A DNA stretch of 61,586 nucleotides, taken from Candidatus Accumulibacter phosphatis. GTDB taxonomy: Bacteria; Pseudomonadota; Gammaproteobacteria; Burkholderiales; Rhodocyclaceae. The first letter of the stretch is position 1. Each line of letters opens with the position of its first letter. Of the stretch, positions 1 to 61,586 are shown piece by piece. The stretch is from NCBI RefSeq assembly GCF_012939955.1, contig NZ_SPMY01000008.1:1-61586 (forward strand). Direction: 5' to 3'. Made by a program: the position numbers and the translations under genes. Below the pieces are notes generated by a model. That model searched no databases. It was not told the origin of the DNA and saw nothing but the letters and a program-made list of their open reading frames with translations.

Positions 1-1
1 C

Positions 2-301
2 CTGATCGCTGTCGCTCGCGACGAGCACCACCCGGGCTGGCGGGAGCGCCACAGTGAGCCGGCGTCGTTGCCTGAGGGTGCCACACCCGTGCAGACCATG
101 TCCCATCGGCTGAAGACCAAGGAAGGGCGAGCGCGTTACGCGCTACGCAAGCAGACCATCGAACCGGTGTTCGGGATCATCAAGTCGGTGATGGGATTTC
201 GCCGCTTCTCACTGCGCGGTTTGAAGAAGGTCACCGGTGAGTGGACGCTGGTTTGCATGGCATGGAATTTGAAGCGCTTGGCCGTATTGCGTCCACAGTA
301 G
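2..301 (+). CDS. DDE transposase, C-terminal part (IS fragment cut by window edge)
   Basis: The reading frame is open from base 2 and ends at a TAG after residues LKRLAVLRPQ. The visible part carries the typical C-terminal signature of IS1182/IS5-like transposases: a basic stretch around RARYALRKQTIEPVFGIIK, where the Glu of IEPVFG is the last acidic residue of the DDE triad, then a GFRRFSLRGLKKV segment. The N-terminal and middle parts lie off the left edge, so completeness cannot be judged. It is not the same as the IS at 50-51.7 kb, whose C-terminus reads differently (RRASTAECVNALARNRGLNR). Family assignment is from motif recognition only. Confidence 0.8.
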   Translation: MIAVARDEHHPGWRERHSEPASLPEGATPVQTMSHRLKTKEGRARYALRKQTIEPVFGIIKSVMGFRRFSLRGLKKVTGEWTLVCMAWNLKRLAVLRPQ

Positions 302-605
302 GAAAAATGAGGGGGAAACCCTCGGAAAAGCCGGCAAATCAAGGAAATCCGACTTTTTTTATTCCGCATAGTGAAATTCGCGGACTTGACCGGAGTCAAG
401 TCCGACAGGCTGCTAGAAAGACTCAGCCACCGGCAGCACTGATGCGGCATCGGCCAAGCTGTCGAGCCGCTTCCGGGGACCGAGCATACGCGCTTGCAGC
501 ACTGGCCGGCGCGCTCGCGCCAAGCGGCCTACCGACAACGCTGCGACGCGCTGCAGCGCTGAAGTACTGAATGCCCGTCGCCGAGCGGCAAGCCGGTTTT
601 CCTGA
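302..605. other. Intergenic: IS end with hairpin, then possible truncated 3' gene end
   Basis: This stretch follows the transposase stop. A perfect inverted repeat lies at 381-404 (CGGACTTGAC, loop CGGA, GTCAAGTCCG), followed by CGACAGGCTGCTAG; I take this as the right end of the IS. The mate end is outside the window, so the boundary cannot be proven. Beyond it, a plus-strand frame from about 443 to a TGA at 560-562 reads with high third-position GC and ends in ARSRQAAYRQRCDALQR. It may be the 3' tail of a host gene interrupted by the element. No start codon or family is recognised. Confidence 0.45.
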
Positions 606-1814
606 TCAAACGGCCGGTCTGGGTAGCGCCGCTTCCCGGATCGGCAGGTTCAGCAGCGCCGCCACAGCCGCCAACGCAATGTCGGCGTACCACATCCATT
701 CGTAGTCGCCGAACTGCGTCAGTGCCAGGCCGCCAAGATAGGCGCCAAAGAAGCCGCCGATCTGGTGCGAGAGCAGAGTCATGCCGAACAGCGTCCCCAG
801 ATAGCGCACGCCAAAGAGCTTGCCGACGATCGCCGCCGTTGGTGGCACCGTCGCCAGCCAGGTGAAACCCAGCCCCGCGGCGAAGAGGTAGAAAGTCAGA
901 TCAGTCTTCGGTGCCGCCAGGTAGACGGCGATCAGCGCCGCGCGCGAGGCGTACATCCAGAACAGAACGTATTTGCTCCGATAGCGACCAACCCAGGCAC
1001 CCGCGTAGAGGCTGCCGAAGATATTCGTCAGTCCGATGATCGCCAGCGACCAACTGGCGACTGCCGACGGCAAGCCGCATAGGGCGACCTCGCCTGGCAA
1101 ATGGGTCACCAGAAAAGCAATGTGGAAGCCGCAGCTGAAAAACCCGAGATTGAGCAGCTGGTAGCTGCCATCGCCGACGGCAGCACGCACGCTCTGCCAC
1201 AGGCCCGCTTCACCGGCAGCGGGCGCTGGCCGCTCTTCAATTGGCCGCGACAGCACGCGCACCAGCGGCGTTGCCGCCAGAGTCATCAGCGCCAGCGACC
1301 ACATCGCCCCCATCCAGCCAAGCGTCTGGATCAGGGCCTGCAGGATGGGCGCGAAGACAAACTGCCCGAACGATCCGCCAGCATTGATCACCCCGGAAGC
1401 AGCCGCACGCGCTGCGGGCGGCAGGCGCTGACTCGAGGCAGCGATGAGCACCGAGAAGCTGCCGGCACCGGAGCCAATCGCCGAGAACAGGCCGAGCGAA
1501 ACGATCAAACCGGTGGTGCTGCTCATGAACGGCGTCATCGCACTGCCGGACGCAAGCAGCAGCAGCCCGCCAAGCAGCACCCGCCCCGGCCCGTAGCGGT
1601 CAGCAACCGCGCCGGCGATTGGCTGAATGGCGCCCCAGGTGAATTGCCCGACGGCCATCGCCAGGCTGATCGATACGACGCCAAGTCCGGTCGTGGAATT
1701 CAGCGGCGAGAGAAAAAGCCCGAGCGATTGCCGGGCGCCCATGCTCACCATCAGGATACCGGCAGCCGACAGCGTGATTGCCCACAAGGCGGGTTGATTG
1801 AGAGTGCGGAACAT
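606..1814 (-). CDS. MFS transporter
   Basis: A twelve-helix major facilitator of about 402 residues, in the inner membrane. The motif-A-like loop after helix 2 is visible as GAVADRYGPGRVLLGG, and the long hydrophobic helices are regularly spaced with a central cytoplasmic loop (RPIEERPAPAAGEAG). I start at the internal ATG giving MFRTLNQPALW, directly before the first helix; the frame continues 17 codons upstream to 1865, but that extension is Arg/Pro-rich and unlike a transporter N-terminus. The closest-looking group is the monocarboxylate/oxalate-type MFS (OFA-like), but no substrate can be read from the sequence. It sits alone between the IS end and zapD. Confidence 0.8.
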   Translation of the reverse strand: MFRTLNQPALWAITLSAAGILMVSMGARQSLGLFLSPLNSTTGLGVVSISLAMAVGQFTWGAIQPIAGAVADRYGPGRVLLGGLLLLASGSAMTPFMSSTTGLIVSLGLFSAIGSGAGSFSVLIAASSQRLPPAARAAASGVINAGGSFGQFVFAPILQALIQTLGWMGAMWSLALMTLAATPLVRVLSRPIEERPAPAAGEAGLWQSVRAAVGDGSYQLLNLGFFSCGFHIAFLVTHLPGEVALCGLPSAVASWSLAIIGLTNIFGSLYAGAWVGRYRSKYVLFWMYASRAALIAVYLAAPKTDLTFYLFAAGLGFTWLATVPPTAAIVGKLFGVRYLGTLFGMTLLSHQIGGFFGAYLGGLALTQFGDYEWMWYADIALAAVAALLNLPIREAALPRPAV

Positions 1815-1909
1815 CGGTCGGCTTTCGGGCGGGCGGACAAGCGTCCGGAAGCAAGGGGAAAGCAAGCGATCCGGGGGCGGCCCGGCAGAACATACTCGCT
1901 AGTCGCCGC

Positions 1910-2665
1910 CTAGAGATTACAGAAGAGCATGTCGAATTCGACTTCACTATCCGACTGACGCGGTCGATGATCGCTGTCTGGATGAGTGAAGCGGATATTC
2001 AGGGCATACTTGTTGGCGCTGATCTCGGGGATATAAGGATCATCGAGTTTCAGAGAAATGCGTACCATCTGCGAACTGCTGCCGCCAAGCATCATCTGGA
2101 ACGCACCATTGGCCGCCACGTGATGTTCGGCATGACCGCTCGCACGCAATAAGCGCAGGACGATGGCCAGGGCATCACGCAAGGGCAACATCGGTTGCAG
2201 CCAGCCCAGCAGTGCTTCACGCCGTGCGCCTGGCGCCTGATGCCGCCAGTAGTGGTATGACGGCAGGTCGAACTGGCAGACGCCCCCGGGAATACTGGCG
2301 CGACTCTTGATGCTCATCAGCCAGTCGTTGTCGCGCAAATGCTGGCCGATCTTGCCGGTCATGGCGAGCAGGGCTGCCGACGCCTGCTCGATCTCCTGAA
2401 GGGCAAGGTTAAGCGCTTCTTCAGAGATCTCGGGGTTGTTGCGATAAGCGAGCAGGCTCTGGCGCTGTCGTTCCAGTTCCTGAATCAAGTCCATTTTCAG
2501 ATCGGCCCGCCCGGAGACATCGAGAATCTCGAACAGGGTCAGCAGCGCGACGTGGTGCTCGTGCGCCCCGTCACGCTGCATGAAGCGGCCGACCTTCTGG
2601 AATAAGTCCTCCAGACGCAACAGGGTGCGTATGCGTTCATTGAAAGGATATTCGTAGGTAATCAC
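1910..2665 (-). CDS. zapD: Cell division protein ZapD
   Basis: ZapD (YacF) binds and bundles FtsZ at the cytoplasmic division ring. The start of the family, ITYEYPFNERIRTLLRLEDL, is nearly canonical, followed by the all-helical middle and the C-terminal beta part. With the GTG at 2663-2665 the product is about 251 residues, close to the 247 of E. coli. The frame extends to a TTG at 2698, adding MKIPVSDAGGS, which the family does not have and which lacks a ribosome binding site. The GTG is therefore preferred, although its own Shine-Dalgarno (GGCGGA) is close. It lies downstream of coaE on the same strand, the common zapD-coaE pairing of proteobacteria. Confidence 0.9.
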   Translation of the reverse strand: MITYEYPFNERIRTLLRLEDLFQKVGRFMQRDGAHEHHVALLTLFEILDVSGRADLKMDLIQELERQRQSLLAYRNNPEISEEALNLALQEIEQASAALLAMTGKIGQHLRDNDWLMSIKSRASIPGGVCQFDLPSYHYWRHQAPGARREALLGWLQPMLPLRDALAIVLRLLRASGHAEHHVAANGAFQMMLGGSSSQMVRISLKLDDPYIPEISANKYALNIRFTHPDSDHRPRQSDSEVEFDMLFCNL

Positions 2666-2725
2666 ACTTCCGCCAGCGTCAGAAACGGGAATTTTCAATA
2701 ATTCTGAAGCATTTGCAACAAAACC

Positions 2726-3349
2726 TCAACGTCCAGCATGAAGTTTGGCACTAGCCAGCGCCAGATAGCGCCGGTGCAGGCCGTCAATCTCTGGCAGCAA
2801 GGCGTCCAGTCCCCCCTCGTTGAGCAGCACATCGTCGGCCACCTCTCGCCGCTGCGCACGGGTCGCCTGCGTCGCCATGATCGCCTGCACTGCCGCGGCG
2901 CTAAGGCCGCTTCGCGCCGTCACCCGGGCAATCTGCAGAGCCTCGTCGCAATCGATGACCAGCACTCGATCGGCGCGCTGACGATAGCTCGCGGTTTCCA
3001 CCAGCAAGGGCACGACCAACAGGACGTACGGTGCGTGCTCGGCAGCGGTGCAACAGGCGTCGCTGCGTAGCCGAATCAGCGGATGCAGGATCTCTTCGAG
3101 CTTCGTCCTGGCCAGTGGATCAGCGAAGGCCAGGCGACGCATCGCGGCCCGATCGAGACCGCCGTCGGGACGCAAAACGGTGTCGCCGAAAGCGGCGCGA
3201 ATGGCGGCCATGGCCGCACCCTGCGGGCCGCTCAGTTCATGGGCAATGGCGTCAGTATCGACGAGTACCGCGCCACGCGCGGCGAAAAGCTCAGCGACCG
3301 TACTCTTGCCACTGCCGATGCCGCCGGTCAGACCTACCACAAAGCTCAT
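2726..3349 (-). CDS. coaE: Dephospho-CoA kinase
   Basis: CoaE catalyses the last step of coenzyme A synthesis, ATP-dependent phosphorylation of the 3'-hydroxyl of dephospho-CoA in the cytoplasm. The P-loop GLTGGIGSGKST is at residues 7-18, followed by the LVDTDAIAHEL segment with the substrate-site Asp. The LLVVPLLVE strand and a lid region (TQATRAQRREVADDVLLNEG) fit the family. The length of 207 residues is normal. Its ATG overlaps the stop of the upstream SPOR gene by four bases (ATGA), which indicates translational coupling. Confidence 0.95.
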   Translation of the reverse strand: MSFVVGLTGGIGSGKSTVAELFAARGAVLVDTDAIAHELSGPQGAAMAAIRAAFGDTVLRPDGGLDRAAMRRLAFADPLARTKLEEILHPLIRLRSDACCTAAEHAPYVLLVVPLLVETASYRQRADRVLVIDCDEALQIARVTARSGLSAAAVQAIMATQATRAQRREVADDVLLNEGGLDALLPEIDGLHRRYLALASAKLHAGR

Positions 3350-4072
3350 GGCATCACCTCAACCGACGCCGAACAAGGGGCCGCCACGGCCTTCGGCAGC
3401 AGCGCCACAATCGCCTCACGCAGCGCGCCCATATCCGCCTCCGGGCCAAGGATTTCGAGCGTACTGAATGTCGGCTCGCTCCTGCGCTCGCCAATTTTAG
3501 CCGAGCGTACCCCCTTGGCGCGTAGCGCTTCGAGCCGCACCCTGGCGGCCTCCTCGCCGCGATAGGTTCCCAGGGAAATAGCCAGCGGGCGGGAGCCACT
3601 GCTCGGCACAATGAAATAATCCTTTACGCCGAGCTCTTGCAACTCGGCCACTTTCCTAACCGCTTCCTCCCTGTTGACAAGCGGTGGGATGAAGACCCAA
3701 TAGCCAGTGATCTCGCCAACGCTACGACGTTTCCCCTTGAACGCTGAAAATCGTTCCGACAGCAGGTGCTCGACCTGATCGGCATCGCTAGCGGCCAGCT
3801 TGCTCCATAGCTGGCAGCTCTCGACGGGCGGCTTCTTGTCGCTCTCGCTGTCGACCACTTTTTTCGACTACTCTTTCGACCACTTTCTCAGCTTCCGTTT
3901 TCTTCTTCGCGGTCGGCGGTGGCTCGCCACGCGAAACGATACGCACACGCTCTGGCAGCAGTTGCTGTGCAAGGCGCCTCGCATCAGGGTTGACCGACGC
4001 ACCCAGGTAACCCTGCGTCCATACGAACAACAGCAGGTTGACGAGCAGCAGCAGGAAAACGGTGATTCGCAT
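3346..4072 (-). CDS. Membrane-anchored SPOR-domain protein, interrupted by a +1 frameshift
   Basis: Two overlapping frames form one gene. The first (from 4072) gives a single N-terminal membrane helix (VFLLLLVNLLLFVWTQGY) and a Glu/Lys-rich linker. The second (to 3346) gives a SPOR domain, with GYWVFIPP and LAISLGTYRGEEAARVRLEAL as typical strands and helices. The switch falls in a run of six T (plus strand 3859-3864). Deleting one base joins VERVVEKVVDSESDKKPP and gives a product of about 241 residues. SPOR domains bind denuded septal peptidoglycan, so a periplasmic envelope or division role is likely. It is probably an intact gene with a base-calling error. It precedes coaE and follows the TrpB2-like gene by eight bases. 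Confidence 0.75.
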
Positions 4073-4080
4073 CGAGGCGC

Positions 4081-5445
4081 TTATCCGACCTTGGGCAAGT
4101 GTTCGAGTGAAGCCCGGATGGCTTCAGCGGGGTAATCGAAATCATCGAGCTCAGCGGCGAAATAGCGGTCGTAAGCAGCCATGTCGAAGTGCCCGTGGCC
4201 GGTGAGATTGACAAAGATCGTTGTCGCTTCGCCGGTCAGTTTACAGCGCAAAGCCTCGTCGATCGCCGCTCGCAGCGCGTGATTCGACTCCGGGGCGGGA
4301 ATGATCCCCTCGGCGCGAGCAAACATCACGCCGGCTTCAAAGGTGGCGAGCTGCGAGACCGCAACTGCCTCGATCAAGCCTTCGTGATAGAGCTGCGAAA
4401 CCAGCGGCGAATCACCATGGTAACGCAATCCGCCGGCATGGATTCCTGGGGGCATGAAGTCATGCCCGAGGGTGTACATTTTCATCAACGGCGTGAAGCC
4501 GGAGGCATCGCCAAAGTCGTAGGCGTAGGCACCGCGCGTCAAGCTCGGGCAGGAAGTCGGCTCGACGGCCACCAGCCGTGTCGGGCGACCGTTTCGGCCA
4601 CCGGCGGCGTTGTCGGCGATGAACGGAAAGGCGACGCCGGCAAACGATGATCCGCCCCCACAAGGCGCAAAAATGACGTCCGGCCAATCACCGACCTTAG
4701 CGAACTGCTTCTTGGCTTCCTGACCGATGATCGTCTGATGAAGCGCCACGTGATTGAGGACCGAGCCGAGCGCATAACTGGTATCCGCGCGCCCAGCCGC
4801 CTCTTCGACGGCCTCGGAAATGGCAATTCCGAGCGAACCCTGGCTGTCGGGATCTCTGGCCAGCAGATCGCGCCCGCTCTGCGTCATCGGCGAAGGGCTG
4901 GCAAACACCTCGGCGCCCCAGGTCTGCATCATCGAACGCCGGAAGGGTTTTTGCTGGTAGCTGATCTTGACCATGTAGACCCGCACGTCAAGGCCAAACA
5001 TCTGGCCGGCGAAGGCCATCGAGCAACCCCATTGGCCGGCACCGGTCTCGGTGGTGATCCGTTTGATGCCTGCCTGCTGGTTGTAGAAGGCCTGCGGTAC
5101 GGCGGTATTGGGCTTGTGCGAACCGGCCGGGGAAACCCCCTCGTACTTGTAGTAAATCCGGGCCGGTGTGCCGAGTACTTCTTCGAGTCGACGAGCGCGA
5201 ATCAAGGGCGACGGACGCCACAGGCGGTAAATTTCGCGGACCGGCTCGGGAATCGGAATCCAGCGCTCGCTCGACATTTCCTGCTCGATGATCGCCGCCG
5301 GAAAGATCGCCCCCATCTGCTCCGGTGAAACCGGCTGGCCGTCCGCGGCAAGCGGCGGCAGCGGCGGTGTCGGCAGGTCGGCGACCACGTTATACCAGTG
5401 CGTCGGAATTTCGGACTGATCGAGAGTAATGTGCAGCGCGTCCAC
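4081..5445 (-). CDS. TrpB2-type tryptophan synthase beta-like protein
   Basis: A PLP-dependent fold-type II enzyme of 454 residues, longer than TrpB1 (401 residues at 21.2 kb). It has the TrpB2 hallmarks: an extended N-terminus, [16 protein letters not shown], the PLP lysine in [10 protein letters not shown] (about K111), the TETGAGQWG motif, and the phosphate-binding loop [10 protein letters not shown]. It ends in [12 protein letters not shown]. TrpB2 proteins convert indole and serine to tryptophan, often without a TrpA partner; the physiological role here is inference. It is not next to trpA and is followed by the SPOR gene at an eight-base gap. Confidence 0.88.
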
Positions 5446-5545
5446 GAAACTTCCCCTTATTTTTCTTGTTCAGCGAATCCGCGAAGTATACCCCGGGATA
5501 CCCTGGCCATCCGCTTCAGCGACGGGCGTGGACACAAGCGCGGCG

Positions 5546-6034
5546 TCAAGGGCCGGGCGTGAAGTTGGTACTGGTCCTGGTAACCACTCCATCATTGTTG
5601 AAATGGACGTTGAAATACCAGGTCATTCCCCCTTCGACCTTGGTTTTCCAGTCCCATACTTTTTCTTGTTTGAGTGAAAAATAGAGCTCGTGCGCCGGTC
5701 GGCCGAGCAGGTAACGCACCTCGTCGCTGCTCATGCCCGGCCGGACCTTGGCGAAGTTCTCCTCGGTCAGCACCTGCCGCACTTCGCGCAAGACCTTGTC
5801 CGGACCGATGACCAGCATGTAGTTGACGATGCCCTGGGGCGTACGCGGATACTCCCAGACCCGCGCACCGTCGGTTTCCACCCACTCCAGGCTTGGCTCG
5901 CCCATCAGTTGGCGCACTTCATCGGCGCTGGTGATGCCGGGCTTGAGCTTGCTCAGCTTGTCGGCGTCGCATGCCGAAAACGCAAGAGCGACCAGTCCGG
6001 AAAGAAAAACACCTAGCAAGCGTCTGATCGACAT
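5546..6034 (-). CDS. bamE: BamE/SmpA-like outer-membrane lipoprotein
   Basis: A small lipoprotein of 162 residues. A signal peptide ends in the lipobox LAFSAC, so Cys is lipidated about 21 residues in. Two SmpA/OmlA-type repeats follow: KLKPGITSADEVRQLMGEP and VRPGMSSDEVRYLLGRP. Each is followed by an aromatic-rich strand (WEYPRTPQGIVNYMLVIG; MTWYFNVHFNNDG). In E. coli, BamE is a non-essential subunit of the BAM complex for outer-membrane protein assembly. The double repeat makes it longer than E. coli BamE (113 residues), so it could be a paralogue of the family rather than the BAM subunit itself. Confidence 0.75.
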   Translation of the reverse strand: MSIRRLLGVFLSGLVALAFSACDADKLSKLKPGITSADEVRQLMGEPSLEWVETDGARVWEYPRTPQGIVNYMLVIGPDKVLREVRQVLTEENFAKVRPGMSSDEVRYLLGRPAHELYFSLKQEKVWDWKTKVEGGMTWYFNVHFNNDGVVTRTSTNFTPGP

Positions 6035-6265
6035 GTTTTACCGCGCTCCACTCACTGCGGCTAGAATCGGTGCCACGAAGCCACGAGTATAGACGACACC
6101 CGTGCATGGAAGACTGTTGAGCCCGAGCGAAGCCGCGAGTAAGCAAGCCACTGCACCGCAGCCGCCCCCGCCTGGCTGGCCCTGGGCCCGGCTCGGAAGC
6201 GGGCGGCGGCAGCCTCGCTCGGCCTGCGCCGGCGCCCGCGCCGTGAGCCGTCGCCAGGAGCGACC

Positions 6266-7552
6266 TTGAACACCGCCCCGCGTGGCTACCCACCCGCCTC
6301 CCTCGCCTGGAGTGTCTGGGGGCTGGGCGCTCTGCTCTATCTGATCGGTTTCTACCAGCGCGTCGCGCCGGCGGTAATGACCGACCAGCTGATGATCGAC
6401 TTCTCGATCGGGGCCACCGAACTCGGCAATCTCTCGGCCTTCTATTTCTACTCCTATGTGGTGATGCAGATCCCGACCGGGATCATCGCTGATCGTTGGG
6501 GACCGCGCCGTCTGCTGGCCGCGGGCGCGCTGGTCGCGGCCATCGGCAGCGCGCTGTTCGCCAGCGCCCCTGATCTGTGGTGGGCGAATAGTGGACGTCT
6601 GCTGATCGGCGCCTCGGTCGCCGTCGCCTTCGTCTCGATGCTCAAGCTCGCCAGCCATTGGTTTGCACCGCAGCAATTTGCCCTTGCCTCCGGACTGGCT
6701 CTGGTTTTTGGCGTCGTCGGCGGGGTGATCGCCGGCGTCCCTCTGCGCATGCTGATCGAAGCCTGGGGCTGGCGCTCGGTGATGGGTGTCACGGCAGCGC
6801 TGACCGCGCTGCTGGCAGTCGCCATCTGGCTGCGCGTGCGCGACGACCCCGTCGACTGCGCTTTTGACAGCCATGCGCATTCCGCGCACGGCAGCGGGCA
6901 CCGCGGCTCGATCCTGCGCGGCATGGCCGAAGTCCTCTCCTACCGCAACACCTGGATTCTGCTGATCACCCCGATCGGCATTGCCGGATCGGTACTTACC
7001 TTTGCCGGCCTGTGGGGTGTGCCCTATCTGCGCCAGGTACACGGCCTCGACACCCACAGCGCCGCAGCGATCACCTCGCTCCTGTTGATCGCCTGGGCGG
7101 TCGGCGGACCCGTCCTCGGTACCCTCTCCCAACGCATGGGCCGCCGGCGACCGCTCTATGTCTGGACCACCGCCGCGGCGCTCGCCGGCTGGCTGGTGGT
7201 CATTTTCGCGCCGCTACCAATCTGGTTGCTGATCGTCACCTTGCTGTTCACCGGCCTGGTCTCTGGCAACCTGATCATCGGCTTCGCTTTCGCCAAGGAA
7301 TCGGTGCCGGCCCGCCTGATGGGCACCGCTTCGGGAATCTGCAACATGGGACCGCTACTCGGCGGCATGTTGCTGCAACCGGCCGTCGGCTGGGTACTCG
7401 ACGACAACTGGCTGGGTGCCACGGCAGCTGGCGTCCGCCTTTACGACGCCACCGCTTATCAGGCCGGATTCAGCCTGATGGCCGGCTGCCTGGTCATTTC
7501 ACTCTGCCTGATCCCGTTTGCCAAGGAAACCGCTTGCCAACAGAGCAAATAA
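6266..7552 (+). CDS. MFS transporter, TTG start
   Basis: A twelve-helix major facilitator of 428 residues in the inner membrane. Motif A is seen as GIIADRWGPRRLLAAG, and a repeated form as GTLSQRMGRRRPLYVW in the second half. A His-rich cytoplasmic loop (DSHAHSAHGSGHRG) lies between the halves. The start is TTG at 6266 with a good AGGAG five bases upstream; no ATG or GTG fits better. It resembles the nitrate/sugar-phosphate-type MFS subgroup, but the substrate is unknown. It is convergent with the Bcr/CflA-like gene, and the last 59 bases of the two frames overlap because of a palindromic insertion (7550-7712). Confidence 0.85.
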   Translation: MNTAPRGYPPASLAWSVWGLGALLYLIGFYQRVAPAVMTDQLMIDFSIGATELGNLSAFYFYSYVVMQIPTGIIADRWGPRRLLAAGALVAAIGSALFASAPDLWWANSGRLLIGASVAVAFVSMLKLASHWFAPQQFALASGLALVFGVVGGVIAGVPLRMLIEAWGWRSVMGVTAALTALLAVAIWLRVRDDPVDCAFDSHAHSAHGSGHRGSILRGMAEVLSYRNTWILLITPIGIAGSVLTFAGLWGVPYLRQVHGLDTHSAAAITSLLLIAWAVGGPVLGTLSQRMGRRRPLYVWTTAAALAGWLVVIFAPLPIWLLIVTLLFTGLVSGNLIIGFAFAKESVPARLMGTASGICNMGPLLGGMLLQPAVGWVLDDNWLGATAAGVRLYDATAYQAGFSLMAGCLVISLCLIPFAKETACQQSK

Positions 7553-8915
7553 GGCGATTGCCGGAAAAGAACGTACCAAATTGCGCCGGATTTTCGGTCG
7601 TCTTCAAGGCGCGACAACCGGCGCATAGTCGAACTATGTAACTGTTGTCGCAACACCGAAGACGGGCGAAAAGACAAGCAAGATGGTAGGTTGTTTTATA
7701 GAAATCGCCTAAGACCTCGCCGATGCTTGGCCAATAATGGGTGGCAGTGGCCGCAGCGCCGAGCAAGCTCAGGCCCGCCATGCCGAGCGCCAGGCTCAGC
7801 GTCGATTCGCACAGCACAGGCACAATCAGCGCGGCAGCGAGCACATTGACCGCGGCCTGCACGAATGCCTGGCAGGAGGCGGCAAGGCCGCGCTGGTCCG
7901 GAAACATGTCCAAGGCGAGCAGGGTCAGGCTGGGGATTTGCAATGACATGCCAAGGGTGAAAACGAACAGCGGCAAGACACTCCACGGCAGCGCCACTAC
8001 GCTGCCCAGATTCAAGCCCAGGTTAAGGGTCGCCGCAACCCCCATTATCAGGTAGCCGGCGATAATCGTCCGGGCGCGAGAACAGCGCTTGGCGAGCGCG
8101 CGGGACAAGCACGCGCCAAGCACCAGACCGCCCATCGCCGGCCCGAAAAGCCACAGGAAACCGGTCTCCGAAACCCCCAGGTGGCGGACCAGGAAAACCG
8201 GTGCCGACAACACGTAGATGAAGAAAGCGGCGAAGTTGAAGGCCAGCGCGCCGCAGATCAGCAGAAAGGATGGTGAGCCGAGCACGCCACAGTAGGCCTT
8301 TGCCAGATAGTCGACGTGCAGCGACTGGCGCCGGTGCACGGGCAGCGTTTCCGGGAGGAACTTCCAGCAGGCCAGCCATAGGGCAACGCTAAGCAAGACC
8401 AGCAGCGCAAACACCGCACGCCAGCCAAACCAGGTTTGTAGCCAACCGCCGAGCACCGGTGCGATCACCGACGCCGCCGCAAACATGATCATGATCTGCG
8501 CAATCAGTCGCTGCGCGCGCGCGCCGTGGTAGAGATCCCCCACGATCGCCCGACTGACGACCATGCCGACACCAGCGGTCATCCCCTGCACGACGCGCAG
8601 CAGCCACAGCTGTTCAATGCGTGTGGCGAAAATGCAGCCCAGCGAGGCCAGCGCAAAAAGTGCCACAGCCACAAGAATTACCCGGCGACGGCCGTGCGCA
8701 TCAGAGATCGGGCCATGCCACAGGGTCATTAGTGCAAAGGGCAGCAAGAAAGCCACCAGGGTCTGCTGGACTTCCTGCGGCGTCGCCAGCAGCGACCGGG
8801 AAATGTCCCCGAACGACGGCAGGTAGGTGTCGATCGAGAAGGGACCAAGCGTGGCCAGAGCGGCCAGGACCGATCCGATGCCGCGTTGAGCGGGCAAAGT
8901 TTCAGAATCAAGCAC
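7494..8915 (-). CDS. Bcr/CflA-family drug-resistance MFS transporter with aberrant C-terminal tail
   Basis: An inner-membrane drug:proton antiporter of the Bcr/CflA type. Hallmarks are LGPFSIDTYLPSFGDISRSL at the N-terminus, motif A as GPISDAHGRRRVILVA and motif C as GVGMVVSRAIVGDLY. The family fold ends near residue 400 (HYWPSIGEVLGDF). The last 70 or so residues (YKTTYHLACLFARLRCCDN onward) come from translation of a palindromic repeat and then antisense to the end of the neighbouring MFS gene. The natural stop was probably lost when the repeat inserted. Whether the tailed protein is functional is unknown. The gene begins one base downstream of the comM stop. Confidence 0.85.
   Translation of the reverse strand: MLDSETLPAQRGIGSVLAALATLGPFSIDTYLPSFGDISRSLLATPQEVQQTLVAFLLPFALMTLWHGPISDAHGRRRVILVAVALFALASLGCIFATRIEQLWLLRVVQGMTAGVGMVVSRAIVGDLYHGARAQRLIAQIMIMFAAASVIAPVLGGWLQTWFGWRAVFALLVLLSVALWLACWKFLPETLPVHRRQSLHVDYLAKAYCGVLGSPSFLLICGALAFNFAAFFIYVLSAPVFLVRHLGVSETGFLWLFGPAMGGLVLGACLSRALAKRCSRARTIIAGYLIMGVAATLNLGLNLGSVVALPWSVLPLFVFTLGMSLQIPSLTLLALDMFPDQRGLAASCQAFVQAAVNVLAAALIVPVLCESTLSLALGMAGLSLLGAAATATHYWPSIGEVLGDFYKTTYHLACLFARLRCCDNSYIVRLCAGCRALKTTENPAQFGTFFSGNRLICSVGKRFPWQTGSGRVK
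7550..7712. repeat. Palindromic MITE/REP-like element between convergent MFS genes
   Basis: The segment starts with AAGGCGATTGCC and ends with GAAATCGCCTAAG, so AGGCGATT is inverted at the two ends. Inside there are nested inverted repeats: GCGACAAC with GTTGTCGC, CATAG-TTCGA-CTATG at the tip, and GTCTTC with GAAGAC outside. Together they could fold into a long hairpin. The Bcr/CflA-like frame reads straight through it, giving a Cys-rich tail unlike the family. This fits a small non-autonomous element that inserted at the 3' end of that gene; no coding potential of its own is seen. Confidence 0.6.
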
Positions 8916-8916
8916 G

Positions 8917-10416
8917 TCAATCTTTCGCTATCCGGCGGTACTGCACGGCCTCAGCAACATGCTGCGCCTCGATCGTACCAACAGCTGTTATATCGGCAAT
9001 TGTGCGGGCCAGCTTTAGTACACGATGGTAAGCGCGAGCAGAAAGGTCAAAGTGCCTGATGGCGTGTTCCAGCAGGCCGGCAGCGGCCGCTTCGAGCGGG
9101 CAAAACTGGTCGATTTCCCGGGTCGTCAAATGTGCGTTGGCTTTCCCCTGGCGCTTTATCTGCACCTCCCGCGCCAGCGCGACGCGGCCACGAACGACCG
9201 CCGACGCTTCGCCATCCGCCGGTTTTTGCAGCGCTTCGGCCGGCAAGGCGGGAACTTCGATCTGCAGATCGATGCGGTCGAGCAGCGGACCAGAGAGCCG
9301 ACTCCGATAACGCCGCACTTGCTCGGCGGTGCAGCGGCAGCGGCCAGTTGAGTCGCCATGATAGCCGCAGGGGCAGGGATTCATCGCCGCGACCAACTGA
9401 AACTGGGCCGGAAACTCGGCCTGGCGGGCGGCGCGCGAAATATGGATGCGACCGCTGTCGAGGGGCTCGCGCAGCGCCTCGAGCACTCGCCGATCGAACT
9501 CGGGAATCTCGTCGAGGAACAGGACCCCGTGATGCGCCAGCGAGATTTCACCGGGACGAGGCACGCTGCCGCCACCGACCAGCGCTGCCGACGACGCCGT
9601 GTGGTGCGGCGCCCGGTAGGGGTAGCGGCGGAAAAACTCGGGGCGAAACTGCCCGGCCAAGGACAGCACTGCCGCTGACTCGAGCGCGGCGGCCAGGGTC
9701 ATTGGTGGCAGCAAGCCCGGCAAACGGCTGGCGAGCATCGATTTGCCAGTACCCGGCGGGCCGGCAAGCAAAATCGAATGCGCACCAGCGGCAGCAATTT
9801 CGAGCGCGCGTTTAGCCTGTGCCTGCCCGCGCACGTCAGCCAGATCGGGATAGTCGCTGCCGACAGCGATGCTTTCGTCTGCCGGCAGACATTCGGCCAG
9901 GACCCCCTGCCCCGTCAGGTGGGCACAAACCTCAAGCAAGGTATTGGCGGCGAGCACCCGCACCTGGCCGGCCAGCGCAGCCTCACGCGCACTGCTCGTT
10001 GGCAGGACAAAGCTTCGCCCCTGACCACCGGCGGCGAGGACCATCGCCAAAGCGCCACGGATCGGCCGCAGTTCGCCCGAGAGCGACAGTTCGCCCGCGA
10101 ATTCATGGTCGGCCAGCGCGGCGTCGGGAATCTGGCCTGAAGCCGCCAGGATACCGAGCGCAATCGGCAAGTCGAAACGGCCCGACTCCTTGGGCAGATC
10201 GGCCGGCGCGAGGTTGACCGTGATCCGTTTGCTGGGAAAAGCAAAGCCCGAGTTCTGCAGCGCAGCCCTGACCCGATCGCGCGCTTCCTTGACCTCGGTA
10301 TCCGGCAAGCCAACCAGCGTGACGCTCGGCAGACCACCCGCGAGATGCACCTCGACGGCGACCTCCGGGGCAGAAAGTCCGTCCAGTCCGCGGCTATGAA
10401 CAATGGCAAGCGACAT
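8917..10416 (-). CDS. comM: YifB/ComM family Mg-chelatase-like AAA+ ATPase
   Basis: 499 residues. The order is an N-terminal Lon-protease-like domain (VHSRGLDGLSAPEVAVEVHLAGG), an AAA+ core with P-loop AGPPGTGKSML and Walker B LFLDEIPEFDRRVLEALREP, a cysteine-containing segment MNPCPCGYHGD, and the C-terminal Mg_chelatase_C helices. In Vibrio and Acinetobacter, ComM is a hexameric helicase that promotes branch migration during natural transformation; a similar role here is by family. It is followed by the Bcr/CflA gene at one base and preceded by ubiK, as in many betaproteobacteria. Confidence 0.93.
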   Translation of the reverse strand: MSLAIVHSRGLDGLSAPEVAVEVHLAGGLPSVTLVGLPDTEVKEARDRVRAALQNSGFAFPSKRITVNLAPADLPKESGRFDLPIALGILAASGQIPDAALADHEFAGELSLSGELRPIRGALAMVLAAGGQGRSFVLPTSSAREAALAGQVRVLAANTLLEVCAHLTGQGVLAECLPADESIAVGSDYPDLADVRGQAQAKRALEIAAAGAHSILLAGPPGTGKSMLASRLPGLLPPMTLAAALESAAVLSLAGQFRPEFFRRYPYRAPHHTASSAALVGGGSVPRPGEISLAHHGVLFLDEIPEFDRRVLEALREPLDSGRIHISRAARQAEFPAQFQLVAAMNPCPCGYHGDSTGRCRCTAEQVRRYRSRLSGPLLDRIDLQIEVPALPAEALQKPADGEASAVVRGRVALAREVQIKRQGKANAHLTTREIDQFCPLEAAAAGLLEHAIRHFDLSARAYHRVLKLARTIADITAVGTIEAQHVAEAVQYRRIAKD

Positions 10417-10508
10417 CGGGGTTGATGGTCAATGCACAGGCCAGGGGCTGGAAGGGGGCGGCCAGCAAGCGGGAAAAGCGTTCTGGCCTCGGCGCCGAAG
10501 CCCCCTGC

Positions 10509-10763
10509 TCAGGCCGACGGGTCGGGTGGGCTTTCCAGCTGCTCCAGGCGCAGTTCGAGGGCCTTCAATTTTTCCCGGGTGCGTTGTAGAACCTGGGTCT
10601 GGATATCGAACTCCTCGCGGCTGACCAGATCGAGTTTGCTGAAGAAACTGGCGAGCAGCGCACGTGCGTTCTTGTCGATATCCGCAGCAGGGCTGGCAGC
10701 GATGAGGCCACCCAGTCGAGCGCCAAGTTCTTCGAGAATTCTGGGGTCGAGCATGTGAATCAC
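10509..10763 (-). CDS. ubiK: UbiK family accessory factor (BMFP domain)
   Basis: 84 residues, composed of an N-terminal amphipathic helix (DPRILEELGARLGGLIA) and a C-terminal coiled coil (EFDIQTQVLQRTREKLKALE...LEQLE). This is the BMFP/YqiC architecture. UbiK is a trimeric accessory factor of aerobic ubiquinone biosynthesis that binds UbiJ and lipids. The second Met (MLDPRIL) could equally be the start. The comM-ubiK-glnK-amtB neighbourhood is common in betaproteobacteria and supports the call. Confidence 0.85.
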   Translation of the reverse strand: MIHMLDPRILEELGARLGGLIAASPAADIDKNARALLASFFSKLDLVSREEFDIQTQVLQRTREKLKALELRLEQLESPPDPSA

Positions 10764-10824
10764 CGACGGGTTCTGGTTTCTGAGTGCGTCGAGTTTAGCA
10801 CAGGCACGGCGCGCAAGCAGGCGC

Positions 10825-10839
10825 GCACCAGACTAGTGC
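10825..10839 (+). promoter_or_regulatory. NtrC-like binding site 1
   Basis: The half sites GCAC and GTGC are separated by seven bases (GCAC-CAGACTA-GTGC), which is the NtrC enhancer pattern. It lies about 110 bases upstream of the -24 element of the sigma-54 promoter of glnK. Confidence 0.65.
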
Positions 10840-10856
10840 ATGCGCCTATAGGCGCT

Positions 10857-10871
10857 GCTCTATGGCAGTGC
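10857..10871 (+). promoter_or_regulatory. NtrC-like binding site 2
   Basis: GCTC-TATGGCA-GTGC matches the GCAC-N7-GTGC pattern with one mismatch. Its centre is 32 bases from site 1, about three helical turns, so both sites face the same side of the DNA, as in known NtrC enhancers. Confidence 0.55.
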
Positions 10872-10935
10872 AACAAGCAGCCGTCTGCGCCGCACAGATT
10901 GCGCAGAGCACTGATTACTCAAGCAAAACAAACCT

Positions 10936-10950
10936 GGCACGAAACCTGCT
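10936..10950 (+). promoter_or_regulatory. Sigma-54 promoter of glnK-amtB
   Basis: TGGCACGAAACCTGCT has the invariant GG at 10936-10937 and GC at 10948-10949, separated by exactly ten bases, within the -24/-12 consensus TGGCAC-N5-TTGC (one mismatch in the -12 block). Transcription would start near 10961. With the two NtrC-like sites upstream and a PII/AmtB operon downstream, nitrogen control by NtrC is the natural reading. Confidence 0.75.
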
Positions 10951-11006
10951 AATAGCTGGGTAGCAATTCTTTTCTTTCGTCGTTCGCTTTGTTGGAGGGC
11001 TCACGC

Positions 11007-11105
11007 ATGAAAAATAGTGCTCTTGCCGCGCCGTTCACCGCCGCACTGTGGCCGCCACGCAGACCACAGGCCCTTCCTCAACGGAAGACGCCGCACAGCC
11101 TTTGA
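11007..11105 (+). CDS. Small ORF, possible remnant of an exported-protein gene
   Basis: A 32-codon frame, MKNSALAAPFTAALWPPRRP..., begins after a strong GGAGG eight bases upstream. It lies between the sigma-54 promoter and glnK. The first 14 residues look like the start of a signal peptide. In the +1-shifted frame, the sequence after TAAL continues with LAATQTTG-like residues, as a signal peptide would. In many betaproteobacteria a TorF-like porin gene sits between such a promoter and glnK. I infer that this could be its eroded 5' end, or a short leader ORF. No homology can be shown from this length. Confidence 0.3.
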   Translation: MKNSALAAPFTAALWPPRRPQALPQRKTPHSL

Positions 11106-11513
<408 letters not shown>

Positions 11514-11523
11514 GGAGCCTGCC

Positions 11524-13018
11524 ATGAAGCACCTTTTTACCATTCTCGCCCTGGTCGGAGCCGTCGCTATCGGCGCCCCGGCATGGGCTGACGAGACGCC
11601 GGCCGGGGTCAGCGCGGTGAGCCACGCGATGACCTTGGCGCAGGCTCCGGCAGCGGCTGCAGAAGTCGCAGCCACCGCCAGCGCCGTCGCTGCAGTCGAA
11701 GCAGCGCCGCAGCTCAGCAAGGCAGACAACGGCTGGATCATGGTCTGCGCCGCGCTGGTCATCCTGATGTCGCTGCCCGGGCTGGCCCTCTTCTATGGGG
11801 GGCTGGTGCGCACCAAGAACATGCTCTCGGTACTGATGCAGGTCTTTGTGACCTTCTCGCTGATCAGCGTGCTGTGGGTGGTCTATGGCTACTCGCTGGC
11901 GTTCACTGAAGGCGGCAGTTTCTTCGGGGTGCTCGATAAGGCCTTCCTGAAAGGAATTACCGCCGACTCGCTTGGCGCCACCTTCTCCAAGGGCGTGTTC
12001 ATCTCCGAGCTGACCTTTGTCATCTTCCAGGGCGCTTTCGCAGCGATCACCTGCTGCCTGATCGTCGGCGCTTTCGCCGAACGCGCAAAGTTTGCCGCAA
12101 TCCTGGTGTTCATGATCATCTGGTTCACGCTCTCCTACGCCCCCCATGGCGCACATGGTGTGGTACTGGGCGGGTCCGGATGCCTATATCGACGCCGCTG
12201 CCGGCGAAGCCGCCGGCAAGACCGCCGGCTTCCTGTTCCAGAAAGGCGCTCTCGACTTTGCCGGCGGCACCGTGGTGCACATCAACGCCGCTATCGCCGG
12301 ACTGGTCGGCGCCTTCATGATCGGCAAGCGGATTGGTTACGGCCGCGAATCGATGGCGCCGCACAGCCTGACCTTCACCATGATCGGTGCCTCGCTGCTG
12401 TGGTTTGGCTGGTTCGGATTCAACGCCGGCTCGGCACTGGAGGCCAGCGGTGGCTCGGCTCTGGCGATGGTCAATACCTGGTTGGCAACGGCTTGTGCAA
12501 CACTCTCCTGGATGCTCGCCGAATGGATGATCAAAGGAAAACCTTCGATGCTTGGCGCCGCTTCCGGAGCAGTTGCCGGGCTGGTGGCCATCACCCCGGC
12601 AGCAGGTTTCGTCGGAGTAATGGGCGCCATCGCCATTGGCCTGCTGGCCGGCGTGGTCTGCCTGTGGGGCGTCAATGGTTTGAAGCATATTCTCGGCGCC
12701 GATGATTCCCTCGACGTTTTCGGCGTCCATGGTGTCGGCGGCATCCTCGGTGCCATCCTGACCGGCGTCTTCGCCTCGCCCTCGCTTGGCGGCACCGGCG
12801 TCTATGACTATGTCGCCAACGCCGTCGGCGAGTACGACATGACCGCGCAGGTGATCAGCCAGTTGTGGGGCGTGGGCACGGTAATCGTCTGGTCGGGCAT
12901 CGTGTCGGTCGTGGCCTTCAAAGTGGTCGACCTGGTGATCGGTTTGCGCGTACCGGAAGACGAGGAACGCGAAGGCCTTGACATCACCGCACACGGCGAG
13001 TCGGCCTACCACTACTGA
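11524..13018 (+). CDS. amtB: Ammonium transporter AmtB, interrupted by a +1 frameshift
   Basis: The first frame gives a signal peptide (ending APAWADE), an Ala-rich linker and helices up to IIWFTLSYAP. The second frame continues MAHMVWYWAGPDAYID to the C-terminus. The shift is in a run of six C at 12140-12145. Deleting one base restores a product of 497 residues. Signature parts are present: DNGWIMVCAALVILMSLPGLALFYGGLVR, and the later DVFGVHGVGGILGAILTG with a pore His. It conducts ammonia across the inner membrane and is gated by GlnK. The N-terminal signal sequence is usual for betaproteobacterial AmtB. It is probably intact in the organism. Confidence 0.93.
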
Positions 13019-13047
13019 ACCCTTCGGCCTTAATGAACTCTCCCCTT

Positions 13048-13082
13048 CGGGCGCCCACGTGGCGCCCGCTTTTTTTTTTTTT
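13048..13082 (+). terminator. Rho-independent terminator after amtB
   Basis: CGGGCGCC-CACGT-GGCGCCCG forms a perfect eight-base-pair GC stem, followed by a tract of more than ten T. It lies about 30 bases after the amtB stop. Confidence 0.92.
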
Positions 13083-13248
13083 GGGGGGTGGATAGGGGAC
13101 AATCAGCTGGCGACCGGGAACTAGTCGCCAGTGTGTCCCAGCAGGAGACCCTCGATTCCTGACGCAGGATCACGTACTCTAAGCAGTCGTGCAGCACCTT
13201 CACGCACTGCCCCCGGCCGAGCCCGGGATCACTTGAGCGGGAGAAACA

Positions 13249-13689
13249 ATGGCTTTTCTGAGCTGGCGAGACCAGTATCGCGTCGGGGTTGAGCACATCG
13301 ACCAGGAGCATCGCTTTCTTTTCGATCTCATCAACGAGTTCCATAACGAGTACCGTGGCGGCGCCGATCGCAGGGCGATGGAACAGGTCTTCAACCGTCT
13401 GGTTCAATACTCGGAAGAACATTTTCGCCACGAGGAGGAGACCATGCTGGAAAGCGAGTATCCGCTTCATGCCGAACATTGCGCGCTGCACGAGGCACTC
13501 TATATGGCGCTTTTTCGTCTCTCCGAAGAACTGGCCGCCGGCTCGTTGCGGATCGACATGGACACGCATCGCTTCCTCCGCGCGTCGTTGGTCGAACATA
13601 TCCTCAAGCATGACCTGGCGTTTAGCGACTACTTGGCGCAAAGGACGAAAGCGATGCTGGCCAGCAAACAGGACAGTCCTCCGGCGTAG
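13249..13689 (+). CDS. Bacteriohemerythrin
   Basis: 146 residues with the full set of diiron ligands of the hemerythrin family: His in VEHIDQEH, HNEY, HxxxE in HFRHEEETM, HxxxH in HAEHCALHEAL, and the C-terminal HILKHDLAFSDY. Such proteins bind O2 reversibly through a non-heme diiron centre and act in O2 supply or sensing in microaerobic proteobacteria. The start ATG follows GAGAAACA. It is single-domain with no attached sensor module. The next gene is 240 bases away, so it appears monocistronic. Confidence 0.93.
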   Translation: MAFLSWRDQYRVGVEHIDQEHRFLFDLINEFHNEYRGGADRRAMEQVFNRLVQYSEEHFRHEEETMLESEYPLHAEHCALHEALYMALFRLSEELAAGSLRIDMDTHRFLRASLVEHILKHDLAFSDYLAQRTKAMLASKQDSPPA

Positions 13690-13932
13690 AGCCCGGCGAC
13701 GAGCGCAGCAGACTGAGCCGGCCCTTCACCGCTACGCTGGCGCACGACCAGCGCCAGCGCAACCGCCTGCTTCTACCGTAGCCAGGCATTTCTCGGCGCG
13801 GTTTACTCCTTGAACCGGAGCGCCGTCTGTGCGACATTCGCGGTCTAGTGCACGTCTATTCGATCCGCTGACATACCGTCTGAACCGCGTCGAAACAAGC
13901 ACGATCAAGCACAGCAGGAACAGGGAGAGACC

Positions 13933-14232
13933 ATGAAATACGTGATTTGGGTGTTCTGGCCGGCGTTTATCGCCGCCGGAATCGCCGAAACGATCTTCTT
14001 TACGATGATCGATCCAGAGCAGTTATACCTTTTCGGACAGCGTGTCGAATGGTCGTTAACCGCGACCTACTCGACGGGTTTTCTGCTCTTCTGGCTGGTG
14101 TGCATTGGCTCGAGTCTGATGACCTATCTGATGATGCCCAGAGACGCCAAGGAGGCGCTGATGAAGGCCGCCGGTGAGCGTGAGGATCTCGCCCGACCGA
14201 AGCGCCGGGAACCTGGCAGCGTCGGCCGCTAG
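13933..14232 (+). CDS. Small two-helix membrane protein, unknown function
   Basis: 99 residues. Two transmembrane segments are seen (VIWVFWPAFIAAGIAETIFFTMI and TGFLLFWLVCIGSSLMTYLMM), with a charged, basic C-terminal tail (REDLARPKRREPGSVGR). A GGAGA Shine-Dalgarno lies five bases before ATG. The layout resembles short conserved proteobacterial inner-membrane proteins of unknown role. Its 3' end overlaps the convergent metZ end by four bases. Confidence 0.75.
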   Translation: MKYVIWVFWPAFIAAGIAETIFFTMIDPEQLYLFGQRVEWSLTATYSTGFLLFWLVCIGSSLMTYLMMPRDAKEALMKAAGEREDLARPKRREPGSVGR

Positions 14233-15444
14233 ATCGACGCCAAACCGCTTTCGAGGTCGTTCTGCAGGTCGACGACGGCTTCGAGACCGACGGCAATGCG
14301 CAGCAGATCCTCGCTGACGCCCGCCGCAGCACGCTGCTCCGGTGTGAGACGACCGTGTGTCGTTGAGGCGGGATGAGTGAGCGTCGTTTTGGTATCGCCG
14401 AGATTGGCGGTAATCGACAGCAAACGACAGCTATCGACCACCTTCCAGGCTTCCTGACGCGCCCCCTTGACGGTGAAGGAAACGATCGCCCCACCGCTTT
14501 TCTGCTGCCGACAAGCCAGGTCGAACTGCGGATGCGAAGGCAGGCCAGGATAGTAGACACGCGCCACCCGGGGGGTGCTGCTCTAGCCACTGCGCGAGTT
14601 GCAGCGCCTTCGCCGACTGTGCGTGCATGCGAATCTGTAGCGTCTCCATGCCTTTCAGAAGTACCCAGGCGTTGAACGCGGAGAGCGTCGGGCCAGCGGT
14701 GCGCAGAAACCTGAACACCTCGTCGGTCAGTCTTTTCGGCCCGGCGACGGCGCCACCGAGTACCCGGCCCTGGCCGTCGAGGTATTTGGTCGCCGAATGC
14801 AGCACCAGATCGGCACCGAGATCGAGCGGCCGCTGCAGAATCGGTGTGCAAAAGCAATTATCGACGACCACCAGAATGCCGCGCGCGTGCGCGATGGCGA
14901 CCAGCGCGGCGATATCGGCGATGGCGGTCAGCGGATTCGACGGCGTTTCGAGAAACAGGAGCCTGGTTTCTGGCCGCAGCGCTGCTTCCCAGGCCGCGAT
15001 ATCGGTCTGCGAGACAAAGCTGGTCTGAATCCCGAAGCGTGGCATGAGAGTGCCGAGCATCTGTTGCGTCGCGCCAAACAAGCCCGTCGAAGCGACGATA
15101 TGGTCGCCGCTGCTGCACAGCGCCATCACCAGCGAGAGAATTGCCGACATTCCCGATGCCGTGGCCACACAAGCCTCGGCGCCTTCGAGCGCCGCGAGAC
15201 GGTCCTGAAATGCCGTCACCGTCGGATTCGTAAAACGCGAGTAGACGTTCCCTTCTTCCTCACCCGAAAAGCGAGCGGCTGCCTGAGCGGCGCTGTCGAA
15301 GACAAAACTCGAGGTCAGATACAGCGCCTCGCTATGCTCGTTGAACTGGCTGCGTTCCTGACCGGCGCGCACCGCCAGCGTCTCCAGGGAATAGCTGCGA
15401 GGGGCGTCGATTGTTTCCATTGCTTGCATTGCCTTTATCTTCAA
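14229..15444 (-). CDS. metZ: O-succinylhomoserine sulfhydrylase, interrupted by a +1 frameshift
   Basis: A PLP-dependent Cys/Met-metabolism enzyme that makes homocysteine from O-succinylhomoserine and sulfide. Visible features are EGNVYSRFTNPTVTAFQDRLAALEG near the N-terminus, the PLP lysine in LHSATKYLDGQGRVLGG, and the substrate part ITANLGDTKTTLTHPASTTH in the second frame. The frame switch is in a run of six G on the plus strand (14570-14575). Deleting one base joins LEQHPRVARVYYPGLPSHP and gives 404 residues, the family length. Its ATG overlaps the purF stop (ATGA). The cvpA-purF-metZ order is conserved in betaproteobacteria and pseudomonads. Confidence 0.93.
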
Positions 15445-16967
15445 TCTACTGACATCAGGTTCAACTGCAATTGATTCGACGACCAGCGCTCGTCCCGCGC
15501 TGGCGCGCCGTCACCTTCGCGCGCCAGTTCGATGGCATTCAGATACGCCGGGCTGACGTCGCCGGTAATATAGACGCCATCAAAGCACGAGGTGTCAAAG
15601 TTGCACAGCGAAGGCTTCAATTCTCGAATCGACGCCTTCAGCGCGTCGAGATCCTGGTACACCAGCGCGTCGGCACCAATTTCACGGGCGATTTCCTCGC
15701 CGCTGCGACCGGTGGCGATCAACTCGCTGCGCGTCGGCATGTCGATTCCATAAACGTTCGGATAGCGCACCGGCGGCGAAGCAGAGGCAAAGTAGACCTT
15801 CAGTGCACCCGCGGCGCGCGCCATTTCGACGATCTCGCGGCTGGTTGTGCCGCGCACGATCGAATCGTCGACCAGGAGCACGCGCTTGCCCTTGAACTCC
15901 TGGGCAACGGTATTGAGTTTCTGGCGAACCGAGCGTTTGCGTGTTGCCTGACCCGGCATGATAAAGGTGCGACCAATGTAGCGGTTCTTGACGAAACCCT
16001 CGCGATAGGGGACGTCGATGCGCTGCGCAAGCTGCATCGCCGACGGGCGACTGGAGTCGGGAATCGGGATGACCACGTCGATTTCTTCGACCGGAATATG
16101 CTTCACCAGCTTGTCGGCCAGATGCTCGCCCATATGCAGCCGCGCTTCATAGACCGAGACGCCGTCAATCACCGAGTCCGGGCGTGCCAGATAGACGAAC
16201 TCGAAAATACACGGCGCAAGCACTGAATTGGGCGCGCATTGACGCTGGTGGATGCGGTGTTCGAGGTCGATGAAAATGGCCTCGCCCGGCTCGACGTCGC
16301 GTAGCACTTTGAATCCCAGGGTGTCGAGCGCCACCGACTCGGAAGCAAACAGATACTCGGTGCCCGCGGGCGTCTCGTTGCTGCCGAAGATCAGTGGACG
16401 AATGCCAAAGGGGTCACGGAAAGCGAGCATGCCATAACCGGCGATCATCGCCACCACGGCATAGGCTCCTCGGCAGCGACGATGAACCGCCGACACCGCT
16501 CCAAAAATGGTATCGAGATCCAGACGATAGCCCTTGGCAGTGGCCTGGAGTTCGTGCGCCAGTGCGTTGAGCAGCACTTCCGAATCGGAATGGGTATTGA
16601 TGTGCCGCAGGTCCTGGCGGAACATCTCCTTCTTGAGTTCTTCGGTGTTGGTCAGGTTGCCGTTGTGCCCGAGAACAATCCCGAATGGCGAGTTAACGTA
16701 AAAAGGCTGTGACAGCGAGGAATCGAACGCCGAACCTGCGGTCGGGTAGCGGCAGTGAGCGATTCCCATGTTGCCCGGTAGCGCGCGCATGTTGCGCGTG
16801 CGAAAGACGTCGCGCACCAGCCCGGAGCCCTTGTGCATGTGGAAGGCATCATCCTCGACTGTCGCCATGCCGGCCGCGTCCTGGCCGCGATGCTGCAGGA
16901 CCATCAAACCATCATAAAGCAACTGGTTTACCGGTGTGGTGGCGACAACTCCGAGAATCCCGCACAT
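15441..16967 (-). CDS. purF: Amidophosphoribosyltransferase
   Basis: 508 residues. The nucleophile Cys2 (MCGILGVV) opens the Ntn glutaminase domain, with QHRGQDAAGM nearby. The phosphoribosyltransferase domain has the PRPP loop VLLVDDSIVRGTTSREIV. It catalyses the first committed step of purine synthesis (PRPP plus glutamine to phosphoribosylamine). It sits between cvpA (ten-base gap) and metZ (four-base overlap) on the same strand, so the genes are probably co-transcribed. Confidence 0.97.
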   Translation of the reverse strand: MCGILGVVATTPVNQLLYDGLMVLQHRGQDAAGMATVEDDAFHMHKGSGLVRDVFRTRNMRALPGNMGIAHCRYPTAGSAFDSSLSQPFYVNSPFGIVLGHNGNLTNTEELKKEMFRQDLRHINTHSDSEVLLNALAHELQATAKGYRLDLDTIFGAVSAVHRRCRGAYAVVAMIAGYGMLAFRDPFGIRPLIFGSNETPAGTEYLFASESVALDTLGFKVLRDVEPGEAIFIDLEHRIHQRQCAPNSVLAPCIFEFVYLARPDSVIDGVSVYEARLHMGEHLADKLVKHIPVEEIDVVIPIPDSSRPSAMQLAQRIDVPYREGFVKNRYIGRTFIMPGQATRKRSVRQKLNTVAQEFKGKRVLLVDDSIVRGTTSREIVEMARAAGALKVYFASASPPVRYPNVYGIDMPTRSELIATGRSGEEIAREIGADALVYQDLDALKASIRELKPSLCNFDTSCFDGVYITGDVSPAYLNAIELAREGDGAPARDERWSSNQLQLNLMSVD

Positions 16968-16977
16968 AGTGTTTTTC

Positions 16978-17466
16978 CTAGCCGAACCTGATTCGTTTAG
17001 TCACTTCTGATGGCAACCATGGCTTGCTGGCCAGGACTGCCGTTTCGAGCGGCGCCGAAAAATACGCCTCACTCCACCACTTCTCGCTGGGTAGCGACGT
17101 CATGCCGCCAACGGCCACCAGGACCAGGACGATCACCAGACCCCGGGCAGCACCGAAAATGATTCCCAGCAGGCGATCGGTCAAGGTCATCCCCAGCGCC
17201 TTGAGCAGGCTACGCACGGCCAGGCGCAGCAGTGCCATTACCACCAGCACGGCGACGAAGATGGTCACCCAGCCGGCGACCAGTCGCAGCGCCGGATCGG
17301 CAATCGACGTAAAGCCCGCGGCGACCAGAGAGCCCCACCAGCGCGCGGCAAAAAAGGCGAGCACCCACGCCACCAGGGCGATGATCTCGCCAACGACGCC
17401 ACGCCACATACCGATTACCAGGGAAACAGCAACGACAAACAGCACGACATAGTCGAAAACGGTCAT
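16978..17466 (-). CDS. cvpA: CvpA family membrane protein
   Basis: 162 residues with four hydrophobic segments, beginning VFDYVVLFVVAVSLVIGMWRGVVGEIIALVAW, the CvpA start with its WRG motif. CvpA is an inner-membrane protein needed for colicin V production in E. coli; its biochemical role is unclear. It commonly precedes purF. Its ATG overlaps the dedD stop by four bases, suggesting translational coupling. Confidence 0.92.
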   Translation of the reverse strand: MTVFDYVVLFVVAVSLVIGMWRGVVGEIIALVAWVLAFFAARWWGSLVAAGFTSIADPALRLVAGWVTIFVAVLVVMALLRLAVRSLLKALGMTLTDRLLGIIFGAARGLVIVLVLVAVGGMTSLPSEKWWSEAYFSAPLETAVLASKPWLPSEVTKRIRFG

Positions 17467-18164
17467 GAGCGGCCGGCGACGACTCCGCCAACACCGATCG
17501 TTTTCAACTTCTCGAGGGCTTTCTCAGCGGCCTCGCGGTTCGGAAAGGGGCCGGCACGCACACGCGTTCTTTTCCCGGCCGGCGAATTGAGGATTTCAGT
17601 ATAGTTGGCGACGCCAATGCGATTGATGCTGGCAACCAGCTTCTTGACGTTCTCAGGATCGGCGAATGCGCCGACCATAATGACGAACTGCCCATCTGAC
17701 GCCACCGGTGCGGGTGGTGGCGGCGGCGGCAAGGGTTGCGGCTTCTTGACGATGGGAGGAGCAGGCGGCGCTACCGGGATCTCGGTTTTTTTCGGCGGCG
17801 ACTTCTCGACAGGCTTGGCCGCTTTCGCTTTGGCGCTCTCTTCTACCGCCTTCGCGATCGGCTCTTCTGCCGCTGCCGCCTCATCTGGCAGCGCGGCGTC
17901 GTGCTCTGCGCCAGCTGCGGCCACGGCAGCCGACGGCGACGCGCGGGCGGCCAGTTCGGCTGGATCGAACAGCTTTTGGTCCTGACCCGGGATGCGGATC
18001 TGGATGTCCTGCACCACTTGCTTCGGCTCTTCGTCCATGACCATCGGCAGGACCACCGCGGCCAGTCCGGCAATCGCCACCGCGCCAACCAGGCGGCGAC
18101 GTGCCTTCTTCTTGAGGTGTAACTGTGGGTCGGTTGATTCAGTCATCTGCATCGTGGAATCCAC
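17463..18164 (-). CDS. dedD: SPOR-domain cell division protein DedD-like
   Basis: 233 residues. A short basic cytoplasmic N-terminus (LKKKARRRLVGA) precedes one membrane helix (VAIAGLAAVVLPMVM). There is then an Ala/Pro/Lys-rich periplasmic linker with a polyproline block (QPLPPPPPPAP), and a C-terminal SPOR domain (FVIMVGAFADPENVKKLVASI ... RVRAGPFPNREAAEKALEKL). DedD binds septal peptidoglycan and helps constriction in E. coli. Its position between folC and cvpA is conserved. Confidence 0.9.
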   Translation of the reverse strand: MDSTMQMTESTDPQLHLKKKARRRLVGAVAIAGLAAVVLPMVMDEEPKQVVQDIQIRIPGQDQKLFDPAELAARASPSAAVAAAGAEHDAALPDEAAAAEEPIAKAVEESAKAKAAKPVEKSPPKKTEIPVAPPAPPIVKKPQPLPPPPPPAPVASDGQFVIMVGAFADPENVKKLVASINRIGVANYTEILNSPAGKRTRVRAGPFPNREAAEKALEKLKTIGVGGVVAGRS

Positions 18165-18178
18165 TGCCGTCGCTTCAA

Positions 18179-19513
18179 TCAGTGACCGTTCTGCAGGCTA
18201 CGCATGACGGCCGCGACTGTGTAGAACGATCCAAAGACGGCGATTCTATCATTTTCACCGGCCAGCTTGGCAGAACGCGCGAAGGCTTGCGCCGGTGAGG
18301 GCAGACATTCGATCTCACCACCGAGGCCAGACGCCGTCACCACCGCCGCCAGAGCGGCCGCCGAGGCACCGCGTGGCACGTCGAGATTGGCCAGCAGCCA
18401 ATGATCGACCTTGCCAGCCAGCGGGGCCAGCGAGCCGGCGAGGTCCTTGTCGGCAAGCATGCCGACCACGGCGAGAGTCCTGGCGAAGAAGCCCATGCCG
18501 GCAAGGTTGTCGGCCAGTTCGCCCACGGCCTGCGGATTGTGGGCAACGTCGAGGACGATGGCCGGACGGCCAGGAAGAACCTGAAAGCGCCCGGGCAAAT
18601 CCAGCTCGATGAGCCCGCGCCGTACTGCGCTCATTGACAGCGGCAGCCGCAGCTTTAGGCTTTCGACGGCGGCGAGCGCGGCGCAGGCGTTGCGCAACTG
18701 GCAACGGCCACGCAAACCGGGATTGGCCAGGCCGCCTCGCCGCAAACCGCCACGCCCCCAGAAGGTCCACTGGGTTTGGTCCCCGAAATAACCGAAGTCG
18801 CGGCCCAGCAGCTGCAGATCGGCGCCGACGGCGAGCGCTTGTGCGATCAGCGAGGCGGGGGGATCGGGATCGGCGCAGAGCGCCGGCTTGCCGGCACGAA
18901 AGATGCCGGCCTTTTCGAAGCCGATCGCTTCGCGCGTCGAGCCCAGCCATTCGGTGTGATCAAGGGCAATACTGGTCACCACCGCGCAATCGGGAGGATA
19001 GACATTGACCGCATCCAGCCGCCCGCCGAGGCCGACTTCAAGAATCAGCACCTCGACCTCCTGCGCAGCAAACACTTCCAGTGCCGCCAGGGTGCCGAAC
19101 TCGAAGTAGGTGAGCGCGACCTCAGCGCAAGCCTTTCTCGCCGCCTCGACTTTGCTGAAGGCCGCGCACAACAGCGCGTCGCTTACGGGTCGCCCATCGA
19201 TGCGCACCCGCTCGTTGTAGCTGAGCAGATGCGGTGACGAATAGCAGCCAACGCGATAGCCGGCAAAAGTATAGATGGCTTCCAGGTAGGCGCAGGTCGA
19301 GCCCTTGCCGTTGGTCCCGGCAACCGTGATCAGCGGGCAGTGCAACTGCTGGCCGAGAGCCTCCTTGACCAGCAAGACACGTTCCAGCCCGAGCTCGATT
19401 CCCGCCACTCCCTTGGGGTGAAGGCTTTCGAGATGGGCCAGCCATGCCGCCAGAGAGGCGGGCGCGACGGCAGCAGAAACTGTCGACGCGGTGCTGTCCT
19501 GCCGCCCGCTCAT
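18179..19513 (-). CDS. folC: Bifunctional folylpolyglutamate/dihydrofolate synthase (joined in frame to accD)
   Basis: From the ATG at 19511-19513 ([10 protein letters not shown]) the product has 444 residues. It has the Mur-ligase ATP loop [35 protein letters not shown], and the second signature [18 protein letters not shown]. FolC adds glutamate to dihydropteroate and to folates. No stop codon separates this frame from accD upstream, so as written the two form one 739-residue frame. The internal ATG is a good candidate start for separate translation. dedD follows after 14 bases. Confidence 0.9.
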
Positions 19514-20398
19514 GCCGCTATCCTCACTGCAGAGCCTTGGCAGTCTCAGCAACAGGGCCAGCACAGCCGCGACTCGATCCTTCATCTCGCGGCGGTCGAC
19601 GATCATGTCGATGGCCCCCTTCTCGAGCAGGAATTCGGAGCGCTGAAAACCCTCCGGCAAAGTTTCGCGAACCGTCTGCTCGATCACCCGCGGGCCGGCA
19701 AAGCCGATCAGAGCTCCGGGCTCGGCAATCACCACATCGCCGATAAAGGCGAAGGATGCCGACACCCCGCCCATTGTCGGGTCGCTGAGAATCGAGATGA
19801 ACGGCAGCTTGGCTTGCGAAAGCAGCGTCAAGACGGCCGTCACCTTGGCCATCTGCATCAGCGAGAAAAGACCTTCCTGCATGCGTGCGCCGCCCGACGA
19901 GGCGACACAGATGAAGGGCAGGCGCTGCTCGACAGCGGTTTGCACGCCACGCACGAAGCGCTCGCCCAGTACCGAGCCCATCGAACCGCCCATGAAGTTG
20001 AACTCGAAGACGGCAATGACTACCGGCAGAGTCTTCAACGTCCCATGCATGACCAGCAGCGCCTCGGTCTCGCCGGTGTCGGTAGTCGCCGCCTGCAAGC
20101 GCTCCGGATAACGCCGGCTATCCTTGAAGTTCAGCGAATCGACCGGCAAGACATCGCCGCCGATCTCGACACGCCCCTCGCCATCGAGCAGCATTTCGAT
20201 TCGCGCGCGCGCGTTTACGCGCATGTGGTGAGCGCACTTTGGGCAGACGTGACAGTTGCTGGCCAGGTCCGTGGCGTAGAGCACGGCCTCACAGCTCGGG
20301 CATTTGCTCCACAGTCCCTCCGGTAGCGCCGACTTGCGCGCCGAACCTGCGCCGTTCCTCTTGATCTTCGGTGGTAGCAGCTTGCTCAACCAGTTCAT
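19514..20398 (-). CDS. accD: Acetyl-CoA carboxylase carboxyltransferase subunit beta (no stop before folC)
   Basis: About 285-295 residues of AccD. It includes the N-terminal zinc ribbon ([12 protein letters not shown] and [11 protein letters not shown]), the acyl-CoA site region [18 protein letters not shown], the conserved [13 protein letters not shown], and the C-terminal [21 protein letters not shown]. It forms the carboxyltransferase with AccA for malonyl-CoA synthesis. The family ends here, but the frame runs on through [11 protein letters not shown] into folC. If one base upstream were extra, the stop would be TGA overlapping the folC ATG (ATGA), the arrangement used elsewhere in this operon. 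Its own ATG overlaps the trpA stop the same way. Confidence 0.93.
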
Positions 20399-21219
20399 GG
20401 CATTCCTCGCGACGCATTCGTTGCGGTATCGATCCCCTGGCGAAGTTCTGCGACCAGGGCACGCACTTTCTCACAGGCCTCTGCGGGTGACGAGCGCTCG
20501 AGTTCTTCGATGATTCGGCTACCGACCACCACGGCATCGGCATGTTCGGCCACCGCCGCGGCGGTCGCCGCATCGCGAATCCCGAAACCGACGCCTACCG
20601 GCACTCCGGTGCGTGCCCGAATCTCCGGGATGCGGGCAGCGACCGCGGCGACATCGAGCGCTGCCGAGCCAGTGACACCTTTCAGCGATACGTAGTAGAT
20701 GTAGCCACTGGCCAGCGCACCAACCTGCGCCATGCGCGCCTCGCTGGAAGTCGGCGCCAACAGAAAAATCGGGTCGAGCGCGTGGCGGTGCAAAGTCTGC
20801 GCAAAGGCGCTCGCCTCCTCTGGTGGGTAGTCGACCACCAGGACGCCGTCCACCCCGGCGTCGAAGGACGCAGCGGCAAAAGCCTCGATTCCCATCGCCT
20901 CGATCGGATTGGCATAGCCCATCAGAACAATCGGCGTGTCGTTGTTGTCGGCACGGAAATTGGCCACCATCCCGAGCACTTTCCGTAAGCTTACGCCCTT
21001 GGCCAACGCCCGTTCGGAGGCCCTCTGGATGGTTGGCCCGTCAGCCATCGGATCGGAGAAGGGCACGCCAAGTTCGATGATGTCGGCGCCGGCCAACACC
21101 AGCGAATGCAGCAAGGGAACGGTCAGCGCCGGATCCGGGTCGCCGGCGGTGATGAACGGGATCAGCGCCTTGCGCCCCTGCGCTCGCAAGCGCTCGAATA
21201 CCGCCTCTATTTTCGACAT
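20395..21219 (-). CDS. trpA: Tryptophan synthase alpha chain
   Basis: 274 residues. The catalytic Glu is in [13 protein letters not shown] (about E49) and the catalytic Asp in PMADGPTIQ (about D60). The substrate loop VVDYPPEEA and the phosphate-binding [11 protein letters not shown] plus VVVGSRIIE are also present. TrpA cleaves indole-3-glycerol phosphate and channels indole to TrpB. The gene starts two bases after the trpB stop and overlaps accD by four bases. Confidence 0.97.
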
Positions 21220-21221
21220 GG

Positions 21222-22427
21222 TCAGAATTTGATGCCCGATTTATCGGCAACGGTGTGCATATCCTTGTCACCACGACCGGAAAGGTTGACCAGCAGGATC
21301 TTGTCTTTGGGCAGAGTCGGCGCCAGCTTGCTGGCGTAGGCCAGGGCATGGCTCGATTCGAGCGCCGGGATAATGCCTTCGAGACGGCAGAGGTCGTGAA
21401 AAGCCTGCAGCGCCTCGGCGTCGTCGATGCTGACGTACTCGGCGCGGCCGCAATCCTTGAGCCAGGCATGCTCCGGGCCAACCCCAGGATAATCGAGACC
21501 CGCCGAAATCGAATGCGTCTCGATGATCTGGCCGTTCTCATCCTGCAGGAGATAGGTCCGGTTGCCGTGCAGCACGCCGGGGCGACCAGCGGTGAGCGAA
21601 GCGGCATGCTTCCCGGTCGCGATCCCGTCGCCCGCCGCTTCGACACCAATCAGACGCACCCCGGCCACCGGGATATAGGGATGGAAAATGCCCATCGCGT
21701 TGGAGCCGCCACCGACACAGGCAATCACCGCATCCGGCTGGCGACCGCAGTGCTCCAGCATCTGCGCAATCGATTCACGACCGATAATCGACTGAAAGTC
21801 GCGCACCATCATCGGATATGGGTGCGGACCGGCCACTGTGCCGATAATGTAGAAAGTGTCGGAAACCTGTGCCACCCAGTCGCGCATTGCTTCGTTGAGC
21901 GCGTCCTTGAGCGTTCGCGAGCCGCTAGTGACCGGCACCACCGTCGCCCCGAGCAACTTCATGCGGTAGACATTGGCCATCTGCCGCTGGATGTCGTCGG
22001 CACCCATATAGACCACGCACTCCATGCCATAGCGCGCAGCCACGGTAGCTGTCGCCACGCCGTGCTGACCGGCGCCGGTTTCGGCGATGACGCGCGGCTT
22101 TTGCATGCGCCGGGCGAGCAGCGCCTGGCCAATGCAGTTGTTGATCTTGTGCGCCCCGGTGTGGTTCAGGTCTTCACGCTTGAGATAGATCTGCGCGCCA
22201 CCAAGCAGTTCTGACCAACGCCTGGCGTGGTAGACGGGACTCGGCCGGCCGACATAGTGCCGCAGCTCGTAGTCGAACTCGGCGAGGAATTGCGGATCGC
22301 GCTGCGCGCTGGCGTAGGCTTCCTTCAGTTCGTCGAGTGCGCCGATCAGGGTTTCAGCGACGAAGACACCCCCGTACTGGCCGAAATGGCCCGCAGTGTC
22401 CGGCAAATCATAAATATCAACGGCCAT
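21222..22427 (-). CDS. trpB: Tryptophan synthase beta chain (TrpB1)
   Basis: 401 residues from the ATG giving [20 protein letters not shown], preceded by AAGGAG at seven bases. The frame is open for 63 more codons upstream, but that part is Arg-rich and not family-like. The PLP lysine is in HTGAHKINN (about K94), with [12 protein letters not shown], and the PLP phosphate loop is [10 protein letters not shown]. It ends in [13 protein letters not shown]. It condenses indole and serine to tryptophan. It is a second beta-type gene in this window besides the TrpB2 form at 4.1-5.4 kb. Confidence 0.97.
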
Positions 22428-22467
22428 CAACAATCTCCTTGCGGCGGCTTGCACCACCTGCACAGCA

Positions 22468-23118
22468 TCAAACGGCCCTTCCCGTCGCCCGCAGCGCGGC
22501 TGCGAAGGCACGAATCTTGGCGCCATCCTTGATTCCCTTGCTCGCCTCGACGCCCGACGAGACATCCACCGCTGCCGGGCGTAGCCGGCGTACCGCCGCA
22601 GCGACATTGTCCGCATCCAGCCCGCCCGAGAGAATCAGTGGCTTGCCCAGGGAGTCCGGCACCAGCGCCCAGTCAAAAACCTTGCCGCCGCCGCCGTAAC
22701 CGTCGACGAAAGCATCGAGGAGGATGGCCTGCGCCGACGGGAAGCCAGCCGCGTATTGTATCAAATCCATCCCCGGCCTGACGCGCGCCGCCTTGATGTA
22801 CGGCCGCTCGAACTGCCGGCAATAGGCTTCGTCCTCGTCGCCATGAAATTGCAGAAGATGAATCGGCAACGCGGCCAACGTCGCGCGCACCTGCAGCGGT
22901 TCGGCATTGACGAAGAGTCCGACGATGCTGATGAAGGGCGGCACGGCGCCAGCCAGCGCGGCCGCCGTCGGCAGATCGACGAAGCGCGGACTCGGCGGGT
23001 AGAAAACCAGGCCCAGCGCATCGGCGCCGGCGTCGACGGCGCACAGCAGGTCCTCGCGGCGAGTCAGTCCACAAATCTTGAGGCGCGGAATCGTGGCCAT
23101 GGCCGGCACGCCACTCAC
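22468..23118 (-). CDS. trpF: Phosphoribosylanthranilate isomerase
   Basis: A TIM-barrel enzyme of tryptophan synthesis. The catalytic Cys is in [20 protein letters not shown] is the central signature, and the phosphate site is [12 protein letters not shown] followed by [16 protein letters not shown] list the GTG start at 23118 because it overlaps the truA stop in a GTGA arrangement. The ATG at 23100 ([11 protein letters not shown]) is equally plausible and closer to family length (210 residues). The truA-trpF-trpB-trpA order is conserved in betaproteobacteria. Confidence 0.95.
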
Positions 23119-23909
23119 GATCCGGGCCCGACGGGTAGCAGCCAGCTCTCTTCAGCAACTGGCAAGCCAAACTGTGAAGGGTAGCTGACGGCGGCCAGAT
23201 AGAGCCCGGCGGCGGCGAATGTCGGCGCCGCCAGGCGGCGATCGCCGGCCGTCAACAGCTCGCCAATCCACGCCGGCGGGTGCTTGCCCTGACCGACATA
23301 AATCAAACTTCCGACCAGATTGCGCACCATGTGGTGCAGGAAGGCAGAGGCCTCGAAATCGAAGACGAGGAGTTCGCCGACACGTGTGATGTCCGCTTTG
23401 CGCATGAATTTTATCGGTGAGTTAGCCTGACACTCGGCGGCCCGAAAAGCCGAGAAATCGCGTTCGCCGAGCAGCAGTTGGGCGCCCGCCTGCATCGCCT
23501 TCAGCTCGAGCGGATAGTGATACCAGCCCACCCGGCCTGGCCAGAGCCCCGTGCGATGCGCCCGGTTGAGCAGCAGATAGCGATAGTGCCGGGCATAAGC
23601 CGAAGCCCGCGCATGGAAATCGTTGACCACCGGCTGCGCCCAGCGCACGGCGACCGCCGACGGCAGAAAGGTGTTGATCCCGCGCACCCAGGAATGCATC
23701 GGCCGATCGAGCGGGGTATCGAAGTGCACCACCTGCCCCAGCGCATGCACGCCGGCATCGGTACGCCCGGCGCAGATCACCCGCACGGCCATCCCGGCAA
23801 ATTGCTGCAAGGCTTCCTGCAAGGCATCCTGAACGGTGCCGCCAGCGGGCTGTTTCTGCCAGCCGCGAAAACCGCTGCCATCGTACTCGACGGCCAAGGC
23901 GATGCGCAC
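23115..23909 (-). CDS. truA: tRNA pseudouridine synthase A
   Basis: 264 residues, GTG start (RIALAVEYDGSGFRGWQKQP). The catalytic Asp is in CAGRTDAGVHALGQV (about D51). The domain continues with FHARASAYARHYRYLLLNR and FLHHMVRNLVGSLIYVG. TruA modifies positions 38-40 in the anticodon arm. It starts three bases after the stop of the membrane protein gene upstream. Confidence 0.96.
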   Translation of the reverse strand: MRIALAVEYDGSGFRGWQKQPAGGTVQDALQEALQQFAGMAVRVICAGRTDAGVHALGQVVHFDTPLDRPMHSWVRGINTFLPSAVAVRWAQPVVNDFHARASAYARHYRYLLLNRAHRTGLWPGRVGWYHYPLELKAMQAGAQLLLGERDFSAFRAAECQANSPIKFMRKADITRVGELLVFDFEASAFLHHMVRNLVGSLIYVGQGKHPPAWIGELLTAGDRRLAAPTFAAAGLYLAAVSYPSQFGLPVAEESWLLPVGPGS

Positions 23910-23912
23910 GCC

Positions 23913-24506
23913 CTACACCTGCCGCAAACAAAAGGCAGCGACCAGGCCAGCAACGAGCAGCATGAGCAAGGGGTCGAACCACGAAAAACGCCGCTCGGCA
24001 AGTTCAAGCACTTCATCGCCGTCATTCGCCGGCGCCTGGAGGAGAATCCGCCAGTCGCGCGGACGTGGCAAGGTCTCGATGTGGCGCATGACCAGCAGTA
24101 GTCGCACGACGCCGCGGTCGGGATCGATGCCGCAGTGTCGCAGCGGCTGCAGCAAGCGATGGGTGGCCAGCAGCAGTTCAGGCACAGGCATCCATTCGAG
24201 AAGGATCGCCACCGCCCACAAGGCCAGCAGCAAACGCCCGCTTTGCGTGCAAGCGGCAAGCAAACCCTCGCCAGCAGGAGCGGAAGCGCCGGCCCACGCA
24301 GGTTCGCCAGCCTCTCCCCAAGCCACAATGACGAATAGCGACAGGAAAAGCCAGCGCGTCCGCCAGGCGAGGCGCGCCGCCCGTCGCAGTGCGGCCAGGC
24401 CAAAAAACGGCAGGACGAGAAATGCCACGAGCAGTTGTTCGCCACGCAGGCACTGGCTCGCCGGCAGCAGCAGCAGCCAGACGACAAGGCGGGTGGTTGG
24501 ATGCAC
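23913..24506 (-). CDS. CbiQ/EcfT-like membrane protein (ECF transporter T component)
   Basis: Beginning at GTG (24506), the protein is about 197 residues. The start VHPTTRLVVWLLLLPASQCLRG resembles the N-terminus of energy-coupling-factor T components, and there are four or five hydrophobic helices. The coupling motif of EcfT (A-R-G type) is not obvious; LLLVMRHIETLPRPRDWRILL sits in the expected region. The frame continues about 90 codons upstream (to 24785), but that part translates a palindromic intergenic repeat. An ATG at 24539 (MRDFHIKWGAAVHP) lies inside the repeat. No A or S component is nearby, so the function is uncertain. Confidence 0.6.
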   Translation of the reverse strand: MHPTTRLVVWLLLLPASQCLRGEQLLVAFLVLPFFGLAALRRAARLAWRTRWLFLSLFVIVAWGEAGEPAWAGASAPAGEGLLAACTQSGRLLLALWAVAILLEWMPVPELLLATHRLLQPLRHCGIDPDRGVVRLLLVMRHIETLPRPRDWRILLQAPANDGDEVLELAERRFSWFDPLLMLLVAGLVAAFCLRQV

Positions 24507-24519
24507 AGCAGCCCCCCAC

Positions 24520-24720
24520 TTAATGTGAAAGTCGCGCATGCGACTCACGAAACTCCCTTCTCCCCTCGCGGGAGAAGGGCCGGGGGGTGAGACGGGGAAT
24601 TCTGGGCGCATGCTCCCAGCCCGTCGAACGATTCCGGCGTGCAAGCCGGAATGCGCACTGCAAGTGAGAGGGGGACGGTCATGACTTTCATCATCCGGGG
24701 TATCTCGACTGTCATGACCG
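24520..24720. repeat. Palindromic intergenic repeat, copy A
   Basis: The left part carries AGTCGCGCATGCGACT and CCCTTCTCCC with GGGAGAAGGG as perfect stems. The right part is ACGGTCATGAC and GTCATGACCGT, an 11-base perfect inverted repeat. The same modules in the same order form copy B at 31203-31327. Copy A contains about 75 extra bases between the modules. A fragment of the left end (CCGTTAATGTGAAAGTCGCG) is repeated again at 24718-24738. Confidence 0.75.
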
Positions 24721-24830
24721 TTAATGTGAAAGTCGCGTCGGCGACGGTAATGAGCTGTCGAAACGCCCTTGACCGTGCAAGTCATGGCGTTGCCGCGGCC
24801 GGCATGGTCAGACGCTTGAGCGGTCGATAT

Positions 24831-27800
24831 TTACTCGCGCAGCTCGCCGAGGATTGCCAGCGCCGCTTCGCGCTGCGCAGCGTCGCCATCCTTGATGACT
24901 TCCTGCAGGAGTTCACGCGCGCCTTCGAGATCGCCCATTTCCTGATACGCCTTGGCGAGGTCGATTTTGGTGGCCACCTCTTCACTGGAGCTGATTTCGA
25001 CTTCGCTGCTCAGGTCCATGTCCGAGGCAAAGGCGGAATCGAGCGTGCTATCGGCCCGCGTCGTCGAGAAATCCGGGTTGACCAGGGTGTCCTCCTGGTC
25101 GGCTTCGAAAAGCGAGTCCGCGGTGTCGGTCGAATCTGGCAGATCACCGGCTTCGGCCGCGGCCGCGCCAGCGCGACCATTCCCGTCATTGTCGTCCAAA
25201 TCCAGGTCCAGGCTGATTGACGCCATGTCGAACGAGGGATGTTGCATCCCCTCGCCAAGGACGGTCGACTCGGTCAGCATGACATCGAACTCCAGCGAGT
25301 CGGCACCCGCTGTCCCGATATCGAGCAACTCCTCACGCTCATCCAGCGGCAACTCTTTTCTCTCGGCGCGCTGGTCGACCGCCTCCTCGGGACCCAGATC
25401 GAACTCGAAGTCGAAGCCCCCGCTGGGCTGCGAAGACGTCTCCCGAAAACCGGTTCCGACCAGCATGGTCTCCTCGGGCATGCCAACTTCATCCACCGGC
25501 GTTGGCGGAGCATCAGGTTCGGCGTCGTCAAACTCGGCATCCGGCAAGCTCGGCGCTTTCGGCAAGGAGGTGGCCAGGTCAAAATCAAGCGCATCCCCTG
25601 CTGCTGGGTTCGGGAAGGAGAGCGTCGTCTCGAGAAAATCGTCGTCGGCAAGTGCTGGCGTCTGTGGCTTCCCGTCGCCTTTGCCAAGATCAAAATCGAG
25701 GTCCGCCAGATCGGCCATCGCTGTCAAGCTTGCTGCCGTCGCCTCGACGTCAACTGCGGCTGCTTTTGGCGATTGCGCCAGCAACGGCTCCGGCTTGGGC
25801 TCGGCCGGCTTGACAAGCGTATCGTCCGAGGGGAACGCTGCAGCGTGTGCAGCAGGCGCATCGCGCCCGACGACCATCGTCTTTTCGTACGGCGACTCGA
25901 AGGCCATAGCTTCTTCAAGGGGCCGCTCTATGGCGATAGTTTTGTCGCCGGGATCAAGGCCATCGTCGTCCGCCGGCCGGGAGTCGATTGTCGCCAGCGC
26001 GGGCTCCGCCTGCGCAGCCGAACCAAACAAGGCGTTTCTAGAATCGAGCTGGAGGCCCATCTCGGCCGCTTTCCCCCACTCGCTGCCGATGCCGCCGGTA
26101 GCGTTGAACAGCTCCGTCGCCAGGGCGTCGAACGGCTTGACATCCCTGCGGCCAAAGTAAATCTCGAGCAGTTTCAGGTGAATCGTAAGCCGCCCTGGAT
26201 CCTTCTGACGAGCCTCCAGGAGAATCTCTTCGGCCTGCGCGTCGCGTCCATACGCCATATAGACATCAGCCTCGGCAACCGGATCAACTTCGTCAGTGTC
26301 GATACTGCCGGGACCCACCTGGCTGAAATCAGTCTGCGCCATGGAGTGCGAGGTATCCACACTCTGCCCGCCGGTACTGCGGAATACCGAGTTGGCGATC
26401 AGGCTGTCGCCCTTCGCTCCAAGCGTGCTGGTCTGTGAATCGAGAGGTCTCTCAGCCGCGCTCTGGCGGCGACGTCTGGCAAGCCAGTAAGCGGCGAGCA
26501 GCGCGAGGATGCCACCACCGCCTGCCATGACTGGCGTACTGGTCAGCAAGCCTTCGACGAAGCTTGGCTCTTCGGGCGGCGGCAAGACAATCTTGGCTTT
26601 CGGCGCGCTTGTCTGTTTTGGCGGCTCGACCGGGCTGGGCGCTGCCGCTTTGCTCTCAGCTCGAGCTTCTTCGGCCTTCTGCTCGGCCGGCGCGGGCACT
26701 TCGCTCGGCCGGCTCACGGCAGGCGGAGCGGGTGGCTCTGCGGGCTTTTCCATCGCCACCGCAGGGGCAGCAGCAGGAACTGCGGCGGCAACTGGTGCTG
26801 CCAGCGCGGACTGGCCAGCTGACTGCTTCTCCAGCTCAGCCAGGCTCTGGTTTTTCAACTCGACCAGCCGCTGCAACTCGGCCACGTTCCGCTCAAGAGC
26901 TGCCAAACGCTCGTTGGCTTCCTTGAGCGCCTGTTCCTTGGCGATCAGATCCTCGTCGCTGCGCTTGGCGGTCGTCGCCGGCTTGCCGCCAGCGAGTTCG
27001 CTCTTCGAGACTTTCAGCTGATCCATGGGCTCAGCAGGTGGCGCCGCAGTGTCGTCGACTTTGGTCGTGATCTTACCGGACGCTTGCTGCCGTGCCTCTT
27101 CTTCAGCGGCGGGAGCAACGGCTGCCGCCGAGGCAAGTTTACGGCGATAGGAACTCCAGTCCGACGACTGTGCAATCACCAAGCGCTTGGCTTCTCCCTG
27201 CGGGATCGATTCTAGAGTGCTCTTCTCTGGTATCGAGAGAATCTTGCCGGCCCGCAGGCGATTCATGTTGCCGCGATCGAAGGCATCCTCGTTGGCACGG
27301 AACAGACCGACCAGCATCTGATCGAGTGACACTCCCTCAGGACGGGTTTCACGGGCAATTTTGCTCAGCGTTTCACCGCGTTCGACGCGATGCGTGCCGC
27401 CGCCGCTTGGCCCTTGCGCAGGCGGTGCCAGGGGCTGGGCCTGCAGCACGGGCGGTGGCGACACCGGTCGCGCCACTCTGCCCTCGGGCAAACGTGCTTC
27501 GCTTGTCGATCTCTCTGGCGCCAGCGGCCTGGAAACCAGGGCGGGGACTGCAGAGGCCTTTCCTTTGGCGGCAAACTCGGGAGGATCGAGCAGAAACGTG
27601 TAGTCGCGAACCAAGCGCCCCGTGGCCCAGTTGAGTTCCAGGAGCAAGTCGACGAAGGGGTCGTTGATCGGGCGAGCGGAGCGCAGCTTGATGACCGAGC
27701 GGCCGCGGGGGTTTTTGGTGATCGCAAAACTGATGCCGAGCAGGGTCGACGAGTAGTCGACGCCGGCCCGCTTGAACTCATCCGGAGCCGCGAGCTTGGC

Positions 27801-28007
27801 CTGCATTTCCGCAAGTTCGTCGGGCGTCGCAAAGATTTCCACCTCGGCGCGTAAAGGCTGACCGAGCGCTGAAAAGACGGTCATCTGGCCCAGGCCGGCG
27901 GCTTCGCTGGCCAATGGGAGAGTGGCCAGCGCCAGCGATGACGCGACCGCCCATACCGATGTCCGCAATCTGAGATTCCTTGCTGTTTGACTTATTTTTC
28001 TGGCCAC
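24831..28007 (-). CDS. fimV: FimV/HubP family polar protein
   Basis: 1058 residues. In order: a signal peptide ending LPLASEA; the FimV N-terminal domain (GLGQMTVFSALGQPLRAEVE); a LysM peptidoglycan-binding domain (RVERGETLSKIARETRPEG, near residue 215); a coiled coil (AKEQALKEANERLAALERNV); a Pro/Ala-rich linker; one transmembrane helix (GGGGILALLAAYWLARRRRQ); a long acidic cytoplasmic region; and the FimV C-terminal TPR-like motif (TKIDLAKAYQEMGDLEGARELLQEV). FimV/HubP proteins organise the cell pole, type IV pili and twitching. It lies downstream of asd, the usual betaproteobacterial site. Confidence 0.93.
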   Translation of the reverse strand: MARKISQTARNLRLRTSVWAVASSLALATLPLASEAAGLGQMTVFSALGQPLRAEVEIFATPDELAEMQAKLAAPDEFKRAGVDYSSTLLGISFAITKNPRGRSVIKLRSARPINDPFVDLLLELNWATGRLVRDYTFLLDPPEFAAKGKASAVPALVSRPLAPERSTSEARLPEGRVARPVSPPPVLQAQPLAPPAQGPSGGGTHRVERGETLSKIARETRPEGVSLDQMLVGLFRANEDAFDRGNMNRLRAGKILSIPEKSTLESIPQGEAKRLVIAQSSDWSSYRRKLASAAAVAPAAEEEARQQASGKITTKVDDTAAPPAEPMDQLKVSKSELAGGKPATTAKRSDEDLIAKEQALKEANERLAALERNVAELQRLVELKNQSLAELEKQSAGQSALAAPVAAAVPAAAPAVAMEKPAEPPAPPAVSRPSEVPAPAEQKAEEARAESKAAAPSPVEPPKQTSAPKAKIVLPPPEEPSFVEGLLTSTPVMAGGGGILALLAAYWLARRRRQSAAERPLDSQTSTLGAKGDSLIANSVFRSTGGQSVDTSHSMAQTDFSQVGPGSIDTDEVDPVAEADVYMAYGRDAQAEEILLEARQKDPGRLTIHLKLLEIYFGRRDVKPFDALATELFNATGGIGSEWGKAAEMGLQLDSRNALFGSAAQAEPALATIDSRPADDDGLDPGDKTIAIERPLEEAMAFESPYEKTMVVGRDAPAAHAAAFPSDDTLVKPAEPKPEPLLAQSPKAAAVDVEATAASLTAMADLADLDFDLGKGDGKPQTPALADDDFLETTLSFPNPAAGDALDFDLATSLPKAPSLPDAEFDDAEPDAPPTPVDEVGMPEETMLVGTGFRETSSQPSGGFDFEFDLGPEEAVDQRAERKELPLDEREELLDIGTAGADSLEFDVMLTESTVLGEGMQHPSFDMASISLDLDLDDNDGNGRAGAAAAEAGDLPDSTDTADSLFEADQEDTLVNPDFSTTRADSTLDSAFASDMDLSSEVEISSSEEVATKIDLAKAYQEMGDLEGARELLQEVIKDGDAAQREAALAILGELRE

Positions 28008-28106
28008 GGCGCCACCTGAGCGTCGAAATCGGGATTATTAAAATAACATCATGGAGTTAGCCATGCAAGCTAAACTTGCTTCTGAATCGAGGCCCTGCGA
28101 AAGGCG

Positions 28107-28132
28107 AAAACCGGTTTTCGGGAGCCGGTTTT
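28107..28132 (-). terminator. Probable terminator between asd and fimV
   Basis: AAAACCGG and CCGGTTTT form an eight-base-pair stem around a ten-base loop, 15-40 bases past the asd stop in the direction of transcription. The U tract is only four long and part of the stem, so termination may be partial. Confidence 0.5.
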
Positions 28133-28147
28133 TCCGTGCCGCTTCAA

Positions 28148-29278
28148 TCAGTTGTCAAGCAGAATGCGAAGCATGCGCCGAAGTGGCTCGGCTGCCCCCC
28201 AGAGCAGTTGGTCGCCGACCGTAAAAGCGCCAAGGTAGTCCGCCCCCATTGCCAGCTTGTGCAAGCGACCGACCGGGACCGTCAAGCTGCCGGTAACCGC
28301 CGCCGGAGTCAGCTTGCACTCGCTGATTTCGCGTTCGTTCGGAACGACCTGCACCCACGGATTCGCCTGCGCAATGATCGCATTGACCTCGTCGAGCGGC
28401 ACATCGCGCTTGAGCTTGATGGTCAGGGCCTGCGCATGGCAACGCATTGCGCCGACACGTACGCAGAGCCCGTCGACCGGAATACTGCCTGGCGAACGGA
28501 ACGGCGGGCGGCCAAGGATCTTGTTGGCCTCGGCGCCACCTTTCCACTCTTCCTTCGACTGCCCGCCTTCGACCGCCGCATCGATCCACGGGATGACGCT
28601 GCCGGCGAGCGCCGTATTACGGAAGTTGCGGGTCGGAAAGTCCGGCGAGCGCATCGTTTCAGCCACCTTGCGGTCAATGTCGAGAATCGCCGACGCCGGA
28701 TCAGCCAACTCGCCCTTCACCGCATCGTACAGGGCACCCATCTGCAACAGGAGCTCGCGCATATTCTGCGCGCCGGCACCCGATGCCGCCTGGTAAGTCA
28801 TCGCGCTGACCCACTCGACGAGATCATGCCGGAACAGTCCGCCAAGGCCCATCAGCATCAGCGAGACGGTGCAGTTGCCGCCGATCCAGTTCCTGCCGCC
28901 CTTGGCCAAAGCGCCATCGATGACCTCGCGATTCACCGGATCGAGGATGATCACCGCATCATCCTGCATACGCAGGGTCGACGCGGCGTCGATCCAGTGA
29001 CCGTTCCAGCCCGCCGCGCGCAGCCGGGGAAAGACTTCCCTGGTGTAATCGCCGCCCTGACAGGTGATGACAATGTCCATCTGCTTGAGGGCTTCGATCG
29101 ACATCGCGTCCTGCAGGCTGCCCGCGTCCTTGCCCGCCAGCAGCGGCGCCTTGCCACCCACCGCAGAGGTCGAGAAATAGAGCGGCTCGATGTGTTCGAA
29201 ATCGCCTTCTTCCAGCATTCGTTGCATCAGCACCGAGCCGACCATGCCGCGCCAACCTACCAAACCTACCTTGTTCAT
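28148..29278 (-). CDS. asd: Aspartate-semialdehyde dehydrogenase
   Basis: 376 residues. The NADP-binding start is [18 protein letters not shown], the active-site Cys is in [15 protein letters not shown] (about C136), and the catalytic His region is [15 protein letters not shown]. It reduces aspartyl phosphate to the semialdehyde, feeding lysine/DAP, methionine and threonine synthesis. The Gram-negative form is indicated by the length and by [12 protein letters not shown]. It follows leuB with a short gap; leuCDB-asd-fimV is the classic order. Confidence 0.97.
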
Positions 29279-29317
29279 TTGCCTACCTCTAAGAAAATTT
29301 CCACGCCATCACTTCCC

Positions 29318-30391
29318 TCACCCGACCTGCAGCGCGGCCAGGACCGCATCGCCCATTGCCCGGGTACCGACCTGCCGCATTCCCGGCTCATGAATGTCAG
29401 CCGTCCTGTAGCCTTGGGCAAGTACTTTCTTGACCGCGTTCTCGATGCGCTGGGCGGCGTCATGGCGCGTAAAAGTGTAGCGCAACATCATTGCCGCCGA
29501 GAGGATCGTGGCCAGCGGATTGGCCACGCCTTTGCCGGCGATGTCAGGCGCCGATCCGTGACAGGGCTCATACAGCCCCTTGTCATTGGCGTCCAGAGAC
29601 GCCGAAGGCAGCATGCCGATGGAGCCGGTGAGCATCGCCGCCTCGTCGGAAAGAATGTCGCCGAACATGTTGCCGGTAACGATGACGTCGAACTGTTTCG
29701 GATTGCGTACCAGCTGCATCGCCGCATTGTCCACCAGCATGTGACTGAGCTCGACATCGGGATAGTCGGCCGCCGTCTCGATGGCCACATCGCGCCATAG
29801 CTGCGTCGTTTCCAGGACATTCATCTTGTCCACCGAGCACAGTCGGCCGCTGCGCTTGCGCGCCGCCGCGAAAGCCACCCTCAGAATGCGGCGAATCTCG
29901 CTCTCGCTGTAGTGCATGGTGTTGAAACCGAAACGCTCCTGACGACCATCGACGTCGCGCATTTCGATGCCGCGCGGCTGCCCGAAATAGATGTCGCCGG
30001 TCAACTCGCGGACGATCAGGATGTCGAGGCCGGCGACGACTTCGTTCTTCAGCGTCGAGGCATTGGCCAGTTCCGGATAGAGGATCGCCGGGCGCAGGTT
30101 GGCGAACAGGCCAAGCTGCTTGCGGATGGCCAGCAGACCGCGTTCCGGACGCTGCGCACGCGGCAGAGTGTCCCATTGCGGGCCACCGACGGCACCGAGC
30201 AGCACCGCGTCGGCGGCCTGCGCCAGGCGCTGCGTGGCTTCCGGATAGGGATCACCGGTGGCATCGACCGCGCCACCACCGAGCAGCGCTTCTTCCATCT
30301 CGCAATCGAGTTCGAGGGCCTGCAGGACGCGCACCGCTTCGGCCATGATTTCCGGGCCAATCCCGTCGCCGGGGAGAATACAAATCTTCAT
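29318..30391 (-). CDS. leuB: 3-Isopropylmalate dehydrogenase
   Basis: 357 residues from the ATG giving [16 protein letters not shown], with AGGA eight bases upstream. The frame is open 18 codons further, but that part overlaps the leuD end and is not family-like. NAD/substrate features are visible: [14 protein letters not shown], the catalytic Tyr in FNTMHYSE, the metal Asp residues in [15 protein letters not shown], and [15 protein letters not shown]. It oxidises and decarboxylates 3-isopropylmalate in leucine synthesis. Co-transcription with leuC, ecn and leuD is likely. Confidence 0.97.
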
Positions 30392-30401
30392 GTTCATTTC
30401 C

Positions 30402-31040
30402 TTAGGCGAACAGCCAGGGCTGCTCGATTCGGCGCCGCTCTTCAAAGGCCCGGATCAGCTCGGCGTGCCGCAAGGTCAAGCCGATGTCGTCCCAGCCGTT
30501 GAGCAGGCACTCCTTGCGGAAGCCATCGACGGCAAACGAGAAAGTGCGGCCGTCCGGGCAGAGCACCTGCTGTTGCTCGAGATCGATCAGCAGCCGGCAG
30601 CCGGGCGTCGACTCGACGAGCGCAAACAGGGCGTCGACCTCGGCCGCCGGCAAGACGATCGGCAGAATGCCGTTCTTGAAGCAGTTATTGTAAAAAATAT
30701 CGGCAAAACTCTCCGCAATCAGCGCCCGGAAGCCGAAGTCGAGCAGCGCCCATGGCGCGTGCTCGCGCGAACTTCCACAACCGAAGTTCTTGCGCGTCAG
30801 CAGTATCCGTGCACCCTGGTAGCGCGGCTGATTGAGAACGAAATCGGGCTTCAGCGGACGCTGCGAGTTGTCCCTGCCAGGCTCACCAACGTCCAGGTAG
30901 CGCCATTCGTCGAACAGGTTCGGACCGAAGCCCGAACGCTTGATCGACTTCAGGAACTGCTTGGGAATGATTGCGTCGGTATCGACGTTGGCCCGGTCAA
31001 GCGGCGCGACCAGGCCTTCAAGACGAACGAACTTGTCCAT
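30402..31040 (-). CDS. leuD: 3-Isopropylmalate dehydratase small subunit
   Basis: 212 residues with the swivelling-domain signatures [21 protein letters not shown] and [15 protein letters not shown], and IADIFYNNC-like [16 protein letters not shown]. It pairs with LeuC to isomerise isopropylmalate. It is separated from leuC by the entericidin-like gene and followed by leuB after 10 bases. Confidence 0.97.
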
Positions 31041-31061
31041 GCTCTTCCTTGTATGGCGGCC

Positions 31062-31190
31062 CTATTTGGCGGCCTTTTCAATCGCCTGCCCACCCTTGGA
31101 GATATCCTTGCCAACGCCCTGCATGGTGTTGCAGGCGGTCAGAAAAACAGTCGCGACCAGTGCCCCCAGTAGCAGCATCAAGCGTTTCAT
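31062..31190 (-). CDS. Entericidin-like small lipoprotein
   Basis: 42 residues: MKRLMLLLGALVATVFLTAC, then NTMQGVGKDISKGGQAIEK and AAK. The lipobox FLTAC makes Cys20 the lipidated residue, and NTxxGxGxDIxxGGxxIxxAA is the entericidin A/B signature. GGAGAAAGC precedes ATG. Entericidins in E. coli are a toxin/antidote-like lipoprotein pair induced in stationary phase; the single gene inside leu operons of betaproteobacteria has no established role. It lies between leuC and leuD, with palindromic repeat copy B just upstream. Confidence 0.88.
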   Translation of the reverse strand: MKRLMLLLGALVATVFLTACNTMQGVGKDISKGGQAIEKAAK

Positions 31191-31202
31191 GCTTTCTCCT
31201 TT

Positions 31203-31327
31203 CCGTTAATGTGAAAGTCGCGTATGCGACTCACGAAACTCCCTTCTCCTTGCGGGAGAAGGGGCAGGGGAAGAGGGAAACGGTCATGACTTTCATGATT
31301 TGGGGTGTCTCCACCTGTCATGACCGT
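31203..31327. repeat. Palindromic intergenic repeat, copy B
   Basis: Same modules as copy A at 24.5 kb: TTAATGTGAAAGTCGCG, a CCCTTCTC/GAGAAGGG stem, and an ACGGTCATGAC/GTCATGACCGT inverted repeat. It directly abuts the leuC stop codon. It lacks the 75-base insert of copy A. Confidence 0.75.
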
Positions 31328-32733
31328 CAGAGCCACTCACGTACATCACAGAAATGCCCGGCAATCGCCGCCGCCGCGGCCATCTCCGGGCTGACCAGAT
31401 GCGTACGACCACCGGCCCCCTGGCGCCCCTCGAAGTTACGATTCGAGGTCGACGCACAGCGTTCGCCGGGCTCGAGGCGATCGGCGTTCATCGCCAGGCA
31501 CATCGAGCAACCGGGCTCACGCCACTCGAAGCCGGCGGCGCGGAAAATCTCGTCGAGCCCTTCTTCCTCGGCCTGCCGCTTGACCAGCCCCGAACCGGGG
31601 ACGACCAGCGCCAGACGGATGTTGCCGGCCACTTTCTTGCCGCGGACAACGCCCGCAGCGGCACGCAAATCCTCGATCCGTGAATTGGTACACGAGCCAA
31701 TGAAGATCTTGTCCAGCGGGATCTCCCGGATCGGCACATTCGCGGCCAGCCCCATGTATACCAGCGCACGCTGCATCCCTTCGCGCTTGACGGGATCGGG
31801 CTCCTGCGCCGGATCGGGCACGCTGCCATCGATCGCCACCACCATCTCGGGCGACGTGCCCCAGCTCACCTGTGGCTGGATGTCCTCGGCAGAGAACTCG
31901 ATCACGCTGTCGAACTCGGCGCCGTCGTCGCTGCGCAGCGATCGCCAGTGGGTGACAGCACGCTCCCACAACTCCGCTTTTGGAGCAAAGGGGCGACCGC
32001 GCAGATAGTCGATGGTCACCTCGTCGACGGCCACCATGCCCAGCCGCGCACCGGCTTCGATGGCCATATTGCAAAGCGTCATCCGCCCTTCCATCGACAG
32101 GCCGCGAATTGCGCTGCCGGCAAACTCGAGAGCATAGCCGGTCCCGCCAGCGGTACCGATACGGGCAATGATCGCCAGCGCGACATCCTTGGCCGTGACG
32201 CCCTTGCCGAGAACCCCGTCGACACGCAGCAGCAGGGTTTTTGACTTCTTCTGCAGCAGGCACTGCGTCGCCAGGACGTGCTCGACCTCGGAAGTACCGA
32301 TGCCGTGCGCCATGCACGCGAAAGCGCCGTGCGTACTGGTATGCGAATCACCGCAGACGACGGTCATGCCGGGCAGGGTCGCGCCGCTTTCTGGACCGAC
32401 CACGTGCACGATCCCCTGCCGCGGATCCTTGAACGGGAAGAAAGCCAGAGCCCCGACTTCGCGGATATTGGCATCCAGGGTCTCGACCTGCAGGCGTGCG
32501 ACGGGATCCTCGATGCCGCGATCCCAATGCTCGGTGGGCGTATTATGGTCCGCCGTAGCGACAATCGAAGATACGCGCCACGGCTTGCGGCCGGCCAGCT
32601 TGAGGCCCTCGAAGGCCTGCGGACTGGTCACCTCGTGCACCAGGTGGCGGTCGATATAGATCAGCGCCGTTCCGTCCGTCTGCTGGTTGACGACGTGGTC
32701 CTGCCAAAGTTTTTCGTACAAGGTCTGCGGCAT
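31327..32733 (-). CDS. leuC: 3-Isopropylmalate dehydratase large subunit
   Basis: 468 residues. The three iron-sulfur ligands are visible in [13 protein letters not shown]-type context, [16 protein letters not shown] and [13 protein letters not shown]. The start [15 protein letters not shown] is canonical. It forms the [4Fe-4S] isomerase with LeuD. It is the first gene of the leuC-ecn-leuD-leuB block here; leuA is not in the window. The 130 bases upstream show no clear attenuator. Confidence 0.97.
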
Positions 32734-32865
32734 AGGTCGACGATCCGACGAAGTTCGGCCTCGGTGGGTCCATGGAGGGCAGAATTATGTCACACCGCGC
32801 GGGTCGCTGTCAGTGCTGGCTTGCACGCCCGGCAAGTGCTAGGCTAACGCCGCTGCTCGCTACGC

Positions 32866-33708
32866 TCAGCGCGACTTGCGCGCCGCCAGGTACAACGGTT
32901 GCACGCGCTGCACATAAACACGCAAATCGGCGATGCGTGTGTCGTGCGAGGGGTGGGTCGACAGCCACTGTGGTGGCTGCCCTTCCGAGACGCGCCCCAT
33001 TTTCTCCCACAGCGAGATCGCTGCACTCGGATCGTAAGCGGCGCGCGCCGCGAGCTCGACGCCGATGCGGTCAGCTTCCTGCTCAAATGCGCGCGAGTTG
33101 GGGCGCATGAAAGCCAGATCGCCGACACCGCCGATGACGCTTTTGCCAAGGCCGGCATCGACGCCGAAGTAGGCACCGATCAAGGCCCCGCCAAGTGCTG
33201 CCGCGACATCCAGGCCGGCCGACTGGCCAGCTTTCTCACGCCCATGCTCACGCAGCGCGTGCGCAATCTCATGCCCCATCACCGCGGCCAGTTCGTCGTC
33301 GCCAAGCTGCAACTGCTCGATCAAGCCGGTGTACACCGCAATCTTGCCGCCCGGCATGCACCAGGCGTTGAGTTCTTTGGAGCTGACGACATTGACTTCC
33401 CATTGCCAGCCCGGCGCATCGGCGCGAAAAACCGCGGTCACCGGGATCAAGCGCTTGGCGATCGCCCGCACCCGCTCGCTCTGCTGCGCATCGCTATTGA
33501 GCAGCTTCTTGCTCTGCGCCGCCTGCATCGCCTCCTGGTAAGCCTTGGCGGCGGAGCGATCGACTTCGTCCGACGAAACCAGCATCACCTGCTCACGATC
33601 GACGCCAACCCGGCCAGCGCTGGTCGTGCGGGTCGTTGCGCAAGCGGCGACGACGAACACTGCGAGCACGAGAAGCCAGTAACGACAGCCAGAACGGATA
33701 CTCATCAT
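32866..33708 (-). CDS. M48 family zinc metallopeptidase, lipoprotein
   Basis: 280 residues. A signal peptide ends in the lipobox FVVAAC (Cys about 23). The zinc motif is in AVMGHEIAHALREHG (HExxH), and the third ligand Glu in RAFEQEADRIGVELAARA. It is LoiP/YcaL- or BepA-like without TPR repeats, so a periplasmic envelope protease is likely. Its ATG overlaps the stop of the MFS gene upstream by four bases. Confidence 0.9.
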   Translation of the reverse strand: MMSIRSGCRYWLLVLAVFVVAACATTRTTSAGRVGVDREQVMLVSSDEVDRSAAKAYQEAMQAAQSKKLLNSDAQQSERVRAIAKRLIPVTAVFRADAPGWQWEVNVVSSKELNAWCMPGGKIAVYTGLIEQLQLGDDELAAVMGHEIAHALREHGREKAGQSAGLDVAAALGGALIGAYFGVDAGLGKSVIGGVGDLAFMRPNSRAFEQEADRIGVELAARAAYDPSAAISLWEKMGRVSEGQPPQWLSTHPSHDTRIADLRVYVQRVQPLYLAARKSR

Positions 33709-34913
33709 TTACCTCCAGAAGTTTGTGCCAACGCGGCAAATGACGCCGCTTGGCCGCCGCCAGGATCGTCGAGATCGTTTCTCTTGACTCCGACGGCGAC
33801 GAAGATCAGACCGAGCAGCGCAAATGCCGCGCTCATGGTGAAAGTGGAAGCCGCCCCCCAAACGTCCCAGCCCCAACCGCTGAGCAGAGTGCCAAGCAAG
33901 CCTCCAGCGCCAAACGACAGGCTCGAATACAAGGCCTGGCCACGCGCCTGAGAGCGACCCGGAAACCAGCGATTGACAGCGGCAATCGCCGCCGCATGGT
34001 AGGCGCCGAAAGTGAAGCCATGCAGCAACTGCGCGATGACGATCAGCGCCACGCTGTCGACAGCCCAGCCAATCATCAGGAAGCGTACGATGGCGGCCGC
34101 AAAGCTGAGCAGCAAAATGGTCCGTAAGCCAAAGCGACGCAGCAAGCCGACCATGAAGAAAAAGACCACGATCTCGGCAAGAACGCCGAGCGACCACAGG
34201 CAACCGACCAGGAACTTGCTGTAGTGATGCTCGGCGAGGTGAATCGAGTAGAACACGTAAAGTGCGCCGTGCGCCGCCGACATCGCGACGCAGGCGGCAA
34301 AAAGCGCCCTGACGCGCCGCTGGCGAAGGATTTCACCCACCGGCAGCTGCACATCGCTGGCCGCGTGCGCCGGCGCCTCGGGAACCGCCAGTGCATAAAT
34401 CAGAATTCCGGCCAGTGTTGCCGCGATTACCCACAGCAACGCGGACAGCGGCAGCCGGTCGAGTAGCGCTCCGGTGCCCATCACCGCGACGATGAAACCG
34501 ACCGAACCCCACAGCCGAATGCGACTGTAACGTGCCGGCTGCTCGCGCAGATGATCGAAGGTCAGCGTCTCGACCAGCGGCAACGCGGCGCTCCAGAAAA
34601 AGGCCAGCAAAGCCATCGCCAGCAGCATTGCCTCGAAGCTGCGCACGGCAAAGAAGAGCGAAAAACCGATCAGGCTAAGGACGCCGGCGAGGCGGACGAT
34701 GGCCACCCGCTGCCCGAGGCGGTCGGCCAGCGCACCCCACAGATAGGGAGCGAACAGGCGCATCAACTGCATCTGGGACATCAGCAGCCCGATGTCCCAG
34801 GCCGAAAACGACAGCGACTTAAGATAGAGCCCGAAATACGGTGAGAACGCGCCGATGAAGGCGAAATAAAAGAAGTAGTAGCCGGAAAGACGCCAGTAGG
34901 GCAGAGCATGCAT
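33705..34913 (-). CDS. MFS transporter, MFS_1-like (HcaT/NupG-type)
   Basis: 402 residues, twelve helices. The N-terminus YWRLSGYYFFYFAFIGAFSPYFGLYLKSL is typical of the LacY/HcaT/nucleoside-symporter group that carries the PYF motif in helix 1. LWGALADRLGQRVAIVRLAG is motif A, and LWGSVGFIVAVMGTGALLDR follows. The substrate is unknown (E. coli HcaT is annotated for phenylpropionate). It is co-oriented and overlapping with the M48 peptidase gene. Confidence 0.85.
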   Translation of the reverse strand: MHALPYWRLSGYYFFYFAFIGAFSPYFGLYLKSLSFSAWDIGLLMSQMQLMRLFAPYLWGALADRLGQRVAIVRLAGVLSLIGFSLFFAVRSFEAMLLAMALLAFFWSAALPLVETLTFDHLREQPARYSRIRLWGSVGFIVAVMGTGALLDRLPLSALLWVIAATLAGILIYALAVPEAPAHAASDVQLPVGEILRQRRVRALFAACVAMSAAHGALYVFYSIHLAEHHYSKFLVGCLWSLGVLAEIVVFFFMVGLLRRFGLRTILLLSFAAAIVRFLMIGWAVDSVALIVIAQLLHGFTFGAYHAAAIAAVNRWFPGRSQARGQALYSSLSFGAGGLLGTLLSGWGWDVWGAASTFTMSAAFALLGLIFVAVGVKRNDLDDPGGGQAASFAALAQTSGGK

Positions 34914-34991
34914 CCGGCAATTCTACCGGATGCTGCCGCAGCAACCGGCGGCTAGCGGCTCGCAGGCTCCATTGCTTGGTTGCTCAGCCGC

Positions 34992-35243
34992 TCAATCGCT
35001 GTTCTTGAATGCGACCAACATCCGGTACATCTGATCCTTGAGCAGTACGCGCTGCTTCTTCATCGTTTCGATGATGAAATCGCCGACCGGCAGGTCTTCT
35101 TCCTCGAGACGCTCGACCTCGCGCGTCAGTTGATGGTATTCGTCATACATCTCGCCAAACGGCGCGCTCGAAGCTTTCAGGGCGTGAATCGAATCCAGGT
35201 ACTCGGGGAACTCGTGGTGCAGGTCGTGGTGCTCAATTTGCAT
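34992..35243 (-). CDS. YdcH-like (DUF465) small protein
   Basis: 83 residues with the DUF465 signature: HHDLHHEFPEYLDSIHALKASS, FGEMYDEYHQLTREVERLE, and the ending LKKQR-like MKKQRVLLKDQMYRMLVAF. It is predicted to be two long helices forming a cytoplasmic coiled coil. The function is unknown. It stands alone between the MFS gene and aroC. Confidence 0.85.
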   Translation of the reverse strand: MQIEHHDLHHEFPEYLDSIHALKASSAPFGEMYDEYHQLTREVERLEEEDLPVGDFIIETMKKQRVLLKDQMYRMLVAFKNSD

Positions 35244-35322
35244 GATCCTAGCCTCTCGCTTATCCCGGCCGGCCCGATGCGCGACCAGACCATGTGATTA
35301 TAACCAGAGCCACAGGCTGCCG

Positions 35323-36438
35323 TCACTTCGCCCCGGCATCGATTGCAGTGCCGGGAATACGCGGGGTGGCGCAGCGCACGTCAGCACACTGGGCGCGATG
35401 ACGCAAGGCATGATCGATCAAGACCAGCGCCAGCATCGCCTCGACAATTGGTGCTGCGCGGATACCAACGCAGGGATCGTGCCGGCCATGCGTTTCGACC
35501 ATGGCCGCGTTGCCGGCAGAGTCTACGGAACGGCGCGGCAAACGAATGCTCGAGGTCGGTTTGATCGCCACACTGACGACCAGGTCCTGACCTGTAGAGA
35601 TGCCGCCGAGCACTCCGCCGGCATGATTGCTGAGGAAACCCTGCGGCGTCATTTCGTCGCCATGCTCGCTGCCGCGCTGGGCAACGCTGGCAAAACCGGC
35701 GCCGATCTCGACCCCTTTGACGGCATTGATGCTCATCATCGCGTAGGCAATCTCGGCGTCGAGGCGGTCGTAGACCGGTTCGCCCCAACCGGGCGGCACG
35801 GCGCTGGCGACGACGGTGATCTTCGCGCCCACCGAATCGCCCGCCTTGCGCAATCCATCCATGTAATCCTCCAGTTCCGGAACAATCGCCGCATTCGGCG
35901 CGAAGAAGGGATTGCCGGCAATTGCCGCGGCGTCGAGAAAGGGGATTTCGATGGGCCCAAGCTGGCTCATCCAGGCGCTGATCGTGACCCCGTAACGCTC
36001 GGCCAACCACTTGCGGGCGATTGCCCCGGCGGCGACACGCACCGCCGTTTCGCGCGCCGACGAGCGACCGCCGCCGCGATGATCGCGAAAACCGTACTTC
36101 TGCGTGTAGACGTAGTCCGCATGTCCCGGCCGGAAGGTCTCGGCAATATTGCCGTAGTCCTTGCTGCGCTGATCCTGATTGCGGATCAACAGGCCGATCG
36201 GCGTTCCCGTCGTGCGGCCCGCGAAGACTCCCGAAAGAATCTCGACCTGATCGGGCTCGCGGCGCTGCGTCACATGCCGGGAGGTCCCCGGCCGACGGCG
36301 GTCGAGTTGGCACTGAATGTCGGCTTCCGCAATGGCCAGCCCGGGCGGACAGCCATCGACCACGCAGCCGATCGCCGGACCGTGTGACTCGCCAAACGAA
36401 GTCACTGTGAACAGCGTGCCAATGGTGTTGCCGGACAT
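35323..36438 (-). CDS. aroC: Chorismate synthase
   Basis: 371 residues from the ATG giving [20 protein letters not shown]. The frame is open 105 codons further upstream, but that part is Arg/Ala-rich and not family-like. FMN/EPSP-binding signatures are visible: [47 protein letters not shown], and [10 protein letters not shown]-like [14 protein letters not shown]. It converts EPSP to chorismate in aromatic amino acid synthesis. AAGAGAAAACC precedes the start. Confidence 0.96.
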
Positions 36439-36786
36439 GGTTTTCTCTTGAGCGTTAGAATAGGCGCAAAGTCTACCATAGCGTTCAGCCGCCGCTCCGC
36501 AGCCAGCCCGATGACCGACAAGCCTGCCCGTTCCGCCAAACCACTGCCGACGCCCAGCGCGAAAGCAGCCGCGCGGCAGCCCTCCCCGCCACCCAGGAAT
36601 CCCCTGCGCCAGGCAGACACTCGCTGGCAGCGAAGCGTTCGCTATGGCTGGGACAAGGGAGGCAGCAAGGGCGGGAGGTAGCCAGCCACGGCCAAGCGCA
36701 GCCGTCACGATGCGCAAGAATCGGGTGGCCAGGGGCCGCTGCCGAGACGACAATCGAAGCCCACCCCCTCCTTACGAAAGCCCTGC
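36439..36786. other. 348-base intergenic region, divergent aroC/EamA; weak 56-codon ORF
   Basis: This is the divergent promoter region of aroC (minus) and the EamA gene (plus). A plus-strand ORF at 36511-36681 ([15 protein letters not shown] ... [10 protein letters not shown]) is basic and Pro-rich, with no clear ribosome binding site. I would not call it a gene without homologues. No terminator or operator is evident. Confidence 0.3.
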
Positions 36787-37665
36787 ATGAATGCTGCCAG
36801 TATCACCCGACTGTTCTTGCTCGCTGCGATCTGGGGCGCTTCGTTTCTGTTCATGCGCGTCAGCGTCCCGGCCTTCGGTCCGGTGGCGCTGATCATGTTT
36901 CGCGTCGGCATCGCCGCCGTATTCCTCGGACTGGTCGCCCGCGTCCTGAAACAGTCGCTGGGAATGGGCCGCCTGTGGAAGCACTTTCTGAGCATTGGCG
37001 TCCTCAACTCGGCGCTCCCCTTCCTCCTCTTTGCCTACGCCGCGCAATCGCTGCCGGCCTCGCTGCTGGCGATTCTAAACGCCACTTCGCCGCTCTTCGG
37101 AGCAGCGATCGGCGCGCTCTGGCTGGGCGTACCGCTGACCGGCAGCGTCGCCCTCGGCCTCGGCTGCGGCCTGGCTGGGGTCAGCGTGCTCGTTGGCCAG
37201 AACCTCGCGCTGGCCGGCAGCGCTGAGTGGCCGGCGGTCGCCGCCGGGCTGCTCGCGCCGCTCTCGTATAGCCTGGCGAGCCTCTACACCAAGGCCCGAC
37301 CCGGCCTGGCGACGCCCTTCGGCAATGCGCACGGCAGCATGTGGATGGCTACCCTGGTGTTGCTGCCGCTGTTCCTTCTGGCCCCTGTGCGGCAGACGCC
37401 CGATGTCGGCGACTGGACAGCCGTCTCGCTGCTGGCGATCGTCTGCACCGGCGCCGCCTATCTGCTCTATTTTCGCCTGATCGACGATGTCGGCCCGACG
37501 CGCGCACTTTCGGTGACTTTTCTGATCCCGGTCTTCGGCGTTCTCTGGGGGGCCCTATTCCTCGACGAAGCTGTCGGCTGGCACACCCTGCTCGGCGGCG
37601 CACTGATCCTGACCGGCATCGCACTGACCGCCGGCCTGCTCGGGCGCTGCGGGCAAACGGCATGA
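36787..37665 (+). CDS. EamA/DMT family transporter
   Basis: 292 residues with ten hydrophobic helices in two EamA repeats. The N-terminus LFLLAAIWGASFLFMRVSVPAFGPVALIMFR is a textbook start of RhaT/YdcZ-like exporters, and the second repeat is AGLLAPLSYSLASLYTKA. These inner-membrane carriers export amino acids or other metabolites; the substrate is unknown. Its stop overlaps the start of the methyltransferase gene (ATGA at 37662-37665), so the two are translationally coupled. Confidence 0.9.
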   Translation: MNAASITRLFLLAAIWGASFLFMRVSVPAFGPVALIMFRVGIAAVFLGLVARVLKQSLGMGRLWKHFLSIGVLNSALPFLLFAYAAQSLPASLLAILNATSPLFGAAIGALWLGVPLTGSVALGLGCGLAGVSVLVGQNLALAGSAEWPAVAAGLLAPLSYSLASLYTKARPGLATPFGNAHGSMWMATLVLLPLFLLAPVRQTPDVGDWTAVSLLAIVCTGAAYLLYFRLIDDVGPTRALSVTFLIPVFGVLWGALFLDEAVGWHTLLGGALILTGIALTAGLLGRCGQTA

Positions 37666-38555
37666 ACGAGCTCGCCGCCCGCTGCCGCGCCTATGAAACG
37701 GTCGCCCGGGCAATTCGCTTCGTCAAACAGCGCCGCCCCTGCCAGCCCAGCCTGCAGGAGATCGCCGCACACGTCGGCATGAGCCATTTCCATTTGCAGC
37801 GCCTGTTCAGCGTCTGGGTCGGCATTTCGCCGAAGCGCTTTCTGCAATACCTGACCACCGAACACGCCCGATCGCTGCTCCGTGGCAAGTACGACGTGCT
37901 CGCCGCAGCGCACGCGGCAGGACTCTCCGGACCCGGCCGTCTGCACGACTTGATGGTCGCCTGCGACGCAGCAACACCAGGCGAAGTGCGCTCCCTCGGC
38001 GAGGGGCTACAGATCACCTATGGCTTCGCGCCGACGCCTTTCGGGCGGGTCATTGCCGGCAGCACCGCGCGTGGCCTTTGCCATCTGCAGTTCGTGAACG
38101 CCAATGACAGCACCGACGACGCCGATGGCGATGGCGATGGCGATGCGGGCGCCATACGGCAACTGCAGGCCGATTGGCAGCACGCGCGACTGCTCCGCGA
38201 CGATGCAGCGCTGGCAAGCAGCATCGGACGCGTTTTCTCGCTGGTCGGCGACGAACGACCGCTGCACCTTCTCCTCCGTGGTACGAATTTTCAGCTCAAG
38301 GTCTGGCAAGCGCTGATCGACATTGCCCCGGGCGAGGTGGTCTCGTACGGAGAACTGGCCGCGCGCATCGAGCATCCTCGCGCCCAACGCGCGGTCGCTT
38401 CGGCGCTGGCCCGCAACCGTATCGCGGTTCTCATTCCCTGCCATCGCGTCATTCGCGAGAATGGTGATGTCGGCAATTATCGCTGGGGCGGCGACCGTAA
38501 ACAGGCGCTTTTGGCCGTCGAAGCGGCGCGCAGGGTCGGTCAAAGCCGCGTATGA
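37662..38555 (+). CDS. Ada-like methylated-DNA-protein cysteine methyltransferase with AraC-type HTH
   Basis: 297 residues. An AraC-type helix-turn-helix comes first (PSLQEIAAHVGMSHFHLQRLFSVWVGISPKRFLQYL), followed by the OGT domain with FQLKVWQALIDIAPGEVVSYGELA and the acceptor Cys in VLIPCHRVIRENG. It repairs O6-alkylguanine by irreversible transfer. The zinc-binding phosphotriester domain of E. coli Ada is missing, so this is the shorter YbaZ/AdaB-like form. A run of Asp/Gly (DSTDDADGDGDGDAG) encoded by a GATGGC repeat at 38124-38144 interrupts the region before the OGT domain. Confidence 0.9.
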   Translation: MNELAARCRAYETVARAIRFVKQRRPCQPSLQEIAAHVGMSHFHLQRLFSVWVGISPKRFLQYLTTEHARSLLRGKYDVLAAAHAAGLSGPGRLHDLMVACDAATPGEVRSLGEGLQITYGFAPTPFGRVIAGSTARGLCHLQFVNANDSTDDADGDGDGDAGAIRQLQADWQHARLLRDDAALASSIGRVFSLVGDERPLHLLLRGTNFQLKVWQALIDIAPGEVVSYGELAARIEHPRAQRAVASALARNRIAVLIPCHRVIRENGDVGNYRWGGDRKQALLAVEAARRVGQSRV

Positions 38556-38682
38556 TCATTCGCCACCGACCAGCGAGCGGCGTCCGCGCGCAACGCTGCA
38601 TTTTCCGACGAACGGTCGTCGCTGCCGCACCGGTCCTTGTTGCGTGCCACGATCCGCGGAAAGGACAGCAGGCGCAGCATGA

Positions 38683-38766
38683 GCAAAGGACTCGCCCCCC
38701 GGGCAAGGCACACGGATCAGGGTCTGGGTACCCATAAAACAGCCGAAGAACGAAGCAGCCCAATAA
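38683..38766 (+). pseudogene. 3' remnant of a second histidine kinase gene
   Basis: The frame reads DSPPGQGTRIRVWVPIKQPK and ends NEAAQ before TAA at 38764-38766. This matches the end of the kinase 2.3 kb downstream (DSLPGEGTRFRVWVPVKQ), and the DNA is about 80 percent alike over roughly 60 bases by eye. In-frame stops lie just upstream, so only the tail of the ATPase domain survives. It ends 14 bases before the response regulator start. Confidence 0.75.
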
Positions 38767-38780
38767 GTTGAGGAGCGAAA

Positions 38781-39149
38781 ATGCCGGTTTCGGTTCTGGT
38801 CGTCGATGATTCGGCGATGGCGCGCAAAATGCTGATTCGAGCCTTGCCGCCCGATTGGGACATCACCGTCACGCAGGTATCGAATGGCAGCGACGCCTTG
38901 GCGCATTACCGGCAGGGAGGGGTCGATGTGATGTTCCTGGATCTGACCATGCCGGAGATGGACGGCTATCAGGTCCTCGCAACGCTGCGCAGCGAAGACC
39001 TGAACTGTCTGGTCATCGTCGTTTCGGCGGACATCCAGGAGGCGGCGCAGGCGCGCGTCCGCGCGATGGGCGCCATCGCCTTCATCAAAAAGCCGGTTGA
39101 TACCGAGCGCGTCAGGGCGGTGCTCAAGGAATATGGGCTCCTGGTATGA
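38781..39149 (+). CDS. Single-domain response regulator (CheY-like)
   Basis: 122 residues, a receiver domain only. Acidic pair DD at 9-10, phospho-acceptor D54 in VMFLDLTMPEMDGYQ, Ser/Thr in VIVVSADIQ, and Lys in IAFIKKPVD. GAGGAG precedes ATG by six bases. Having no output domain, it must act by protein contact. It overlaps the CheC-like gene by four bases (ATGA). Confidence 0.95.
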   Translation: MPVSVLVVDDSAMARKMLIRALPPDWDITVTQVSNGSDALAHYRQGGVDVMFLDLTMPEMDGYQVLATLRSEDLNCLVIVVSADIQEAAQARVRAMGAIAFIKKPVDTERVRAVLKEYGLLV

Positions 39150-39757
39150 CCATAGAATGCATCAGCGAAGAGCAGCGCGAGGCTTTGCAGGAAGTGGCGA
39201 ATATCGGCATGGGTCAGGCCGGCGCCTCGATTGCCAAGGTCCTGGGCGAGTTTGTCGAGCTGTCGGTACCACGGATCAGCGCCGTGGAGGCGGCCGGGAT
39301 ACCCGCCGCATTGGCCGCGCTCGTCGGCGGCGACGTCGCTTCGGCCGTCCGCCAGGCCTTCCTTGGCGAACTCCGTGGCGAGGCGATCGTCATTTTTTCC
39401 GGGCATTCGGCAGGCGACCTGGCTGAGCTGCTTTGCTACGATGACGCCCTGGACGGCCCGGCCAGCCTCGAGCTGCTGCTCGACATCAGCAACGTTCTCG
39501 TCGGCGCCTGCCTCGGCGGCATAGCGCAGCTACTACGCACCGCGATCGGCTTTTCGGCGCCCTCCCTGCTCGCTGACCAGGTGGCCACCGGCAAGCTCCT
39601 GCAGGTGGATGAAATCAGCGCGCGCAGCGCAGTCCTGGTCGAGGTGCGCTTCGGGATCGAGCAGCGGACCTTCTGCAGTCATCTGGTGATGCTCATGCCG
39701 GACGACGCAGTCGCCGCCCTGCGCCGGGCGCTTGACCGCTTCATCGAGGAGCTCTGA
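39146..39757 (+). CDS. CheC-like phosphatase domain protein
   Basis: 203 residues with two CheC-type helices. The first carries E and N in REALQEVANIGMGQAGASIAKVL; the second carries an acidic residue and N in LELLLDISNVLVGACLGGIAQLL. CheC/CheX proteins dephosphorylate CheY-P. Coupled to a CheY-like receiver and a kinase, it most likely resets the upstream receiver; this is inference. The second site has Asp where Glu is usual. The kinase gene starts directly after its stop. Confidence 0.88.
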   Translation: MTIECISEEQREALQEVANIGMGQAGASIAKVLGEFVELSVPRISAVEAAGIPAALAALVGGDVASAVRQAFLGELRGEAIVIFSGHSAGDLAELLCYDDALDGPASLELLLDISNVLVGACLGGIAQLLRTAIGFSAPSLLADQVATGKLLQVDEISARSAVLVEVRFGIEQRTFCSHLVMLMPDDAVAALRRALDRFIEEL

Positions 39758-41077
39758 GTGACAGCGGCCGCTCAGGTTGGCGAGACCCGTGCGCTGCTCG
39801 AATCGCTGGTCGAGCGCATCGACGTGGGTATTTTCGCCGTCGATCGCAGTGCCACGGTCGTGCTCTGGAACACCTTCATGGCCATCCATAGCGGCAAGTC
39901 GAGCGCTGCCATGCTGGGTCAGAACCTGTTCGCCATGTTTCCGGAACTGCCCCGAGCGTGGCTAGAAAAGAAGCTGGAAAGTGTCTTTATCCTTGGCAAC
40001 AACGCGTTCACCTTGTGGAACCTGCGGCCGTATCTGTTCCGCTTCGCAAACAGTCGGCCAATCACCGGCGGCCTTGCCGAGATGCGCCAGAATGTCACTT
40101 TCCTGCCGATACGCTTTGCTGGCGGCGAGGTAGCGCTGGTTTGCGGCACGGTCTTCGACTACACCGACACGGCGATCGCTCAGCACAAGCTGCACGACGC
40201 GATCGGCGCCCTGCACCAGGAGAAGGACGCCCAGGCGCAATTGATCGTAAAGCTGGAAGCGGCGCAGAACCAGCTCCTGCAAGCAGAGAAGATGGCCTCG
40301 ATCGGCCAGCTTGCCGCCGGCATCGCACATGAAATCAATAACCCGGTAGGCTTTGTCAATTCAAATCTGCAGACGCTCAAGAAATACTGCCAACAAATGC
40401 TGCAGCTGATCATGACCTATCAGGGCGCCGCGACACAGATCGGCGATGTCGAGTTGCGCGAGAAAATCAGCGCCCTGACGCAAACCATGGATATTGATTT
40501 CCTGCAGGAGGATCTGCCCGATTTGATCAAGGAAAGCGAGGATGGACTGCTGCGCATCAAGAAGATCGTCGAAGATCTGAAAGATTTCTCGCACGTCAAT
40601 AAATCCGACTGGCAGTATGCCGACCTCAATGCCGGCCTGGACTCGACACTCAACGTGGTGTGGAACGAAGTCAAGTACAAGGCCACCGTCGCCAAGAACT
40701 ACGGCGTCTTGCCGGCCGTCGAGTGCCTCGCTGCACAGCTCAATCAGGTTTTCTTGAACCTCATCGTCAATGCCGTGCAGGCACTGGACGAAAGCAAGGG
40801 CATGGGCACAATCACGCTAGCGACCGGTCATCAGGACGAGTGGGTGTGGGTGGAGGTTCAGGACAACGGTCTCGGGATGAGCGCGGAAACGAAAAAGCGG
40901 CTTTTCGAACCCTTCTTCACGACCAAGCCGGTGGGCAAGGGAACGGGGCTCGGAATGTCGGTTTCCTACAATATTGTCCAGAAGCATCACGGTCGCATCG
41001 AGCTTGACTCGCTACCGGGCGAAGGCACGCGGTTCAGGGTCTGGGTGCCGGTGAAACAGGCGAAGATGGTCGATTGA
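39758..41077 (+). CDS. Soluble PAS-domain sensor histidine kinase
   Basis: 439 residues, GTG start immediately after the CheC stop. There are no membrane segments. An N-terminal PAS-like domain (IDVGIFAVDRSATVVLWNTFMA) is followed by a coiled coil (HQEKDAQAQLIVKLEAAQNQLLQAEKM). The H box is QLAAGIAHEINNPVGFVNSN with the phosphorylated His. A long HisKA variant follows, then the N box (NQVFLNLIVNAVQALDES), and the G/F boxes (VEVQDNGLGMSAETKKRLFEPFF and GKGTGLGMSVSYNIV). It probably phosphorylates the receiver two genes upstream. The signal is unknown. No chemoreceptor is nearby. Confidence 0.93.
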   Translation: MTAAAQVGETRALLESLVERIDVGIFAVDRSATVVLWNTFMAIHSGKSSAAMLGQNLFAMFPELPRAWLEKKLESVFILGNNAFTLWNLRPYLFRFANSRPITGGLAEMRQNVTFLPIRFAGGEVALVCGTVFDYTDTAIAQHKLHDAIGALHQEKDAQAQLIVKLEAAQNQLLQAEKMASIGQLAAGIAHEINNPVGFVNSNLQTLKKYCQQMLQLIMTYQGAATQIGDVELREKISALTQTMDIDFLQEDLPDLIKESEDGLLRIKKIVEDLKDFSHVNKSDWQYADLNAGLDSTLNVVWNEVKYKATVAKNYGVLPAVECLAAQLNQVFLNLIVNAVQALDESKGMGTITLATGHQDEWVWVEVQDNGLGMSAETKKRLFEPFFTTKPVGKGTGLGMSVSYNIVQKHHGRIELDSLPGEGTRFRVWVPVKQAKMVD

Positions 41078-41214
41078 ATGCGGCCGACAACCATAACGCG
41101 GTCGCTCGCGCCAAGCGCGCGCAGAAGGTGCGACACCGGCAAGGGGACGAGCGAAGCGGTGCAGCGCCGGAAGCCGCGAAGAGCGCGAGCACCTGAACGC
41201 TCCTCGGCGCACGC

Positions 41215-41238
41215 AAAAAACCGGCGCGAGGCCGGTTT
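41215..41238 (-). terminator. Terminator downstream of tRNA-Pro
   Basis: On the minus strand AAACCGG and CCGGTTT form a stem followed by a run of T; the plus strand has a weaker T tract and may also end the kinase transcript. It lies 30 bases past the tRNA 3' end. Confidence 0.75.
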
Positions 41239-41267
41239 CTTGCTTTTCTCTAACTTCTTGATTCTTT

Positions 41268-41344
41268 TGGTCGGGGCGCCGGGATTCGAACTCGGGACCC
41301 CTTGCACCCCATGCAAGTGCGCTACCAGGCTGCGCCACGCCCCG
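41268..41344 (-). tRNA. tRNA-Pro (anticodon GGG)
   Basis: A 77-base cloverleaf with encoded CCA. The acceptor stem is CGGGGCG with CGCCCCG, the D arm has GCGCAGCCTGGTAGCGC, the anticodon stem is CTTGC/GCAAG with loop ATGGGGT (anticodon GGG), and the T arm has GTTCGAATC. The typical proline features fit, including the C1 start. It sits just upstream of the merR/ihfA block, as in other betaproteobacteria. Confidence 0.96.
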
Positions 41345-41374
41345 ACAAGCTGCGAATTATAACCGAAATCGTCG

Positions 41375-41752
41375 TCAGTGCCCTTCAAGGCGCAGCATTT
41401 CTGCAATGCTCAGCAACTCGGCACGCAGCACCTCGTTGCTCATCACCGAATCGCTGCTGGCGGCCTGCGGCTCGTCATCTTCGAGCCGATTGCGAGCACC
41501 GCTGATCGTGAAACCCTGACTGTAGAGAAGCTCCCGGATACGGCGCACCAAGAGCACTTCGTGGTGTTGATAGTAGCGGCGGTTGCCGCGGCGCTTGACC
41601 GGCTTGAGTTGCGAAAACTCCTGCTCCCAATAGCGCAACACGTGCGGTTTGACGCCACACAGCTCGCTCACCTCGCCGATCGTGAAGTAACGCTTGGCCG
41701 GTATGGCCGGCAACGGCTCATTGCCGATGTCTCTAGGATTGGCTTCCATCAT
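41375..41752 (-). CDS. MerR-family transcriptional regulator
   Basis: 125 residues. The winged-helix start is [42 protein letters not shown], and [20 protein letters not shown] follows. The short C-terminal part shows no cysteine cluster, so it is not a mercury- or copper-type sensor. The pheT-ihfA-merR order is widely conserved, yet the target is unknown. It overlaps the 3' end of ihfA by 20 bases. Confidence 0.92.
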
Positions 41753-42037
41753 AAGCGTGCTCCACCTCGGCCTTCAGTTTCTGGCTGGCATGAAAAGTGA
41801 CCACGCGTCGCGCAGTGATCGGGATTTCTTCGCCAGTTTTTGGGTTGCGGCCTGGCCGCTGCGGTTTGTCGCGCAATTGGAAATTGCCGAATCCGGAGAG
41901 CTTCACGCCATCCCCCCCGTTCCAGCGCATTGCGGATCTCTTCGAAAAAAAGCCTCCACCATGTCCTTGGCCTCGCGCTTGTTCAGGCCGACCTTCTCGA
42001 ACAGAAATTCGGCCAGCTCTGCTTTGGTAAGCGTCAT
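41733..42037 (-). CDS. ihfA: Integration host factor subunit alpha, with two +1 frameshifts
   Basis: The start [30 protein letters not shown] is followed by frame breaks in a run of seven A (41945-41951) and a run of seven C (41911-41917) on the plus strand. Removing one base at each restores the [20 protein letters not shown] junction and a 100-residue protein. It contains the DNA-intercalating arm [17 protein letters not shown] bends DNA and supports sigma-54 promoters among others. GGGAGG lies just upstream of ATG. It is almost certainly intact in the organism. Confidence 0.93.
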
Positions 42038-42049
42038 ACCCTCCCTTTC

Positions 42050-44426
42050 TCAGACCCGAAGCTGCGCCGCGAATGTCGTTTGCAGATAGCCCACCAGATG
42101 CTGCATGGCGGCCTCGACTTCGACTTCCTGTAATGTTTTTCGAGTATCTTGCATCATTATTCGGAAGGCAAGGCTTTTCTTGCCAGCCTCGACCCCAGGC
42201 CCGACATAGACGTCGAACAGATTGATTTCACGAACAATTTCCGAACGACTGGCGATCATGCCGTCGATCAAGGGCTGCAAATCCAGTTTCTGATCGACCA
42301 CGATAGCCATATCACGTATGACCGGTGGTTGCCGCGAGACCTCCGTGTATTGCGGCAGGCTGGCCATGACTATAGCATCCAGATCGACTTCGAAAACGAC
42401 CGGCGCCAACGGCAGTTCGTATTTCTGCTGCCACTGCGGATGCAACTCGCCGACGAAGCCAATGGCCTGGCCATCGACGACGACGCGTGCACTGCGCCCG
42501 GGATGCAGGGCCGGATGCTGCGCCGCCTCGAAGTGGGCAATGCGCGGTGCGAGCAAGCGCTCAAGATCGCCCTTGATGTCGAAGAAATCGACCTTGCGTG
42601 CGGCACAGCCCCACTGCTCGGGAAAAGCACTGCCGTAAGCCAGTGCCGTGAGTTTCCACGGCTGTCGAAAGCCGGCCACCGGTTCGCCCTGGGCGTCGCG
42701 GAAAAAACATCGCCCGGTCTCGAAAAAACGAGCCCGCGCCTGTCGCCGCTTGAGGTTGCTGGCAACGTTGGCGACGAGACCGCCGATCAAGGTCGAGCGC
42801 ATGACGCTCAGCTGACTGGCAATCGGGTTGGCCAGGCGAATCAGTTTGCTGTTGTCGGCAAAATCACGCTCCCATGCCTCTTCGACGAAAGCGAAGTTGA
42901 CCACCTCCTGATAGCCACAATCGGCAACGATCTGGCGCACACGCGCCAGGGGTCGTGCCTGCTCGGTCTGTGGCAACATCGCCAGCAAGCCCGTCGGCGA
43001 TGTCGCCGGGATGTTCTCATAGCCGTGCAGGCGCGCCAGCTCTTCGATCAGGTCTTCCTCGATCTCGATGTCGAAGCGGTAGCTCGGCGGGGTGACGATG
43101 AAGTCGTCGGCTTGCCTGCGAAATGGCAGCGCGAGACGCGAAAAAAAGGGCGCTGATTTGTTCGCCGTCGAGTGCTACGCCAAGCACCTTGGCGACGCGC
43201 GCCGGGCGCAGGCGAACCTCGTGGCGCTCGGGCAGGGTCGCCAACGCTTCACTCACCGGCCCGGCCTGACCACCGCAAATATCGAGGACCAGACGCGTCG
43301 CGCGTTCGAGCGCGCGCCGCGTGCCGCCGAAATCGACGCCGCGCTCGAAACGATGTGAGGCGTCGGAAACAAAGCTGTAACGACGCGCGCGACCGGCGAT
43401 CGCCGTCGGCGCAAAGAAAGCCGACTCGAGGAATAACTCGCTGGTGGCCAGGCTGATGCCGCTTTCCTCGCCACCCATCACGCCGCCCATCGCCAGCGGC
43501 CGCTGCTCATCGGCGATCAGCAGCACATCGTCCTGCAGCTCCAGGGTCTGCTCGTTGAGCAGGGTGATCTTTTCGCCCGCAAGCGCCATGCGCGCGTGAA
43601 TGGCGCCGTGCAGGCGGCTGTTGTCAAAAGCGTGCAGTGGCTGGCCGAGTTCGAGCATCACGTAGTTGGTGATATCGACCACGGCGGAAATCGGCCGAAT
43701 ACCGCTGCGCTCGAGGCGGCGACTCATCCAGGTCGGGGTCGGCGCCGCAGCGTCGACGCCGGTGATCACCCGCCCGCAGTAGCGTGGGCAAGCTTCCGGG
43801 GCATCGAGAACAATGGCCCGTGCAGTGGCGATGGACACCTCGACAGCATCGACCGGCGTAAATCGCGCCAGCGTTCCGGTCAGTGCGGCGACCTCGCGGG
43901 CGACACCTTCCAGCGACAGGCAGTCGGCCCTATTCGGCGTCAGCTTGAGGGTCAACAAGCGGTCATCGAGATCGAGATGGTGACGAATATCCTCGCCCAC
44001 CGGCGCATCGCTGCTCAGCAAGAGCAAGCCGGCGGCGTCTTCGGCGATGCCGAGTTCCTTGGCCGAGCAGAGCATGCCTGCCGAGGCCACGCCACGCACC
44101 CTGGCGACCTTGATCGTGAAGCCGCCCGGCAGTTCGGCACCGGGAAGCGCGCACGGCACCTTGATCCCGGCAGCCGCGTTCGGCGCCCCGCAAACGATCT
44201 GCAGCGTTTCGCCCGAACCGATATCGACACGGCAGACATTGAGGCGATCGGCATCAGGATGCTTTTCGACTGCGAGCACCTGCGCGACGAGCACCTTGTC
44301 GAAGGCCGGAGCGACCGCTTCCTCCTCCTCCACTTCGAGACCAGCCATGGTCAACAGATGCGAAAATTCGCTACCCGAACAAACCGGGTCGACGAAACTA
44401 CGAAGCCAGGATTCTGAAAATTTCAT
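42050..44426 (-). CDS. pheT: Phenylalanyl-tRNA synthetase beta subunit, interrupted by a +1 frameshift
   Basis: The first frame has the start [17 protein letters not shown], the EMAP-like tRNA-binding domain ([19 protein letters not shown]) and the B3/B4 editing region. The second frame continues with [13 protein letters not shown] and the catalytic-like and FDX-ACB domains, ending in [14 protein letters not shown]. The break is in seven A on the plus strand (43142-43148). Deleting one base restores [18 protein letters not shown] and 791 residues. It pairs with PheS; the enzyme charges tRNA-Phe. Confidence 0.95.
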
Positions 44427-44479
44427 GAACGCGAGAACTCAGGAGAAGGCATGGTCGGCGGCAGGATCACAGGCCACGG

Positions 44480-45529
<1,050 letters not shown>

Positions 45530-45535
45530 TCACCG

Positions 45536-45562
45536 AAAAAAAAGGAGGCTAGCGCCTCCTTT
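45536..45562 (-). terminator. Intrinsic terminator/attenuator between rplT and pheS
   Basis: On the minus strand AAAGGAGGC-GCTA-GCCTCCTTT forms a perfect nine-base-pair stem followed by eight T. It ends nine bases before the pheS ATG. The stem contains AAGGAGG, the only good Shine-Dalgarno-like sequence near pheS. No Phe-rich leader peptide is seen in the 40 bases between rplT and the hairpin. Confidence 0.9.
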
Positions 45563-45579
45563 CTTGACACGGGTCGAGC

Positions 45580-45939
45580 TCAGGCGTCGAGCTGGGCCTT
45601 GGCCTGCACGGCCAGAGCGGCAAAAGCCGGCTTGTCGAAAACAGCCAGATCGGCGAGCACCTTGCGATCCACTTCAATCTGCGCCTTTTTGAGGCCATTC
45701 ATGAAGGTACTGTACTTCATGCCCAGTTCTCTGGCCGCGGCGTTGATACGGGCAATCCAGAGGCTGCGAAACTGACGCTTGCGCTGGCGACGGTCACGAT
45801 AGGCATACTGACCGGCCTTCATCACCGCCTGTTTGGCGACACGATAGACGTTCTTGCGGCGACCGCGATAACCCTTGGCCAGGGCGAGGATTTTCTTGTG
45901 GCGGGCGTGCGCGGTTACACCGCGTTTGACTCGGGGCAT
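45580..45939 (-). CDS. rplT: 50S ribosomal protein L20
   Basis: 119 residues, starting [39 protein letters not shown], the canonical L20 sequence, with the C-terminal globular part [13 protein letters not shown]-like [13 protein letters not shown]. It binds 23S rRNA and in E. coli represses the rpmI-rplT part of its operon. It is 11 bases downstream of rpmI. Confidence 0.98.
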
Positions 45940-45950
45940 CTCTTATCTCC

Positions 45951-46149
45951 TCAAGCGTAAGGCATCATGGAACGAACCATGGCCTTGTCAGCTGCATGAA
46001 CTTCGGTCGTCCCGCGCAACTGGCGCTTGGTCTTGGTGTCTTTCTTGGTCAGAATGTGACGCTTGAACGCCTGCGCGCGCTTGATGCGGCCGCTGGCGCT
46101 GACCGTGAAGCGTTTTTTTTGCTCCACTCTTGGTCTTCATTTTGGGCAT
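45951..46149 (-). CDS. rpmI: 50S ribosomal protein L35, interrupted by a +1 frameshift
   Basis: Reads [12 protein letters not shown] and then, after removing one base from a run of eight T on the plus strand (46113-46120), [20 protein letters not shown], and [20 protein letters not shown]. The protein is 65 residues with the normal L35 ending (MVRSMMPYA). It lies between infC and rplT as expected. Since L35 is a core ribosomal protein, the break is best explained as a base-calling error. Confidence 0.93.
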
Positions 46150-46265
46150 TTCATGCTCCGTTTATAAACATGCTGCCAGGTGTCTCCCGACGGGAGCACT
46201 TTCGACCCGACCGCACTTGTTTTTGCTACCAGGATTTGTATCAGGACCTGCTTCTACATCTACCT

Positions 46266-46793
46266 CTACGACGATTTCTTCTTGCTCGGCGTCAGCACCA
46301 TGACCATCTGCCGCCCTTCCATCTTCGGCATCTGCTCGACCACCGCCATTTCCTGCAAATCACCTCTGATACGCTCGATCTGGCGCATGCCGATATCCTG
46401 ATGCGCCATTTCTCGACCGCGGAAGCGCAAAGTGACCTTGACCTTGTCTTCTTCGTCCAGGAAGCGCGTCATGTTACGCAGCTTGATCTGGTAGTCGTTC
46501 TCGTCGGTACCGGGGCGAAACTTGACCTCTTTGACCTGCACCTGCTTCTGTTTCTGTCGCTGCTCGTGCTGGCGCTTCTGCTCCTGGTACTTGAACTTGC
46601 CAAAATCGACAATCCGGCAAACCGGCGGTCGCGCCATCGGAGCGATCTCGACCAGATCGAGCCCCGCTTCCTCAGCCAGCGACAGTGCCTCCCTGGAACT
46701 CATGACCCCCAATGCCTCGCCATCCTCGCCGATGAGCCGGATTTCTAATGCATTGATCTCTTGGTTAATACGTTGCGCCTTTTGCAGTGCGAT
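46266..46793 (-). CDS. infC: Translation initiation factor IF-3 (ATC start)
   Basis: 175 residues beginning at ATC (46791-46793): [37 protein letters not shown] lies seven bases upstream. There is no ATG, GTG or TTG before MSSREAL, which is already inside the N-terminal domain. A rare AUU-class start that IF-3 itself discriminates against is the known autoregulatory feature of infC. The C-terminal domain ([23 protein letters not shown]) is intact. thrS ends 26 bases upstream. Confidence 0.95.
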
Positions 46794-46819
46794 GGTTCCG
46801 CTCCTTGTGTCTACAGAAG

Positions 46820-48738
46820 TTAAGCCGTACCACTTCGCGCGGCCACTTCATCCAGAAGTTGCCCAGTCAGAGCCTCGATCGACATTTGTCCGAGATCCCG
46901 ACCTCCGCGTGTGCGCACGGCCACCAGGTTCGCTGCCATTTCCTTGTCGCCAACGACGATCTGGTAGGGCAGCTTGTTCAAGCTATGTTCTCGTATTTTT
47001 ATAGGTAATTTTTTTCGTTGCGCAAATCCGCCTCGACGCGCAGGCCGGCATTGCGCAGCGTCGCCGCCACCTGTTCAGCGTACGCGCCCTGCTTCTCCGA
47101 AATATTGAGCACCACCGCCTGCGTCGGCGACAGCCACAATGGCATTGCACCAGCATAATTCTCGATGAGAATGCCGATGAAACGTTCCAGCGAACCGAGG
47201 ATTGCCCGATGCAGCATCACCGGGACATGCCGATCGTTGTCCTCGCCGACATAATGCGCATTGAGGCGCTCGGGCAAGGCAAAATCGAGCTGCAGGGTGC
47301 CGCACTGCCAGACACGACCAAGGCAATCCTTCAGCGAGAACTCGATCTTCGGGCCATAGAAAGCGCCCTCGCCCGGCTGCACCTCGAAGCTCCGACCCTT
47401 GGCCTTCAGCCCTTCGCCAAGGGCGGCCTCGGCGCGGTCCCACTGGGCGTCGGAACCAATACGCTTTTCTGGACGCGTCGATAGCTTGACGATGATGTCG
47501 GTGAACCCGAAATCGGCATAGACCTTCTCCAAAAGGTCGATGAAGGCTTCCGTCTCGGGCAGCACCTGCGCTTCCGTACAAAAAATGTGCGCGTCATCCT
47601 GCACGAAAGCGCGTACGCGCATGATGCCGTGCAAAGCCCCTGAGGGCTCGTTGCGGTGACAGGAACCGAACTCGGCCAGACGCAAAGGCAGGTCCCGGTA
47701 GCTGCGCAAGCCCTGATTGAAGATCTGGATATGCCCGGGGCAATTCATCGGCTTGACCGCGTAATCGCGATTTTCGGAAGCGGTGGTGAACATGTGCTCG
47801 GCGTAGTTGTCCCAATGCCCCGAGCGCTCCCATAAGGAGCGATCCATGATCATCGGCGTCTTCACTTCGCAATAGCCGTGCCGGCCGAGCAAACGACGCA
47901 TGTACTGCTCAACTTCCTGCCAGATCGTCCAGCCCTTGGGATGCCAGAAAACCATTCCTGGTGACTCTTCCTGGAGGTGAAACAGGTCAAGTTGCCGACC
48001 GAGCTTGCGGTGGTCGCGCTTCTCGGCCTCTTCGAGCATATGCAGATACGCTTCCTGGTCCTCTTTCCTGGCCCACGCCGTACCGTAGATGCGCTGCAGC
48101 TGTTCGTTGCGATGATCACCGCGCCAGTAGGCACCCGCCAGCTTCATCAGCTTGAACACTTTCAGCTTGCCGGTGGACGGCACGTGCGGCCCGCGACAGA
48201 GGTCGACGAAATCGCCTTCGCGATAGAGCGATACCTCCTGCCCCTCGGGGATGGCCTCGATCAGCTCGGCCTTGTAGCGCTCGCCGATGGACTGGAAGAA
48301 AGCCACCGCCGCTGCGCGCTCCCAGACCTCCCGCTCGACCGGGATATCGCGCTTGGCGAGCTCGCCCATGCGCTTTTCGATGGCCGCCAGATCGTCGTTG
48401 GTAAACGGGCGCTGGTAGGCAAAGTCGTAGTAGAAACCGTTTTCGATGACCGGCCCGATGGTCACCTGCGCCTCCGGAAAAAGCTCCTTGACCGCGTAGG
48501 CCATCAGATGTGCGGCCGAGTGGCGAATCACCTCCAGGCCCTCGGGATCCTTCTCGGTGATGATGCCCAGCTGCACGTCGCCGACAATCAGGAACGAGGT
48601 GTCAACCAGACGCCCGTCGACCTTGCCGGCAAGCGCGGCGCGTGCCAGACCGGCGCCGATACTCTGCGCGACTTCGGCAACCGTCAGCGGCTGTGCGAAC
48701 TCTCTTTGCGAACCGTCAGGCAGTGTAACAACCGGCAT
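46820..48738 (-). CDS. thrS: Threonyl-tRNA synthetase, with two +1 frameshifts near the 3' end
   Basis: Starts [14 protein letters not shown] (TGS domain). The editing domain and class II core are intact ([32 protein letters not shown]). As written, the frame stops at 46999 after LRNEKNYL. Removing one base from a T run at 47009-47015 and one from 46996-47000 continues [20 protein letters not shown] through the anticodon-binding domain to TAA at 46820, 638 residues in all. The frame also extends 18 codons upstream of the chosen ATG, without family support. It is an essential enzyme, so it is probably intact. Confidence 0.95.
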
Positions 48739-48957
48739 AAGGCAACCCCAGCACAAAAATGGAAAAGCGGGATCTGCGACCAGCGGCAGCAACAGCCGCG
48801 GAAGGGATCGCGCGGCCCGAGCAGCCGGATCCGCGAGGGCAGGATTCTAGCACAGCGCCCAGCGCCTGCGAAAAGCCAGCGCGGCGCCAGCAGCTGCCCC
48901 ACCTCGCCGCTAGGCACGGGTGGCGCCGCCCGCTAGACAAGAGAGCGCCAACGGGCG

Positions 48958-50175
48958 TCACGACCGCGCAGGGGAAGCCTCGTCGAGATGCATCCAGTGC
49001 TCGATATCGCTACGCAGGTCCGCCAGTTGCTCGGGTTCGATGAGGCGGATACGGTAGGCGCGGGCGCGTTCGCGCGCCGCCGAACCGGTGCCGGGATGCA
49101 GTCGCCTGGCGGTGAGCAGCCAGGTTTCGCCCATCGCCCCGCCGACATGCCGACGCAGGCTGTCGAGACGGTTGAGGATGGCCTGACTACCGCCCTCGGT
49201 AGTGATCTGCACGCCGGTCTTGCATTCGAGTACCAGGAGCTGGTTGCGCCACACCAGCGCGGCGTCGAGTTCGTTGCCGGTGCCTTCCGGTGCGCCCTCG
49301 GCGTCGATGCGCACATTGGTGCCCCAGTGGCCGTCGGGTATCAAGCCATCGGCCTGCAAGCCAGCGAGCGTCAGCCAGACCCATTCCTCAAGCCAGCCGC
49401 CACCAGCGTAGCGGGTCAAGGTCTCGCTGCCGAAAGCGAAGTGACAGTCGCCGTCCCAGTGCCAGATACCAGCCTGTTCGAAGGCCCAGGCAAGCTGGTG
49501 GTGATTGGCGAAGAGCGGCCGTTCGGCGACGATTTCGCTCTGAAACGGACGGATGACCATGCCATCCGGACGCGTCTTTGGCAGAACTTCGCGGGTCAAC
49601 CGGTTGACGTAACCGAAGAAGCCGCCGAGCTGCGCAGCGGAACACGCCAGATGCTCGGTCAGAAAAGCACGCGCGGCGGCGGCGAGGGCGAAATCGGCGC
49701 CCCAGGTGGGATCGGCGACGACGCGGTAACCCTGCATCTGCAAGAGGTCGCTCAGGCGCAGCATGTCCGGCGGCAAGGACAGCGGCTCGCCGCCACCCAG
49801 AGGCTCGAGCAGATCGTGGTGAGTATCGCAGTACCAGGCATCGCCCAGGCCGGCAAAGGCCCCGAGAAAGCCGAAGGACATCACCTTCGTCCCGCCACTG
49901 GCATTGAGGTCGATCGGCCAAGCAGGGAATTCGCGGCCCAGCGACGCCGCCAGTTCGCGAGCGTAGCTGCTGATGCGCCCGAGGTCGTGGTCGGGCGTGT
50001 GGCGAACGATACGCACCGCATCTTCCGCCCAGCCTGCTTCGCGCAGAACGCGACTGACCTGCAACGCACCCTGGCATGCCGGCTCGGCATCGCTGGCAGC
50101 GATGACCACCTGAGAGGTTGTGAATTTATTGCCTTCGCGCCAGTAGAGGCGAAGCTCCCCTGGTAACGCCAGCAC
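48958..50175 (-). CDS. Card1/Can2-like CARF nuclease (DUF1887), probably 5'-truncated
   Basis: 405 residues from a GTG start. The N-terminal part is CARF-like with the ligand-loop motif NASGGTKVMSFGF (about residues 91-103). GGWLEEWVWLTLAGL follows, and then the PD-(D/E)XK nuclease core GNELDAALVW ... LLVLECKTG (E302, D304, E317, K319). This order matches Card1/Can2, cyclic-oligoadenylate-activated DNA/RNA nucleases of type III CRISPR systems. No cas gene or CRISPR array is in the window. The first beta strand of the CARF fold is not seen, and the frame stays open upstream without a start codon up to the adjacent IS. Confidence 0.82.
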   Translation of the reverse strand: MLALPGELRLYWREGNKFTTSQVVIAASDAEPACQGALQVSRVLREAGWAEDAVRIVRHTPDHDLGRISSYARELAASLGREFPAWPIDLNASGGTKVMSFGFLGAFAGLGDAWYCDTHHDLLEPLGGGEPLSLPPDMLRLSDLLQMQGYRVVADPTWGADFALAAAARAFLTEHLACSAAQLGGFFGYVNRLTREVLPKTRPDGMVIRPFQSEIVAERPLFANHHQLAWAFEQAGIWHWDGDCHFAFGSETLTRYAGGGWLEEWVWLTLAGLQADGLIPDGHWGTNVRIDAEGAPEGTGNELDAALVWRNQLLVLECKTGVQITTEGGSQAILNRLDSLRRHVGGAMGETWLLTARRLHPGTGSAARERARAYRIRLIEPEQLADLRSDIEHWMHLDEASPARS

Positions 50176-50229
50176 GGGCCAGAATATGCCTAATTCATGA
50201 TAATGATTGCCGTTGGCCCTTGATCTATC

Positions 50230-51716
50230 CTTTTTTTGCCTGTTTTCCCCGGTTACCCGGCGATTTGTGGAACAACGGACGTTCCTGTCCCGATCCCAAC
50301 CAAGTGGGGTGCGAGCGTGACAGTACGCATCAGGTTATGTGCCAAGGCGAAGAGTAGGGCGACCGCCTTTACTTTCTTCAGCCCGCGAACCCGTAGTCGA
50401 TTCAGACCCCGGTTGCGTGCCAGGGCATTCACGCATTCGGCCGTCGATGCGCGACGCTTGTAAATGATCTTGGCTTCATCACTGCCCATCCGCTGACGCC
50501 ATTGGGCGACCGCCGGGCTGTCTTTGGGTTTCGGTTGGTGGATGTCGACTTCCGAGTTCCTGGCCTTGGGCACCGGGGCATAAACGGTCGTGTTGTCCGC
50601 GACTGCGTCGACCTGTCCATGGCCCGGATAGCCCCCATCAACCAGCCAGTTCTCCGGGACCTGGCCACAGCGTTCGCTGACTTGTTCGACCATCGGTACC
50701 ATCTGACCTTGGTCGGTGCCGGCGGTAACGACCTCAACGCCGATGATCACCTGACTTTCGGTGTCGGCGGCGTACTGAAAGTTGTAGGCCGGCCGAAATC
50801 CCCCCATCGCCCATCTTCATGATCGTCGCGTCGGCATCGGTCGTCGAACTCCGGGCCTTATCCGGCTCCTTGCCCTGACCCTTCTTGATCGCCGCCAGTT
50901 CGGGCAACCGGTCCAGGGCGGCTTCAATGCGCGCCTCCCGTTCGGCCACCGCACGCTGCTGCGCCGCTTGGGTGCGTGCGCTTTCGCCCACGGGGTCGTC
51001 ATCCAACTGGGCCTTGAGCTTGGCCACCTGTTGCCGCGCCTCTTCGCGACAAGCTTTAAGCGTCTCTTCCCGCCGGAAGGACGCCGCACCGGCACTGGCG
51101 CGTACCCGCATGCCGTCTTGCGCACACCCTTTGAGTTTGACCGCTCCCGCCGCCATCAGGCTGGCGACGTTGTCGGTCAGCAGATCGTCGAGCGCCTCGC
51201 CCTGGCGGCTGCGAAAATCGCACAAGGTGTGGTAATTGACTTGCACGCCACCACAAATCCACCGGTAGGCATCATGGGACTCGGTCAGACGGGCCACGGC
51301 CCGCCCACAGCCCACACCTTCCAGCGTCGCGTAAAGCCAGAGGGCATACAGAATTTCAGGAGCAATCGCCGCCCGTCCCACGCCACCCTCAGTCACTTTG
51401 ATCCCGGCGTACAGTCCTTCCAGATCTTGTCGCTCGACGTAACCCCATACCAACCGTGCTCGATGTCCAGGCGGCAGCAGTGACTCCAGATCGCTGGCAC
51501 GCCATTCAAGCTGCGTGCGGTTCGGCATCAAGACTCGCGCCAACGCCTTCGGTAGCGCTGCCTTCTCAGCTTCTGGCGCATTCACGTCCAACGGGGGCAT
51601 AGCATCGTCGGGGAACAGGGCTTGCGTCACGGGCATGGTCGTCACCTGGAGTGTAAATGACTTCGTCATTATAGCCCAGGTGCGTGGCTTGGCGGTGGAG
51701 AGCGGGGAATATTTTC
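50230..51716 (-). mobile_element. IS1182-like insertion sequence (ends approximate)
   Basis: It carries one transposase gene on the minus strand. The right flank ends TTTTCACAGACTCTG. The left flank shows CTGTTTTCCCCGG, of which TTCCCCG also occurs in the complement of the right flank, but I could not find a clean pair of terminal inverted repeats or a target duplication. The boundaries given are therefore estimates. It lies between the Card1-like gene and the copper cluster. Confidence 0.6.
50253..51669 (-). pseudogene. IS1182-family transposase, interrupted by a +1 frameshift
   Basis: The first frame covers the N-terminal helical domain (LPPGHRARLVWGYVERQDLEGLY; AIAPEILYALWLYATLEGVGCGRAVARL; VNYHTLCDFRSRQG) and ends after DATIMKMGDGG. 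The second frame continues GGFRPAYNFQYAADTESQVIIG with the catalytic core (WLVDGGYPGHGQVDA) and the end (IYKRRASTAECVNALARNRG). The break is in a run of six C on the plus strand (50800-50805); deleting one gives 471 residues. As written it would be inactive. Because ten other genes show the same error type, it may be intact in the cell. Confidence 0.88.
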
Positions 51717-51757
51717 ACAGACTCTGAGGCGACCCCAAGTAACAAGTAAGAACGCAG

Positions 51758-51773
51758 ATGACAGAAATGTCAT
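51758..51773. promoter_or_regulatory. CusR/CopR-type copper-response palindrome
   Basis: ATGACA-GAAA-TGTCAT is a perfect six-base palindrome with a four-base spacer, the layout of the E. coli CusR box core (TGACA-N4-TGTCA). It lies about 95 bases upstream of the first gene of the copper cluster. No copper two-component system is in the window, so the regulator would be encoded elsewhere. Confidence 0.6.
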
Positions 51774-51866
51774 TCCCGTGACAGCTTGCCGTCGGTATTG
51801 ATCATCGATACTCGTAAACGTAATGCATTGCCAACGACGAACCGCTAACCAAACCGAGGAATGGCC

Positions 51867-52205
51867 ATGAAAACTCTGCCCCGCAAGATTCTGATGATCG
51901 CCTTGTCCGCTGCGCTGAGCGCACCGCTTGCCTTGCTGGCTGCCGAAAAAGCAACGCCGGCAGACTCGATGCACGACCAGATGCAGACCAGGATGCAGGC
52001 CATGCAGGCGCGTATGCAAGCCATGCAACAGACGGAAGGCGCAGCACGCATGCCGATGATGGCGGCACAAATGGACGACATGCAAGCGATGATGAAAGAC
52101 TTCGGCGCAGGCTGTCCGATGGGCGGCGGCCAGGGCAACATGGGTATGCCGGGGCAGAAAGGGATGCCGATGATGCCCGGCATGCACGGCAGTCAAGCGA
52201 AATAG
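51867..52205 (+). CDS. Met-rich periplasmic protein of the copper cluster
   Basis: 112 residues from ATG (MKTLPRKILMIALSAALSAPLALLA). A signal peptide is cleaved near LLAAEKA. The mature part is a Met/Gln-rich helix (MHDQMQTRMQAMQARMQAMQQ, MAAQMDDMQAMMKDFG) and a Met/Gly tail (GQGNMGMPGQKGMPMMPGMHG). There is no enzyme motif. Many Met and His residues suggest Cu(I) binding; this is inference from composition and neighbours. GAGGA-like pairing precedes the start. Confidence 0.75.
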   Translation: MKTLPRKILMIALSAALSAPLALLAAEKATPADSMHDQMQTRMQAMQARMQAMQQTEGAARMPMMAAQMDDMQAMMKDFGAGCPMGGGQGNMGMPGQKGMPMMPGMHGSQAK

Positions 52206-52220
52206 ATCCAAGGAAGTCAC

Positions 52221-52370
52221 ATGATGCCCTGGCTGAAACGACTCCTGGACAGCTTTCGTGAATGGCGGAAAGCCAACGCAGAAGCGCATGCCAGGTCGAC
52301 ACCACACTCCTGCTGCTCGGCACCACCACCGGGGGCTGGCAGCCACCACGACCATCAAGGAAAAGCATAA
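52221..52370 (+). CDS. 49-residue Cys/His peptide, unknown function
   Basis: MMPWLKRLLDSFREWRKANA, then EAHARSTPHSCCSAPPPGAG and SHHDHQGKA. AAGGA lies seven bases before ATG. The TAA is directly followed by the GTG start of the cytochrome c gene, so translation is probably coupled. The adjacent CC pair and the HHDH cluster could bind a metal ion. There is no signal peptide; the amphipathic N-terminus could lie on the membrane surface. Its position between two exported copper-cluster proteins suggests a role there, but nothing is proven. Confidence 0.6.
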   Translation: MMPWLKRLLDSFREWRKANAEAHARSTPHSCCSAPPPGAGSHHDHQGKA

Positions 52371-52808
52371 GTGAGCAAGACCTTCAGTCGAGCGAGCGCG
52401 ATTTCCGCAAACCATCGCCACAGCCACCTACAGCTTTGCCTGCTCGCGCTGTTCATCGTAGCGGCGGCAATCAGCCTGCCCGTCGCGGCGCAAAGCATCC
52501 AGGTGCCACAACCGAGCCCCGGGCTGATGCCCAACCCGGCAGCAGGCAAGGCCCTCTTCGAGAAAAGCTGCGCGTCCTGCCACGGCGCCAGTCTGCAAGG
52601 CAGCGACAAGGGGCCACCGATGCTAAGCAAAATTTACGAACCCTCGCATCACGGTGACGCCGCATTCCAGCTGGCGGTAAAAAGCGGCTCGCGTGCGCAC
52701 CACTGGAAGTTCGGCGACATGGCGCCGGTTCCCGGCCTGACCCCGGACGACGTCGCACAGATCACCGCCTATGTGCGGCTCGAGCAGCGCAAGGCAGGCA
52801 TTCAATAA
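52371..52808 (+). CDS. Periplasmic c-type cytochrome
   Basis: 145 residues from GTG. A signal peptide (LQLCLLALFIVAAAISLPVAAQ) precedes one heme motif, CASCH at residues 67-71. The heme Met ligand is probably in FGDMAPVPGLT, and the end DVAQITAYVRLEQR is typical of cytochrome c class I. In copper clusters such small cytochromes may pass electrons to or from the multicopper oxidase; this is inference. It is adjacent to the Cys/His peptide gene. Confidence 0.9.
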   Translation: MSKTFSRASAISANHRHSHLQLCLLALFIVAAAISLPVAAQSIQVPQPSPGLMPNPAAGKALFEKSCASCHGASLQGSDKGPPMLSKIYEPSHHGDAAFQLAVKSGSRAHHWKFGDMAPVPGLTPDDVAQITAYVRLEQRKAGIQ

Positions 52809-53058
52809 GGCCATCCGCCGTCGTTGCAGGCCAAGCCGGATGTGTTGACCACTCGCTCCAGGGCCTCATCAATCGACAAGTACAGGCAATCAGACACGCA
52901 ATCACAATTGTCGGCTTCAAAGCGACGCCGGCAGCGCCGACTGACCGGGCTTTAAAACCGCTGGTTTCGTGGTCTCGTAGTGGTGCGCTTATCGTCACGA
53001 CCGCGCTGCTTCGCCACCGTGGACAGCTACGCCATTTCTGCTTGGAGACCATTGCAAA

Positions 53059-54897
53059 ATGAGGAATCGTTTACCGTTCTCGCTCGCCGTTCCACACCCG
53101 CCGCGGCGGCGATTCGTTCAGGGGCTTGTGGCCGGTGGTGTCCTGGCGAGCCTGCCGTCCTTCGTTGGCACCGCTCTGGCGGCTGTCGGCCAGGGCTCGG
53201 CAACTGCAGCGCCGGTGCTGTCGGGAGAAAGTATCGATCTTGTAATCGCCGAGACTGCGGTGAACTTCACCGGCACGCCGCGCATGGCGACGACCATCAA
53301 CGGTTCGATCCCCGCGCCCACCTTGCGTTTGCGCGAAGGTGATGCAGTCACCATCCGGGTCACCAACCGGCTGCCGGTAGCGACCTCGATCCATTGGCAT
53401 GGCATCATCCTGCCCTACCAGATGGACGGCGTTCCCGGGATCAGTTTTGCCGGCATCGCGCCGGGCGAAACCTTCACCTATCGCTTCCGTATCGAGCAGA
53501 GCGGCACCTACTGGTACCACTCGCACTCCGGCATGCAGGAAATTACCGGCATGTACGGCACGATCATCATCGAGCCGCGTGACGGGGAAACGATCCGCGC
53601 CGACCGCGACTTTGTGGTGCAGTTGTCCGACTGGACCGATCAGGATCCGATGCAGGTGTTCGCCAAGCTCAAGACCCAGAGCGATTACTACAACTACCAC
53701 CAACCGACTGCGGTCCAGTTTTTCCGTGACGCCTCGCGCGAGGGCCTGCAAGCGGCAATCAGCAAGCGCCAGATGTGGAACGAAATGCGCATGAGCCCGA
53801 CCGACCTGGCCGATTTGTCGGCGGCAACGCTCACCTATCTGATGAACGGAACGACGCCGGCCGGTAACTGGACCGGCCTGTTCCGCCCCGGCGAGCGCCT
53901 GCGCTTGCGCTTCGTCAACGGCGCCGGCAACAGCTTCTACGATGTGCGTATCCCCGGCCTCAAGATGACCGTGGTGCAGGCGGATGGCGTGGATATTGAG
54001 CCGGTGAGCGTCGACGAATTTCGCTTCGGCCCAGGCGAAACCTACGATGTGATCGTCGAGCCGAAGGACGAGGCCTACACCATCTTCGCCCAGTCGATGG
54101 ATCGCAGCGGCTATGCGCGCGGGACGCTGGCCGTGCGTGACGGACTGAGTCCGGCGGTGCCCGAGCTGGATGCCGTGGAGCAGTTGTCGATGTCCGACAT
54201 GATGGGTGCGATGGGCGGCGGAATGGCCAGTGGCAGCATGGCCGGCATGGACCATGGGGCAATGGCAGGCATGGCAGGCATGGATCACGGGAAGATGGCC
54301 GGAATGAACCACGGCGCGATGGCCATGGATCACAGTAAGCACGGCATGCCGATGGGCGGGCTGGCGACTGCCAGCCAGATCGTGCGCCATGCTCGTACTG
54401 AATACGGCCCGAGCACCGACATGCGGGTGGACATGCCGCGAACCAATCTCGACGACCCCGGCGTCGGCCTGCGCAACAACGGCCGCAAGGTACTCACGCT
54501 CGCCGACCTGTCGACCATCGGCGGGCCGATGGACCCACGCGGGGCCGAGCGCGAGATCGAGCTCCACCTGACCGGCAACATGGAGCGTTACGCCTGGTCG
54601 GTCGACGGCCTCGAGTTTGGCCAATCCACCCCGGTGCATTTCAACTACGGCGAACGCCTGCGGGTCATCCTGCACAACGACACGATGATGACCCACCCGA
54701 TGCACTTGCACGGCATGTGGAGCGAACTCGAATCACCAGACGGCCAATTCCAGGCGCGCCGGCACACGATTCCGGTACAGCCTGCACAGCGCTTGAGTTT
54801 CCTGGTCACGGCCGACGCGCTCGGTCGCTGGGCTTGGCACTGCCACCTCCTGTTCCACATGGACGCGGGCATGTTCCGCGAGGTGGTGGTGACATGA
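53059..54897 (+). CDS. copA: CopA-type multicopper oxidase
   Basis: 612 residues. A Tat signal (PPRRRFVQGLVAGGVLASLP) indicates export after folding. All four copper-ligand motifs are present: SIHWHGIILP, TYWYHSHSGMQE, HPMHLHGMW and WHCHLLFHMDAGMF. Between domains lies a Met/His repeat block (MAGMDHGAMAGM, MAGMDHGKMAGMNHGAMAMDH). The CopA/PcoA family oxidises Cu(I) in the periplasm and confers copper tolerance. Its stop overlaps an ATG (54894) in the next gene's frame. The 250 bases before it show no clear promoter. Confidence 0.95.
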   Translation: MRNRLPFSLAVPHPPRRRFVQGLVAGGVLASLPSFVGTALAAVGQGSATAAPVLSGESIDLVIAETAVNFTGTPRMATTINGSIPAPTLRLREGDAVTIRVTNRLPVATSIHWHGIILPYQMDGVPGISFAGIAPGETFTYRFRIEQSGTYWYHSHSGMQEITGMYGTIIIEPRDGETIRADRDFVVQLSDWTDQDPMQVFAKLKTQSDYYNYHQPTAVQFFRDASREGLQAAISKRQMWNEMRMSPTDLADLSAATLTYLMNGTTPAGNWTGLFRPGERLRLRFVNGAGNSFYDVRIPGLKMTVVQADGVDIEPVSVDEFRFGPGETYDVIVEPKDEAYTIFAQSMDRSGYARGTLAVRDGLSPAVPELDAVEQLSMSDMMGAMGGGMASGSMAGMDHGAMAGMAGMDHGKMAGMNHGAMAMDHSKHGMPMGGLATASQIVRHARTEYGPSTDMRVDMPRTNLDDPGVGLRNNGRKVLTLADLSTIGGPMDPRGAEREIELHLTGNMERYAWSVDGLEFGQSTPVHFNYGERLRVILHNDTMMTHPMHLHGMWSELESPDGQFQARRHTIPVQPAQRLSFLVTADALGRWAWHCHLLFHMDAGMFREVVVT

Positions 54898-54923
54898 GCG
54901 CTTCAATCAAAAGGGAGAACACG

Positions 54924-56120
54924 ATGCGGAAATTCAGCGCGCTGGCTCTGGGCATCGCCTTGTCGGGCGCCACTACCGCGTGGGCGCAATCAGCGCAGGC
55001 GGCGGACGAACACGCGGGACATCATGGCGCGCCGTCACCGGCGCCCGTCGCTGCACCAGCGATGCCAATGTCCGGAATGACGCACGAGCACATGGCAACT
55101 GGTGCAAAGCCCGATGCCGGGGATGGCATGAAGAAGGCGATGCCGGGCGCCGCTGCTGCCGATGATATGTCAGGCATGGCGGGCATGGACCACGGCGACA
55201 TGAAAATGCAGGGTGGCACCCGTCCCGCTGCGACGCCAGCGATGCCGATGGATGGAATGAACCACGAAGCGATGAAAACTGGCGCCATGCCAGATGCCGA
55301 CGGCGGCATGACGAAGACTCCTCCAGCCGCCGCTGCCGGCGACATGGTAGGTATGGACCATGGCGACATGAAGATGCAGGGTGGCAGCGCGCCCGCCGAC
55401 ACCCGCGACCCAAACGCGTACTCGGACGGCTATACGCTCGACACGGGGAAATATGCACTCCCCGGGCCGGAGCGCTTGCGCCTGGCGGACGAGCATAGTT
55501 TCGGTGCCGTGCTCTTCGATCGCCTGGAGCGTGTGTATGGCAACGACGGTAATGGCACCTCCTACGACGCACAGGCCTGGTTCGGCCGCAACTACAATCG
55601 TCTGGTGGTCAAGGCGGAGGGTGAATACGCCAACAGCAAGCTCGAAGACGCCCGTACCGAAGTCCTATGGGGGCACGCCATCGCCAGCTACTGGGACACA
55701 CAGCTCGGTGTGCGCTTCGATTCGGGAGAAGGACCCAATCGGACCTGGGCCGCCTTCGGCGTACAAGGGCTCGCCCCCTACTGGTTCGAGCTTGACGCGA
55801 CTGCCTACGTGGGCAATGAAGGACGTACGGCACTGCGCCTGAGCGCCGAGTACGAGCTGTTGCTCACGCAGCGCCTGGTCCTGCAGCCGCGCATTGAGAT
55901 CAATGCTTACGGCAAGGATGATGTCGCCCGTGGCATCGGCAGTGGTGTCTCCGACGCCGTTGCCGGCCTACGCCTGCGTTATGAGATTTCCCGCCAGTTT
56001 GCACCCTACGTCGGCGTCGAATGGGCCGGCAAATACGGCCGAACCGCTGACCTGGCCAAGGACGAGGGCACACGAACCAGCGATACCCTGTGGGTTGCCG
56101 GCCTGCGCTTCTGGTTTTGA
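54924..56120 (+). CDS. copB: CopB-type outer-membrane copper-resistance protein
   Basis: 398 residues from the ATG preceded by AGGGAG (MRKFSALALGIALSGATTAWAQ); a second possible start is at 54894, overlapping the copA stop. After the signal peptide come about 120 residues with repeated MxGMDHGDMKM-type units. The CopB/PcoB beta-barrel domain follows (RLADEHSFGAVLFDRLERVYGNDG ... YDAQAWFGRNYNRLVVKAEGE ... LWVAGLRFWF, ending in aromatic F). It is thought to bind or export copper at the outer membrane. The repeats echo those in CopA. Confidence 0.93.
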   Translation: MRKFSALALGIALSGATTAWAQSAQAADEHAGHHGAPSPAPVAAPAMPMSGMTHEHMATGAKPDAGDGMKKAMPGAAAADDMSGMAGMDHGDMKMQGGTRPAATPAMPMDGMNHEAMKTGAMPDADGGMTKTPPAAAAGDMVGMDHGDMKMQGGSAPADTRDPNAYSDGYTLDTGKYALPGPERLRLADEHSFGAVLFDRLERVYGNDGNGTSYDAQAWFGRNYNRLVVKAEGEYANSKLEDARTEVLWGHAIASYWDTQLGVRFDSGEGPNRTWAAFGVQGLAPYWFELDATAYVGNEGRTALRLSAEYELLLTQRLVLQPRIEINAYGKDDVARGIGSGVSDAVAGLRLRYEISRQFAPYVGVEWAGKYGRTADLAKDEGTRTSDTLWVAGLRFWF

Positions 56121-56188
56121 CAAGGACGCAGGAGCCCGCGATTGATTTGCCCACTTACCGCAATTGAAGACAACGACCAGAGAGATCA

Positions 56189-56674
56189 ATGACCATGAAG
56201 AAACCAAGCATCCTCCTTTTCCTGAGCCTTGCATCCGCCGCGGCGATGGCCGCTGGCGACCACCAGGGCGGCCATGCGATGCATGGTGACCAGCACGCGA
56301 GCACGGTCGGCGTCCCCGGGAAAGCGGCTGACGTTACGCGTACCATCGACGTGAACATGGACGACTCGATGCGCTTCGTTCCGGATCACGTCACGGTCAA
56401 GGCCGGCGAGACCGTCCGCTTCTTCCTCAAGAACCGCGGCAAGGTGCCGCATGAAATGGTCATCGGATCAATGGCCGAGCTCAAGGAGCACGCTGAAATG
56501 ATGCGCAAGTTTCCCAGCATGGAACACGAAGAGCCCAACATGATCACCCTCAAGCCGGGTCAGCGCGGCGGCCTGATCTGGAAATTTGACCGACCCGGCA
56601 GCGTCGATTTCGCTTGCCTCATTCCAGGTCATATGGAAGCCGGCATGGTCGCCAAGGTGACGGTAAGCAAGTAA
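56189..56674 (+). CDS. Cupredoxin-domain copper protein
   Basis: 161 residues. The signal peptide ends AAAMAAGDH, followed by a His/Met-rich stretch (HQGGHAMHGDQH) and a cupredoxin fold: FVPDHVTVKAGETVRFFLKNRGKVPHEM, and the copper loop FACLIPGHMEAGM (Cys, His, Met). The VPHEM His completes a type I or related site. It resembles the CopI/azurin-like proteins found with copA-copB in betaproteobacteria. It lies 68 bases after copB. Confidence 0.88.
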   Translation: MTMKKPSILLFLSLASAAAMAAGDHQGGHAMHGDQHASTVGVPGKAADVTRTIDVNMDDSMRFVPDHVTVKAGETVRFFLKNRGKVPHEMVIGSMAELKEHAEMMRKFPSMEHEEPNMITLKPGQRGGLIWKFDRPGSVDFACLIPGHMEAGMVAKVTVSK

Positions 56675-56689
56675 GCTCGAGCCAGCTCG

Positions 56690-57090
56690 GTGGCCATTGA
56701 TCCTTCGAGTGCCCCGGCCAGTCGCTTGCGCTCGAAGGCCAGTGCTCTGTGTACCATGTTCTGAAGGATGGTGTCTCCGGGCAGGACGATCCGTTCCCTG
56801 CACAGCAGATCCACCAACTCGTGCAGGATATAGACCGGCCGACTGGCGATGTGCAGCATGCGCCTCGACGTGGCGCTTGCGGGCATGGTCCGAGACCGTG
56901 AGGTCGGCGACCGCCTTGTTGTCGAAGTAGCGCCGGCGCAGATAGTCGACGTCGTCGCGCACAGCCGGCAGTTCGAAGCGGAAGGAGTGCTGGCGAGCAC
57001 GGAAGTAGCCTAGATGCAGCAGAAAGTGGATCTTGGTGTGGACCGAGCGGCGTTGATCGAGGGCCTCGAGCTCCGGTGCCGTCAGCGTAA
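56690..57090 (-). pseudogene. Tn3-family transposase fragment (DUF4158 region)
   Basis: The minus strand reads LTAPELEALDQRRSVHTKIH, then FLLHLGYFRARQHSFRFELP and AVRDDVDYLRRRYFDNKAVA, as in the N-terminal DUF4158 domain of Tn3-type TnpA. After a frame change near 56855 it reads RMLHIASRPVYILHELVDLL and ALAFERKRLAGALEG. Both ends are missing. It abuts the 3' end of the cupredoxin gene. Confidence 0.78.
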
Positions 57091-57203
57091 AAAAAACAAC
57101 GGCTTACAGTTTCTGTTTCTTGTGGAGGTAAAGAATTGGACGTACAGCGTCAGCCGTTTCCCGAGTGAGGCGTTAAGTCGCCATTACACACGAACGGAAG
57201 ACA

Positions 57204-58293
57204 ATGAGTTTTTCAGTAGCGATTGCCAGTTCCGGCGTGTACGTCAACAGCACGCCGATTGCGCAGGAGAAGCAGCGACAGCAATTCATTACTGCCCTGC
57301 GGGCCGTGGCTGCGATTGTCATTCTCTGGCACCACTTCGCACTCTATCCGCCCTTGCGGCAATGGGCGGCACCGCTGCTTGGCGATATGCTCGATTGGCT
57401 GGAATTCAACGCTCGGGCGACGCAGGTTTTTTTTCGTGGTGGGCGGCTACGTCATGGCGCTCAGCATGAGCCGGCAGAACTGGAACCTGAGAAGCATGCG
57501 TTCGTTCGTCGTCCAGCGCTACCTTCGGCTCGTCATCCCCTATCTCGGCGCCATTGCGCTGGCGGTTTCGAGTTACCTTGTCGCGCGCGGCTGGTTGCCC
57601 GATTCCGTGGTCGGAGAACCCGTCTCTTTGCCGCAACTCCTCGCGCACCTGTTCTTTCTGCAGGACATTCTGGGTTACGAGCAATTGTCGGCCGGCCTCT
57701 GGTTCGTCTGCATCAACTTCCAGCTTGGCCTCGTCTACGCTGCCGGATTGTTGCTACGCGACACGCTCGCCCGGGACAAAGCTCCGTTCGTTGGTCTCCT
57801 CGGCTGGCTGTTGGCGGCCTTTTCGCTGTTTTACTTCAACCTGAACGAAGCCTGGGATCACTGGTGGCTCTACTTCTTCCCCTATTTCTTCATGGGTATC
57901 GTCATCCAGCGCGCGGTGCACGTCGGCAGAAGCAGTCGGGAATTCTGGTTCTATCAACTACTGTTCGTCGCTGCCATGGTGTTCGAATGGCGCTGGCGCC
58001 TTTTGAGCGCGTCCGTCGTTGGCTTCCTCGTGTTCAGTTCGCTACGCTCGGGGTGGGGGCAGCACTGGCCCCACAGCCGTACGATCAGCTGGATCGGCAA
58101 TGCTTCTTACAGCCTTTTTCTCGTCCATTTCCCGGTTTTGGTGATCGTCGCCACCGTGTGGACCCGGATGGACTGGACGACGCCTGCCGGGGCAGTAGTC
58201 GGCCTGGTGCTGGCGTTTGCTCTGAGCCTACTGACCGCCGGCCTGTTCCATCGCTGGATCGAACGTCCGGCGGGGCGACTCGGCCGCAGGTAG
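57204..58293 (+). CDS. Acyltransferase 3 family membrane protein, interrupted by a +1 frameshift
   Basis: The first frame has the family start RQQFITALRAVAAIVILWHHFALYPP with the catalytic His. The second frame continues VVGGYVMALSMSR and about nine more membrane helices. It ends SWIGNASYSLFLVHFPVLVI and FHRWIERPAGRLGRR. The break is in eight T at 57427-57434; deleting one gives 362 residues. OafA/Acyltransferase 3 proteins acylate surface polysaccharides or lipids. It is flanked by Tn3-type fragments, so it was probably acquired. Confidence 0.88.
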
Positions 58294-58826
58294 TGCGCGG
58301 AAAACTAGGGGGATGGGGGATATTGCGAACGCGAAGTTGGATGCTGCGGGGAGTCCTATGTTTTCGTCACCAGATCGGAACGTGAGTCGTCACCAGCGAC
58401 AGTTCGGGATCGATCTCGACGGAGTGAAATGTGAGCCCGGCTCCTTTTACTTTCTTTTTGGGGGGTGTAGGCCGGAACCTCAGAAAACTCCGGCGTCCCA
58501 ACTCAAGCCCGGCGATCAGGCGTGCGCCCTGGTTTCCGATCTCTATTTCGATGTCAGTGAGCCCGGTCAATTCCTTCTTTCCACCGACCTGTGCGATGGT
58601 CGAGCGTAGCTGGTGATAGGGGTTCGTGGAGCGACGGAACAGCGACGCGACTTAAGCGCTAGCCTTCACCCGCGGCGATCGATGCCCGCCACGCGCGCAT
58701 CACTTTCCGAGATGCCGTTGCGGTCGTCTCGTGGCGTTCCGCGATCATCTGGAACGTCAGCGGTACTACTCGCAACGAGGCTGCCATACGCGAATGGCAG
58801 CGCCTTCGCCTGAGCGCCCGCCAAAA
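58294..58826. other. Gene-poor stretch with transposase-like remnant
   Basis: Apart from the minus-strand fragment at 58367-58639, I find no intact gene here. The part 58640-58826 downstream of the cusA stop shows no terminator and no family I recognise. Confidence 0.4.
58367..58639 (-). pseudogene. Possible C-terminal fragment of a Tn3-family transposase
   Basis: The frame reads FRRSTNPYHQLRSTIAQVGG, then KKELTGLTDIEIEIGNQGAR and LIAGLELG. This resembles the C-terminal part of Tn3-type TnpA (YHxLRxxIA ... EIENQxARLIAN). The Cys usual in ENQC is Gly here. The following 40 or so residues do not fit, and the frame stops at 58367. The order relative to the N-terminal fragment at 56.7-57.1 kb is reversed, so they are not halves of one interrupted gene. 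Confidence 0.45.
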
Positions 58827-61586
58827 TCAGCTTGTCTCCAATGGTAATGCCGGTGCCCTGGCCAACTCCCGCCGCAACTGCCACTGCTTGACCAACGCAT
58901 ACAGCGCCGGGATGACACACAGCGTCAGCACTGTCGACGAGACCATGCCACCGACCATCGGCGCGGCGATGCGACTCATGACCTCCGATCCGGTGCCACT
59001 CGACCACATGATCGGCAGCAGGCCAGCCATGATCGCCACCACTGTCATCATCTTCGGCCGCACGCGTTCGACGGCGCCTTCCATGATCGCGTGGTAGAGG
59101 TCGGCGGCGCTCGGATCAACCCCTTCGGCACGGCGTTTGGCGGTGATTTCCTGCCACGACTGATCGAGGTAGATGAGCATCACCACGCCGGTTTCGGCGG
59201 CCACGCCAGCCAGTGCGATGAAGCCGACCGCCACTGCCACGCTCATGTTGTAGCCCAGCCACCACATCAGCCAGATACCACCGACCAGCGCGAACGGAAC
59301 GGAGAGCATGACGATCAGCGTCTCGGTCAGGCGCCGGAAATTGAGGTACAACAGCACGAAGATGATCGCCAGGGTCAACGGTACGACGAGGGCGAGCTTG
59401 GACTTGGCGCGCTCCATGTACTCAAACTGCCCCGACCAGGTGGCGTAATAGCCGGGCGGGAAAGTGACCTTGTCGGCGACGGCTTTCTGGGCATCCTTGA
59501 CGTAGGAACCGACGTCGCGATCACGGATATCGACGAAGACGTAAGCGGCGAGCAGCGCATTCTCGGTCTTGATTCCCGGCGGGCCATTGCGCAGTTCGAT
59601 GCTCGCCAGTTGGCCGAGCGGGATCATTCCCGCCTGGCTGGGCACGAAAACCTCATTGGCGATGCGTTGCGGATCGTCGCGCAGGGCGCGCGGGTAGCGC
59701 ACGGTCACGTTGTAGCGTTCGAGGCCTTCGACGGCGGTGGTCACCACCGCGCCGCCGAGCGCGCTGCCGATCACCTGCTGAAAGTCACCGACGGTGATCC
59801 CGTAGCGGGCCAGCTGCTCGCGTTTCGGCGTGATGTCCAGGTAATAGCCGCCGGTGACCCGTTCGGCGTAGGCACTCGAGGTGCCGGGAACGTCCTTCAC
59901 CGCCTGTTCGATCTCGCGGGCGACCTTCTCGATCACCGCCAGCTCCTTGCCGAAGACTTTCACGCCGACCGGCGTACGGATGCCGGTGGACAGCATGTCG
60001 ATGCGCGCCTTGATCGGCATCGTCCAGGAATTGGCCAGGCCAGGAAACTTGAGCGCGGCGTCCATCTCGGCAATCAGCTTGTCGACGTTCATGCCCGCGC
60101 GCCACTCCTTCTCGGGCTTGAGATTGATCACCGTCTCGAACATCTCCATCGGTGCCGGGTCGGTGGCACTGGCGGCGCGACCTGCCTTGCCGTACACCGA
60201 CTCGACCTCGGGGAAGGTCTTGATGATGCGGTTGGTGGTCTGCAGCAGGCGCGCGGCTTCGGTCACCGACATCCCCGGCAGCGACGCCGGCATATAGAAC
60301 AGCGAGCCTTCGTTGAGCGTCGGCATGAACTCCGAACCGATGCGACTGGCCGGAAAGACGGTGACGGCCATCACCACGCCCGCCAGCAGCAGGGTGACGA
60401 TCTTGTGGCGCATCACCGCCTGGATGATCGGCCGGTAGACCCAGATTAGGAAGCGGTTCACCGGATTCTTCTGCTCGGGCATGATCCGCCCGCGAATAAA
60501 GAACATCATCAGCACCGGCACCAGCGTCACCGACAGGACCGCTGCGCCGGCCATGGCGAAGGTCTTGGTGAAGGCCAAGGGGCTGAACAACCGCCCTTCC
60601 TGACCCTCGAGGGTGAACACCGGCAGGAAAGAGACGGTGATGATCAGCAGCGAATAGAAGAGCGCCGGCCCGACCTCCTTGCAGGCGCGGATCATGGTCG
60701 CCGCGCGATCGTGTTTGGTGGCGTGCGACGGCAGGTGTTCGAGTCGCTTGTGGGCGTTCTCGATCATCACGATCGCCGCATCGACCATCGCCCCGATGGC
60801 GATCGCGATACCGCCCAGACTCATGATGTTCGAACCCATGCCCATCGTACGCATGGCGATGAAGGCAATCAGGATGCCGATCGGCAGAGTCAGAATGGCC
60901 ACCAGCGCGCTGCGCACGTGCATCAGGAAGATCACGCAGACGGCACCAACGATCAGGCTTTCTTCGAGCAAGGTCCATTTCAGGTTGTCGATGGCGCGTT
61001 CGATCAGTTTCGAACGGTCATAGACGGGAACGATCTCGGTTCCCTCCGGCAGGCCCGGCAGCAACTCCTCGATCTTGGCCTTGACGTTGGCGATCACGTC
61101 GAGCGCGTTCTGGCCGAAGCGGGCCATGACGATCCCCGAGACCACCTCGCCCTCGCCGTTGAGTTCGGTGATCCCGCGCCGTCCGGCCGGGACGATCTCG
61201 ACGCGGGCGACATCGCGCACCAACACCGGTGTGCCGCCGTCACTCTTCAGCACCAGCGTCTCGATGTCGGCGACCCCCTTGAGGTAGCCGAGCCCGCGCA
61301 CCATGTATTCCTTCTCGGCCAGCTCGACGACGCGACCGCCGACGTCGCGGTTCGATTCGCGAATCACCTGCGACAGACGTGCCAGCGAAACGCCATAGCT
61401 GGCCAGCCGGTGCGGGTCGACGATGACCTGATATTCCTTGACGAAGCCACCGACGCTGGCCACTTCGGCGACGCCACCGGCCTTGGTCAGCTGGTAGCGG
61501 ACGTACCAGTCCTGCACGCTGCGCAAGTCGGCCAGCGATTGATCCTTGCCGGTCAGCGCATACTGGAAGACCCAGCCGACGCCGGT
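58827..61586 (-). CDS. CusA/CzcA-family heavy-metal RND efflux pump (5' end outside window)
   Basis: 919 codons are visible; the frame is open through the right edge (VGWVFQYALTGKDQSLADLR upstream of the first internal Met). RND features are VDPHRLASYGVSLARLSQVI, VNIMSLGGIAIAIGAMVDAAI-like SNIMSLGGIAIAIGAMVDAA followed by IVMIENAHKR, and the second helix bundle GYNMSVAVAVGFIALAGVAA and ETGVVMLIYL. HME-type pumps expel Cu/Ag or Zn/Co/Cd from the periplasm with CusB- and CusC-like partners. Of the three CusA methionines I recall, only RIDM is kept, so the metal is uncertain. Confidence 0.93.
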   Translation of the reverse strand, partial: TGVGWVFQYALTGKDQSLADLRSVQDWYVRYQLTKAGGVAEVASVGGFVKEYQVIVDPHRLASYGVSLARLSQVIRESNRDVGGRVVELAEKEYMVRGLGYLKGVADIETLVLKSDGGTPVLVRDVARVEIVPAGRRGITELNGEGEVVSGIVMARFGQNALDVIANVKAKIEELLPGLPEGTEIVPVYDRSKLIERAIDNLKWTLLEESLIVGAVCVIFLMHVRSALVAILTLPIGILIAFIAMRTMGMGSNIMSLGGIAIAIGAMVDAAIVMIENAHKRLEHLPSHATKHDRAATMIRACKEVGPALFYSLLIITVSFLPVFTLEGQEGRLFSPLAFTKTFAMAGAAVLSVTLVPVLMMFFIRGRIMPEQKNPVNRFLIWVYRPIIQAVMRHKIVTLLLAGVVMAVTVFPASRIGSEFMPTLNEGSLFYMPASLPGMSVTEAARLLQTTNRIIKTFPEVESVYGKAGRAASATDPAPMEMFETVINLKPEKEWRAGMNVDKLIAEMDAALKFPGLANSWTMPIKARIDMLSTGIRTPVGVKVFGKELAVIEKVAREIEQAVKDVPGTSSAYAERVTGGYYLDITPKREQLARYGITVGDFQQVIGSALGGAVVTTAVEGLERYNVTVRYPRALRDDPQRIANEVFVPSQAGMIPLGQLASIELRNGPPGIKTENALLAAYVFVDIRDRDVGSYVKDAQKAVADKVTFPPGYYATWSGQFEYMERAKSKLALVVPLTLAIIFVLLYLNFRRLTETLIVMLSVPFALVGGIWLMWWLGYNMSVAVAVGFIALAGVAAETGVVMLIYLDQSWQEITAKRRAEGVDPSAADLYHAIMEGAVERVRPKMMTVVAIMAGLLPIMWSSGTGSEVMSRIAAPMVGGMVSSTVLTLCVIPALYALVKQWQLRRELARAPALPLETS

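Follow-up and report, generated by a model that had tools for sequence, protein, structure and literature searches.

Homopolymer errors in long-read draft assemblies (PMC12007338, PMC9262707) resemble what we describe here: single-base indels in runs split conserved genes and comparison with relatives reveals them. Mis-calls of 454 pyrosequencing, in the excerpts of PMC3534400, PMC3568017 and others, are likewise frame-shifting indel errors in runs. The direction of the errors sets both apart: losses outnumber gains in the table rows extracted from PMC12007338 and the 454 excerpts include deletions, whereas here almost all changes are gains and losses are nearly absent; the nearly pure gain thus differs from that long-read profile. 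In Blochmannia and Buchnera (PMC3017870, PMC5574713), well-kept genes, some of them essential, carry one run indel, as in the present case; their shifts, however, lie in poly-A/poly-T tracts of AT-rich reduced genomes and some are common to several species, while here the extra bases fall in runs of 5-8, of all four bases (A, C, G and T), in high-GC DNA, and are unshared with covering relatives. No paper turned up in a literature search on Accumulibacter together with homopolymers, frameshifts and nanopore sequencing; of the 13 papers listed for Accumulibacter and homopolymers, none is apparently about this genome, going by titles and the start of abstracts.

The window, 61,586 nucleotides, is the entire contig C87 of a draft genome (G000; 149 contigs, 5.0 Mb, GC about 60-62% in the stretches examined) from the genus of Candidatus Accumulibacter. 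As judged by sequence comparison, its eleven frame breaks in runs are almost certainly consensus errors, the run length having been over-estimated by one in some stretches of the assembly. The main offset table gives the length difference between the window and whichever of ten relatives cover a given site; an eleventh, G030, is the closest and covers 10 of the 11 runs (all except the IS transposase site), with a DNA identity of 94-96% over most of the window and 99.7% over 51,723-60,899. Across all comparisons, coverage per site ranges from 1 to 11 relatives.

Table 1. Runs of the window considered here, with their comparison to the relatives covering them.
Run	Location	Coordinates	Strand	Observation
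T6	SPOR-domain gene	3859..3864	-	frame break; Pfam SPOR on downstream piece
C6	amtB	12140..12145	+	frame break; +1 vs 5/5 relatives and vs G030
G6	metZ (O-succinylhomoserine sulfhydrylase)	14570..14575	-	frame break; +1 vs 3/3 relatives and G030
C7	ihfA	41912..41918	-	first frame break; +1 vs 10/10 relatives and G030
A7	ihfA	41945..41951	-	second frame break; +1 vs G030
A7	pheT	43141..43147	-	frame break; +1 vs 10/10 relatives and G030
A8	between pheS and rplT, non-coding	45536..45543		one shorter in G030; absent from initial annotation
T8	rpmI	46113..46120	-	frame break; +1 vs 10/10 relatives and G030
T5	close to thrS 3' end	46996..47000	-	frame break; +1 vs G030
T7	close to thrS 3' end	47009..47015	-	frame break; +1 vs G030
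C6	IS transposase	50800..50805	-	frame break; +1 vs G001 (1/1)
A8	upstream of acyltransferase	57089..57096		one shorter in G030; absent from initial annotation
T8	Acyl_transf_3 gene	57427..57434	+	frame break; one-base gap vs G030

All eleven runs named by the initial annotation exist in the sequence, nine of them at the coordinates it gave; the first ihfA run (given as 41911-41917) and the pheT run (43142-43148) had each been placed one base off. Its claim of one extra base per run holds, as every covering relative is one shorter (modulo 3 for the SPOR gene), and the comparison that it proposed with a closely related genome gives one base fewer in G030 at 10 of 10 covered sites. None of the eleven runs is shared with any covering relative. 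At the SPOR gene, net offsets against five relatives are 28, 37, 40, 16 and 13, that is +1 modulo 3 in 5/5, and G030 shows a one-base gap. In G030 this T run is absent and the amtB run is interrupted, so that for these two sites the extra base is demonstrated but not its identity. The two ihfA runs combined amount to +2 against 10/10 relatives, as do the two thrS runs. In matches to protein families, the halves of AmtB align to profile positions 14-162 and 171-427, those of MetZ to 7-282 and 287-395 and those of PheT to 1-431 and 497-798 of the pheT profile, the ThrS match stops at 510 of 565, and the two IS transposase pieces carry DUF772 and DDE domains. Only one relative, G001, has a copy of this transposase, as a 488-aa ORF. 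The acyltransferase site is covered by 0 of the ten table relatives and G030 is its sole comparison; there, a 362-aa ORF spans the site, and the Pfam match of the window starts at the run. Of the gene names, ihfA follows the initial annotation and the 100-aa ORF of the relatives, and rpmI follows the initial annotation and operon position.

Extra bases are found in non-coding as well as in coding runs (45,536; 57,089). Around the former site (45,525-45,555), 7 of 10 relatives give an offset of +1, and the remaining three give +2, +3 and -13; at the latter, G030 has no spanning ORF of at least 60 aa. The 99.7%-identity stretch (9,177 bp, G030) holds 25 mismatches, 17 of them clustered between 53,771 and 54,111, and only 2 gaps, which are the +1 in the A8 and in the T8 run.

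Taking all runs of at least 5 in the window against G030, 12 have one base more and 1 has one base fewer, a bias beyond chance (two-sided sign test, p = 0.003). Four relatives compared with G030 in their turn give 3 gains and 2 losses, with 65/70 runs unchanged. In the window against G030, the rate of extra bases rises with run length, from 1/266 at length 4 to 1/50 at 5, 4/14 at 6 and 3/5 at 7, counting only runs with identical flanks, which excludes SPOR, amtB and 57,089. With the more distant G009 as reference, the runs of at least 5 that can be compared comprise 3 gains, 2 losses, 1 other difference and 23 unchanged; the flank filter removes most coding sites from this comparison. The errors are patchy, 7 of the 9 counted over-calls lying inside 5.2 kb (permutation p = 0.001). 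Whole-stretch run-length spectra, the only comparison that eight short contig pieces entered (L163, L174, L175, L177-L181), reveal no clear shift of this genome from its relatives, the test being too blunt.

At least four contigs of this genome show the same type of error, which is far less frequent in the relatives. By a strict rule for lineage-specific frame changes, this genome has 13 in 149,450 bp, of which 10 are gains at runs of at least 5 and 3 are losses outside such runs; the relatives have 1 in 123,200 bp (G009), 4 in 114,660 (G001), 3 in 96,430 (G011), 0 in 52,280 (G012) and 0 in 26,930 (G004), and one of these changes is a gain at a run of 5. The strict rule misses the ihfA, pheT, rpmI, SPOR, IS and acyltransferase sites because the offsets of the relatives are mixed or split there, or too few relatives cover the site; these were judged from G030 and the ten-relative offsets. 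Outside the window the rule marks ten places, nine of which were examined (C20 101,269 was left out). Protein support was obtained at six of the nine, for five gains in runs that split a protein match (C20 A8, C20 A7, C1 A6 and two C15 A6) and one loss outside a run; the run gains at C20 101,115 and 113,705 and the loss at C20 18,042 come with no clean protein split. Four runs of C1 and C20 are one base longer than in G030, and no gain was counted over the aligned 18,175 bp of C40 or 5,764 bp of C58. Frame differences seen against some relatives only, or in gappy stretches, were left uncounted, and the count takes in none of the stretches C57, C10, C30, C50, C70 and C110, to which none of the compared relatives aligned.

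Gain bias, restriction to runs, rise with length, the involvement of all four bases and the non-coding sites all fit over-calling in the assembly, and so do the occurrence on other contigs and the rarity in relatives; the systematic over-calling first put forward by the initial annotation is thereby supported. Counterpoints exist: (i), a single-base loss in a run at 6,165 against G030, not counted as coding because the site lies at or before a transporter gene start; (ii), a loss in a run at C20 117,979; (iii), a -1 outside a run that splits a gene at C1 4,558 (4/4 relatives); and (iv), the lack of over-calls between 14.6 and 41.9 kb (0/126 comparable runs, 7 of them of length at least 6).

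Could the longer runs be real? Replication slippage acts on runs and increases with run length. In a mismatch-repair-defective or decaying lineage it could have lengthened many runs by one, and the observed rise with run length would be expected from it as well; we nevertheless consider such mutations very unlikely, because slippage should yield both gains and losses rather than the strong excess of gains, and because at 99.7% identity the sole indels are two run gains. The state of the broken genes in part argues against it too: thrS, pheT, rpmI and ihfA would all be broken at once, the own-genome matches listed (6 of 9) include no further copy of the thrS-ihfA operon, and new stops are absent both before and after the break in 7/7 genes compared; the last two observations fit over-calling in turn. 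Constraint after the break is clear in amtB and pheT only, where codon differences stay mostly synonymous (22 to 5 and 33 to 11). In metZ and thrS, the differences ahead of the break are mostly synonymous and those past it are few; ihfA and rpmI have too few to judge. Counting against over-calling, neither of the 2 codon differences in the final part of thrS is synonymous, and SPOR after its break has 10 synonymous and 24 other.

Real runs might also be tolerated if transcription slippage or ribosomal frameshifting restored the frame, as proposed for insect endosymbionts. Such rescue is described for poly-A/poly-T tracts of Blochmannia and Buchnera in the excerpt of PMC3017870, where the Blochmannia tracts are at least 9 and up to 12 long; here, the runs are shorter, 4 of 11 are G or C, no covering relative has any of them, and size and GC content are unlike those of a reduced AT-rich symbiont. 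In E. coli and Buchnera, according to the excerpt of PMC5574713, transcription insertions within runs were found in A or T runs only, and deletions rarely began in runs. We therefore give rescue scarcely any credence, and find it just as hard to believe in a GC-rich lineage where several essential translation genes really are shifted by +1 at once and are kept functional by an unknown kind of frame correction that also operates on G/C runs. Finally, a contaminated bin or strain mixture could have merged pieces of several strains with differing run lengths, for which a contamination estimate of 5% and the patchiness of the errors might speak; intact strains, when mixed, would yield neither unshared frame breaks nor a gain bias, making this an exceedingly remote prospect.

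If over-calling is the cause, the affected stretches of the draft probably had thin coverage or lacked polishing, local differences in read depth or polishing would account for the patchiness, and in living cells the runs would be shorter and the genes intact. As biology the finding is ordinary, almost certainly an artefact. The apparent breakage of thrS, pheT, rpmI, ihfA, amtB, metZ and others should not count as loss, and frame breaks at runs in other parts of this assembly deserve distrust. Wrong gene calls could spread, since this genome alone represents its species in the search set.

Other frame differences stand apart from these run gains. A T6 run at 11,124-11,129, an apparent gain against G001 and G009, was dropped since G030 has no gap there. 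On C40, 42,628-42,634 is +1 against G012 and G009 and is among the differences left uncounted. The IS differs from G001 by -2 near its start, at 51,651. A +2 at 19,537, not in a run, fuses two adjacent genes into an open frame of 18,179-20,398, which was kept separate from the run gains. That breaks are always +1 and in homopolymers is true of the eleven runs but not strictly so genome-wide, given the -1 on C1, and in the window this +2 and the -2 of the IS are frame differences of another type.

All eleven homopolymer runs at which the initial annotation saw frame breaks are present in the window; nine had been placed correctly, and the boundaries of the first ihfA run and of the pheT run were off by one. 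The window was aligned to syntenic stretches of ten relatives, the reading-frame offset was tracked along the alignments, and the net offset was recounted at each site (see table).

Net reading-frame offset of the window at the run sites, against ten relatives
Run	Net offset	Relatives in agreement/covering	Remark
SPOR gene	28, 37, 40, 16, 13	5/5	all +1 modulo 3; alignment poor there
amtB	+1	5/5
metZ	+1	3/3
ihfA, first run	+1	10/10
ihfA, both runs together	+2	10/10
pheT	+1	10/10
rpmI	+1	10/10
thrS, both runs together	+2	10/10
IS transposase	+1	1/1	the only one of the eleven sites without coverage in G030
acyltransferase		0/0	covered by none of the ten relatives

The closest relative, G030, picked up via the acyltransferase match, is about 96% identical in DNA to the window over the thrS-ihfA stretch, for which the best matches in same-genus relatives reach 73-91%. 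Over 53,523 aligned bp it differs from the window by 2,067 mismatches and 38 gaps. The over-calling proposed by the initial annotation would have sat badly with losses as common as gains; among window runs of at least 5 we find twelve gains of one base and a single loss of one base, at 6,165, at or before a transporter gene start. The gains fall in SPOR, amtB, metZ, ihfA (two), pheT, rpmI, thrS (two), the acyltransferase and two non-genic places, 45,536 and 57,089. At two of these sites an extra base is shown but not its identity, since G030 lacks a T run in SPOR and has an interrupted run in amtB. Near the amtB end, the T13 run at 13070-13082 aligns with runs of 9 in G030 and 7 in G009, a further relative.

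The relatives themselves rarely behave in this way. Of 70 runs of at least 5 compared with G030 in four of them (G009, G001, G012 and G011), 65 are unchanged, 3 are gains and 2 are losses; by the same comparison the window has 68 such runs, 59 of them unchanged, with 8 gains and 1 loss. With G009 as reference, G001, G012 and G011 show 0 gains and 1 loss, with 1 other change and 59 runs unchanged, and the window shows 3 gains and 2 losses, with 1 other change and 23 runs unchanged. The contrast is weaker here because most of the coding sites fail the flank filter at such distance. A strict rule, counting frame changes peculiar to one genome, finds 13 in 149,450 bp of the genome under study, G000 (ten gains at runs of at least 5 and three losses outside such runs), against 1 in 123,200 bp for G009, 4 in 114,660 for G001, 3 in 96,430 for G011, 0 in 52,280 for G012 and 0 in 26,930 for G004; these eight changes in relatives include one run-associated gain (run length 5) and two run-associated losses (both at run length 6). 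The overall distribution of run lengths, taken over whole stretches, is not clearly shifted against the relatives.

Counting only runs with identical flanks, a filter that SPOR, amtB and 57,089 fail, the window is one base longer than G030 at 1 of 266 runs with G030 length four, 1 of 50 of five, 4 of 14 of six and 3 of 5 of seven, and shorter at one run of 6 (by one) and one of 7 (by three). Seven of these nine over-calls lie within 41.9-47.0 kb, a 5.2-kb span picked after the data were seen, which reshuffling within run-length classes matches in 0.1% of 20,000 trials; none occurs among the 126 comparable runs of 14.6-41.9 kb, 7 of them of length at least 6. This clustering points to errors confined to parts of the assembly, perhaps thinly covered or unpolished ones.

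The same error type recurs on other contigs. Ten strict-rule places lie outside the window and nine were checked by protein match: five run gains (A6 to A8; contig C20 at 15,237 and 104,994, C1 at 23,862, C15 at 14,786 and 14,825) each split protein matches of relatives, and a loss outside any run (C1, 4,558) does so in 4/4 relatives, so that five of the six protein-supported breaks elsewhere match the reported pattern. Outside the window, four runs are one base longer than in G030, two of them protein-supported; two further contigs hold no counted gain.

Could the breaks be biological? The AmtB and the MetZ halves tile their respective profiles nearly completely, the PheT match is interrupted near position 431 of 798, and ThrS lacks its end (the names ihfA and rpmI come from the initial annotation and place in the operon). 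Codon by codon against G030, seven genes show no new stop on either side of the break, and post-break synonymous:other differences are 22:5 in amtB, 33:11 in pheT, 5:3 in metZ, 1:1 in ihfA, 2:0 in rpmI, 0:2 in thrS and 10:24 in SPOR. Continued constraint is therefore clear for amtB and pheT only; metZ, ihfA, rpmI and thrS have few differences and SPOR evolves fast. Independent gene decay, already judged unfitting in the initial annotation, does not fit: the changes are almost exclusively gains, in all four bases, inside and between genes, they hit essential genes, and the shifts occur in no covering relative. No second thrS-ihfA operon copy appears among the 6 of 9 own-genome matches listed. 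Cells need translation genes such as those broken here, and intact versions therefore very probably exist in the organism.

Transcription slippage restoring the frame at the runs, as proposed for insect endosymbionts such as Buchnera and Blochmannia, is counted against by base composition: four of the eleven runs are G or C, whereas PMC5574713, on E. coli and Buchnera, places within-run insertions only at A or T runs, with deletions seldom starting in runs, and PMC3017870, on Blochmannia, sets its proposed rescued shifts in poly-A/poly-T tracts of a very AT-rich genome. Over-calling in the assembly remains our reading. For long-read drafts PMC9262707 describes run errors in both directions, and in table rows of PMC12007338 losses exceed gains, unlike the near-pure gain here, which leaves the verdict unchanged. 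The assembly (5,044,133 bp, 149 contigs, completeness 97%, contamination 5%, the window being all of contig C87, 61,586 bp) probably originates from a metagenome; the two best listed ThrS matches are a Pseudomonadota draft genome (84%) and Candidatus Accumulibacter adjunctus (86%), and the source would be a Candidatus Accumulibacter-type sludge bacterium.

Other differences accompany the runs. At 18,179-20,398, adjoining carboxyltransferase and Mur-ligase-type genes, presumably accD and folC, are joined as one 739-aa open frame via two extra bases at 19,537, where there is no long run; the parts are in separate frames in G030, G009, G001 and G011, and the joined frame may be a real fusion or another error. 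The 9.2-kb block 51,723-60,899 carries genes for a multicopper oxidase, CopB and an acyltransferase, and the greater part of one for an AcrB-type pump. It matches its counterpart on G030 contig C92 at 99.7% identity: there are 25 mismatches, of which 17 cluster in a 341-bp patch (53,771-54,111), and two gaps, each one extra base in a window run of eight. The block looks recently shared; the adjoining operon is 96% identical to G030 and sits on a different contig there. Ten-base differences from G030 occur at 5488, 34949, 44467 and 48958, and at the first two a 10-base unit is repeated in tandem once more in G030, exactly or nearly so. About 170 bp where two transporter genes converge (7546-7722) has many dispersed copies in G011 (77-94% identity), and a repeat of about 125 bp, found in pieces of contigs C20 (L166, 477-605) and C1 (L162, 10541-10667), is dispersed through G009 and G011 in dozens of copies, with many copies in G012 too.
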